The position numbers and the translations under genes were made by a program. From the NCBI RefSeq assembly GCF_964340395.1, contig NC_135563.1, positions 19,075,651 to 19,139,650 on the forward strand: a DNA stretch of 64,000 nt, read 5' to 3'. Below, one piece after another: positions 1 to 64,000 of the stretch (position 1 is its first letter; each line of letters starts with the position of its first letter). Source of the stretch: Glandiceps talaboti. Lineage: Eukaryota; Hemichordata; Enteropneusta; Spengelidae. The notes under the pieces were generated by a model. That model had not been told where the DNA came from, searched no databases, and was given only the letters and a program-made list of their open reading frames with translations.

Positions 1-487
1 TATCTTATTGGCTCACTGAGATATTGATGTGATTCGTATCCGATATACGGACACGTCTACAATGTGATCCTAGTATTTCACGTTAATTACTGTCAGGCAA
101 CACAATTTGTCTGAAAATATACTATTTGTACAAAATCTCAGGACATGATATACATTGAGATTTAATGATATATTCAAATGTGTTTAGCATCACTTTAAAC
201 CTGGAAAAGCTGTAACCGGAGAATTTCTTTTCGGTCAGACAACCAACAACATATTTACTGAAAAATATTGCACTTTTACGTTAGACTTTGGCTTAAAACC
301 GGCACGGTATGGGCATTATGGCAAGAAGTATTTTAATTGTAGTTTGTGCAGTGTTGGTAACAGTGGAATGCATAAATGTTGAAGATCATTTCGTTGTATC
401 CAGAGAAATAATATATAAAGCACACAGATTGTCGTCCACTCTTGTCATTCTGGACTAAACAGGTTAGAACCAGTCTTTGGTAACCTG

Positions 488-552
488 CATCATCATCATC
501 ACCATCATCACCATCATCACCACCACCATTGTCATCATTAACATCGTCAACG

Positions 553-589
<37 letters not shown>

Positions 590-597
590 TATCATCA
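488..597. repeat. (CAT/ATC)n microsatellite
   Basis: Imperfect trinucleotide array of CAT units with CAC interruptions. The open frame through it on the minus strand (runs of Met) is a by-product of the repeat. Confidence 0.9.
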
Positions 598-2229
598 ACT
601 TCATCCGTCTTCTACATATATGGTAATGGTGTAAACACAACATTAACATGACAATAAAGTTAACCCCTGTTACACAATTATGCTAATGCGGGAAGACAGT
701 TTAAATTTCTTTCAAAACACCTATACTTTTAATTTCATTTTAGTTGCCTACTCGTACATGAGCATACCAAGAGATCATCTACTCTCTCTATATTGTTGCG
801 TTGGTGTAAAATAGAAGTAAGTGTTACTAAGTTATTGTTTTGTGATATCTGGATCTAGATATACGATAAACTTACTTAGCTTATACATGGCAGAAATGTG
901 TTAATGCTTCTATATAACCGTATACGTCTACGAATATTGTAGAAAATATTCATCAAATTGAAAATATCAAAACACTTCGATTTCTATGCTTGTCCTTTGT
1001 GATGGAGCTAGAACTCTCGAACTGAAAATGGGTTTGAGGTATCAAGTACGAAAACAGTGACTAATACCAAATTCGCGATTTCTCCATACTGAAAACTGTC
1101 GTTGTCAACGTTATATGCTGTATTCGGTACACACAGCAGCCGCCAATTTTGCCATGGTAGTCCGTCACGAGTTGTCAATTTTGCCATGGTAGCGCGGCAA
1201 GAGTTGCTACTTCTGGTTATAAAATGTCTTGATTTCAACGGTTTCAGGCTACGTTTGGAAAGTTTTGTTTTTAAAATTCTGATTGTTCCTTCATCACCAG
1301 TTAAAGGTAAAAACTTAATTCACAACAATAACTCAACACCTCTAATATAAATACAGCGCTTCAAATACCTACGTGAAGTCAAATAGAATCCTTCTTTGCA
1401 TGGAAGTTGAATACACTATTGGCTCTTCAATACAATCATATCTTTTTCTTAGATAATTTAAAGGATTCGGATATCGTATATCCAATGACGAAATGTCGAG
1501 AAAATATTTAAATGCTGAAATCAAGTAGTTCTTGTTCGGTATGATTCATACATTTTACTTTGTGGAATTCACTAAATTTTGGGATGTTAATTCTAATAGC
1601 AAAGATACTTAAATGTCATTTGTTGCTCTGCAGCAAGATATTTTCCACAAGGATCTCCGAACGACGACGGCATCCCCGTAAGCTTTACAGTAGGTTGTGT
1701 TCCCGTGACACTTTGAAAAAAAAAAACAGTTTGAATACGGAAAGTATTGTCAATTTCAATGTGAAATCAAATATACCAAATTCTTCAACATAGTAATTTT
1801 CAGTAATTTGTGGTTAGAAAATGTGCGACAAAAATCTCAAATTGGCTATAGCATGTAAGTTTATAGTCATTCTGATCGTACGTCATCCAGAGCTCAGAAT
1901 GCGAGGAAAACTTGAAACGTTCAAAAGTGAAACAAACATGATTGTATACAGTATTATTTCACCTTTATCGTGTGTGCTAAAGTTTACTTATTGATTTGTA
2001 ATTGACTATCGCCAAGTAAGCATCGCAAATATAATTTATTGTATATGTCGTGTGGTAACGAGAAAACAACGGAGAAAACTCGATTAGCTTTGCAACGTTA
2101 TGCTAGTAATCACAAGGCAGTTCACGAGTGATATCGGCTTGCACTAATTGTTTTCATACGTTAAGAGATAGATAGATGACAAATTATATTTCAAACAGTG
2201 CTAAATGCACATTGACATTAACGCAAGCG

Positions 2230-2637
<408 letters not shown>

Positions 2638-5153
2638 TAGCCAAACAGAGACAGAGCAAACAGTTTAATACAAACATGCATACAGGTAGACAAACTGACA
2701 CAAATGGTGAGACAGTCCAACAGAGGCATTAATACATAGAGACAAAGAAACATTTTGTTTCATCAAACATATAGTCTTTCAAGTGTTGTGAATGAAATAA
2801 CAATATATGTAGGACTGTCATCACTGTCATGGTGTTGAAAAGGACATTGATGCGAGGCGCATGTTTCGTGCGAATGTTGAGATCGTTACGGGCATTTTGA
2901 GGAAATAGTACATCGGTATCACACTTTTGAGAATAAAGACGAAGTGCTCGTACTGTAGTGGAGATGTGTTAAAAAATTGACTTTGAGGTAACATTTATAG
3001 TCAAGTTAGTTGCAAAGTGTTTAGCAATGGAGTAGACAAAATTTTTCAAAGAGGAAGACTAATCGCGGCTTGCGATATTCCAAACATGTCTACAGTATAG
3101 TACTGTGGGGTTGGCGAAAAAAAGACAGATTTTTAGTTTAGTACAGAAAAACGGAGAAATTAAAGACGATGATAAATCTAGTGATTTTAAAAACTTGACT
3201 AAAAGTTGTTGGATTGTGGTCAAGATGGATCTCGGTAAAAAAATCTAACAATTAAATACCAAACAACTTTGCATTATAAATATCCATATTTCAACAGTTA
3301 ATACATTTCATACACGCACAATTGTCCACCCTCAATTATACCCAATCAACACTTAATTATATACTTATCGCAAATGTAATTGTTGTCCGTCAAGTCTGCT
3401 CTGTCGCGTCGTTGTCGTCGGCGGCGGAAAATGAACAAAACAATGAAATAGCTGCTGCACAACGTCAACACCTTTCACAAAGAATAGCGAATGTCACTTT
3501 TGGTCACGTTACTCGTGTACTGAAGACAAGGAAATCGTGTAGCCTATACTTAGAGAACTGGTAATTCATAGAAAGTGCACATGGCCAGATAAAGAGCCAC
3601 TTCATTCATTAGAGAACAAAGGTAAATGAAGATTTTGAGAAGGACAAGATTGCCGTGTGCTAGTGAAATTGATCCGTGTGATGTACAATCATTCGGCAGG
3701 CGTCACACCTCAGTCAATAACTGTTGCAGTATATAGGCTGCAAGTGTTGGCCCAGCAATCACAAGTTTGAGATCGAAATACTCAGAGTTTTGTTTTCAGT
3801 GGGTAGTGTTAATATAAAGAGTCTATGTAATCCGTAATCCTTTGACGTCGACGGACAGAATTTTAATATCACAAAACTTAAAGAGGCCTCGGTTACAGAC
3901 ATATTGTTCCACGTACTGTAACACATTCAATGACATTAAAAATCACTATGCGGTATTAGGCTGTTGTCAGAATGTATGACAAGGACAGGACAAATTAATT
4001 GAGGAGAAATTAATTTAAAGATATATTTTGGTATTTGATTGTTATAGTACAGCTGTGAATTAATAATAAGTATATAGTTTGCAGATCTCAACATACACGC
4101 GAACATTTGAACTTGAAGGAAAAGACGTACAAAAACAGTTCAAGTTGAAAGTTTTATGATTCTCCACTCTTTGCCATATCACATAATTAGTTATTGAATA
4201 CAGAGTTTATATTTATCAAATTTGTCTTTTTAATGATACTACATCTAGAATTATTTGACGTGATCAGTTGTATGGAATTCAACGAATTCGACAAAAAACC
4301 CCAAACTGTCTGACAGATTGATGTAATATTTGGTGTTGATGTTTCTAAGGTATCTTAACAAGAAGGTGTTCGAGTCATGAGGTTTTTATCCCTGTTTTAC
4401 CTCTAATATCTAATTCTTTTTGTCAGAAGACTTTAACTAATATAGATAACTTTAAATTTAACTTATTTTGCATTCTTCTTTGGCTATAATAAACATTGTA
4501 GATTAAAAAATTTCAGTGTTATTTTTCCTGGATTGAGACAAATTTGAAGTAATATTTTCACTCACAAAACACCCCAGTTAATTCTTTTAACATTTCACCC
4601 TTAAGCCTGTGGGCAAAATCTATGTTGAAATGAATACATGAACGGTCCACTTTGATAGATAATTTTAAATAAATCACAGGTTGTACATTTAAAACAGCAC
4701 ACCGTTCGTATGTCGGACTGCCATTTCTAGTGCCCTCATATAGATGTAGAACCTGAAAATATATTTCAGAAAACGTTGTCATTTTGGGGCTCTATCCCCA
4801 AATTCTACCCAGCCCTTCGCTTCACATTTGACCGCAGCCTAATTATCATCATGCTGCATGACCAATTACCAGTTAGTCTGAATATTAAGTCTATTATTTA
4901 AATTAAAGATGGCATATAAATTGTCTGCAATTGATATTGAAGGTATTAGAAGCCAAAACTGGTCAAGTGTCGTTACCTAGCAATTAAGATATTTAAAAAA
5001 ATTGAGGGCTTTAACTCTGACTTGAGAAGGGCTATTCCCGAAACGACATATTTTAGTTACGTTTTTGGGCCATTGACATTCTAGACTCCTACGTGTGCAC
5101 TCTTGGATCTTTAAGTTAATAATCTTGCTTTGTGTCGTAGAGATAAACAGTCC

Positions 5154-5383
5154 ATGATGGATCTATACGGAAGGAATACCCTCTCACAACAGTCGGCAAA
5201 TTACACTGTAACACCAACCCATTCATTTTCTACGATGTATTCATCAACACTTTCTCCGTACTCAGAGATGTATTCCTTGTCGTCTCGTCGCCACTCTTTG
5301 TTCGACCTGAGCCACGCATCCTACATGGATCGTATTGGTGCCGACACATTGAGCAATACTATAGCTCTTGACGTTCCTACCAG
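5154..5383 (+). CDS. gl: glass homolog, coding exon 1
   Basis: Encodes residues 1-76 and two bases of codon 77. Donor reads CAG|GTATGC. Ser/Tyr/Thr-rich N-terminus. The 5' limit is the inferred start codon, not a proven exon edge. Confidence 0.78.
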
Positions 5384-7831
5384 GTATGCATTTTGTTTCT
5401 CTTGAATGTCCTAAATGTTTGTTTTTAGTCTTTGAAATTTGTTTTCTACATTAAAGCTTTATATTTTCATAAAGTTACAGGCGTAAAAAAATGTGTGATT
5501 CCGATTACATTCAATTTTAGAATAGGTGGGGGAGGTAGATTTTTTATTTTATTTTATTATATATTTTTTTCATATGCGAGTGTCTAGTTCAGGTTTTCCG
5601 TTGTTTTCCAAATGGTCTCTGTGTTCTTTATACCTTCCTATCAGATGTACAGCAATTACAAATTGGAAGAATAGTTTTATATTGTCTTTTTTAAGTTGAT
5701 GTCAGTTTCCGCACCCGGTATTTCTTGCGAGACTTCACGATTTTCGAGATTTTATTATTATTTTTCTCGAATACGTAAAAAAAGTTTAGGGTTGGCCAGT
5801 AAAAGGATCCTTATGATATTTTCCATGATGAAGTGTGCAGGTGAAAATTTCAGTTAACCATTTTCAACGGAGTGGTGTTTTCAAAGGGAAACCGTAAAAT
5901 CGACCATTAATCATGCCCATACTGCATTTTACACAACAGAGTGGTCTTAGTTGTACGCTGGTTTATTAATACAGCAGGTGAATTTTCATTTAAAGGATTT
6001 TTCATGATGTTTTCATTACAGAAATAGTAACCAGGACCTGTTCACATTTAGCGGAACGTCCCCGACGTTCACAAGTCAAGATGCGGCAGTGGATAGTTTG
6101 CTTACTTTGAAGAACGCTGTATTCCGTCAGCCCCACGTCATCGGCAGTGCTTCGTCCATTCCAGCTATTGAGTCTATCAACCATGAACCTTGTTACCAAG
6201 GCAGTACTGACAAACTTAACGCTGATACGGTCAAGTTAGAGGTATGTTTGTTGTGTTTATTATATGTGTTAAGGATGACAGAATACAACTTTTTACTAAA
6301 ACGGAAGTGTTGCCGTCGCCTTAAGTCAATGCAAATGATATTGACAAATATGAAAACTAGCTAAACAATGTGATCACGTCATTGTTCTTCCAACTGTCTG
6401 TAATCAGTCATTATTTGACACTGTTGATCTTGTAATAACTTAATGTTGTCATCTTAGAAGAATACTATTCGCGATATGCAAACATTTGTTCTAAAGTATT
6501 AATTCATGACAGCTGAGAGTTCACGGTGACCTCGCAAAACTTAGCGAATATCAAAAAGTTGTATTCTGCCATCTGTAACAATATGGTACCAATGCAATAG
6601 TATCAATTTGTCGTCATTTCAAGCCAAAAGATATTCAGGTCGGCAATTTTTGGCAATCTATGCTGAAGTTCCGACACTCATACACAGGGCGCCTGATCAT
6701 TATAACGCAAACAGGACAACTATTGAATATATAACGTGATAGAGAAACACTCGTATACCTATGACCAGAGACAGTTTGTAATAGGTACAACCGAACAGTC
6801 GGCCAGTTTTATATCATGTGACGGTCATTCATGCAACATCATTGGAGTATGATGACAGCATTTCTATACTTCTATTATTTTAGAATCCCACGTTAGGGTA
6901 AAATGTCAATAAAATAAACAGTCCTAGGCCTTACTGAGACAGCTAGCTGTAGTAAAACAGATACTTTATCATTTTGTACTCATAAATACCTTGCTAGTCT
7001 GCTAGATGGTGAAGTGAACGCTTTGACCAGCTGTATTACGCCAAGACTTTTACTTGCTCATATTCATCTGGCATGCAATGTTGGAAAACCGATACGGTAA
7101 CAAACGTGTGATATGTTTTTATCCTCAAGGTGTTGACAATGAAACAATTCTTGGCAGCACAACTATTCACGCACAAACTGCTTACATTTATTTTGAAACT
7201 AAAAACATCCTACGCTACAATGTTATCTGCTTACTTTGTCTTGTACCCAACTGTGCAATTTGGAGCTGGTGTTTTAAGACACACAAAGGTTGCTATATAT
7301 AAGAGGTACTCGGAGCATTCAAGTAGAATTTCACTGGTGACAAAAACTACCAGCTAAGTTATATCCTTTGGCGTTTATGTTCAATGTCGTCACTGCAAAC
7401 ATCTTGTAAGTGCCATCTCTCATATCGATGAAGACAATGAATTGATGCTACATAATTTCCTCTGTCCCCATATAGCTTTCGAATGAGGTGTCATCTCCAA
7501 CCACGACTGGCCAATTATGGGATCGAGTACATTTGAAGCAGGGTTCCATTTCATGCACAGAGCCTTTCCTAAAATCACACAACGGTACGATGTCGACAGG
7601 TTATGGGTCATTGAGTTCTGCTACATCAAACGACTCGTTCACTACAAGCTGGAATTCTAAAGAGTCTCCAAATACTCGAGCCACGTCGTTCCAATCAAGA
7701 CCGGGTTACGTTCAAATTGGTCAATCTTTCTATCCAGCCCTGGGGAGACAGTCTTACACACTCAAAGCTTCTCAGCCATTACCATACCAAAGGTAAAAAT
7801 CTTTACCTATTTTCTCATTTACCTGTATTAC

Positions 7832-7877
<46 letters not shown>

Positions 7878-9268
7878 GTATGTATGTATGTATGTATGTA
7901 TGTATGTATGTATGTATGTATGTATGTATGTATGTATGTATGTATGTATGTATGTATGTATGTATGTATGTATGTATGTATGTCTTCCATGTCTCTCCGT
8001 TACGTAATGCCGTTATATACATGTATCTCTCCCTGCGCTCCCTCCACTCACATGGTCACAAACACACTCAAACACTCCCCCTTTACCAAATCTGTACGCG
8101 GTCCAGCGCCGGATAAAATTGAATAACCAAACATACTCTCTGTTAAAAAATAAACTGTTTCTTCTATCAGACTAGTACTATCTCTACATATCATGGGAGT
8201 CTAATAAAATTAGGAGTCTTATTTTCCAATTTCAATCCTCGAACGACGTTCTCACCATTTCATTGGTTTTGAAGAGCATTGCGTAAATTGAGAATTTTGC
8301 GTGTGTTTGATTTCCATTTTGTAATTCTTATGATCTTTCTCTTACAGGTTCAACTGTGATACCCATGGTCATACAGTCTGTGACAGTGAAGGGTTGAAGT
8401 CCAGTCAAGACTTGATCCGACGTCCATCAGCTCTAATGCAGTTTTCTTCATCTGCAATATCTTTAGTCCGTCAAAACAAAAACCAATGCAAGATTTGCAA
8501 CAAAACATATGCTCGTCCAAGCACATTAAGAATCCACATGAGAACGCACTCCGACGAACAGCCTTACCGATGTCAAACATGCGGCAAAACGTTCAGCCAA
8601 GCCGCCAACCTAACAGCTCATATACGGACCCACAGTGGAGAAAAACCATTCAAGTGTCCGATCTGTGATCGACGTTTTTCGCAGGTAAAATGCTGGTGAT
8701 ACCACTATCCTTGTCATCATCAAATCCCAAAATGTTATCCTCTTTTTGTATAGAATTATCTTAACTTGAACCATAGACAGTGGTCCCCTCCACTGTCTAT
8801 ACTTGAACAAAGACAGCAAAACAATACCACAAGATAATATAAGCTTACAACATAGTGACAGCGACACCATATTTTTAAAAAGTATGTTTTTAACAATAGT
8901 TTAAAACTAATCAACGACCGGTCAATTCCGCAAATACTTATGTGAAATAAACATTAACCTTTTTCATATGAATCAAACGATACTATACGACTGATTTGTG
9001 TACTTTTTTCTTTATGATTTTGGTCTTAATAACTCTTGTTAATATTTTGTCTTTCTAGAGTTCATCGGTGACAACCCACATGAGAACCCATAGTGGGTTA
9101 CGCCCATACAAATGTAATTTCTGTGAGAAGGCTTTCGCTGACAGTTCTACTCTGACCAAACACAGACGAGTGCACACCGGTGAAAAACCTTACCGATGCA
9201 AGCAGTGTTACCAAGGATTCTCGCAGTCTGGCAATCTGAATCGTCATATGAAAGTACACGGACATTAA
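5154..9268 (+). CDS. gl: Glass-type C2H2 zinc-finger transcription factor (five coding exons)
   Basis: Exons 5154-5383, 6022-6241, 7476-7792, 8348-8684 and 9059-9268 join to 1,314 nt, a 437-residue protein; all phases close. The C-terminus holds five C2H2 fingers: C303/C306/H319/H323, C331/C334/H347/H351, C359/C362/H375/H379, C387/C390/H403/H407 and C415/C418/H431/H435. The finger cores ([43 protein letters not shown]) are those of Drosophila Glass, the DNA-binding activator needed for photoreceptor differentiation, so orthology is very likely. The ~300-residue N-terminal part is Ser/Thr/Tyr-rich with no known fold and is probably the activation region. The start is one of two adjacent ATGs (5154, 5157); the second has the better context (A at -3, G at +4). 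An in-frame TAA at 5112 limits the unspliced reading, but an acceptor-like AG at 5139-5140 means an upstream exon is possible. The protein should be nuclear. Confidence 0.92.
6022..6241 (+). CDS. gl: glass homolog, coding exon 2
   Basis: Acceptor TTTTCATTACAG|A; the first base completes an Arg codon from exon 1. Encodes residues 77-150 in phase with both neighbours. Donor GAG|GTATGT. Confidence 0.82.
7476..7792 (+). CDS. gl: glass homolog, coding exon 3
   Basis: Acceptor CCATATAG|C in phase 0, donor AAAG|GTAAAA leaving two bases. Encodes residues 151-255, Ser/Thr-rich. A TCTG/TATG microsatellite starts 40 bp after the donor. Confidence 0.82.
7832..7983. repeat. (TCTG)n/(TATG)n microsatellite
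   Basis: About 45 bp of TCTG followed by about 105 bp of TATG, inside intron 3 of the glass homolog. Open frames through it are repeat artefacts. Confidence 0.95.
8348..8684 (+). CDS. gl: glass homolog, coding exon 4 (fingers 1, 2 and half of 3)
   Basis: Acceptor TTTCTCTTACAG|G, donor CAG|GTAAAA. Encodes residues 256-368, with zinc fingers 1 and 2 and the cysteine half of finger 3. The finger 1-2 linker is SDEQPYR instead of the usual TGEKPY-type. Confidence 0.95.
9059..9268 (+). CDS. gl: glass homolog, last coding exon (rest of finger 3, fingers 4 and 5)
   Basis: Acceptor GTCTTTCTAG|AG in phase 0; starts with the histidine half of finger 3 and ends with TAA two residues after the last histidine of finger 5, as in other short-tailed Glass proteins. 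Confidence 0.95.
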
Positions 9269-10337
9269 AATTCAACCAATGACTGCTGATTTGAAGGCCT
9301 GGTAATCTGAATTACTATGTTTGTTCATTGACAACAAGTGGTAGACGTTACAGGCAATATAAGAAGGGACGTCGTTTTCCGAAAAAAAAAATCTTCACAC
9401 ATGTTCCTTTTTGCACATTGTGTTTGTGATTCTTTTCTTTTGTGAACATATGTCTGTTTCTGACAGTTAATTTTGTTTACACCTATTCCAAAAGTGAACC
9501 AAGATATGGTACAAAATCTGAGAAAGGTTTGATGATGTCAAATACACTTTGACGACCAAATACACCTCGCTATGTATTATTAAAATAGTGTAATTTTGAG
9601 TATTGAAACGAAAAGAAATTGTCCTCCCTGTGTGATGATATTACTTCAAGTCTGACAAACGTTTACATTTCTCGTGTAATTTTGTTTGTATAAGTATAAG
9701 TATATGTAGTGTTATTTTATCTTTACGTGTAAGTATTCGACTCTGCAGAAATTAAATTGTTGTATCCAAATAAGTATTTCGATGACAGGAGACCAGAAAA
9801 AATGATACGTAATCAAAACGATGACAAAACTGACATTTGAAGGTTTATATTATATTTATCTATATTTTTATGTTGATTTTCGTCAAATACATCGTCACTC
9901 TAGAGTTTTTCTCGTCAGATACAGTAACCATCGACTGTAGCGTTTTGTACCCGTGCTCCTCCAGAGACCCCGGGAAGACATAACGAATTTTAGTTTTATC
10001 GTTAATTGTTGTTGTAATTAGTATTCATTGACAATAAATGTGCTCAATATCACTGTATGACGAGTAGCTTGTATTGAAAAATGTACGGATGATAAAAGTA
10101 TGTCCATCATGGGGAAGTTTATAAACAGGGTAACGGACCTTGTGGAGTGAAATTGTTGAGAATTATAATAATAAAGTTGACGATTCTCGGTGCAATAACA
10201 ACAAAGAATTATAGAAATGTTAACCATCATAAAACAGAAATAACTTTTGACAGCAATACATTCGATATTGTTCATTCTCTTTGGTGGATTGGCTAAGTCA
10301 TTCATTCAAATCGTCTACTTCACCAGAATGAGTCACC

Positions 10338-10535
<198 letters not shown>

Positions 10536-10775
10536 AGGAGGGGAAGGAGGGAAGGAGACATACAGACATAGACACACGCACGCACGTACGTACGCACACA
10601 CACACGCACACAATCTAGATCATGTTGTACTAGCAAATTGTACACATATTGGACTGAGATTGTTGTACATGCAACAAATTCTTGACGTTTAGGTTAAAAA
10701 CCTTGCAAAGATTTTATGTGCCATGGAGATATACAGTACAATTGAGTACTGTGTCCCACAAGAATCATTGGAACC

Positions 10776-10841
10776 TCAAACAAACAAACAAACAAACAAA
10801 CAAACAAACAAACAAACAAACAAATAAACAAACAAACAAAC
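10776..10841. repeat. (CAAA)n microsatellite
   Basis: About 16 CAAA units with one TAAA interruption. Confidence 0.95.
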
Positions 10842-11376
10842 ATACCATTTCGTGATACTTGTACTACATATATCGTCTCCAATTTCGTGTTTAATCACAG
10901 AAACTACGAGTTCATTAAGCAGCTTACACCACGTCGACTCATCTCTATGTAAATATTGCTTGACTAATCCAATTAGGCCATGTGGAAAGTTAACAACTCA
11001 ATGTTCACAAACACATTGTTACGAACTGAAAATTTAGAGAAACCAAATAGCGCACAATTAAATACTTTCCCCACAACTTCCAGTCGAAACAACATACGGT
11101 CAAACACAGGACACTACACAGCATTACACTTAACAATTATCTTATTTAATTCAGTTATAATGAAACAAAATATACTATAATAATAAGTCTTGAAAGTGTA
11201 CCTGTATTACAGGGTTTACAAACTTATAAACTAAAGTGGTTCCAAATTTTCTAAATATCACAATGTTCAGTTCTCACACTTGACTGGCGACTTGACTGTC
11301 GAATATCGCGACTTTTAGTCTTACTGGTGGTGCACACAAACTGTTACCGAGTACAGAGCCGAGGACGGCGAGTTCG

Positions 11377-11610
11377 TTGAGTGTTGAAGGCGGCTACGTG
11401 GGACAAACTTCTACTCACGGTTCCTCCGTTGTACCGAACGGTCCTCGAAGTATTTCTCCTGACTTTGACGTCAATGTCCGCACCATTTATACCATACGGC
11501 AGGGTCCGCTTACTCTCAGCAATGTCCAGGGCCGTAGCCTGACCAAATTGCCAAGGGGGGCAGAACTTTGTCTTGGTGCAATCATGCATTTAAATTTAGA
11601 AAATTGGTAA
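11377..11610 (+). other. unrecognised open frame in a GC-richer patch
   Basis: A 77-codon frame (alternative start TTG) that stays open upstream to at least about 11315. Base composition here is clearly less AT-rich than the surroundings and the translation is not low-complexity, so it could be an exon or a decayed coding fragment. The antisense frame (11344-11589) is open as well. I recognise no domain and no convincing splice sites. Function unknown. Confidence 0.2.
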
Positions 11611-11651
11611 TTTACACATATCTGCATTCAATTTACATAATATATATTTTA

Positions 11652-11850
11652 GCATACACAATTAAATATCATATGTAAGGTCAGAAAAATAAAAAATGCT
11701 GGTCAACGGGTAACCTAACCCATCACATTGGGTAAGGTGGTCGATTTCTTTTTTACACAATGCTTGACAAGGATAAAACAAACCATATATAATGATAGCA
11801 AAATATTTCAGATCGAGTTTAGATAGAACTTATTCAGTCATCTTGATACT
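11652..11850 (+). repeat. left terminal inverted repeat of the 914-bp MITE
   Basis: Pairs with 12367-12565 with only scattered substitutions and small indels in a poly-A tract. Confidence 0.88.
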
Positions 11851-12366
11851 ATCTCATGCAATTTGTCTGCATAGCTACAGTTAGGAAATGTACACAATTT
11901 ACGGTCAAACAAATGGCCAGGTATAGTTCCTCTCACCCTCTCTCTCAAAAATGTTAAGCCCCGCCAATTGAAACTCTAGCATTATTTTAGCTACCCCTTC
12001 TGTCACCTACACTACAGTGGAGATATAAAATCATATAGTACAATGGTGCATTGGAAGGAGACAACTCCAAAGGTGAAAAAAATGAAAATAAGACAGTGTA
12101 GGAGGCCATTTAGAAGCATAAAATATCAAACCATAGACATAGTTCACTAAAGTGACTTACACTGCTGACTCCTGGCTAATATGTATCTTATATCGCTATT
12201 GTACCCTGGCTTAACTTTGAATAAAGATGTGTCTAGTTAAAAATTGTAACTTTTTGCAGCAAATTAAAAATTCTTTGTGTGGGAAAGTACAAAAGAAGTG
12301 CGCACATGCACTGCGCATTTTCCGCGAGTAACAGTAGTCTTGAAAGTCTCCTTCATTTGAAGGATA

Positions 12367-12565
12367 AGTATCAAGATGACTGAATAAATTCTATCTAAAC
12401 TCGACCTGAAATATTTTGCTGTCATTATATATGGTTTGTTTTATCCTTGTCAAGCATTGTGAAAAAATGAAATCGACCTACTTACCCAATGTGATGGGTT
12501 AGGTTACCCGTTGACCAGCATTTTTTTTTTTTCTGACCTTACATATGATATTTAATTGTGTATGC
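12367..12565 (-). repeat. right terminal inverted repeat of the 914-bp MITE
   Basis: Inverted copy of 11652-11850; contains a T-run (about 12523-12534) where the left arm has an interrupted A-run. Confidence 0.88.
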
Positions 12566-12573
12566 TATATGTT

Positions 12574-12710
12574 CACGGTGTAACTGTACAGTTTTTCATT
12601 ATTTATTATTTATGTGTGGTCAGTTATAATATACACTTATTGCCTGGGTATGATGAAGGCATCAATAGACGTTTATTACCACGAGGGCTGTTATGTAGTA
12701 ACTATTTCGC
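12574..12710 (+). repeat. direct repeat, copy A
   Basis: Shares with 13206-13321 a series of conserved blocks in the same order: CACGGTGTA, TACAGTTTTT, ATATACACTT, TTGCCTGGG, TACCACGAGGGCT, GTAACTA and ATTTCGC. It begins just outside the right end of the MITE. Origin unknown. Confidence 0.75.
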
Positions 12711-13205
12711 GACACGAACTTTCTGTCTTTGTGATAGCAATACTGTAATTGCACTTGTTGTGACATCTCCTTTGTTACATATGCATGTTTCATATTGTGA
12801 TATGTGTAATGGGAATTCTCTTCATTATATCTATAATGATTACTAAAATAGAAATGTTTTTGTTGAGATCGGAAATAAAAGTAGATTTGAAAAAGTCAAA
12901 GTTGCTCCATTTTGACTAATTGAACTTCCTAACAGCAGTTAAAGGTTGAATTGTAAATATTCAATGAACTCAATACCACCATGATAGTTAATGCCAATGC
13001 GTCATAGTCAGAAGTAGTAAGCAAAATTGCCATGGTAACGAAACACTAATAATTTGGATGAAGTACGAAAATAAAATGTTCACTTTTAATTAATAGTCAA
13101 TTTGTACTATCATACGACAAGGCAAGAAATTAATGGTTATATTGATGCTCACCAAATGGGTAGCAAAAACAAGCGATGTACATATTAATTTGCTATGAGT
13201 ATTTA

Positions 13206-13321
13206 CACGGTGTACAGTTTTTAATTTTGTATGTATGGTCAATCATAATAATATACACTTTTTGCCTGGGCACTAGTAGATGTCTACCACGAGGGCTATG
13301 TCGTAACTACTAGTATTTCGC
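13206..13321 (+). repeat. direct repeat, copy B
   Basis: Diverged and shorter direct copy of 12574-12710, about 630 bp downstream. No open frame is conserved between the copies, so a decayed interspersed repeat is more likely than a gene fragment. Confidence 0.75.
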
Positions 13322-13460
13322 ATAATATTATGTGCTTTAAAAAATGTAAAACATCTTGCGTATGCATTGCAATATTTTCATCGGCGAAGTCTTTCCTGCC
13401 GTAAATATATAATGTTACAATGCGCATGTGCTCCTTGTCAAACGGGGGTGGGGGTGGGGG

Positions 13461-13466
13461 TTTAAT
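13461..13466 (-). promoter_or_regulatory. possible poly(A) signal of the TRIM-NHL gene
   Basis: ATTAAA on the minus strand about 60 nt after the stop codon at 13527; a common variant of AATAAA. Usage is inferred from position only. Confidence 0.3.
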
Positions 13467-13526
13467 TCACATGTTTACTTGTTTGCGTTGCCAACAGTTA
13501 CAATCCTGTAATTCTGTCTGGACTTG

Positions 13527-15752
13527 TCAGGTCTGGAAAATTTTCACACAGGAATCTGACAAGTCGCTGACGACCAGTTTACATGGTTTTTCGTAATTAA
13601 CAGCAACACCGCAAGGTTTTCTGACTGGTGATGCCCCATCGATTCTGCAAACGAATCTACCTTCCGGTTGAAACTTGAGCACACGTCCACATTCATCGGC
13701 TACAAAGACAGAGCCTTCGATATCGATACAAACTGCACAGGGGCGGAAATGCTTATCATATCCGAACATGAAGAGAAAGCGACCCAATCTGTCAAATACT
13801 TGTACACGTCCATTCTCACAGTCAGCTACATACAGCTCCCCTTTTCTATTTACAGTTAATGACTTTGGAGAGTTAAACTTTCCAGGGTCTTGGCTTGGCC
13901 CATTTCCACCCAGTACCTTCTTCTTGGTAAGACAGTTTGCTGACTTGGCATAGAGATAGATTTTCACGACATGGCCCCCCTTTTCTGTGACATACAGTAG
14001 GGTGTTTTGCTGATCATAGGCAAGTCCTGAAATTTCTGTAAAATCCTCGCCAACTAATAATAGTGTTTTTGTACCTTCAGGGCTTCTCAGAATGAGTTCT
14101 GTTTCTGTAGCGATAATGAGCGTGGCAGGTTTATTATGGCTAACAACTTTCACACCAACTGGTTTAATAACGGCAATGTCGTTATCCTTATCACCTTTCT
14201 TTTCTTCCGATAGTATCGCAATATGATCAATACCATAGTCAGCCACATATATCTGCCCATTTTCCCCAAAGTCAACCCCACGTGGCTGCACTAAATGAAG
14301 CGTTCCATCTCCCTCTAATTTGGTAATAAGGCCTTTTTTGGTTGTTCCACATACTTTGATGTCGATTGGACACTGCGAAAGTGCTTCCCCATTTACTGTG
14401 ATATGTAATTTGTGTTCACCCTTTATCCGACTTGAATACCTGATAGAGTACGTACCATTGTCATTATCAGATATCTTGCACTTTGATATTTCTCCTCCTG
14501 ATGAAACTATGCTGGCTGAGACTCTTGCACCTCCAGTCTCGAGGCGGTTTCTATGGCAATCCAATGTTTCTATCATCACGGTTTCTTCTTGCCCAACCTT
14601 CAACGTACGAGGCAGATGGACAGGGCGCGATAAATGGGCAACTGCTGACGACGTCTTTATTTCCCCAACATTTGCTTGAAACTCTTCATTTCCAACTAAG
14701 AAGAGTTGATCATTTTCTTGTGGGCCCATTTCTAGTTCGGAGTCAACAACGCGTTGATACTTTGATTTTAGAGGCCGACAAAAGGAAGAAAAATCTGTCA
14801 AGTTATCCTCTGAGGCATCTTCAAGAAAACTTAAAAGAGCAAGCGAATCAGACGCCTCCAAACTGAGATTATTGAGATCGGCTGACTGCTTCTGAAGAAC
14901 TTCACACTTCCTCTGATACACTTCAGCCAGATCATGGAAAAGTCGATTCTCTTCTTTTCTCAGAGATTGTATTCTCTCTCGTACAATATTCTGTATTTCA
15001 ACTTCGACGTCTTCCCGCCTTTGTCTCAGAGAATGTGTCATATGTTTGATTTTGTTGCAACAATGTTTGATGACATGTGACTTGTAACTGAGAGTTGCTT
15101 TCATCTGTTGAAGTGCAGAGGTCGAAATATCTGTTGCACCTTGAACAATGTTGACTCTATGATTTGTGTGGCCTTCGCCTTGGTGGCAATGTTCACAAAC
15201 GAACGAGTCACAGTCTGTACAGAAGTGTATTATTTTTGAATCGTGTTTAGTACATTTTAATCCAAGGTGATTTGACGCACCTGTCTCTGCACCAGCTGTC
15301 CATGATTGAATTTGCACCAACTGATGACCCCTCGTGACCCTCACGTTATTGTGTACATATTTACATTCAGTACAGAATATCTGTGAACAAACTTTGCACC
15401 AGTATTTGCTTATTTTCTTGCCAATTTTTGTACAACCGTCACATGCAACCTCCTCACTCACTTGACAAGAAAGTGAAGCAAGGGTTACGCCCGAACTCCC
15501 TACGATCCTTCGCAATATATGGTTGCTATGAGGTCCAGACATTCCCGCCTCGAGCAGAGTCCATATTTGTCTGCATACAGGGCATTCAATTGCCAACTGG
15601 TCGTTGTTTCCTTTCGATATCCAGTCTTCCAAGCAATTTGTACAGGAAGAATGCAGACACGGTAAAACTTCCAGGTTTTGGAATTCTCTAGAACACAAAC
15701 GACAAATCAGTAGATGATTCCTTTCCGTATTTTTGGGTTCTCTTGCTGTCAT
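13527..15752 (-). CDS. intronless TRIM-NHL protein (RING, two B-boxes, coiled coil, filamin, NHL)
   Basis: A single uninterrupted frame of 741 residues. RING: C17, C20, C32, H34, C37, C40, C57, C60. B-box 1: C104, C107, C119, C122, C127, C130, H134, H143. B-box 2: C167, H170, C178, C181, C186, C189, H195, H198. Coiled coil about 212-310, filamin-type Ig domain about 378-467, NHL-type beta-propeller repeats about 480-741 (clearest at 624-664 and 669-701). This is the order of the TRIM2/TRIM3/TRIM71 class. Members are cytoplasmic RING E3 ubiquitin ligases whose NHL propeller binds protein or RNA. All RING ligands are present, so ligase activity is plausible. The start is the first ATG (15752) after an upstream in-frame TGA. 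Lack of introns over 2.2 kb suggests an old retrocopy or a member of an intronless invertebrate TRIM expansion. The exact vertebrate counterpart cannot be named. Confidence 0.93.
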   Translation of the reverse strand: MTAREPKNTERNHLLICRLCSREFQNLEVLPCLHSSCTNCLEDWISKGNNDQLAIECPVCRQIWTLLEAGMSGPHSNHILRRIVGSSGVTLASLSCQVSEEVACDGCTKIGKKISKYWCKVCSQIFCTECKYVHNNVRVTRGHQLVQIQSWTAGAETGASNHLGLKCTKHDSKIIHFCTDCDSFVCEHCHQGEGHTNHRVNIVQGATDISTSALQQMKATLSYKSHVIKHCCNKIKHMTHSLRQRREDVEVEIQNIVRERIQSLRKEENRLFHDLAEVYQRKCEVLQKQSADLNNLSLEASDSLALLSFLEDASEDNLTDFSSFCRPLKSKYQRVVDSELEMGPQENDQLFLVGNEEFQANVGEIKTSSAVAHLSRPVHLPRTLKVGQEETVMIETLDCHRNRLETGGARVSASIVSSGGEISKCKISDNDNGTYSIRYSSRIKGEHKLHITVNGEALSQCPIDIKVCGTTKKGLITKLEGDGTLHLVQPRGVDFGENGQIYVADYGIDHIAILSEEKKGDKDNDIAVIKPVGVKVVSHNKPATLIIATETELILRSPEGTKTLLLVGEDFTEISGLAYDQQNTLLYVTEKGGHVVKIYLYAKSANCLTKKKVLGGNGPSQDPGKFNSPKSLTVNRKGELYVADCENGRVQVFDRLGRFLFMFGYDKHFRPCAVCIDIEGSVFVADECGRVLKFQPEGRFVCRIDGASPVRKPCGVAVNYEKPCKLVVSDLSDSCVKIFQT

Positions 15753-18700
15753 GTTGATAGCTACAGTGGCTGATGTAGTCGATAATGGGTATGACAAGCT
15801 ATGATGTCACTGACAATGTCCTTATTATAGGTACATCTATATAGTTGGCTAACTACCAAGTGACGTTGTAGGGTCATATCCATCACCCTTGCAGGTTATT
15901 TATTAGCCAAAAGGTATATTTTAATGTTCTATGCCTGTCAGATATCATGGTGATACTTGTATTTCGTCATATTACTATATATCCCTACCTCGGCAGTTCT
16001 CTAACATACACACGCATTTTTGGCATGAGTTGCAGTCGCTAAAGCGACCAGACGACAATAGGATCCTAGAGTATTTGGTTTTGTAAAGTTGTACTCCAGT
16101 CAAAGATTGAATGTGCCTATAGCTAGATATAGGCCATACACTTTATGGGCCACATTGCCAGAACGAAATACAGCAGACGATGTGGAGATTAAAATAACGT
16201 GAGGGGGGAAATGGCATGCTACATCTGTATGATTTTCAAAACTATATTTAGCATAACCTTTGTCAAAGTATTGAAGTATACATTGTACTAGAAATCTGTC
16301 TATTAGTAAATTTAACTGAACAAAGTTCTACTGCATGACTTCAACATATATTTGCTTTGAACCCCCTCCCCGCCCCTCCAAAGTTGACACACATTCGATG
16401 TGTTACAGCCGCCTCGTTTACTTGAATTCTTAATAAAGGCGTTTTGTTAAAATAACGAAAATAGGGGACGTTTTTTTTCAATGGTGACGAAAAAAAGTAA
16501 CATTACTATATTGGTTATTGTATTATATAATTAATATAAAAATAGCATTTCAAGAGATATCTCCTTTCTTTGACTTTTAAGCGATAGTCAAATTATCAGG
16601 ATGGTGACTAATCTCCAAGTCTCTGTCACTCAAAATATTATTTTTATATACCAGCTTAGAAATTGAAATGTGGTGCACCCCTCGTCATCGTCATTTCTGC
16701 CCATCTTGTCTTTTAAAAAAATCCACCACAAACGGACAATTATAGGAATTTCTATGAGGTACTCCATTACAACCCATAACACCAGTATATTGTTTCATTT
16801 GCTAATTGACCACATTAGAAAGGCCACATACTAGGCTTGTAAATAAACCAATTGAAACAGTATACTTTTACACTTGATATGAATCCTATAAACGAGTGTA
16901 ACACATAGAGAAAGTGCTTTACTTCAGTGTTACTCATTGTAATGCCTGTCTTGTCTTGAACGATTGACAATGCTACAACGTTAAAATGTGTCAAATGTAA
17001 GGTAAATTAATGTAAAAATTGTAAATAATGTTTACATGAATACTTATTATTATACTCAATAACGTGCCAACTAAATATTTACGATACTGCAACCTGCCTG
17101 GTCTATTTTCCTGATTATACTAAAAATACCAAGGATATGTTATTAACATGCCAACCACCATTATTTATTGGCTTGTTTGTGACATTTTGAATACTATAGG
17201 GTTTTTAGTTTGAAGAGCACTTTGCGAGACTAACAATGTTTCTTTCAAGTTGATGTACTTGTTTTCAAGTTAGTGTATACATAATTGACAACATAATCTT
17301 GTTATTATTGTCACGATGATAATAATATAGTCTAATATGACAAACATAGTGGGTGGAATAATGATGAGTATAATATGTGTATGCTCCTCATATTTGCGCC
17401 TTAGCAAAAAATTATACCTCCATCGACGATTGACCGAGATTTATCTGGAGTTTATATGATTTTTGACTTGAATAGAAACACATAAAACCATTTAACGTTT
17501 CTAGTATTATAACGTTTAATAACTTAAGTTAATGTTGATCGCAGACAAGTAAGCGTTTGTGTATTGATGCATGTCATCAATTAATTTAAAAACATATAGT
17601 GTTGTTACCACAGCTAATAACACACTATGTTCTCAGGATTTTTTTACAATTATAGTATACGTATAAACGGCTTTGCCTTAACCTTGTGTGTTTACTTTGA
17701 AACAAGAATTCGTGGTTTGAAATTGAAATTACGTCAAAAAATGAATATCATTTCTAGGTAGGTTAGAAGTCTTTAGTCACGTGCCCCAGATACAATTTTA
17801 AGTCATCTCGACAGACGACGTGACTCGCATGTGTTATAATTTTGCCAAAACATTATATTCTAGGAATCATCCCTCCAGGGTTTAGGTTATTTCTATGTAA
17901 AGATTGGCAATTGCAATTCTTCTCCCATTTTTGCAAACACTTTCTCCATAGGATTGTCACAGTATTTTAAGTCCGCTATTTTATTCACTTTTTACTGACT
18001 ATCGAACACCGAAGTACGAAGACAATGTAATTGTTAAGTTTGCCCACACAGACAAGTAAACTATATGCAATTACATGTATATAGTAACAACAACGAGACT
18101 GTGATTACAACAGAAGTTGAGAACTTGACCCAAAGGTGCGAGGTTAATAAGACTGAGTGATTATGGTTTCAGATAGCCCCATACACAGTTAATACTCAGT
18201 AATGGGACTGACACTGAAATTGGCAACATTAAATTTTATCACCCAGATTTTGTCATGGCGTACAAATACTAACTAAGTCTTTATTTAAAGTTCTCAGACG
18301 CCTAAAATTTCGGTATTAGGCCCTGATGGCCTAACGATTTTTTATCGCGCAGGTTTTGAAAGTATTTTCACAAACTCTATCGTTTAGTTCGGCAACGTCA
18401 CAATGGACGAGTTCGCTGCACAGGGGAAGTTCGTTCAAGAATTATTGACCCAATCATCCTGCCTTCACCTATATATAATATAACGCTTGAGGACTGTCCC
18501 CGGCAATACCGACCATAAGGATTCAAGTCATCCCGCTCATAGTCTGTTTAACTTTTTACGATCTGGTCTACGGTATCGTACGTAGCGTAAAGGCAGCCTC
18601 TGAACATTTTATGAAAAACTTGTACTTTTCTGAAAATCGATTATTAACCGAGTCTTAAAATTGTGCATTTTTTATAGGGATCGCTCGTGAATCATCAAAT

Positions 18701-19740
18701 CCCAATATTTTGTACATATGGCAATACAATTTCTACATTCAGTAAAATCGATCGATGACTTGTTTGTCATATTAACAAACGAAGCCACCCAGCAACTGGA
18801 ACACGTGCCGGAAAGCACTGTCAATCAAAGACTAGAAGCCCCTCAGACGTAATCCTTGCGAAGGATACACGTACATATGACGCATATACAGGCTTCTCTT
18901 AGGAGAATGTATTAATTAGATTTAGAAATTAGATTGACAAGTATTAGATAACTGATGAAGGAAAGGACATCAACATAAATTTTCAGTAAAAATACACCTA
19001 TTTGTAAACAGATTTTCTGGTCAATTTTTGTTAAAACTTTCTGAGTACGACTGACCAGAATTTTCCTAATACAAAGCGTTAGGGATTATTGTAGTGTATA
19101 TATTCTAAAAATAACCAAAAGTAATTATAATTATAAGTCGACTTTATTTCAGATAAAAAAAATCGAGTGCATTCGAAATATAGACTGGGAGACATAGAAA
19201 ATTCACAAAGGTAATGCTGTACCTGGTATTACTAATAAAATGTAACAATTCCGATTGTTGAATTAACCGTCTCAGATTGTAGACTTTGAAAAGAAATCCT
19301 TCCTGTGCACTAAAGCTTTACCATGCTCAATGCAGCATACTCATCACACCACAGACAATACCATGGGGCGGGGGAGGAGGTACCGTATTCCGAAAACTAC
19401 AATGCAATATCCAATAACAGAATGGATAATTTTCTTCTTACATCTATTTTCGACTTCTTTGACTGTTTGTATGTAGTTTGTATGCGTTGGTAGATGCATA
19501 AAAACAATGCACCTGGCTGTGTCTCATAAATGATGTTTATGTGAGGTTCTGTCATTGGAAAGCGCCATCACTGTTTCGTTTTAATGAATTTTACTTTATG
19601 CTACATTGCATTAATATGAGAGTCACTAATAGTTTTTAAAAAAATGATATTATTGTTGTCTAGATGTACCCCATTCAGCTGCTTGATTAAATTTACCACT
19701 CTGTAAGTAAGAAGAGTGTCGTTGAGTTTGACTCTACCAA

Positions 19741-19880
19741 ACAACGCAGGTTTCCCCCGGGTACTCCGGTTTCCTCCTGCATTAACACTGAACCCATGAG
19801 GGATGGCCCTCACTGGACTTCTTGGGAGACAAGTGTTTATATACTTAAAGAACTATCCAGTAAATAAAGAAATAAATAAA
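19741..19880 (+). mobile_element. SINE-like relic with A-rich tail
   Basis: Contains the block GGGTACTCCGGTTTCCTCC, which I recognise as a dispersed motif of invertebrate repeats, and ends in an A-rich TAAATAAAGAAATAAATAAA tail (19861-19880). The composition is more GC-rich than the flanks. No tRNA-like head is visible, so it would be a 5'-truncated copy. Family not assigned. Confidence 0.45.
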
Positions 19881-21121
19881 AATTATTATTAGAACACAGT
19901 AGAACTGATAGCACTCACTTCGCTCGAACTCATTTGAGGATTTTGCGGCAGAAGTTCAAAGCCACATTACCCGTGACTTTTAAACACACTGATTGCTATA
20001 TTTTCCCTTTACCCTTGCTGTTATGTGTGTGAAAGCATACGTCGGCCCCCGCCTCCTCCTCTGCTCCCCCAGCCTTGTGATACCCTTTGTATCGCTCTGT
20101 TTATACCGGCAACACATCACAGTAGTTTGGCATGTGCATTTTTTGTTGCGAAACAGTATTTGTTCCGTACTTGAACACATTGTATCGAATTAGTGGTAAC
20201 AGTTTTATTACGTGCATCATCGTTCCCCAGTACTATTGGTTAGTACTGATAATGGCGATTTTAAAGTTCTTGAGAAACAGTACAAATATTTTGGACTTTA
20301 GTTCAGAAAATGTGTTTCTAAAAGTTTTTATTCAATTTTTCACCAATTTAAGCGAAATATTCTTGTCATAGTACTTCTAGCTAATTTGGCTTTAAAACGG
20401 AAGACATGATATTTGAAGGATATTTAAAAAAAAGAGAATCCTTGAGAAAATAATTGGTAGCATGATCCCCTAATTACAAAACTGGAACAGTGATTACCAC
20501 ATGACTTGTTGACCTTGTTCACCACTGGCAACAGGGACCTGGCAATGAATCAATATTAGTACGCATCTGTTTCCAAGGCAATGCAGGATGTAAATTTGCC
20601 TCACAAATCGCCACGTTGAGGAAAATATCGTAATATTATTAGAACGTGTTAATGATCACAGTGCATTCTATGTTTTATTTCAAAGAATTATTCTGTAATG
20701 CAACTAATAATATTATTTGACGAGTTCATGTAAACAAAAGTTTCAGTGTTAAAGACTCCGAGGGGCTACTTCATTAATTCCTTCTCACACTTCAAGCGTT
20801 CAGATCACATGGGCCCCAGGCTGAATTGGTTATGCTTACGGGAAAAAACCTAAACACCTCAAACAAACAAGAATACATCGAGCCTTAATTGTTATATTTA
20901 CGAAAAGAAACAAAAAACAAACAATATATAAATATTGACAAACACGACAGATGTGAATGATAATGGTTAAATATCAAATTATTTGATCTACTAAGCTGAT
21001 AAACATTTTTGGTGATTAAATATCAACAAGACGGTTGAGTATAAAATAGAAACAATTCATTGTAGTTTTCATTGAATAGATGCGTTGACTTTGTCATTAT
21101 TGGCAATGCTGATTTATTTTA

Positions 21122-21192
21122 GTTTGTGTTTGTTTGTTTGTTAGTTAGTTTGTTTGTTTGTTTGTTTATTTGTTTGTTTGTTTACTTGTTTG
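21122..21192. repeat. (TTTG)n microsatellite
   Basis: Imperfect TTTG/TTAG tetranucleotide array. Confidence 0.9.
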
Positions 21193-21426
21193 GTTTGAAC
21201 ATGCGCCTGGACCCCCTGTCCTCAGACATATACACTTGTTTCTACTGAACACTGAAGACTGGATGTTCTATAAAGCTGTCGTGCCCAGAAAGGAGAACTT
21301 GAACCGTTTTATCAGCACTACGCGTATGTATGTAGGCTGTATTATATACATCGTGTCGCTCTGCCCTCACCGGCCAAATTCGTTTTGGGTAAGGCCAATG
21401 AGGGCGCCCCTACAGTGGGGAGTACT

Positions 21427-21458
21427 ACCACAGACAAGCTTTCTTACTTGTCTGTGGT
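21427..21458. other. 12-bp perfect hairpin
   Basis: ACCACAGACAAG at 21427-21438 pairs exactly with CTTGTCTGTGGT at 21447-21458 around an 8-base loop. It sits at the end of a GC-richer stretch (about 21200-21470), possibly a repeat end. Role unknown. Confidence 0.5.
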
Positions 21459-22121
21459 ACTACCGACTTTACAATAAAGACCAATCATTTAGAAGTCACT
21501 TTACAGACCGTTAACACTAAACTTTCAAAATAAATTTATTGTTAAAAAATGGTACATTGTGGTTTAGCACAAACACAATAACAGATTTAATTTGTTCAAA
21601 TAAAAATCTCAAAAATTAATATAATTCTTGATACTGTGACTTTAAAATTTGACCAAAATACGATAGCCAAACAAACGCTGAATCTGATATAAGCTTATAG
21701 TTTCATATTCACGCTAAAAAGGAATTGTTGTCATCATCAGAACGGCTTTCAAATATCGTTTTGATTAGTGGAAGTTACAAAGTACAACTTGCCTATTTAA
21801 AAGGGAAGAAAATGTGAGGCTGATATTATTCTAACTGCAATTCTCCATCCTTAGGGCTAGGAGATCTAGAAATCGCGAATTCTGCACGGTGCGACCTCTC
21901 TAAAAATATTTAGTTTTTTTTTTACAATTATTACAATAGGCACATCTGGCTTAATAGAAGAGGTGTGATGTAAATATGCCATTGTAGAAAGGTCACACGG
22001 CGCAGAATTGGTAAAAATGAAAAAGTCCTCTTTAATGAAAGACAAAACGTACAAGTGTTGTAGGATTTTTACAACTCTATATTTCGTTGTAATCTAGATG
22101 CATTTTGTTGTTAATCTTTGT

Positions 22122-22152
22122 CTCAGACCACAAAACTCGTTAGTGGTCTGAG
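22122..22152. other. 10-bp hairpin, CTCAGACCAC arm (copy 1)
   Basis: CTCAGACCAC (22122-22131) pairs with GTGGTCTGAG (22143-22152). A near-identical arrangement occurs at 56547-56578. Confidence 0.5.
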
Positions 22153-23928
22153 TCTTTGTGTAGTCTGAAAACCTTCCTTGTAGTCAGGTGGTCTCATAAT
22201 ACCTCAGCATGTGGTTTCAGCTAGTTTAGACGAGTATCTGGCAACCGTTAGAAAACCAAATCGATCGATTTGTCTGATTCAAAAGTCTAATCTCTCAGCA
22301 GGTGAAGTAACACCTTTTATGAAAAGGGGGCTCTTGAGACATAGAGATAAACTGCTATGACAATTGTTCTAACTCACCAGCCTGGAAGTTAGATTGTACT
22401 AACCAATGCATTCAAATTCGGACAACACATAGTGTAACGAGTATAGATTTATAGGATTTAATTAGTAAAGACGTTATAAATTATTTTGCCTAGTCTTGGT
22501 GTTCCGCCGACTGCATGTAGTCGTGTTTAACTCATTTTTAACAACAGCGCCAATAACGACGAATCTCTGTCTAGGTGGTGTTATTTGCACACAGAAGTTC
22601 TGAATTTCGTTAAATCATATTATAAATTCAACGGAACGGAACGGAACCAAGAGAAGCGTCTTATAATTGTAAACTACAAACTACTTTTTTGTTCAGTCTT
22701 TGAGAACTGTTTGGTACATGTATCTATGAGATCAATTTTAACTTACAAAGAAAACAAACTCCTCAAGAAACGATCGATAGGTCTCTACACTGAAGCAGCG
22801 GGGTGGAAGACACACAATGATTTCCATTTGAAAGACATTTCTCTCAAACGTTCGCTTAAAACATTCCAATACATAACGTTTACATGTATGAAAGCATAAT
22901 AATACGTTAATACCTTTCAATAACAAGTCATGTACAATGGTGGTGGTGACATTTCGACGAAGGCACACAGCGCGTAAATTTGGCAAGAATATTCAACTAT
23001 ATAAACCCTTCAATAAACATGGGTATGATTCGAGTTGAGTTTAAACTTTCATCCTCCTCGAACACTTTACACAGGTACTTTTTTAAACACAACTATTCTT
23101 TAATCATAGTTTCTGACATAGTGTCGTTGAAGAATCAATAAATATAAATAAATGTTAAGATGTCAATATAAAAAAATCACCACAAAGTTGCGGTAAAATT
23201 CATCGAAATTACTATTTCATTCTCAGATTTAACCTAGTAGTCATCGATGTCAGTGGTAGTACGTACCGGTAACACTACTACTACGGCACAATAGGGTAAT
23301 GTTCGCGTTTTCCGTAAAATTAATAACCAACTCCATTAGTATTTGTAAATTTGAATTTCAACTAACAACCTGGTATTTTATTAAAATGAAATAACATTAT
23401 TGGTATTGGTGAAGCTTGTATTCAGAGCGTAGTTATGGGATAATTACACAACATATTTTAATCGTGACAACAAAAGTTGACTACTATTAAAAACTACTAA
23501 ACACATGCCAAAAGTTGCAGTTACTGTGGCTATGACTTATGTTCATTTCTTACGTTGTATATGGGCCGATGGCCTTGAAAAGCATTAAACTCATATGCGA
23601 ATTATTTGCTTCATTATCGATCAAATATATTGAAATAATATGTAAATGTTTTGTATCCCTAATTATCTATAACCTTCTACGAACAAACATGGCCTCTGCT
23701 AATTAATTCATGAGTCCACGATTCCCAAAGTAAGCATAACCCAAAAGTTCACTTGCACACATGTGAGGAACTTGTGGTTGAATGTTAACAGTTGACATCA
23801 TGGAGTTGAAGACCGTCAACATAGGGGTGTAGCTTTGGCTAGGTATAATTCCATCGACTTTGCTTCTTGAGGCGTTGCTTTTTTACCAAAAGGTTGGCAA
23901 AAAATGTAGACCGAGATCCTTAATTGGT

Positions 23929-24054
23929 CTACAGCGTGTATAATCCGGGTGCTGAAAGAATGATGGCACACGAACCTGCAAGGCCTCCAATGGCAAAAAT
24001 GATCAAAAATAAACGATCGAAAACACTTGCAACGTATCGCCACTCTTCTTTCAC
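23929..24054 (-). CDS. nAChR gene 1, last exon (M4)
   Basis: Acceptor TTATTATAG|GTG, phase 0, 41 residues and TAG. Starts VKEEWRYVASVFDRLFL, the conserved pre-M4/M4 sequence, and ends with a short extracellular tail. Confidence 0.93.
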   Translation of the reverse strand: MKEEWRYVASVFDRLFLIIFAIGGLAGSCAIILSAPGLYTL

Positions 24055-27000
24055 CTATAATAAACAGAAAAAATGGACTAAGGATAAAAATTCAAAAATG
24101 AAAAAAGAAAATGGAAAATTTACACTTATCGATTGAGGACATGTATTGTGGCTATATAGAATATTGATAGTTCAATTTCATCACGTGTCACCAACCACCT
24201 GTTGCCAGATCATTAGTCAGTCTGAAGAAGCGTCTGGGTTAGGATGTGAAATCTGTTTATACGCAAAAAACCATCAAGTCCAGTAGCTTAATGATTAAAG
24301 TGTAAATACTCATCCACTATATATAAAGAATATTGTTATTTCTCATTATCATCTACATTACGAAATAATATCGAACACAATTTGCAATTGCAAGCGAAAA
24401 ATCAGAACGAGGCTAATGAAAAGAGTGTAGTTGGACGGTGGCGATATGATGGATAATGAATCCTACCAATCAGATAGAGGGAACGAGATTGGAGATGGTC
24501 ATATCGACACGTACAGTGAAATTATAAAATACATAAAACGATGTTGATATCGAGTCACTATAGCAACACAAATACCAAAGTCAAGTTCTCTTACCTCATT
24601 CTCTTTATCTCTGTCTTTCATTCTGTTACTGATAAAGCTCACATCATTGATTATGGATTTTTCAAACTCTGACCAATAACGTCTCTCTCCTTGCTGTTCC
24701 TCGTTGTCTCCTTGTCCCTCTATTGTCTCCTCTAGTTCAATATTATCCACTGTGGATGATTGCGAAAGTGTTGTTTCCATGGTGACATCACCAGCAGGCA
24801 TATATTGAGGGCCATTGTCTTTAGCTGTACCGACACTGCCTTGTTTTCGGGGACATTTACGAGCAACTGTAGCTATAACTGCATGGTGTCCGCGACATGA
24901 ACGTCCCCTTACGCAACGGTAACCATCATTTCGAGTGATATTTAATCTTGGCCTAGTCTTTCTTAGTTTACAGTAAGGTCCCTCCCACTCTTTCATACAC
25001 AATTTCCTTGGAAGAGAATACAGAAGGGTTTCTCTCATCCCGATTGGCACTGGTGACAGTTTATTAGGATGGTATTTGATATGCAGTACGACAACTGACA
25101 ATACCAACGACAACGATACCATGCCAATGTTAAATAACAAGTATCGACCAATCAATGGTGTAGTTTCTGACGTCGCTGGCATCAGATCTGCAACCAGCAA
25201 ACTTAACAAAGTCAGTGCTAGTAATACTGACATGCTGAGTGTAATCTTCTCACCGGAATCCGGGGGTAAACAATACACCAGAACAGTTATTATCGCGAAA
25301 AGTACACACGGTACCAAAATATTGATGCAGTAATACAGGGGTCGTCGACGAAGCGTGATTGTGTAAATAACCACACTGTATTGTTCTCCTGGGCAGCACT
25401 CCAGTTCTTCGTTAATAGAATGAACTTTACTACCCTTAAGCTCCCACTCAACGTTTTCCAGGAATTTTTCTTTGACAACAATGTCGTGCATCGGCTCCAA
25501 GTAGACTTGCTCGTTGGTGTATTCCCATGGACCAAACGATAACTGACACATCTGTTCATCGAATGGGAAATATTCTATGTTGATATGACACTGACTGTTT
25601 AAAGCCGCAGGCGGTGTAATCCACACAGTACCATCGAACTCAACAGTAGCAAATTTGGAGACGGGAAGATCAGAACTACCGTAAACACTGAGAAAATAAG
25701 AACATTTATCGTCAAATTTGTAGCACTCTGGTATGATCTAGTGTTCTCTCCTTTCACTAGTATTAAAACAAAACAAAAAGTCAAAGAAAGGGCCGCTAAA
25801 GTTCAGAAAAAACTACAATGTTATTGTGATAAATAGTCTAAAATGTCCTGTGAAATTAAATATATTAGGTAGCTTGGACTTCTTAAACTGACTTTATCAG
25901 CTTTTTGACTGTACGTGTAAATACTTACTATAAAACTATAATTAATCTATCTTTAGACACATTCATCATATCTGTAGAACATAGTAATAATAATAAGGTC
26001 TTGTACCACGACCAAGGGTTAGTATTACTACTTTTGATTTTTTAAAAATGTTTTCAAACAATGGGGGGGGGGGGGGTTAGACATCATGATGGTACATTCC
26101 GTACAATTAGTAGGAATGGTTGGACAGTGGGTAGTATTGACAGAACAAAAGCTATTGGTCTTGTTTCACAGACAACACAACTGTTGAATGGCAGTGTATA
26201 CTGTTGGTAATGGCAGTGTATTGTCGGTATGATGTCATACATACGCTTATTAGTTGCAGCAAGTCTGCGACACATACAAAACTGTTTCAGATGAATACGT
26301 AATTATACCATTTTCGTCTAGTGCACTCATGTACGCTGTTTATTTGTGAGTCGATTCAAATAAAGGAACAATAAGGATTTAGCAATTACGTGAACCTCAG
26401 ACAACCAACTCAATTTTATCTGAGCGTGAACTAAACATTTTTTCAATAGTAGAATGATTTCGGTTACTCATACAAATTAAACACGAAACCTCGACAATTA
26501 ATGTTCTCAAAGTACAGTTACAGGAGATTGTATTTCACTCTAGGGATTGGCGACAGTACAGAAGATTCCATTTCACACTAGGGAACGGCGACTGCACAGT
26601 TACCGCTATGTAACAGTGGTTATTACACTACGTGTATTCCACCTGTTGATGAAATTCAACAATGTGGCATATATATCATGACCTGTTTCCTATTCCTTTT
26701 GAAAACAATATCCCAGAAATGTTCCACAGTTGTAAATCTTGCTCACTTTGAAATGAACGAATACGACTCACAGCAATGAACTTGTTAGCAACTAGTGGCC
26801 TACATGTCGTACCAGATTGTATTTTAGGAAAGAAATATCTGACCGTCGTGTAAATACTAGCAAGACAGTAAAATTAACCAACACACATTACAATGTAAAA
26901 TTAATACTTTTAGAGCTTTCGACTGCAAACTATCAATCGCTCAATTTGAGTGCCAAATTTGACAATAATGGGTACACTACCTGTTGTCTAGTACCATATC

Positions 27001-27418
27001 GGGGTACCATAACCATACTGCCGGGATGATGATGTATTCTATATCGTCATATGCCACTGGATCCCAGGAAAGACGATAGTCTGACCAAATCTGAAAAAAA
27101 ATTCAATGATCAAAAAATGAGCCACAGTTATTAATTTTGTAAATGTGTTGAGAACACTCTAGGTTCTAATTAATTTTCAGTGTTACGCTGTTTACTTAAT
27201 CCTACACCAGGGGCCACATTTTGTACTTACTCTCCTTTTGGTCTCTGTTACTGCTATTTGCTCCACAAGGATTGGAAAGCGGATTTCACGGACCGTTTTG
27301 AAGTGACCGTTAATTTGATAATGATTCCATAATGTGATAGATATTACAACTTCAACAGAATTAACGTGTCCTTACTTTACTTGGCCTTCTGATCTTCTGC
27401 GAAGTAACCAACTTGTGA

Positions 27419-27466
<48 letters not shown>

Positions 27467-27500
27467 TGTCTGTCTGTGTGTGTGTCTGTGTGTGTGTCTG

Positions 27501-27543
<43 letters not shown>

Positions 27544-29414
27544 GGTGGTGGTGGTGGTGGTGGTGGTGGTGGTGGTGATGGTGATGGTGATGGTGGTGTG
27601 TGGGGTTATATCAGAAGGAAGAGAAGCGATGGGAAAGGATTCTACGACATCCTGTCAACACAATAGGTATCGCTCTTGAAGAGAGTTGAACGTTTGTTAT
27701 CAAAGCTGTAAAGATCTACAGCTCGTAGCGTAGTTGATGAAATCTCGAGGTTAGTGCAAGCACAGAAAGAGATGTTTTGGGGCGATACTTACTTGGTTTA
27801 GCCATACATGTGTTGAAATAGACTGAGCCTTTTCATTCTGGAATTTGAAATAAACGAATAACATCTCTATCAACGGGTCTTTTTAGGGGAGAATCTGAGT
27901 CATAAAAACGTAACAACAACAATAATATAATAATTGTTGAATAAAACCATTTACTATTCATATAATCATAGGGTGCAATGGAAGGAATGTCATCTATGTA
28001 AATCTCGTGCAATGGTACAGAGCTACGTCAGATTAAATAATATTTCTAGCTACTTCACTTATAACTAGTTGTCCATATCTCTGTCGCCACCATATGTCAT
28101 ATGGTTCCTTTCGGTGCAAAACATTCACTAAATTTTGCAAGTAAAGCTATATTATTCAAAAGTTCTTGTACTTTCGGTGAACGACTGCATTCATACAAGA
28201 CCTAGCATAGATGACCAATGTCTATTAAATTTTGTTCTATTGTCACACGACACTTGCAGTTTGAATAAATGCTACCAACAGAAATCTATTTATGTGTACC
28301 CCTCAAGGCGGATTTATAAGAACCAGTTGGTGTACCCACTTCTATTCATTATCTGCATGAAAACCTCATAGACACCGAATTTGTACTCACAACATCTAGA
28401 AGCTGTGTTATGGAGAGTCCAAACTGTAATACCACGCTATCATTGTGCCGTTGAACGGGACGGACGTATTTATTGTACTTTCGAAAGAGTTCGGTATGCA
28501 ATCTTCCTTCCGTTTCCGATCCGAGGACACCTGATGGAGGGAAGAAAATATTAGTAGGTAGTGAAGTGAAAGGGTGGGTTGAAGAAATCGACTTTAAGAT
28601 AACGGTAGGTATCACATTGACAATGAATACAAACGATCAAACACACAAATGCAGTGGTTTAGGTGCTGAAGACTTCATTTGTTGCGTCAAATATGTCAAC
28701 ATCAACACACGAAAAGCAATGTTTCACATCAAATTCGTATGTTATATCATTCAATGGAAAAATAGATTCAGTATTAGGTCAAATATATTCGTTGTATCAC
28801 AGACTTTTCTGGGAAGGGGGGGGGGTGTTCACCACGATGCTTTAATGTTTAATATGTACCTGGGAAGTTCGAACATAGAACCATCGACAGTATCTCAACC
28901 AAAACAGTAGAATTGTCTACAAGAAAATTTAAAATGCACATAGTTTGGCATACACCCTTCCCCCCGAAGGCATATGACGAATACCATATGTTATACACAG
29001 GCAGTAATTACAGTACTGTATGCACTGACCAAGTATGTTTATCGACACTTGTTAACGTGACCTGTTTATCATGTACATGTACGTCGAAATGCTACTTTAA
29101 TGGATAGGATAATTAAAATTTCGACTACGTGGTACAATGGCGGTTATGTTAAACTGTTTGGTTTATTTTGGCAGTGGTAAATTTTCGATCAAATTGATAC
29201 TATATTTATAAGAAGTAAACAACGACAGAAATAAAAACAAATACGAACAATTACGTGTGCATTAGTACTTGGACAAATATCGTACATCATCGTCATTATG
29301 ATTACTAGATTTTGTTTCTCATCCATGTTACACGTTGCACTACGCCATCTGTCAATGTATACAGCAGTGATCAGCAGCAGGATTCGTGATATATGTAAAT
29401 GTATAGCTAAAGAG

Positions 29415-29492
<78 letters not shown>

Positions 29493-29518
29493 TGTGTGTG
29501 TGTGTGTGAGTGAGAGTG

Positions 29519-29581
<63 letters not shown>

Positions 29582-32500
29582 GACAGAGAGATACAGAGAG
29601 ACAAACAGGTAGACTAACAGAAACAGACAGGCAGAGACAGGCATACAGACAGACTTACAGAGGGAAGTGAGGGATGTGAAGAAGGAGAGAAGGGTGATAT
29701 GGTTAACTGAAATCTTATGCTAAAAATTATAGTTTTGAACATTTAATATGTGCTCCAAGAAGAACTTGTTTATGTGATCCACAGTCTGAATAGACAATGT
29801 AACACGATATTGCATATGGAGTTTTCAATAAGGCTTATTCTTATTACTTGATTGCAGACATACAAAGTAATCAAAGTAATCTTATGGCCGCTATAATATA
29901 ACCCTACAGCATAAGGCAATGTTATAGCCATTAAGTACCCTGTCCACGAGGAGTCAGAATTATAGAAAAATTCCACTTTCACTACAGATCAGTGTGAATA
30001 CTAAATATAACACACATATTTCTAATCCCAGACATTGCATTCAAGGGAAAAGTCTGAGTCTGAGTTTCATGTAAAGAATAGCAAACGGTATAGGGAAATT
30101 AATAATGTAATATTGATGAGGCCAAGAAGTAGACGACCCCTTTCAAAAAACAGAAAGATGAATACAATGACTGGGCATTGTTTGTCATATTTTACGAGCT
30201 AAATTTCAGACACTCCCCCTACTTATAATATTGATTACCAATGATAAATCGTTGGTTGTATTCATCATTCTATGGTTGCATATCCAGGTTAAATCGCCAC
30301 TTGTGCCTGGAGGCAGAAAAACGAGATTATAGCTGTAACATATCACTGGAAATTTAGAAACCGATCGATCGAAATAACATCTCTAAAGTTTTGCAATGCC
30401 CAATTATGTAAGGTGATACTTACTGTGACCGAGGTCACACTGAGACATCACATCTTCAATAGTTTATTCGTTAATTCACTAATTGTAAGACTAAGTCTCG
30501 ATATCAAGCAAGCCATTCAACGGAACAAAAACACGCAGTAATGCTCGGTGATTAGATATGCATTGGCTTCGTTGACCATTATTGGCAAAAAACTTGAGAC
30601 AGCTGTCCAAGCGTCACAATCGACTTCAAAAGGATTATCTCAGATTTGTCTCGTAGGACCACTTGCATTAATTAGTGAACTTTTTTTTTCACTTACTTGG
30701 ACATCGCATTAGATGAAAAACAAAAAATAATGAAAAAACACAATACAAACAAAAACAACATCTATAAAATAACAACCTTTACTGCAACTAAAAACAAAAA
30801 AATACTGTAATTTGATCAAAATAATAATAACAAACATTTTTTCCAATAGATAGCTCTTTTTCGGGCAGAAACCTAAATGTAAATTATAAAATAGCTGACA
30901 AAGTAAGTGTGAAATTAATTTAAATTATTGTTTGTTTTGCCAAGTCTATAATTTTGATTATTTATACTAAATCTAAGTGCCAGTAACGATTATAAAAGTT
31001 GTATTTCTCATTGGAAGTACGTTGAAAATATCATATTTTATCGTTCGTTGTGCATGTGAGAGAGAGCGAGACAGACAAACAGAAACTCAGACACGAACGA
31101 ACGAATGATGAAATCGTTACTAGAGCGTATGCGATAACCCAAACAGTCCTATACAAAATGAAACCGTAATGTTAAGAATCCAAACTTTGAACTGGTCTGT
31201 CTGTATTTGCAAGTAAATTGTTCAAAACATTACGATTGTTCGGTATTGTTTACGAGTGTACGGTGACAAGGTGTTAATTGCTAGGCCACTCACGTTACAA
31301 CCTTATTAGATGTATAATGTCTAATTTGTTATCTTTTGCTTCTTGTATTTCGCAGTAAATTAAATCATTGCTATGGGTCATTGCTGGCTCTTTACTCTGA
31401 CTGCTCAATTTACTTAACGTTGGCTGAATTGTAAACTTGGCAAGTCAGCTTTCCTTGTCATTTCATTAAATATGGCAGTGGCATGATAAGGTAACCGCAC
31501 ATACATCCAAATGCTGCAGGGGTGTAAGATGTTTTCTAATGAATGGATATATATTGAATTAAGGAACGAATTAGCACACACTAAAGCAAGGATAAGACAC
31601 CATAATTCAGGTAATATAACATTTCTTTTAATCTCTAATCTACCCATGATTTTGGTTGTCTTTTCTCAGCTGACACTTTCATTTTAGGGCATCTTTACAT
31701 GGCATATTTTCTAACCAAAGTTTCCAAGTCGAAGTCTTTAAGGTGAACTGGGACTTGAAGGTGTTCAGTTTTGAAAAGAAATTTCAGCTCCCCTTCCCTA
31801 CATCTTTACTTACTTATATAATGAATTATTCAAATCTCAAGTCGCGTCTTATGCATGATGCAATTTACATGTGAACAGAATAACAGAACTGATGGAAATT
31901 GGATTGAAGTTTTCGCCAATACGTAGGTGATTGGAGGGAGGGGAGGGGGTTGTCTCAAAACATACTCACTGATGTTGAGAACAGATTTCCCTTGTATTTT
32001 ATGGTCTAATGAATGTATTAATAGGAAGAGTTGTGACAATTACTGGACAGTACTTTAAGCTATGGACTAACGCGACGATGCGATTACCACGGGAAAAAAT
32101 TGCAATGTTAATCAGTACAACAGCAATTTTATTTTATGGTATCATAATTTTGAAACACGTATATTTAATATTCAAATGTGTTAACCAGGTCACAGTTTTT
32201 CTCTCTCATTGTATCATGATGCAGCCAAGTCCTTCGAAATTGCACCGGTACCCATCTATAATGGTATCCGTCTCTACGGCTTTGGCTGTTTAATTATTAT
32301 GCACTGGGTTCAAATTCTCATCTGTCATTTGGCAATGTGAATATTTTTGAGTATATAAATTTGAGATTTTAGTACGTAGAATGAACACATATCATATATA
32401 CATGAATTGGATATCTAGGTCAAAGTAAAATATGATGTTTCAGCTGCAAACCTTTCTTTCTACGAAATGGGAAGGGTTAAAGGAGTGCTGCAATAGAAAT

Positions 32501-35500
32501 AACGGATTCAGGATAAATTATAGAGTTTCTCTTATTACTTATTTATTTTACTGACAACATATTAGAATATTGGCAGTTTAACTGGAGACAGATTTTTCGC
32601 AGGTTGTCCAAACCTTCCATAATTTATTACTTAACACCATAGCAACCGAGTTATCAATATGATTTGAATGTATAATCAAAATCAGCAGACGGTAATAATA
32701 ATAAACGTAGTCGGACGCGTACTACCGGTATGATATGTTATGTCCGTGAAACAAATTTATGTTGCAGCGTTCTCAAATAAGTTACAACAGTTCATTGACA
32801 ATGCTAATGGATGTATCACCATTACATATCAAACCACGACTGAAATGAAGATAAGTTAATGAATTATAAATTCCGTACCTGGCTAGCTACGTGGTATACC
32901 CTGCGAACAGTACTTAAGAAGCCGCATTTCACTCCTTCTTTAAGTAAAATACCCAGTGATGCGGCAAAGAACTAGTAACACTAATTTAAATGTCGACGGT
33001 AGAATGAATTTTATGGACTGTGAGTAAATATCGAAGAAATATGATTTTAGATCACTGGACATGTCACCGCGACACTAACTGCAGCAAATTCCAATTGTCA
33101 AAATGATCACCTACCGAGGGAGACTTCGAGGATCCACGCTATTTGCCTGTTTTATATACACTTTTAAACTTGAAAAAAAACAACGATTTAACACAATATT
33201 TCAAGTGGTTTTCAGATAACAACAATGAGTCCAGTTAGTGAATTTTTAGTCGAGACGTCTGTATGTATTGACGTAACACTTGTATTCATTGTTCTCGGGT
33301 AACCGTGATAACGTAAATGTCAAACTCTGTCGAGGAGTATCGAATGCCTAACACGGAGAAAGTGGCAATTATTGATAATATAATTATCATGGTTATTGGG
33401 TTGACATTGATCGATGGGTCAAATATAGACTGTAACAGTAAAGTCGCTGATATCGTAAAAAAATAATCATTACTCGTCAAAGTGCCTCTAATGATTTTGT
33501 CTGGAAATGTAATAAGTTACCAAGATATCGCGCCTTCAAGGTTAATTGGAGAACTTTGACATTTGAAAACAGGACTATATTATATCTCCTCAGTATATCC
33601 CCACCACCACAACCACCTCCTTTAGTACATTAGTACTTTAATGTGAACTTTTAGGAGTTAATTAAGAAGAAAACGCCCTACTCGGCATTGCTTAATCACG
33701 CTGTTGTTTGTGGCATCGATTTGGATTTGGACGACAGTGGAGGAATTCGTAGTGTAGCTGGGCATTGACATCAAACAGACTATCTGTCTCAATATTGATG
33801 CGGCTTAATAGACAATACTTTGCCGCAATTATGAGATTATAAGATTAAACTATTGTTTGATCAGGGAGGTATATGCAAATTTAATTGAAATTTCAACCGA
33901 AGTTTACAATTACACAATTGGATTAATTGATTTTTGTTCTCAATGTAAGTATGACACCCGATGTCTGCCAAACTAATGTTATTAAGGAGACGAACAACAT
34001 TTGGAACGCTTAAAGATTTTTGTCCTGCTAATATTTTATAGATTATTTGCAAAGCAAGTATGTTGACGACAGTTGGATCGATCTTGGAGAGAAAAAGTAG
34101 CATCTGATTGGTTCGCAGTGTCACTGTCCATTGTGTTAATGGACCTTCATGAAAATAAGGAATATAAAACTTGACGTCATTGTATGGGCGCCATTGTTCA
34201 ATGAATACTTTACACAAGCTAGGGAGTCTTGTCTGAACGATAATACTTGTAACAAATCGGCGCTGCCTCGTTTTCAGTCACCAGACGATACACAAGAGTA
34301 ACATTTACTTGTAATACGATTCTTTTGTAAAATTGATTCACATTATAGCGGTGTGAGTGTGAAACCTTTAGAAGACCTGTCGATATATCTGATTTGGAAA
34401 TGCTATACTTTAGTCTTCCGACGGGTGAAAACCGCCAGCCTCAACAAATGCTTACAGTTCGATAACAGTATCGATTAACGAACTTAAATCGCCAAAGGCC
34501 TAGTGCACTTTGCCCAAACTTTAACTGTAGCTTGCAGTTCAATGATTTCACGGTGATTTTCCTACAGACAAACAAATCAAATTGAATTAGGCCACAGGCA
34601 AAAACTGTTTCGATTTTTTCTAAAGTTACATTGTTTCTGTCCATCCTGTTGATACAGTAATAAATTTTAGAATTCCAATTGATTGCATGCTTATAACGTT
34701 GAATAAGAATTAAAATGATATAATAACAGTATAATGACTTGGACCCAGTTACTGGTAGTCTCCCAAGTGCTGTACGCGATCTCACCACTGGTTCATAATC
34801 ACTCACTCAGTCGACCATTTCACTCAAAAGAAAAAGAACACATTCGAATTAATTTTGTATTTCAAAATAATCATTAGATTTAAAAAAGTCCGTATAGACG
34901 AGCAAATCCATATACGTCTATCAATTAATTCGCTTTCATATTGTATAGTATGAAATAATTACCAAAAATGGGAAAAGTTTAAGTGTCTTACTTGTGTAGA
35001 AACAGGGTGGAATACTTATATTGTAGTAAACCCTCTATTAAACCATAGACACTACACTAAATTAGGATCTTTATTCAACTTTGCAAGAATATATCTCTGC
35101 ATGCTTTCGATAGCATTAAAGACCGTTCGTAAGTTGATGATTAGAGATATTTAGTATGTCTGACTGAGTACTAATATGTCCTACAATCGTGTATGCATTA
35201 TATCTCAACACGAAGTTCTCCCAATACCAAGTACTTTTGTGGGCAGAATGCATTTTCGTTCCCTTGTACTATGCAGCAGAAATCGCGCCCTCCCCCAAAA
35301 AGCAAGGAAAACAACAAAAACGTATATGCCCCTTTAAAACAGCTCCCTGTAGCGGAGTGGTTAGTGCACAGGATTAGCTGTTGGGAGGTCATGGGTTCGA
35401 ATCCCACTGGAAACAGGGGATTCTTCTGTGACCGACCCAAACCCAGGATGAGTGTTCTACAGACTCGATGGGTAGGCTGTATCACTCAACCGTGTCTCAC

Positions 35501-38500
35501 TCACAAGACGCGTGCGACTCCTGGAGTAATGACTCGAAAAGTCGGGGACGATTACTCACACGGAGCCCACAGGTGCTATGTTTGCCGGGCCTGGGTGACT
35601 CTGTGATAGCCTGTGGACTTACTGGGAAGGCCTTGACAGTTCTGCAGCGACGTGATATAAAGCGTGCAACATAGCTCTGTCACATAGTCCCAAACCCGAA
35701 TGGATTTCTGTAGCATTTGTGTGTTTGTGTGTATTTGTCTGCATATTGAACAGAAATCGCTGGGAGCAATTCCCAGCAACAAAAATGCCCGGGCCCTTTA
35801 GAACTAAATAAATAGTGAATATAAGAATATTGACTGAACATACAGATCGTTTTCTTGTTTGATGAATTAAGTCAACACTTAATTAAGAGTTAGGCTACTG
35901 CATTCAAACTTCACGAATAATATTCACGGCACCCACATAACATGCATAAGGAAATTGCAAAAGGCAAAATGTGATGTCACTGCAAGTGTCTTGTTTTCAA
36001 AATGACTGCTAAATACATGATATTGTCATTCTACATGTACTTCAAATCCATGGATCCCTACAAGACGTTTGGGATTGGTGGTATGGGTTAGAAGCTATTA
36101 TATTTTCTGTTGATATTGCTACAAATCTGATCAGTTAAAGAAGAACATTATCTACCAGTTATAAGGACACAGATTCAGAGATATAAATTCGAGATATAGC
36201 TGTTGTCTTCTAAATATTGTGTGTCTAAATAATGTGATGAAGATATATCCAAAATGGCGTAAGTTGTTAAAGGCAAGTATTTGAACTACCTCGAACAATA
36301 GCGGTGACATTTTACAAAATAGCCGTTGAAACAAGCGGTAATTTCCGATTTTGCAACATTTTTTGTATACTAGTTCACTGACAGATAAGTCTTTTTAATA
36401 TCAGTCCAAACACCACTTGACCCTCGCGTTAAATGGTTGATATGTGTGATGTAGGTTTGTTGGATCATTCTTCTGTGTACGCAATGCAGGCGTACTAAGG
36501 CAACGTAACACAAACTGCAGGATGTAGGAACGGAATCATATTTGACTTGAATTCACGAACTTACATTATTTTGTTGATTCAAGTTGGTATGTATCAAGAT
36601 ATTACAAAAAATATTTTCCTCTTTTTCATGAGAAGTTCGATACAGACAATAATGGTAAACTGTACATAATCTCAGACCTTTTGTGTACTAGTCTGCGACA
36701 TTATCGCCGTAGGGACTCCATAGCATGTATAAAAGGATTTTACTATTTTTACCCCAAAGAGTTATATCATATTACATCCACAAATCAACATTATTTTTTA
36801 TGGTATCAGTCTAAATCAGGTTAACGAATATAAAAATATTATGAAAATTAGTATTTCTTTCAAATAATTTGGGCGGGAAAAAGTTCGGTACAGATGATGG
36901 TAAACTGACACCTTGTAGGTACTCCATTATGTACAAATACGTAGGGAATAGGGATTTTCACTATTTTTTCACCAAGCTTTCGATTTAATAAAAATCCACA
37001 AATCAAGGTTATTTTTATGGGATAAGTCTAAAATCAGGTATCAAATATTACAAAAATAACTATTTTCTTCAAATAATGTTGGCTGGGAAAAACATGGGTA
37101 CAGACGATGGCAACTGCACAACGTACTCTAGCTATGTACAGCCATGTAGGAAGTTTACCATTTTTACACCAATCATGGCATACATCCACAAATAACCATT
37201 ATTTTAAGGTTTCAGTGAATTAATGGCAGGTATTGAGATATTTATAATCAATGATTTTGCTCAGATACTTTAGGCGGGTAAAATTTTGGTACAGCTGGCT
37301 GGGAGGGGGGGGGGGTAACATCTGCAATGGCTTTTAGGCTCACGAACCACAACCTGTTTTCTCTCGTATGAAAAGGAGATGCGAAGCATGCATGCATCCC
37401 AATCGACAACTAGTTGACTAATTCTTTAAGTAAATACAGAATACGATAATGGAACTTAATCCCTTATCTATATTCATACCAAAGCAGGAGAGTACTTTTT
37501 CCAAAGCAGTACTTACGTTATGCAAATGAGCTGAAAATTCTGATGAGCAAGTGAGAGTAAATAAACAAGACAACACAGCCACATACAATGTAAATGAGTC
37601 CACAATGCATTCTGTTTGTCATCGATAGCCTAATATTGAGTGTAGTATTTGTAACCGACTAATTATCGTATTTTACAATTAACTGGCAAATAAGTGTGCT
37701 CTACAACGTTTCAAATGAGCTGTTGCTACCCCCCCCCCCCCCCCCGGCATTGTCTTCTCAACTCTGTAAACCAAAAGCAATGTGTGTATGTTTTCCACAG
37801 TTTGATAACGTCGAATAACGGGGAACATAATTCCTTTGTTTAAATGTGTTAGGCAGAATCTAAACCGAATCTGTACGTAGTGGAGAGGTCAACAAATTAT
37901 AAAGCTGTACGCAGTAAGCTTACGTCTTATTTGTTCATATTGTAAGACGTTTAGTTGTGGTGAAAACGTGACCGCTTGTAAAAATTCTGTAGGAATATAC
38001 TCCATGTCATTAATATATTTGTCTTTTGGTTAGCGTTGTTTTATACGTTTATTTGGTACAGAGCTAGTGATGAGAAGATTCAAGTAGTTTTCGGTGTGGG
38101 AACAGACAAGGAAATAATTCGAGTCTATTTCTTTTTGTAGTGTCGGTTGTTATGGTTTGGGTACATATTGAATGCCAAGAAAGATAAACTGTTACCCACA
38201 TAATCAAATTAATATACTATCCACAAGTAACATTGCAAATACTAACAACCATGGACATATGTGCAAATACAGACAACTTAACACTGGGTGAATATCGTAC
38301 ACATAATTTAGCAAATCGAAGTATATGGTGTAGAAGCTATGTATTACGATTCATGTTAAACCAACGACCTGTCACCGTCAGTTACTTTGAAATTTATCGG
38401 GACCGCCGCCATTATACATCCTATACTCGTACACTATATGCAAAAATTATAAACTCATACGTCCTACCCGAATGACACTGGGCCCAGCCTCCAATTAGCG

Positions 38501-38968
38501 TATACGATAAAATGAGCACCTAGCCTCCAAAAAACTCAGAAGAATTTAGCGTATATGACAAAATTAGCACCTGTCATTTTATTAATAACCAGACCCTGTA
38601 TTGTAACCGAGATATAATATACTCCCACTGTTTTGATTGAGATCCAAACACATTAGGTATATTCTCCACTTTACTGCTCAAACCATATGATGCTATCGTG
38701 TGTCGAGAAACACCTGTATATGTAATAGTGGCGTTGGTTTCAAGATTCAGTCTGTTCAACCGGTATATACTAGTGCTACTTCGCTATGACGAACACCTCT
38801 AGGAGAATATCAACTCCTTCTGATGAATTTGAATGAAATGAATGATTCAAGCGATTTTATGCTTATAACATAATGATCAAAGAGACTGTACAATGTCTAC
38901 TTACCGTACACGAATGCCATTAACATTACAACGACACACATCAGTTGTTTCTTCAAAGGTAATGCCAT
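23929..38968 (-). CDS. alpha-type nicotinic acetylcholine receptor subunit, gene 1 (six exons)
   Basis: Exons 38905-38968, 28391-28530, 27793-27837, 26981-27090, 24595-25687 and 23929-24054 join to 1,578 nt, 525 residues, with all phases closing. A signal peptide (about 1-22) precedes an extracellular domain with the Cys-loop C153-C167 (13 residues between) and vicinal C217-C218, the mark of alpha subunits. M1 (about 237-260), M2 (about 266-288, starting GEK, Leu276 at 9'), M3 (about 300-325) and M4 (about 499-518) follow, with a ~160-residue Arg/Cys-containing cytoplasmic loop. GEK without a preceding Pro-Ala insertion indicates a cation channel. Loop D Trp80, loop B Trp174 and loop C Tyr223 are kept, but the loop A Tyr is Asp118 and the first loop C Tyr is Leu215. 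It should be a plasma-membrane pentameric ligand-gated channel subunit; the ligand may not be acetylcholine. Paralog of the gene at 51906. Confidence 0.94.
24595..25687 (-). CDS. nAChR gene 1, exon 5 (Cys-loop to cytoplasmic loop)
   Basis: 1,093 nt; acceptor TTTTCTCAG|T, donor GAG|GTAAGA. Encodes the rest of the ligand-binding domain, M1-M3 and nearly all of the M3-M4 loop (residues 120-484) in one large exon, an arrangement also known from several vertebrate neuronal subunit genes. Confidence 0.95.
26063..26076. repeat. G homopolymer, intron 4 of nAChR gene 1
   Basis: Fourteen consecutive G on the plus strand. Confidence 0.85.
26525..26602 (+). repeat. two-copy tandem repeat (about 38-bp unit)
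   Basis: Two adjacent imperfect copies sharing AGATT, ATTTCAC, CTAGGGA, GGCGAC and CACAG/TACAG in order. Lies in intron 4 of nAChR gene 1. Confidence 0.6.
26981..27090 (-). CDS. nAChR gene 1, exon 4 (110 nt)
   Basis: Acceptor TTTTTTCAG|ATT, donor AACAG|GTAGTG. Encodes IWSDYRLSW to PDMVLDN (residues 84-119 plus two bases); 110 nt is the conserved exon size. Contains the altered loop A (Asp118). Confidence 0.95.
27420..27600. repeat. compound (TG)n/(TCTG)n/(GGT)n microsatellite
   Basis: TG dinucleotides, then TCTG, then GGT and GAT-GGT units, within intron 3 of nAChR gene 1. The Val/Cys-rich frames through it are artefacts. Confidence 0.95.
27793..27837 (-). CDS. nAChR gene 1, exon 3 (45 nt)
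   Basis: Acceptor TTCCAG|AAT, donor CAA|GTAAGT. Fifteen residues, NEKAQ...VWLNQ, including the loop D Trp80. The 45-nt length is the conserved size of this exon in nAChR genes. Confidence 0.94.
28391..28530 (-). CDS. nAChR gene 1, exon 2
   Basis: 140 nt. Acceptor CCATCAG|GT, donor GTT|GTGAGT. Encodes residues 22-68, with the YNKYVRPV and [12 protein letters not shown] blocks typical of the nAChR N-terminal helix and first strand. Confidence 0.95.
29417..29645. repeat. compound (GA)n/(TG)n/(GACA)n microsatellite
   Basis: GA for about 70 bp, TG for about 20 bp, then GACA and imperfect derivatives. Confidence 0.95.
35341..35812 (+). mobile_element. tRNA-derived SINE
   Basis: The head has an RNA polymerase III A box (TAGCGGAGTGG, 35350-35360) and B box (GGTTCGAATCC, 35394-35404) about 34 bp apart, as in a tRNA. 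A GC-richer body follows, then a 7-bp hairpin (35759-35777) and an A-rich AACTAAATAAATAG end. CCCTTTAAAAC just before the element (35330-35340) and CCCTTTAGAAC near its end (35794-35804) could be an imperfect target duplication, in which case the element ends there. It is not a functional tRNA, because no complete cloverleaf or CCA stem closes. Family not assigned. Lies antisense within intron 1 of nAChR gene 1. Confidence 0.8.
36597..37300. repeat. degenerate long-unit tandem array
   Basis: At least three diverged units, anchored on GGTACAGA-like blocks at 36641, 36889, 37099 and 37290 (spacings 248, 210 and 191). Each unit carries in order a TACAGACGATGG-like block, a short CTCCATA/GTACAG block, CTATTTTTACACC-like, ATCCACAAATCA-like, TTATTTTTATGG-like, AAATCAGGTAT-like and AAATATTACAAAAAT-like segments. 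It lies in intron 1 of nAChR gene 1. Confidence 0.75.
37729..37745. repeat. C17 homopolymer
   Basis: Seventeen consecutive C on the plus strand, about 1.2 kb inside nAChR gene 1 from its start codon. Confidence 0.9.
38905..38968 (-). CDS. nAChR gene 1, exon 1 (signal peptide)
   Basis: ATG at 38968 down to donor G|GTAAGT. Encodes 21 residues, basic then strongly hydrophobic, plus one base of Gly22. The phase-1 end matches the acceptor of exon 2 ten kilobases away. Context AAG-ATG-G is favourable. Confidence 0.85.
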
Positions 38969-40191
38969 CTTCACCGTTCCAAATGTTAGATAGACCTAAG
39001 CACGGACGTGTTTGAAACTACCATCGAGCCAACTGTGAATATCGCTCCTGTATCGCTTATTAAAAACCACCGGATCTAACACTCGGCCAATACACCATGA
39101 AGTAAGAGTGACCTCTCTGAAATATTGATATCGATGAAGACTAGAATTCCGGTGACTGGGTCGTTAGAAGTTTTACGACGTGTTAGATATCATATCTGGA
39201 GTGTCTTCGCGAGCTCGTCTTCACGGGTCATTTGTGAAAGATACCCTGCTATTCTTTTAGTCTTAGAAGATTTGCATATTCAATAGTGCGCTGTTCAAGT
39301 GCCTCGGGGTGAAGATGACAATGGGTATGACCGTGCAGTAACATACTATACCGGGGGAAAATCTAGACTTGTGTAGTTTTAGCACCCCTGGCAGTGCTAA
39401 TATCAGTGTGTGACGACGCGTTCGCAATTTTCTTACGATGGCGGAGTATCGAGTATGAGCATCAGTGTATGTATTCCGCACTTTACGAGGAGCGCTTTTC
39501 CTAACCGCAATGCTGGCAACCGTAAGAAATCGAATGCAGTAATGGATAATACAATCATATGATCAATGCTAATACTCTAACCTATTTATTTACACAATTT
39601 TGGCATTTGTGACTAAAACAGTTAGGAAACCCGTGTGTCGTGCACAATCATACTATCGATTTGTATAGAAAACAAAATTTAGTTTGATTTCATAAATTCA
39701 ATTTTGTACATTGACACCGTGTATCAAAGCTGGATGTAGCTTACACATGGATTCCAGCCAACTTATGTGCGAATAATTTTTTTTAAATATTCAAAACTTG
39801 AGAGAGAAAAAAGGAGCTGAAACATGTCTGGATATTTCTGGTATAAAGTATATAAGTGTTGTCTTATTTATATATCTTCTATTAGCCTGCAGCTATTCTT
39901 GATCTCACAGTTGCTGCATATTTATGTCGCTTAAATTGTCCCTAATGAAATACAAAATATGTAGTTCTAGCCATTATCATGTCTTATATTTCCGATAGAA
40001 TTCGAAGTGTGTGAAAATGGAGAGGATAGTTTCAGCTCTGTAGTCTGTAATCATAATCATAACCATATAATCGACGAAGTCTAGCAAAACTTCTTGCGCA
40101 CGTGTATTGATTGTTCTGGAAAATGACATACAGACTTTGAAATAAATAAGGACCTCTCAAATTTCGCCTTGATGGCGACGTTATTCCAGTC

Positions 40192-40208
40192 GGGGGGGGG
40201 GGGGGGGG
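40192..40208. repeat. G17 homopolymer
   Basis: Seventeen consecutive G on the plus strand, about 1.2 kb upstream of the nAChR gene 1 start codon. Confidence 0.9.
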
Positions 40209-41505
40209 CGGAGTTTAGGTAGTTCATCTTCTAACTCATGATTAAGCTTTTACATTTTCTTAACGCGAATATGTGTCCAATAGTAAATGAAAGTGTTGTA
40301 ATATATTGATGGTTTTGTAACTGCTATCAAATGTTGTCTATGAGTAACTTCACCGTTGTAACTGCCCAATTACAGAAATAAAGCCATACATTGTCAACAG
40401 ATCTTACAAACTAATAACGCAAAGCTTATATCTCTAAATTGTAGGGTTTCGATATTTTCGCGACTCGAGAAACAAAACCTATAAAGTTCTTCCGTAACGT
40501 TTAAAGTATGTGTCTCCAAGATATAAAACTATTCCTAAAAGATACAGGAACCGACACCTTAATTTTAATTCAAACTGGCTGCCAAAGTAAAACAGAATAA
40601 ACTGGGAATATTTAGAACTTGTCCTTTATCTTGGAATAAAAAGGGGAACATTTTGAATAGTAATATGCTAGCTATTTTTACAGAATTTGCCACAGTTTTT
40701 GATGGTACATGGTCTGACTAAATTTTCTCGATCAGAAGGAAAACAGTCCTTGTCATTGCATCCATTCTTTCGTAAAAAAGTATATAATTATCTCTCACTA
40801 ACGTCTTCAGCATTGTCAAAATTCCATTAAGACAATGCTTACACCACTAAACCGCTTTGTTCAAGAAACAAGCAACAGAGTGGTAGAATACCCATCTGTA
40901 GTGTTGTGACGAGAACAAACGCTAATCAGGTTGAAATCTGTGAGCTTTGTATAATAATAGGTGCTTTAAGAAATTGTCTGGAATTAGTATACGCCCAATA
41001 ACAGAAAAACAAAACAAAGGTAACGCTAGACCCTTATTTTTTTTGCATCTTCTGTTCTTAAATTCACTAGCTTTGTCGCTGAGACTTTGGCATACCAACG
41101 TTTTAATTGACCGTCGTGTATGTGTTCACCCAGGCAAAATATAATCGGTAAATTTAGTCAATTGAAATACAGTAATTCCGACTGAATATTTTAAAATACA
41201 ACCTTTCATTACGCATTTCATGGTCAATTAACATAGTCAAGTCATTTGATTGATAAGAAATCGTTGTTTGAGAGACTTTGACAGTTTGAAATTGAAAGTG
41301 TAGAGTTAAAATACACACTAGCTTTTGAATGAAACGAATTACTCTGTAACAAAGTTGCAATAAACAAGGTAAAGATTAAACTGTTCAATGCAATAAATAC
41401 TAACTGAATGATTGTCTTAAAGTGTGTGTTGGTGCATAGTAAACTAGTTATGCTAAGAAATGAAGTAAATCAACCAACGAAGCAACTCAAATGGAACAGT
41501 TCGGT

Positions 41506-41563
41506 GTTATTGTTGTTGTTATTGTTGTTGTTGTTGTTATTATTGTTGTTGTTGTTGTTGTTG
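41506..41563. repeat. (GTT)n microsatellite
   Basis: TTG/TTA trinucleotide array; the poly-Leu frame through it is an artefact. Confidence 0.9.
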
Positions 41564-42169
41564 GTCGTTGTTCGTCGTCACGTGGCGGTTTGGTGTAATT
41601 TCTGCTCTTCTAAGAGAACTACATATAGAAAACATCTATTGGACAATTCGGTAAAGATTGGGGTAGCATCCCAACTTTCTTACCGTTGCTGAGTGATTGT
41701 AATTAGTTATTCATAAGTAAACATTACACAAGGACTTCCCAAACAAGTTGATACATGTTGGGCCTTCGGTAATCCGAACACAGACGAGTGGATAAGCATT
41801 ACAGAAGCAGAAACGTTTTTGCGACTTTTCTAGCTGATGCGCACGATATTTAGAAGTGTGAGCCTAGTTACCGGGACCATTGTTCCTATGCCAAAAGAAA
41901 CACAATAAGCTAAAAAGATCTGAAACATGTCGTCTAGATCGACAACATTCTTATTACTATTGCTACATTTCATCTTCAAGCTCAACAAAGAAAATCATAC
42001 TAAAATTGCTACATTTGGTCTGACTCGAAAAAAATTCTTCCCACGACTAGTACGTTCCATCTTCTAGCTCGACAAGAATCTTCTTAGCATTGCGCCATGT
42101 TTTTTCTGTGTTACCAGAATATTAACAGATTGTTGCACTGAGAAAAACTTGGCATCGGATCACACAAAG

Positions 42170-42421
42170 AATAGGGAACTAGCAAACCCGCCATGTTGAA
42201 TGTTGCATCATGGGAAATGTGATAATAAATGCTAATCAATTAGTATTATGAACAATATCGTTATATTGTTTTTAACCACAAATGATCAATTCATGGTCAC
42301 CCTGGCCATTGTGGGAGGTTTATTTTATCGGTAGCTCCTGATTAGGTAATATGATAACCTCAGATAATCCCATAGTCCTTTGCGTCTGAGCATGCTCAGT
42401 CTGGATTGCAAGTTCCCTATT
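42170..42421 (+). mobile_element. 252-bp MITE, copy 1
   Basis: Ends in inverted repeats AATAGGGAACTAGCAA and TTGCAAGTTCCCTATT (one mismatch). About 85 percent identical by eye to 50642-50894 over its whole length, with flanks that differ, which defines a mobile unit. Contains the palindrome CTGAGCATGCTCAG. No coding capacity. Superfamily not assigned. Confidence 0.82.
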
Positions 42422-43428
42422 GCAGTGTAATGTTAGTAAGAATATTGTTGAGCCAGACAATAATATGTAGCAATAATAGTAAGATTTATGTTGAGCCAGA
42501 CGATAACATATATAGCAATGTTAGGTAGTTTTTTGTTGCGGCAGACAATGAAATCTAGCAATGTTAGTCAGTTTTTGTTGAGTCAAATAATGAAACGTAG
42601 CAATTTAGTAATGCACCAGCAGCCGATTAACTGTTCCTGGTGATATGGTTTCCATTGTAAGTTTTTGACACAACCTTTTTCAGATTGAAAGACCGGGATT
42701 GACAACAAACCGTGTTCTATGAGACATTGAGGATAATTACGGTGTTTACTTTGTCAATAAATGATTTCAATAAATTAGAAGCAACATCTGTCTTCCAGGT
42801 GTTCTCCTTACTAATTAGAAAAGTGCAGTTATTAATTGCATTTTATAATTTCCGTGAAATAAACACGGTAAACACTCAACGTCGGCAGAATCAATACATG
42901 TCCTTTTTCAAGTAATTAATCATACTATTCTATACTATATATTTTATTATGTCTTGACCCTTATGGTTGATAACGTTGCAAACGAACAGTAAAACAGCAA
43001 CAACATTTGACGTAATCTTTGCCATCCTCAGTTTGTTGTGACATTTACCACTGCATTTTTGTTGGATTTGTCAGTTAGAATAATTGTATGATATAAGCCT
43101 ATGGAGTGAAATGATACAATGTAATAGCTATAGAGTATCCATTACTGTAAAAGCATTGCATCTAATATATAGTGGTGTTGAATTTTGTTTTTGATATCTC
43201 TGGATTCTTAAGGGTTTAAAACCATTTTCAATAATTAAAAATTACATTTTCTTGTTTGCCAAACTTCCCCAATCTGTGCATTTATCAAATTTACATACGT
43301 TTAAGAATATCATTTCGAATTTGCTTCTATCCGCTGACAACAGTTTACAACTATATTCACTAGCGTTTGCTCCTATCTAGACATTTCTTTGAGAGCCAAT
43401 GTAACAAGGAAACCAGTTTGAAAAACAC

Positions 43429-43490
43429 GTATGTATGTATGTATGTATGTATGTATGTATGTATGTATGTATGTATGTATGTGTGTATGT
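43429..43490. repeat. (GTAT)n microsatellite
   Basis: About 13 pure GTAT units. Confidence 0.95.
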
Positions 43491-44060
43491 CATATACTAT
43501 GTGTGTGTTGCAAGTGTAGCTTTTAGCTTTAATGAGTCATATGCATATAGTTAAGAATTTAGCAATATCTTATGGTTGTACTCTTCGTTTACAGCGCACT
43601 CATATTTTACTTCAAATTGTTGAGTTGAACAGATTGGTGATGATTTATAGATATAATATGAAATTGCAATATGGCATAATATTTATCCAAAATTCCAATA
43701 AATGCCTAGTTACGAAGACTCTGAGGGCACACTCAAGCACGTCTTTCATGCGATATTGATGACATCACGCCTCTAAATATATTCTTCGCTAATACGCAAT
43801 ATGAAAAGCAGTCTATTTCGTAAAATCAAATAGTATCTAGTTTTACCACTAATGACGTGTTTCCCACAATGCACTGTATCATGAGTTTGAAAAGCTCTAA
43901 AAGCTATATTAAGGGTTAATGTTGAGACAATTCGCACATAATACAACAAATAAGTGAATAACCTTTAATTTATAAAGCAAATAGGAATCCTACATTAAAG
44001 ACTAGTCATATTACTAGATATACAATTAATGGAACGTGTTAAAACTGATCAAGCATTTAT

Positions 44061-44062
<2 letters not shown>

Positions 44063-44101
<39 letters not shown>
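44063..44101. repeat. (TA)n microsatellite
   Basis: Nearly pure TA dinucleotides; a short AAT array follows at about 44197-44213. Confidence 0.95.
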
Positions 44102-44104
<3 letters not shown>

Positions 44105-45296
44105 GTACTCAAATACCTTTTAGAGCGATCTTTGCCCTTGATTGTCAATCCAAACCTTGATGACACCTCATTAACCCTTCTGTGATTAACAGTTCTGAAT
44201 AATAATAATAATAATCAAAGTAACAACACATACAATTATTCATTAACAGTAATTCGATAAATCAGTTTTTGTTTGTCAACTTTCTTGACTTTTCGGATAT
44301 TAGCTAATTTTGCAAAGTCAACAAAACTCAATGAGAACAAATCCCATGTATCAAGCTTAAGTACAAGTTGACAGTTTACTCGCGTATCACAGCAGATGTT
44401 AAGTTTGAATGTGACAGTGACAGTCACGACGTAGTACTGTATGTTCCACTTCATAGATTCCGTAAACTCTAGCAGGAATTTGTTGTGTTGTGTATAGGTA
44501 AGTTTTGTCTCTTCTCACGATTGTAAATATTTCAGACTTTTCATTTTCTGCAGCATTTAAAAAGAATGAAAACTAATGATTGTCAATGATAGTTCTGGTG
44601 TCATTCTGTACACTACTTTATTTTTAATATATAAAAGAGTATTTACTCCAACAGTTAAAAACCAGCCTGTTCTTTGGGAAATGGATCAGAAAAAAATACG
44701 CATCGATGTCAGAATTTTGTTACAGCTGCATTTGTTGGGTTTGGCTTACATTAATTATAATAGGCGATCGATCTAATATTTTCGTCGGAAATTCTGATAT
44801 TTCATCGACGAATTCTTAGTTCAATTCCTGCGATATGAAATGTCATGTGAAAATGCTTGTCAGTAAGCTTACTTACGTCACAAAAGATCACAAAATTAAG
44901 AATTATTATCCAATTCCTGGCATTTTTTGAGTATGATTCGAATTATTACAATCTAATATCTCAATTTCCGTTATGCTTTTAGGCGTCCCATAGTTACGAG
45001 TACGTTGCGAGTAATTTTATCAAAATGTCTCTGTAGGGCTTGATTATTGTGTAAATAATATATAGAGTTAGTTTAAATCGGAATGCCCTAGTTACTCCAA
45101 ACTAATCATTATATATATTTGAGCAGTTGGATATCTAATTTGAGTTTATTTGAAGCAACTGTCTGACAACATCACTTATAGTACGTGACATGATGTTGAT
45201 TGTTGCCACGTTCCTAACTTCCACTACGTGCCTCTAAGTGCAACCCCACCCCCTCATGTATTACTGTGTGTACACGACTTTACATGCATGTTTACA

Positions 45297-45725
45297 CACC
45301 CTGGTGTGTTCACAGGTCTGATTTTACCAAGATGTCACGTGTCCGTATAAAATTATGTACTTAAAACACCCATTTGTGATATATTCTTTAAAAAATTCAG
45401 ACCTGTCCGGTATACGTCCTTGTATCGACAGACTTGTTACATGTCTGTGAACACAGACCTGAAATCTGACCAAATGTACACACCCTGTAACAAAACCTGT
45501 ATTCACGTCTCTTGGTACACAAAATATACATGTTCAGTCATGTGACCAGAGCAATTCATAGCGTCAGAAATTAACACATCTGTACATGCCTTTTACCAAG
45601 ACACATGTTACATGTCTCTGAATACAGCTTCGAACAAATCTTATCAAATTTGCAAACCCTGTAACAAACCCTGTTTCACATATTACTCTGTTACAGGGTC
45701 TGCATGGGGCCTGTTACAGGAACGA
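45297..45725. repeat. cluster of related short repeats
   Basis: Repeated blocks TTACATGTCT, CCCTGTAACAAA, ACCAAGA, GAACACAG/GAATACAG and CACAGGTCTG-like recur in direct and inverted orientation. The clearest pair is about 45432-45510 with about 45604-45685. No gene. It may be a decayed foldback element or minisatellite. Confidence 0.55.
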
Positions 45726-46238
45726 CTTTGAATCTGCTGGAGGATTTCTATTCTGAGTGTTTAATAGTGCAATCTATTCTTTATCAATTACACTATTTTT
45801 TTCAGACCATATACTTACTTACATAATTTACATACAAACGGTGCATAACTAACCGTTTTCTCGAAATGCAATTTGTTCAAAGCAAAATACTTTGAACTCG
45901 AATATACAACCGCAACGCTACAACAACATTGCAAAGATAGATATGTATACTGCATGTCAAAATTTGAATTTTTAAGTAAAGAAAAAATAATCACACTGGC
46001 CTCTTTCGTACTGAACTCTTTACACAGTTTCATCCAAAGGGATTTATGTACATCTGTCACATTGTCTATTCATGACGCCTGTCACTACTCTACGGCGACT
46101 TAAAATTATCAATAAAATATGAGGTTTGGACAGTGACGTATTTTATTATGTATAATCACACTTCTCGGTTACATACCTTATGTATTGGATTATAATAATT
46201 TTACTTTTCAATAATTGTCTCTTGGGAAACAACTTGAG

Positions 46239-46342
46239 TGTATGTATGTATGTATGTATGTATGTATGTATGTATGTACGTACGTACGTATGTATGTATG
46301 TATGTATGTATGTATGTATGTATGTATGTATGTATGTATGTA

Positions 46343-46376
<34 letters not shown>

Positions 46377-46495
46377 CGTACGTACGTACGTATGTATGTA
46401 TGTATGTATGTATGTATGTATGTATGTATACATGTATGTATGTATGTATATGTATGTATGTATGTATGGATGGATGGATGTATGTATGTATGTAT
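46239..46495. repeat. compound (ATGT)n microsatellite with ACGT interruptions
   Basis: ATGT units broken by two ACGT blocks (about 46276-46289 and 46376-46391), a TG block and a GGAT block. Frames through it are artefacts. Confidence 0.95.
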
Positions 46496-49400
46496 ACAAG
46501 AAAAATACTAATTGTAATGTAATGACTACTAAGTAGCCTCGCGATACAAATTATTACATTTATTTCACATTGTATTCCATGAATATTTCGACGGTGAACT
46601 CATTCGATTTTGACAGACGTTGAGTTAAATATAACACAATTATTACAGGCATATTCAGCTGTGTTTACAATTGTCTGCAAGGAAGTTCTAATCAATGTTG
46701 TCATTTTCCCCCTTTCATCTTGATAAGTAATCTGTGAATGAAGTTGAATCTTATATTAGGTATATCTATATATATTGTTAAAGGTGGATCATAATCTGAA
46801 TTCGTGTTGATGTAAGTCTGATTGCATTAGCTACTATCATCCAAATGATTATTGGCAAATAATCTGCTTTTTTCCTTCAGTAACCAATTGTACACTATAA
46901 TATCGCCATGGATTCCCACCTGTCTGTTAACGTGGCGAAGGGAGTATATACTTGAATTAAACTACTAAACAAAAATAATTTTATTTGCACACGTCAATAG
47001 AATAAAACATGACTTGAGACACCCAAAATCAAGAATTCCCAACTCATAGTAGGATAGCTCTGTTTTAGGATATTTTAATTATATAGAGATGAAATATAGG
47101 CTTACAGCCTTAAACTGACATGTTAAGTCCCATGTATTTGAATATGATATCTTCCTTTAAGTTCGGAAGGGACTATTTCTAATAATTCATGTACGAATTT
47201 GAAAAACAGGGTAAAGAAAAGAAATTTGAAACAATGGAACTATTTATCGTTCAGCACAGTCCATCGCAAAGTAGTAAGGGATGTGATGTTCGACACAGAC
47301 TTGAGTCGAGTTTTGGTTGAAAAATATCCGAAAGGACCGGAGAGAGAAATGTACCTGTTTACGATGATGACAAAAGGACGTTTGAGAAAGGATATACACA
47401 AATATGGGTGCACTACATACGGTCTTGGAAACATTTGGTATGGTCTTGACTTTTGTAATATGGAGTGATTTTGGATAAGTCTATCTAAAACACCTATCAA
47501 TTTGGGTAGAGTTGTACAAAGGGTATCGAGATTAATGTTCACACACTGTAGAGATTTCTAAGATGTGCATGGCAAACCTTCATTGGTTGTTTTACAAGGT
47601 TTGAACTCTCTAAAATTGTTGTTTAGAGTTTGTTGAAACACCTGCTCTTCTATGTTAGGCTTTACTTCTTTCAATTTGCCTTAAGTTACCAAATCGTAGA
47701 AAAAATTAGGAAGAAATAAAAATCATAATTTAAAGTAATGAAATGTTAATCTCGATATTCATTTTTAGTCATGTATAATTTAACAATTTACTGACATGAG
47801 CAAAACACAAAATAGATGAGATGAGGTGTTATTCAGTAAACCACGAATACCCCGAGGGATACATTGTTTGTTGACACGAATCAATGATATCCATAATTAC
47901 ACGTATACAATTGAGTTCGAGCCAAAATACTGTAACCAACCGAGAATGAAATTTCCTGCTCTGAAACCGAAAACTTAATTTGCCGGCGGTAAACGATTCG
48001 GTTGACATGCTATCTATGTATCTTCTATAAATGTATGTGTAGAGAAACCTACACAACGAATGAGTCATTTTGCCAAAGTATAAGAAGATTATCAACATGA
48101 TATTAACTTTGAAGCGATGTCGTTCGTTCTTAAGTTAGTTATCAGTCACAGTGAATACATTAGGTTCTAGTTTGGTACCAATATTGCGTATTTGCATATG
48201 TAACATCAATAGTCAAAACAGCTTCAAAATTGTGATCCTTTGATGTCGTATCAAGGTCAAAGTTACGGCCAGTGAGTCAAAGACATCTCAACGTGAGTAG
48301 ATATTCATTTTCGATTATACTTTTATTGTATATTTTTAGCGAAGTGCATTTCATTTGTTTTTTATTAATAGAATTATGAAATTATTAAGTTCAGTGTTTC
48401 ATAAAAATGCAATTTCCTCAATTCCCCAAGTGTTACACGAACTACTTTTTAGACGTTTTTCGGCATTTATCAACAAAGGAAGTCGGAAATAAGGACGTGG
48501 TATTCCCTTCGTTTAAAACCCAACGTTGCGCCTCAATTATGTGAACATATCTTGACAGCAATACAACTGGGGTTATTCAAGATTGGAGAACAATCACAGA
48601 ATCAAATTATATTTCACTTAACTTCATTATTGGGTTCAATAAATAAAATTGAAGTCGACGTACGTGTAATTATTCCGAGAACGCTTGATTGAATCTGGTC
48701 ACTATTACCGTAGAAGCATGCCGGTCTTGACACATTGATACACCGAATACATTGCATTACACGACCGCATAGCATTTACAGCCAGTATTGGATAACATTA
48801 TGTGGGGGAAATTGTCTTATGCGTACGTCAGAATACAGTCACCAAGGATTTGAGGTATGATAACAAATATTAATTTCCATATTGGAAATATCATTGTTGC
48901 TACAATTACGTCGAGCATTAACACATACTTGATTCATTGTGAGGCACATGACCATATTTTGCGATGAGATTGCACAAATGTTTGTTTGGGATTCTGCGAT
49001 GTTGATGTTTTTGCTAGTCAGCAGGTTATATACATGTAGTTATATAGGTATGTCGAGTATGTAATGTTAACTATCCGAGTCACGTCATTAAAATATCAAT
49101 ATGAGGCTTCGTACATCTGTTGCATGATCTACATTTGCCATCGATTAATATTTCGTCGAATGTATCATGTAATGGAGTGTGACAATTTCAACTTCATCTG
49201 TAAAATAACCGTTTATTCTCGTCACGCTTTAGTCGTATATTTTGATTAAAGTATCAGTTTTTGATCTTTGCGCCGACTTCGACAGTAGTGAGGTTGAGAA
49301 ATATAAGCGTTTCAATTATTATTTATTACCTACATTTAACTATAGATACTAAAGTTGTTCACATTAACAAAGATTAACAATAAAACTGATTTTCATGGCA

Positions 49401-50641
49401 ACAAAAAGAAAGAAATTTCTTGCCATTCCTGTCAAGATTCTGGCAAACATAACAGTTTCATCACCTAGTGTAAAATTAATTATTTTCTGCGCTTCCCTTT
49501 AACCGCATATTTGTCTTCCATTTTTATTTCGAAGTAATTTTTACCTAATTCCAAACCGTTCATGGAAGCTCATATTTGTCTTCTTCTTACCATCATGTTT
49601 GGGGGAATTACTGAAGCCTGTAGATCTTCGCAATAAATCAAACTAACAAGTGACGATTCATTCGACCCAAAAAGACTAACATTTAGCAGAAAATAAAGAC
49701 AAAACATGTACCATTAAATTTTAAAATCAAATGTTCCTTTAATGGGCATCGATTACTCATATGTTATAGTTCAAAATAAATATAAGATTCCGTTCAACAT
49801 CTTTGTTCAATGTTAAGTAAATAAACAGTTGAAAATCCTTTAAAATCCTGCGGTCATTTGATGGGTCATTTTACGAGGTACAAATAGGAGTATCAGATGT
49901 CGTCAACACTAAACGATTTGTAATAAATCAAGTAGCCTATTTTCTTTGAAGGCAATAATGCTGACACTCTTTAATACTGGATTTAAAAATCCTCTTATAA
50001 AGCTACACATTATTTTCACATGTAAGCGGAATCCATATACATTTATGACCAAATTCTGACATTGTTTATACGCACGTCTACTCGCAAGTAAAGATAGGCC
50101 ATTGAATGTACTCATGACTGTTTGAGGCACACACTATCTGGGCATATATGAAACTTGTACAATTCATACAGTGTACTCGTGTGTCGTTTAACTGTACTAC
50201 ACATAGAATTACTTTACTCTTAAAAAACTGAAGCATATTGAATTGATCTCTTCCAGTCATTACAACATACGCTTAAGTTATTATATCCTATCTTTGTCAA
50301 GATTATAAGGCCTTTCATTTAAAGTAACCATTTGGATCAGGATTTGGTATTTATTATGGAGTTTCCGACAATTCATAAAACAATTTTATTATGGCTTCCG
50401 AACTCAATACATTGTGAAAGATTAAGAAATGTGTAAAGTGTTTGTTCATTGTACGCATAAGTGAGATATACACAGACTTGTTCAATTTGTTTCACCTTGA
50501 TTTTTCGAGTAGGAAACCATGCTGATGATGATAAAATTGTCTTATAAATTAAAAATCCAAAATAAATTTCAAATCCTCCATCATGGCCACTTAATTTTTC
50601 GATATTGAGGGCATTACATATTTGTTAACACTACGTAAACA

Positions 50642-50894
50642 AATAGCGAACTTGCAAACCCGCCATGTTGAATGTTGCATCATGGGAAATGTGATAATAA
50701 ATACTAATAAATTGGTATTGTAAACAATACTTTTACATTGTTTGCAACCACGAATGGTCAATTCATAGTTTTCCCTGACTTGTGGGAGGTTTTTTTTTTA
50801 TCGGTAGCTCCAGATTAGGTATTACGATAACCACAGATAATCCCATAGTCCGTTGCGTCTGAGCATGCTCAGTCTGGATGGCAAGTTCCCTATT
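50642..50894 (+). mobile_element. 252-bp MITE, copy 2
   Basis: Same orientation and ends as 42170-42421 (left end AATAGCGAACTTGCAA, right end TTGCAAGTTCCCTATT), with the 14-bp palindrome CTGAGCATGCTCAG intact. Lies about 1 kb upstream of nAChR gene 2. Confidence 0.82.
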
Positions 50895-51494
50895 GCTAGG
50901 CAGCATTATGTTTTCCGAAGTAAAGACACATTATTCAATCAACAAATTAAAGACAAGAACTTGGACAGTCATCATATGAAATAATAATAACCTTATATAA
51001 CCCTGGCTTGTGTTCATGTGTTAACGTGGCGTGTTGAAAGTATTTTTGTTACTACACTGAATCAACTCATTTTACACGGTACACACTTTCACTGATAAGA
51101 TCTGCTTTTAGAATGGATATCTATGACGACAGATCTAAGAGCCTTTTATAACTGAATACCTCTCATTAATTTCATTTAATCAAATATATATAAAAACACC
51201 GTAACAGGATTCATTAGGCATAAATAAGCTATTATTTATTATTTGAAGCTTAGTAGAGTAAGTAGAGGTTAACTTGTATAGTGGTAGATGTTGATAAATC
51301 GTTATACTCTCAAATTTATATTCTATGAATTGTGTAATTAGAGGAGCCAACGTTTTTATTTAAGGGCGAATCTATTATACGAAATAAACATGGTGTTCGA
51401 TGCAACGAGTGTGAGGTTTATTTCATCTCAACGTCGTACTGGGAACTCCATAAAAAGGAAACTTCGAATCGAAACACTCGTCTTCTTTCATTTT

Positions 51495-51498
<4 letters not shown>

Positions 51499-51584
<86 letters not shown>
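51499..51584. repeat. (TA)n microsatellite
   Basis: About 85 bp of pure TA, roughly 320 bp upstream of the nAChR gene 2 start codon. Confidence 0.95.
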
Positions 51585-51588
<4 letters not shown>

Positions 51589-51905
51589 GTATGACTGGAT
51601 CACATCACTGCAATGTGTATGTGGATTGAATGCAGGGATCGTATTTCAAAATAAATGAGCACGTGTGTTAGATCGTTGAAATTTGTACCTTAGTATGTGT
51701 ATGAATTATGACAGATTGGACTACCAGATGTTACATGTTTAGACTCCGGCTTAGGTCTTTACGTCATTTCTATAAATAACATAGACATTACCATATGCGA
51801 AAAAAACCCACTAATTTTGTTCTTTTTTACAGACTAATCATTGTAAGCTTACATTGGAACTTCTCCATTTATCCTGTATATGACCAGTGTTATTCTTGAG
51901 CGAAA

Positions 51906-51954
51906 ATGGAATTAATCAGTAGCTGGCTAATTCTTCTTCTCATCTGCTCAATGG
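51906..51954 (+). CDS. nAChR gene 2, exon 1 (signal peptide)
   Basis: ATG and 15 further codons with a Leu/Ile-rich core, plus one base; donor G|GTAAGT. Same phase-1 end as exon 1 of gene 1. Confidence 0.85.
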
Positions 51955-53823
51955 GTAAGTAAATGCTTAGACTTTGTAGATGTAGTTTTTGTACATATTA
52001 CCAAAATTAGAACCAAACATTAACTTGCATCTGTATGGTAGAGCTGAAAATTAGCGACAACAAGCATCCAGTGATAACATAATTGTAGTAACAGTGGGAA
52101 TGGACGCAATTTGTCATGCGGAATATAATATATTTGCCATGTCGTGTGTCACACACTCATAGCTTTGGGCTGTGCCAATACATTGATGATACTCTTACGT
52201 ATAATAGGTCAAAGCTGCGGAAGTCACTGACTAAACCAAAGGCAACGTTCAGTTTGACTTCTTATTTTGACATTTAAAATAAATTGATCACCTAGTGTCT
52301 ACTTGACTGATAGCAAATTAATTTGTTATTGAGTAGCTATAAACAATCCAGAGAGTAGACATTCATATAACGTAAAGGAAGACATGCCAAGGTCGTAAAT
52401 AGATTAAAACACCACACACAGAAATAGCTAAACACGAAGTTAGAATAGTTAAGTGGTGAGTTACTGCTATAACATTCGAATTAGTGTTCAATCCTAGCTT
52501 TAACCTTTATAAGCACTCAAAGGCAAGGGTGTGCTAAGCGCTTGAACACATTAATCTTTTCGCTGAAAAGAGTACTCCTATGTCAGAGAAGTGTGAAATC
52601 TTTACTTGACTCTGTATTTCAAATTGACTGAGTTAGTATATCTATAGACAGTTTATCTCCCCTCTCTATGGTGGTATAGCGATATTGTCTCCTCTCAAGA
52701 ATGTTATAGAGATTTTAAAAATGCAAAAAAGTCGGAAAAGATGTGGTTTGCGTGTTCGAAGTATTGGAAGAATACATAAACATAACAAACCTAAGATGGG
52801 CAGATATCGTTACTAGCCCGTAAATGAGATTACCACTTGTATAGTGCTCCAAAGTATAGGTACCACCTGTACGAGTATACATTTTGGCCCTGTAGCTGTA
52901 TGCATTCTAGGAAGAGACCAAAGTCGTATCAGGTTAGCATCTCTTACCATCGTACTGAGTGAGTGAATGTTTTTTTCTTGAGGTTTCCATGGTAATTGCC
53001 CTTCAGCATTTGCAGAGGAAGAGAAGATACCTTACATTCCCACTTTGAAAATGAAACCTGAACAGGATTCTTGAAATCGTTAGAATCTAAATCTAATACA
53101 CACGTTTTTTGAATTATTCTGATTTCGGTGTGACTCAAAGACATTTCAATGAATAGCTATCTATTAACGCTGAAAAAGTAAGTTCCTTGGTTGTAAAGTA
53201 CGGATATATAAGCTAGAGTGTTTACTAAGCTTTAACTGAGAGACCTAATTAAAGCCATGACATCCATACATCCGAGACACAAGGCTAATAGATACCGTAT
53301 TATTAACAATAAATCTTTGGCAATGTCTATATTGATTAAAAATGGATAGCATTACACTGATGGGTAATTTATTTTGAAATTGATATTCCCAAGTGGAAAC
53401 CATATACATTACATCTTCAGAGGTAGTACATTGATTAAAGTTATCATGAAAGGTAAATTATTAATATTGGTTAGGCATTGGTCTAAATAATGGAATCGAA
53501 AGCACTACATAAAATTAACTTTATTGGTATTGTCGTTATTACATGCATCACCATTGACTTTAGCTGTAAAATAGCACTATTGATTATTATAATAGGGTAA
53601 TGAATATTAATTATGATATTGCATTGCAGATCGCTTGATAATACGTTACTACGAAAATACAGTTGGCTCTTTAGAAAGTTAAAAAGACTTCGACATTGAC
53701 TTTTGTGTGATAAATAAATTCGATCAGGCCACATACTACGATTGTTGCATCTTCGGCAACGTTACGCGGACACATACACATACACAGACACAGACACAGA
53801 CATAGACACAGACACAGAGAGAC

Positions 53824-53862
<39 letters not shown>

Positions 53863-53881
53863 GAGACAGAGAGACAGAGAC

Positions 53882-53920
<39 letters not shown>

Positions 53921-53922
53921 GT

Positions 53923-53973
<51 letters not shown>

Positions 53974-56900
53974 GCAATCATACATACCAGTACATTGATA
54001 AAATAAATGCATATAAACGTGAGTTATTTAAACTACACTTTTAATACATGGTCTGACTTTTACAAGTGACAAATGATATGTATACACAGTGAGATACAAT
54101 CATTTCACTTTGTGACATCAGTGTCTGTGTAATATGTTTATGTAAGTTGCTCATAAGAAAATAAAAGTCCTTGTGGATGATGAAACAATATAGTGTGACC
54201 CGTGTGACTTCTACAAGCACTTGTATCTTTCATAGTAATTGCTATGTGAGGTAGGACAAGTCTACATTTTGCCATATGTAATCCTCTTTTGCTGCGATTT
54301 ATTTCATCTGCGAAAAGATCTTCGATTTTTCTCTAGACTTGATTTAAGTATATACATTTAATATAAAACGTAAATGACAACGTTTGTGTTGATGTCAATC
54401 ATTCAGTGCTATTGAATAGTATTATGTAATTTCATATTCACAGGATATTTCAAATCGACTTTGAAGGTTAAAGGTTGAATTCGTCTTGGATTTAGTTTTT
54501 TTTGGCGTGTATTTAGGATAGGGTTAGTGTACTAAACGCCATAATCACTGAAAAACATGTACAGAATTAGTATGCAAGAGTATGTCTAGACAAATCTGTT
54601 ACGATATTTCCTCTGGACAAATGAACTTAACCTTGCCACCGTAGAAAAAATAACTACAGTTTATACAATATCTGTTCTGAGACGTACATACGGCACTGTC
54701 TATGTTGTTGTCATGAAAACATCTTGAGTTAAAACCCCGGAGGCCCATTGCAAATATCAAATGGCTGACATTTCACCAAATAATGTAATACGCCGTGGAT
54801 AAAACTATGTTAACATACCTGGCTGATATCAATTTGCTGTTATCAATCATTACACTTTTTACGAGGCTCGTGTGCAACAAAGAGCACTCACTTCATAAGG
54901 TAAACATCAAGTTATGCGTAAATAGCAATACATGTAATCATGAAAGTAAACATACATACATACATACATACATACATACATACATACATACATACATACA
55001 TACATACATACATACATACATGCATGCATACGTACGTACGTACGTACGTACATACATACATACATACATACATACATACATACATACATACATACATACA
55101 TACATACATACACACATACATACATGGTGATGGGGATGGTTTATGTTGTTTAATAGGTAACCCTAATGTAAAAGTTTAAGCTGCTGGTATGTATTGAGAA
55201 TATGTCAAACTGTTGAAGGATGAAAATCATCATGTTAACGCTTCAAGCAAGGTTATGAAATATTGATGTATCAGCTGATTATTCATACACTCAGGAGTAA
55301 ACGGACGAAATGTCAAACTATGCTCTCAGTAATAAATAAAAATGTCACCATTAACAGCTCCAATAAAATAGTCCCGGATTTCTTGAAACCATAGACCTAG
55401 GTATTATGCTGAAACATTTCGAAGGGGAAATGCGACACTACTCGATTTTTTAAAGAGGTCACAAAGCACACGTTATAGAGAAATGATAAATAGAAATTTT
55501 TTGAATTTTGATTGCTGTTCATATCCAAATGTCTATGACATATATGAAATATAAAAAAGTCATTTGTAACGTGCCGTCTGAATGATGGGGATAATCAAAC
55601 GTTTATCATGAAGAACGATTTAGCTAAGCATAAGGGGCAACATCAAAAGTTCAATATAATATATCTAACTTAATTGCTTAAGTTAGGTCCCAGACCCCCC
55701 CACCCCCCCATCTAACTTAACTGACCTAAAATTGAAAATCGTTTCAGACTCATACTGTATACTTCCACTTTCAAACAACGTAACAATATACTACTGAATT
55801 ATGAATAAAAACAGAAAACCATTTTAACCGTGTACCGCTGATAAATCGGACCGAGTGTACGCAGTGTTAGGGTGACCTTTTTTTTCTTTCTCATCTCCAG
55901 TGGAATAGTCAGATGGGGCGGGCAAGCGAAATAAAAAAAAGGGGGGCAAGGAAAGCAAATCTGTATTTTTTCAGTTCTATTCTCTGTCCTTTCTGTCAGT
56001 CTCTCTACAACTTCTTTTCTCTTCTCTTTATTGAATTCCTTGTTACAGGTCTCTTTCCTTCATTTTAGCAAGGTTGACAAGTCCGTAGAATAACTTTGTA
56101 AGAAGATGAATACTTATCATCCTGATGGGTGTATATCTGTAGCCAGGAACTATTGTATGATTTTATCAGGAGTACTATTACACTTCGTCCTATTAATTTG
56201 AACTTTAGTATGTAACTTTTTGAGGAATGCAGTATGACTTTTACCAATTTTAAGCATAATTTTGAAAATGATAGAAATATTCTGAGCTATTATTACATTT
56301 CAGCAAAATGTACCACACGGCGGCATTAATTTCGAGCCCTGTCCCCCATCAAACCTCAACGACTTCAGCCACGAAAGACACATGCTGCTCCGACGTAACA
56401 AAGGGGGTGGGGGTGTGGGTAGACGGCAGTGTTCTGCCAAGGTTTCCAACAAGTGGGGACAAAGGCCCCTTGGTTGCAAAAAGTGGGGTCATTTGACAGG
56501 GAGTGGGGTCAATTATTATTGTCTATGAAATATTCATATATATTACCTCAGACCACTATAGAGATACTGTGGTCTTAGATATTCCATTACACATAGACTA
56601 TTACCTAACAACATAAAAAAATTCCATTCACAATAACAGTTCCCAGTAAGCTGTTTTTTGAAAATTGTGGACTACACATTACACCTTAGAAAAAGAAGGC
56701 AATTAAGATTATGTATTTTTAAGTCATTTCTACAGAGTATATTATATATTGTTTTGAAAGATTGGACAGCCAGGTAGTCACAATTTTTAATCTGAATATC
56801 ATGAATAGCAGTGCTCAAATTTATAATTCCCTTTTTTCAGACAAAGACAAAGAACAACTTCAAAATAAGTCACAGCTAGGGAACATATGATTGAATAAAA

Positions 56901-58623
56901 ACTTTGAGAAATCCTAATCTTGTAACCACTTGTTTCATTTGTAGAACTGTTAGTACACTGCTGTGTTTTAATATCATTCCCTCTTCAAATTCATGACGAG
57001 GTTAAGAAAAACAACATTTTGAAAAAAAAAACCCTGACTTTAAAAAGTACCAAATGTGAGCGAAAAACTTACAAGTAATACAGTCAAACAAACTTTGAAA
57101 TAATTTTTTTTTTATTAATTACCGTTACTGGCTGTGTATCATGATTTGGTCCTGCTATATCAAATGACAGCATTAGTTACATACTGTAAACTTGATACGG
57201 AAAGCTGACATTAGGTGTCCTTGAAACTCAGAAATCGTGAACTAAAACTATCAACGTCAAAGTTAGGATGCTTTGTAAATACCACTGTAATTATTTTCTG
57301 ATTTGCACAACAAGTTCATTCTTCATGTCTGACCGGGCGCACATGCATCGGCCGTCTATATGGCCATGCCAGTGATCACGCATTGATTCAGTCAGTGCCC
57401 AACATTCACATATGTGTCACTGTCAACACCATGCAACATGATCCCCTAACACAGCTTTTTCGGAATCAAAATACACATGTACTCATTTTGTTTCCATTAA
57501 TCTAACCCATCAACAAATGAAAATCACAACCTGTCCCATAAATTTGGTTTACTAAGGCTTCTGAGCTGTGGCAGATAGATGTTCCGATTTCCGGTAGCAA
57601 GTTCAGTGTTTCGTACACGTCAGTGAGTAGGTCAGAGGTCGCGACAGTGATGGTAGACAAAACATGTGACGAGAGACGTCCATTTCGACGTCTCATCTAC
57701 TCCCTCTAATGTTTCAATTTGTAGATTAAACTTATCAAAGTTGATCTTTTTGTGTCATTTTTTATGTTACCAATAGAACTGTGCGTTGTCACTGTATCTT
57801 AAATGAGTTACAACAAAATTTTCCCTCACGGAGTCAGTATACTTCTTGTGGGATTGACGTCAGGGCCTGGCCCTAGACTTAGATAATTTTGATGTTTTGC
57901 CGTAAAATGAATGTGCCAAAGCGGCGCAAGGTGGGAAAATTATTGCGTCATTTGTAATTTTAGGGGGCCAATGTTGCAAGGTCGTGGCCTCGGCAGAACA
58001 TACACTGGTCTAAGACGCCATGAGGAACGTTTGATGTTCATTCGAACCTTACAGTCTTGCTGTGTTGAACTCAAGGGTCGAGTCGGTCGGAAATAAAAAA
58101 AAACGTTGTTTTTTTTCTGATGTCGGAGCTAGAAATTTAGGGTCGGTCGGGAGATGAGAAACAGAAAAATAAAAAGGGCCGCCCTTATAGGTAAAAGCAG
58201 CCTTGAAATCGTACTAAATTTGCTAAGTATGACGTTAAATCGTTTTTGACGGTTGAGAAATTAATTTGGCCAAAACCCCCCCACCCCCAAACTAAAGCAA
58301 TTAAGTTTTTTTGTAAACATCGATCTTTTGACGTCGCCCCTAAGTTCATGACAAAACCTTGCTGTTTCCTTGCCATCGACAGTATAACATCTAACATTCA
58401 TACGATAAATAACAACTTGTGTTTAGATATCTCAAAGTGTAAACTATGTTGTTGTTTTTTTTCAGATTGCCTGGGATCAGAAATAGAGCACTCTTTACAG
58501 ACTGAGTTATTTGCCACAGGTTATAATAAACACGTTCGTCCTGTCAAAGTCCCCAATGAAACACTAATATTACAATTCGGCTTATCAATTACGCAATTAC
58601 TCGATGTGGTAAGTAAACCGTTG

Positions 58624-58713
<90 letters not shown>

Positions 58714-60729
58714 GACTGACTGACTGACTGACTGACTGACTGACAGATTGTCTGTCTGTCTGTCTGTCTGTATGTCTCTGTCTGCCTGTCTGTCTGTCTG
58801 TCTCTGTCTGCCAGCCAGTGGCTGTCTGTCTGTACCTATGTCTGTACCTCTGTATGGTTGTACCTCTGTCTGTACCGTTGTCTGTCTGTACCTCTGTCTG
58901 TCATTATCATTATATTTAACCTCAGAGTGAACTTGAACGAAATATAATGATCATGTTATTCAATGAACACTGTTTGTTTCAAATTCACATATTCACCTCC
59001 ACAACATGTCGCATTTTTATCAAAAGTATTTCCGATCGGTAACAGAGAGAAAAGAAGTTCACTCCTACATTAATGTACATTATCGGAACAACTATTAAGG
59101 TTATATTGTAACAGTTGCATTATATTTATTTTAACTGTGCATTCCGGATTGTTAATTGCCATTGTTTTTAAAATATCAATTGTATGTATACTTTATAGTT
59201 TATTTCTCTGTCGTATTCAAAGTACGAAACCACGTCACCATAATTTCTCTTACGAGAGATAATAACGATTGTTTTATCTTGTAAATGGTTTAAGATACAA
59301 CAATCAAATAGTTGACATTAAAGGAAGTCTTCAATCAGCTTATTTTGCGTTCCATAACAAATCATTTTACAATGAAAAATGGAATTACTTTTAGTATTAT
59401 ACAATCTCCATAGCATATACTGGCAGAATACTTCTATAAATTTTGCAAGGGGTAATTTTCAAGAACAGGTAAATAGCCGGAAGCACTACAGCTGGAAACA
59501 CATTTTGTGTACTTCTTCAAGAACAAAACTATATTTATTTTATGATGATATTAGCATTTTGCCCAGAGTGGAAAACATATCCGCTTTCATTATTTATCTC
59601 GACTTGATATAATAACACGATCTATTGAGGCGTTACAACTCATAGTAACATGTGACAAAATTACGACTTACATGGCGAAATGGAGGTTTCATTCACATGT
59701 AAATTCTAAAAAGGAAAATAAGATACATCAGTGCTACCCAATTTTTGAGCGCGAAACCACCTTATAACAGTTTCTCATCAGAATGCTAAATTTGTCAGTC
59801 AAACTTTACAACGATGTCTTCGAGTAAAATAAGCTATGACCTTTGTAGACCACATACACATAGAATACATACGTCATGTGCTGTCAGAGTAAACAGTCTA
59901 GGTTTTATAGTTCAAATCTCGTTGCATGTCTATGATAAAATGACATGTCTAGAAAGTGAATTACACGGAAAGAAATTGTAATCAACTTTATTCAAATCTC
60001 TCCAAGCTTTGCCATTTGAAAGCATGTTGAAGTTTTGGAGTTCACCATCTCGTTTGCAAGGAAATCATAAATCTTTCATTTCAATTTCAATTGTATTCGG
60101 TTGTCATTTTGGATTCTAAAATTGATTTATTCCAAAATCAGTTTGATATCTATTTCATAGTTTGTATGGTTACCCATTATTTCCTTTCTTGATGTTAGAT
60201 GAGACTGAGTTCGAGTTCTCTTGAACAAAGTAACAACTACATATTAAGAATTTTCTTTCCAAGGCGAATACTGCGCATGCGTTACTAATGCCGACTCTAC
60301 TACAAGACGTGTATCAGGTTGTAGAATCAAGTCATCTAATATCTATAAAGCAGTAAACATAATGACTACAGATATGGTTATTACCATCAAGAGAACAATT
60401 AAAACATTACTATCCGCAATCGTGACAATAAAAACTATACTTAGTGATAACATATACATAGTACAGAAAAACAGCTTTGGTCATTCTCAAATCATCGTGC
60501 ACAGTACGACAAACACGTATCAACACACAAATCTAGCCTAAATATATTCACAAAAATTCATAGAGATAAAATAAGAATTAGTTGTTGAGGGACCCCTAAG
60601 CTCAAGGGATCGGTCATGGTATTAACCAGGTTACGCATCTTGCATGCTATTCTGTTCTGTAAATACGTATGGAATTCAGTAACGTTTTCGTCAATATGTG
60701 ATTGCTTACATGTAATCTCACTTTAGTAT

Positions 60730-60792
<63 letters not shown>

Positions 60793-62063
60793 AGACCACG
60801 AGTTGGTTACTACTACATCCATCATCCATCAATCCATCCATCCACCCACCCACCCATGCATGCGCGCGCACGCACACACACATACACACACACACATACA
60901 TACATACATACATACATACATACATACATACATACATACATACATACATACATACATACATACAGTGAATTCATATTTATTCAATCAATCTTAAATATTC
61001 AGCTATGTTATGTAATCTGGGCGCGTTAGGCATGTGTCCAAGAACAGGAACATGCATAGATGAAATGTTGGAGTCAATTCCAATTGCGGAATTATGAGAC
61101 AAATTTGTAGCACTAACATTGAAATGGGATAAATTTGTCAACACGTGTGCCTTCATAATAAGTACTATCGGTAGTTTAATCATTTTTAAAATGACTACCC
61201 TTCCCGTTTTCTTGCCTTCTTATGCTTATCGAGCGTTGCTTTCTAACCCTCCCCTTCAAAAAGTAGAGTTCCAGTCAAAGATGACGACATCTGTTATCAA
61301 GCATTACCTTCTTATGTTACGAAGATTAACATTAATATTTGAGAGGTTCGCAAGGTACACCGAAGCTTTTATCCGTGTGGGCAGGGATGAAAGTGAAACA
61401 GGCAAATTTCATAGCCTGTAGATATTACACGTATGACATAAATGATGGTGTCATTTCCAAGAAAGTCTACTGAAGTGGTATTGTTTGATCATTACCCACT
61501 AGATTGAGAATAACACTGTGTTCTAACCTTTCAAAATACTATGTATGCATAGTTTTGGGATTAGTTAACCCTAACCCTAATCTAACAGTTTAATATTTGT
61601 GTAGACTAAAAACAAGGTAAAAGCAGGATTGAGTAAGTTTTGGTAAAAGTTAACTTTTGTCATTAACAAATGCATCCCAAATTAGTGTTGCAGAGAATAG
61701 ATATATGCACTACATGGCGTATGTAAGTCGTCGATATCTAGTTTTGTCTCTCACACTTTAACATGCAAAGGCATAAGCTATGAAAAACATTCCGTACTCA
61801 CGTGTACCTACCTATTTACACACATGTGCGATGTACATGTACAGACACAGACACTTACACACACAGAGAAACATACATACATACATACATACATACATAC
61901 ATACATACATACATACATACATACATACATACGTGTTAGCAAATATGTATATTATACCTTATATTTAATGTGAATGAGTGTGTGTGTGTGTGCGCGCGTG
62001 CGTGTGTGCATGCATGCATGCATTCATGTCTGTCTGTCTGTCTGTCTGTCCGTCCGTCCGTCC

Positions 62064-62106
<43 letters not shown>

Positions 62107-63124
62107 GGTCTATCTGCCTGTCTGTCTGTCTGTCTGTTGACATGTTTACCTGTTTAATTTTCAACATGTTGATGGAAGTCACTACCTAACCATCTGGCAC
62201 TATATTTGATGTGTTTGTAATTTGATTCCAAAGTTAATTACTTCCTAATTAAAATATTTCATTGAGTATACAATACAATGTATGAGCGGACCTTATGTGT
62301 TATAGTGATTATTAAAATATGTGAATCCAAGTATGAAATTATTGATATGTTATTCTCTGTTGTCACGTCAAATCGAGTCCATGTTCTTTAAATCGTGCAG
62401 TATTCTCGCATTAAACCACGTGACGTTAAACAACTGGGAATATACACAAGCATACATATATAATTGAAAGATATTATGAGGAGAGTCATTGAAATTCGGG
62501 TACCAAGAACATGTTTTGTCACTGTGTGTCCAAGTAATTCTTCCACAACACTACAAATACTAGTAATTTCCCCTCTCCTGAACTTTTCCAACAGCACGAG
62601 AAAAACCAAATTGTCACAACGAGCTGTTGGGCTGAGCAGGTATGTCGTTTGTAGGTATATAACAGACCTCTGAGGATTAACGAAAACAAGGCATTGGCCT
62701 TCTGTGCAATAAACCTACTGTATATGTCTAAAGATCATGTATAGATGCTTGAATGGATGAAGTGAGAGACTCGTAATGTTTACATTATAACAGGAAAAAC
62801 GTTCTCTTTTTTCCCTCAAGTACTAGATGTCTTACTCTTGAGAATTTTGTCATCTAGATTTGTTCATCTAGGTTGCTTTGGTCATGTTCGTTGTTTTTAC
62901 TTAAATATATCTCATAGCTAATATCATACTATTCATTTGAGCGTAGTTGTCAATTATCCAAAATTAATTTTTCTAACATTATTACCCTGTGACATGTTTC
63001 TACGATTTCTCTAGATATGGACGGATTATCGTCTGCAGTGGAATCCCGCCAATTATAGTGGTATGGATTACATTGTTATACCCACCGAATGGGTTTGGAA
63101 ACCAGACATCGTCCTTGAGAATAG
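51906..63124 (+). CDS. nicotinic acetylcholine receptor subunit, gene 2 (5' part, four exons visible)
   Basis: Exons 51906-51954, 58466-58608, 62595-62639 and 63015-63124 join in frame to 115 residues plus two bases, and the gene runs out of the window. A signal peptide (about 1-16) is followed by [13 protein letters not shown] and [12 protein letters not shown] blocks shared with gene 1, then HEKNQ...W76 (loop D Trp), IWTDYRLQW and WKPDIVLEN. The loop A Tyr is replaced by Glu114. Exon phases, and the 45-nt and 110-nt exons, match gene 1 exactly. The Cys-loop, loop C and membrane segments lie beyond base 64000, so alpha or non-alpha type and pore selectivity cannot be judged. The start codon context (AAAATGG) is favourable. 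Confidence 0.92.
53767..53974. repeat. (GACA)n microsatellite
   Basis: CACAGA/GACA units with several GAGA interruptions. Frames through it are artefacts. Confidence 0.95.
54949..55126. repeat. (CATA)n microsatellite with ACGT interruption
   Basis: ACAT units with a central GCAT/ACGT block (about 55020-55049). It is the inverted counterpart of the array at 46239-46495. Confidence 0.95.
56547..56578. other. 10-bp hairpin, CTCAGACCAC arm (copy 2)
   Basis: CTCAGACCAC (56547-56556) pairs with GTGGTCTTAG (56569-56578) with one mismatch. Same arms as at 22122-22152. Confidence 0.45.
58466..58608 (+). CDS. nAChR gene 2, exon 2
   Basis: 143 nt, one codon longer than in gene 1. Acceptor TTTTTTTTCAG|AT, donor GTG|GTAAGT. 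Ends with the same [12 protein letters not shown] block as gene 1. A TCTG microsatellite begins 18 bp after the donor. Confidence 0.95.
58627..58905. repeat. (TCTG)n/(TGAC)n microsatellite
   Basis: About 85 bp of pure TCTG, about 32 bp of TGAC, then imperfect TCTG with TACC interruptions. Confidence 0.95.
60730..60964. repeat. compound (CA)n/(CATC)n/(CATA)n microsatellite
   Basis: CA with occasional CG, then CATC/CACC, CGCA and finally CATA units for about 70 bp. Confidence 0.95.
61870..61932. repeat. (ACAT)n microsatellite
   Basis: About 15 pure ACAT units. Confidence 0.95.
61977..62137. repeat. compound (TG)n/(TGCA)n/(TCTG)n microsatellite
   Basis: TG and GC units, three TGCA units, then TCTG with a four-unit TCCG block. 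Confidence 0.95.
62595..62639 (+). CDS. nAChR gene 2, exon 3 (45 nt)
   Basis: Acceptor TTTTCCAACAG|CAC, donor CAG|GTATGT. Encodes HEKNQ...CWAEQ with the loop D Trp76. Confidence 0.93.
63015..63124 (+). CDS. nAChR gene 2, exon 4 (110 nt)
   Basis: Acceptor GATTTCTCTAG|ATA, donor AATAG|GTAGAC. Encodes IWTDYRLQW to WKPDIVLEN; loop A Tyr replaced by Glu. Confidence 0.95.
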
Positions 63125-64000
63125 GTAGACCGACCATTTTACAATATTACCTGGTTGCATTTTGGGATATGGCCGTGGTTTGCAATAACCGTGAAAATAT
63201 TATAACCATATGACCAATTAGCTCTAATTGCTAGCCTACTGTAGGCACTAGAAACGTTTTTGCCACGAGTGATGTATTGACTATTTTCCGATGCAGAAAT
63301 ATAAATAGTAGTCACATAACAGCAAGGGGTAATATGTCTTCTAATCGTCTAATATAGAGCCGACAGTAAGTGCATATCACATTCTAAGGCATTTACCAAA
63401 ATTGTGTGTCGAGTTCCTGTATACAAATCATTGACGACCAAACAAAAATCTACCTCGGATTTCTTCTCGATGTCTGCTCTGTTCACAATTAGTCCTACTT
63501 GCTTTGTTTTCTTTGCATTATTGCTTTCAACAAGTTTTTCAAGTTCTTCCAGTGTTACGGGAACAACAAATCTTGCCATTGCACGTGGCAACTTCGATCG
63601 AGCTGCTTTCAGCAGATTGCTGACAATTTTCCGATAATTTCATTCAGAGCTCCTTCTCTAGTGCTAGGTTCCCAGGACGAACAGAAAAAAGAATGATGCC
63701 CGCTGCATGCAAAGTTAGGTTGAACAATGGGAAACTATAGTCTATACGACGTTCTTAGCCAATCACTGAAAGGTGTAAGTCATCGATGTGTTGTGATTGT
63801 AGTTAGTGAGGTGCAACAATGGCTGGAAGTAGATTTATGAAAGGTTTAATAAGAGACTTTGCAGACACTCCTTATACTGTTATAGACATAGGCTTTCTTT
63901 GCCATACAAATATGTCATTTAGTTATGTTGATAATGAGAAACGCTAGCCTAGCATGTCGTGCGATCAATCAAACCCATTATTCACATTATCTCGCACAAT
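63125..64000 (+). other. start of intron 4 of nAChR gene 2, to the window end
   Basis: No fifth exon of the receptor is visible: I find no frame with a VxFDGTVxW- or Cys-loop-like segment before base 64000. An antisense coding-like fragment is listed separately. Confidence 0.65.
63349..63579 (-). pseudogene. possible fragment of a DUF3504/Crypton-type gene
   Basis: A 76-codon minus-strand frame from the ATG at 63579. Its first 27 residues (MARFVVPVTLEELEKLVESN...) resemble, from memory, the N-terminus of invertebrate proteins carrying the DUF3504 tyrosine-recombinase-like domain (Crypton-derived, ZMYM/KIAA1958 class). After residue 27 the resemblance stops at AAGCAA|GTAGGA, which could be a splice donor. 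No catalytic domain follows. It may be a stranded exon or a transposon remnant within the intron. The assignment is weak. Confidence 0.3.

What the first reader, a model, noticed from the sequence alone, without database searches (positions are those of the whole stretch)
23929..63124. Head-to-head pair of divergent nAChR subunit genes with acidic residues replacing the loop A tyrosine
Seen: both genes have the nAChR WxPDxxLxN region, but the residue that is normally Tyr (Tyr93 in Torpedo alpha1) is Asp118 in gene 1 and Glu114 in gene 2. Known: this Tyr is one of the five aromatic-box residues that bind acetylcholine, and cephalopod chemotactile receptors are nAChR derivatives with reworked binding sites. 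Inference: this pair may belong to a lineage-specific subunit group with altered or lost acetylcholine binding, perhaps co-assembling and co-regulated from the shared 12.9-kb interval.
Basis: partly seen in the sequence, partly recalled or inferred. Interest (0 to 1): 0.75.

Follow-up and report, generated by a model that had tools for sequence, protein, structure and literature searches.

The report
Acorn-worm receptors with acid-lined pockets
Two neighbouring acorn-worm genes belong to a hemichordate branch of nicotinic acetylcholine receptor subunits in which the aromatic pocket that normally grips acetylcholine has been rebuilt with acidic residues, so these channels probably answer to something else or play a supporting role.

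Summary
The window is from the acorn worm Glandiceps talaboti (hemichordate, not cephalopod). Gene 1 (23929-38968, minus) is P0001, 525 aa; gene 2 (51906-63124 and beyond, plus) is P0007, 492 aa. Asp118 and Glu114 sit at the Torpedo Tyr93 position; no exon restoring Tyr was found in the window. An acidic residue here is not unique: vertebrate delta subunits carry Glu. The context is unusual. Both genes fall in a clade of 28 sampled proteins, all hemichordate (support 92/96); its nearest relatives keep Tyr93 and Tyr190. The 19 acidic members all keep Trp149 and all lack Tyr190. Net charge of loops A, B and C averages -6.1, against -0.2 in 38 canonical ambulacrarian rows, without overlap; three sampled delta rows average 0.0. 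The pore filter stays cationic. Best reading: cation channels whose principal site became an acid-lined pocket for a different cationic ligand; a modulatory, non-binding subunit is nearly as likely. Function, co-assembly and co-regulation are untested. New variant of a known kind.

The parts
38905..38968 (-). Gene 1 (P0001) exon 1: start codon and signal peptide
   Evidence: match to P0001 residues 1-21 followed by a GTAAGT donor
28391..28530 (-). Gene 1 exon 2 (start of the ligand-binding domain)
   Evidence: AG/GT splice sites, identical to P0001
27793..27837 (-). Gene 1 exon 3 (45 bp, loop D with Trp55 equivalent, THVWLNQ)
26981..27090 (-). Gene 1 exon 4 (110 bp); the Asp118 codon (Torpedo Tyr93 position) is 26986-26988
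24595..25687 (-). Gene 1 exon 5: Cys-loop, loops B and C (FGPWEYT; EELECCPGEQYS), TM1-TM3, cytoplasmic loop
23929..24054 (-). Gene 1 exon 6: TM4 and stop
38969..51905 (.). 12.9-kb interval between the two start codons; no convincing other nAChR piece found in it (only chance-level tblastn hits, E above 0.2)
51906..51954 (+). Gene 2 (P0007) exon 1: start codon and signal peptide
   Evidence: match to P0007 residues 1-16 followed by a GTAAGT donor
58466..58608 (+). Gene 2 exon 2
62595..62639 (+). Gene 2 exon 3 (45 bp, loop D, TTSCWAEQ)
63015..63124 (+). Gene 2 exon 4 (110 bp); the Glu114 codon is 63117-63119; the rest of the gene lies beyond the window

Best explanation
Gene 1 and gene 2 are subunits of cation-selective Cys-loop channels of the nAChR kind, in a clade that held only hemichordate proteins here. 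Shown from sequence: Tyr93 is Asp/Glu, Tyr190 is lost, acids stand at 188 and mostly at 191, and an acid next to Trp149 (position 150), already present in the closest Tyr-bearing sisters, is kept; Trp149, an aromatic residue at 198 and Trp55 are retained. Inferred: these changes arose in the ancestor of the clade; the usual acetylcholine grip and the Tyr190-Lys145-Asp200 coupling are gone from this face; the remaining aromatics plus the carboxylates form a pocket for a different positively charged trigger (a protonated amine or polyamine, a basic peptide, a divalent cation or protons), which opens the same kind of cation pore. Ligand, partners and any chemosensory role are inference.
For: Clade of 28 rows, 92/96, with pocket columns left out of the tree; 97 by SH-aLRT in a further quick tree with added nematode rows. 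In 19 acidic rows: D/E at 93 19/19 (this defined the group), E/D at 150 19/19, E/D at 188 19/19, E/D at 191 16/19, Trp149 19/19, Trp55 18/19 (1 gap), Tyr17/Phe2 at 198, vicinal Cys 14/19, Tyr190 0/19 (one Phe), Lys145 3/19, Asp200 0/19, pore Glu-1' 19/19. Net charge of loops A+B+C -6.1 (range -8 to -3) against -0.2 (-2 to 2) in 38 canonical hemichordate and echinoderm rows; the rest of the extracellular domain hardly differs (-10.6 against -11.6). Of 12 clade-defining columns other than 118, 5 fall in the 30 loop columns of 431 tested (Fisher p = 0.0007). Whole-loop variability relative to the domain is 0.82 (5-95% 0.71-0.91) against 0.74 (0.61-0.86) in canonical rows and 1.06 in a derived subclade of 7. 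Gene 2 has relatives in its own subclade from three genera.
Against: No ligand, expression or current data. The classical box residues other than 93 are much more variable in the acidic group (ratio 0.77) than in canonical rows (0.15), and in another test principal positions were more variable (0.79 against 0.55 bits) and five complementary positions less variable (1.19 against 1.68) than in one sample of 19 canonical rows; both fit loss of binding on this face. 5 of 19 acidic rows have lost the vicinal cysteines, including the Ptychodera relative of gene 2. Two changes are older than the clade: acid at 150 is in 5 of the 11 nearest Tyr-bearing rows and Asp200 is in none of them. One new acid column (294, D/E 18/19) lies outside the pocket loops, near the M2-M3 linker. 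The nine other clade rows average only -2.7 (-6 to 1). The tests treat related sequences as independent.
Confidence: 0.47

Rival explanations
1. Accessory subunits: like vertebrate delta/gamma/epsilon or beta3/alpha5 (roles recalled), they assemble with Tyr-bearing hemichordate alpha subunits, contribute the complementary face (Trp55) and the pore, and bind no agonist on their own (+) face; the acids there are structural.
For: Glu at loop A is the rule in vertebrate delta rows (39 rows); Tyr190 absent in 19/19 acidic rows and the vicinal Cys in 5 of 19; the classical box is relaxed while complementary positions are not; further decay in a derived subclade of 7; canonical alpha subunits exist in the same species.
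Against: Trp149 is kept 19/19, whereas 3 of 3 sampled delta rows have lost it; those delta rows show no gain of loop acids (net 0.0); position 57 on the complementary face, Lys/Arg in 51 of 64 canonical rows, is E/D/N/Q in 18 of 18 ungapped acidic rows, so the changes are not confined to the (+) face.
Confidence: 0.35
2. Still an acetylcholine receptor: Asp/Glu at 93 together with Trp149, the aromatic at 198 and Trp55 is enough to bind the choline group, with lower affinity.
For: Trp149, Tyr/Phe198 and Trp55 are retained. In the muscle receptor Tyr93Phe has essentially no effect on acetylcholine binding energy (PMC11655062, passages).
Against: Tyr190 is lost in 19/19. The same passages describe a large loss of acetylcholine binding energy on Tyr190Ala and a Lys145-Asp200 bridge suggested to matter for activation; Lys145 is kept in 3 of 19 and Asp200 in none.
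Confidence: 0.13
3. Artefact: wrong gene model, pseudogene or assembly error.
For: Gene 2 runs off the window; the database names look automatic.
Against: My splice model is identical to the public protein; splice sites are canonical; frames are open; the acidic residue recurs in Ptychodera and Saccoglossus.
Confidence: 0.02

Closest known systems
Canonical neuronal nAChR alpha subunits (best PDB sequence matches alpha-6 and alpha-4)
   Same: Fold, Cys-loop, Trp149, Trp55, vicinal cysteines, GEK cation filter, four TM helices
   Different: Tyr93 to Asp/Glu, Tyr190 lost, strongly acidic loops A-C
Vertebrate muscle nAChR delta subunit (gamma and epsilon recalled only)
   Same: Glu at the loop A position, Tyr190 absent
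   Different: The delta rows have also lost Trp149 and the vicinal cysteines, lack the loop acids, and lie outside the clade in the tree
Cephalopod chemotactile receptors
   Same: nAChR-derived, lineage-specific, pocket altered (PMC11526382, passages)
   Different: Those are activated by hydrophobic molecules; here the pocket is acidic and the animal is a deuterostome. Their sequences were not in my trees.
Alvinella Alpo4 receptor
   Same: nAChR-like receptor whose natural agonist was not found (PMC10338036, passages)
   Different: Alpo4 keeps aromatic residues in loops A and C and lacks the vicinal cysteines (same passages); the reverse of gene 1
Expanded lophotrochozoan nAChRs (oyster)
   Same: Expansion with many incomplete principal sites: 13 of 33 oyster alpha subunits have them complete (PMC6896357, passages)
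   Different: No acid-lined group is mentioned in the passages that I saw; different phylum

Membership tests
nAChR / Cys-loop receptor subunits | Neur_chan_LBD and Neur_chan_memb domains above cut-off | tested here: met
   (gene 1 both; gene 2 LBD part); P0007 is listed with both domains
nAChR / Cys-loop receptor subunits | Cys-loop C-x13-C with FPFD | tested here: met
   CHINIEYFPFDEQMC in gene 1; CTMDIKYFPFDIQHC in P0007
nAChR / Cys-loop receptor subunits | Cation selectivity signature (GEK, Glu at -1') | tested here: met
   19/19 acidic rows, 28/28 clade rows
nAChR alpha subunit (acetylcholine-binding principal face) | Vicinal cysteines in loop C | tested here: met
   ECCP in P0001 and P0007; for gene 2 this part lies beyond the window
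nAChR alpha subunit (acetylcholine-binding principal face) | Five aromatic box residues Y93, W149, Y190, Y198, W55 | tested here: not met
   Y93 and Y190 absent in both proteins; W149, Y198, W55 present
nAChR alpha subunit (acetylcholine-binding principal face) | Response to acetylcholine | not testable with these tools
   needs electrophysiology
Vertebrate gamma/delta/epsilon-type non-alpha subunits | Common descent with the vertebrate delta clade | tested here: not met
   delta rows group with vertebrate beta rows, outside the hemichordate clade; gamma and epsilon not sampled
Cephalopod chemotactile receptors | Membership of the cephalopod receptor lineage | tested here: inconclusive
   CR sequences were not in the trees; no mollusc row falls in the clade and the species is a hemichordate
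Cephalopod chemotactile receptors | Hydrophobic ligand pocket | tested here: not met
   by sequence only: loops A-C net charge -6 in gene 1 and -5 in P0007

The most novel reading that the evidence does not exclude
Acorn worms evolved their own family of nicotinic-derived ionotropic receptors in which the aromatic acetylcholine box was turned into a carboxylate-lined pocket, making channels gated by polyamines, other protonated amines, basic peptides, divalent cations or protons: a deuterostome counterpart of the cephalopod chemotactile receptors with the opposite chemistry.
Probability: 0.3. Interest if true: 0.8.

Novelty: new variant of a known kind. Interest (0 to 1): 0.55.

Why it matters
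If the acid-lined pocket binds a new trigger, it would be a further case, now in deuterostomes, of nicotinic receptors leaving acetylcholine for another stimulus, with close Tyr-bearing sister subunits in the same animals to compare against. That makes the question of how a neurotransmitter site is turned to another ligand directly testable. If they are accessory subunits instead, they are an independent parallel to vertebrate delta/gamma/epsilon.

Tried and rejected
Cephalopod origin: my first thought from the CTGT repeats, dropped when the spliced protein matched Glandiceps at 100%. Acidic loop A as proof of lost binding: weakened by the vertebrate delta rows. Alternative exon restoring Tyr: none found in the window. 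One giant cluster: the clade members that I could place on contig C16 lie in several small groups (near 8.1, 9.2, 19.1-19.2, 21.9 and 23.7 Mb), not one array; P0151, P0201 and the three on the other contig were not placed. Strong constraint as proof of function: a first test with chosen columns (whose printed heading wrongly says n=9; subsamples were 7) looked equal to canonical rows (0.58 against 0.57), but those columns had been picked partly for conservation. With whole loops the signal is weaker, and with the classical box it goes the other way. Nematode fusion proteins P0222 and P0223 score high against the family profile (P0222 above P0001); checked late, they carry Phe at loop A and lie outside the clade. 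Fold search only confirmed the nAChR fold; whole-chain superposition is poor (TM about 0.4, rmsd about 11 for the top rows), and 97 of 525 model residues are under pLDDT 50.

Row choice: 293 proteins came from three searches (222, 819 and 98 hits, of which 120, 120 and 98 were listed; in the first only the 7997 candidates sharing most words were scored). 105 were picked by hand for the alignment and first tree (53 hemichordate rows: every listed one that I recognised by name except the 312-aa fragment P0061), 59 of these for the careful tree. The tally uses the 221 proteins of the first two searches; the 72 added by the third have 0 D, 2 E (both delta), 31 Y, 16 F, 10 other and 13 gaps. 'Hemichordate-only' holds for these rows, not for all proteins in the database.
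Full report
What is there. The window encodes two head-to-head genes of the nicotinic receptor kind. A six-frame scan finds two WxPDxxLxN motifs. Joining exons at canonical splice sites gives a 503-residue gene 1 protein without its signal peptide. It is identical over its whole length to a public protein of 525 aa, P0001, named 'neuronal acetylcholine receptor subunit alpha-6-like' of Glandiceps talaboti, an enteropneust hemichordate of the family Spengelidae. Gene 2 agrees with P0007 ('beta-3-like', 492 aa) of the same species. The first exons are at 38968 (minus) and 51906 (plus), leaving 12.9 kb between the start codons, and the loop A residues are D118 and E114. In the held assembly the window is contig C16, 19075651-19139650. 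The rest of gene 2 lies beyond the window, probably in a stretch that is withheld.

Is an acidic residue here unusual? Alone, no. Among 221 relatives from two searches the position is Y in 142, E in 43, D in 16, F in 9, other letters in 10 and a gap in 1. Of the 43 Glu rows, 39 are vertebrate delta subunits or look like them (P0099, P0100, P0107, P0109 and P0119 carry no delta name in the table), and 4 are hemichordate (P0007, P0009, P0011, P0052). The 16 Asp rows are all hemichordate. The 72 proteins added by the third search have no Asp and two Glu, both delta. That gamma and epsilon subunits also carry Glu is recalled, not tested.

Where the genes fall. A quick tree of 105 rows and a careful tree of 59 rows, both with pocket columns left out, put gene 1 and gene 2 in one clade of 28 proteins, all hemichordate (13 Glandiceps, 9 Ptychodera, 6 Saccoglossus). 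Support is 92/96 in the careful tree, and in 91% of 200 bootstrap trees it is one side of a branch. A further quick tree with nematode fusion proteins, which score high against the family profile, keeps the clade (SH-aLRT 97) and leaves them outside. Nearest to the clade are hemichordate subunits that keep Tyr93, Tyr190 and the vicinal cysteines (P0010, P0012, P0015, P0017, P0022). Vertebrate delta sits elsewhere, so its Glu is best read as independent. Gene 1 pairs with Ptychodera P0002 (57% identity); gene 2 with Ptychodera P0011 and Saccoglossus P0009 (63% and 56%). The two genes are not each other's closest relatives. In the clade, loop A is D in 16, E in 3, and L2, S2, A2, G1, Q1, Y1 in the other nine. 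A single gain of the acid at the base with later losses is the simplest reading; I did not test it. One more hemichordate Glu row, P0052, lies outside the clade.

The rebuilt site. In the 19 acidic rows Trp149 is kept in 19, Tyr or Phe at 198 in 19, Trp55 in 18 (one gap) and the vicinal cysteines in 14; Tyr190 is absent in 19 (one Phe), Lys145 kept in 3 and Asp200 in none. In 64 canonical rows Tyr190 is present in 64, Lys145 in 59 and Asp200 in 52. Asp200 is also missing in the 11 nearest Tyr-bearing hemichordate rows, and 5 of these share the acid after Trp149, so those two features are older than the clade. Columns conserved in the acidic group but different in canonical rows number 13 including position 118, which was used to choose the group. 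Of the other 12, five (120, 173, 175, 177, 213) lie in the 30 tested columns of loops A, B and C out of 431 (Fisher p = 0.0007). Four of the 13 hold acids: 118, 175 (after Trp149, E/D 19/19), 213 (two before Tyr190, E/D 19/19) and 294 (D/E 18/19), which lies outside the loops near the M2-M3 linker. Position 191 is E/D in 16/19. Net charge of the three loops is -6.1 on average (range -8 to -3) against -0.2 (-2 to 2) in 38 canonical hemichordate and echinoderm rows (which include the 11 sisters, +0.4), -2.7 (-6 to 1) in the nine other clade rows, 0.0 in 3 delta and -1.0 in 3 vertebrate beta rows. The rest of the extracellular domain hardly differs (-10.6 against -11.6). Position 57 on the complementary face, Lys or Arg in 51 of 64 canonical rows, is E, D, N or Q in 18 of 18 ungapped acidic rows. 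Rows are related, so p-values are only indicative.

How it probably works. The pore filter is cationic in 28 of 28 clade rows, so the proteins should still form cation channels. Published muscle-receptor work describes Tyr190 and the Lys145-Asp200 bridge as important for acetylcholine action, and Tyr93Phe as having essentially no effect on binding energy (PMC11655062, passages). The loss of Tyr190 and of the bridge therefore argues more strongly against ordinary acetylcholine gating through this face than the loop A residue does. Two readings remain: a pocket refitted for another cationic trigger, or an accessory subunit. For the first: retained Trp149, charge-conserving D/E exchange, acids on three loops, and whole-loop variability (0.82) nearer to canonical rows (0.74) than to a decayed subclade (1.06). 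For the second: the parallel with delta, the relaxed classical box (0.77 against 0.15), principal positions more variable and complementary positions less variable than in a canonical sample, and loss of the vicinal cysteines in 5 of 19. I prefer the first, narrowly.

Genome context. Downstream of gene 2 on the same strand follow P0042 and two further related genes at about 19.161 and 19.177 Mb, with loop A residues Leu, Tyr and Ala and no vicinal cysteines. Other clade members on C16 are P0006 and P0124 near 9.2 Mb, P0134 near 8.1 Mb, P0131 near 21.9 Mb, and P0127 plus an unlisted relative near 23.7 Mb. The clade thus seems to have stayed on few chromosomes in small groups. Nothing here tests shared regulation across the 12.9 kb.

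Literature. Searches for hemichordate, Saccoglossus, Ptychodera, Glandiceps or acorn worm with acetylcholine receptor or Cys-loop terms (listings only, showing 17 of 17, 20 of 216, 1 of 1, 4 of 4, 10 of 62, 4 of 4 and 15 of 24 papers) listed no title devoted to hemichordate nicotinic receptors; the library lacks most subscription journals. Lophotrochozoan expansions (PMC6896357), octopus receptors (PMC11526382) and Alpo4 (PMC10338036) were seen in passages.

Verdict. The acidic residue is a small part of a larger, consistent rebuilding of the principal site. The function is open.

Noticed in passing
13527-15806 (-): Single-frame TRIM-like gene: RING, B-box, filamin and NHL repeats (Pfam).
   Followed up: partly
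8334-8696 (+): C2H2 zinc-finger exon; it resembles the Glass-type fingers by recall only. Other open frames on the same strand nearby gave no Pfam match.
   Followed up: partly
P0011 (Ptychodera relative of gene 2): Lost the vicinal cysteines (DSDPDEAYS), while the Glandiceps and Saccoglossus proteins keep them.
   Followed up: no
62595-62639 and gene-2-like relatives: A cysteine sits directly before the Trp55 equivalent (SCW) in gene 2 and several relatives; meaning unknown.
   Followed up: no
G000 contigs C1, C8, C9, C13, C14: Many listed PF02931 matches cover only profile positions of about 45-124, often with one or two in-frame stops: decayed copies, or exons of another expanded receptor family.
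   Followed up: no
L032 (C16 near 23.67 Mb): A further acid-clade-like gene with an acidic loop C (DFDDCCPDEAYS), nearest to P0008, P0124 and P0013 and not among the listed proteins.
   Followed up: partly
window, many places: Dense simple repeats (GTCT, CATA and CA/CT types) in introns and between genes.
   Followed up: no
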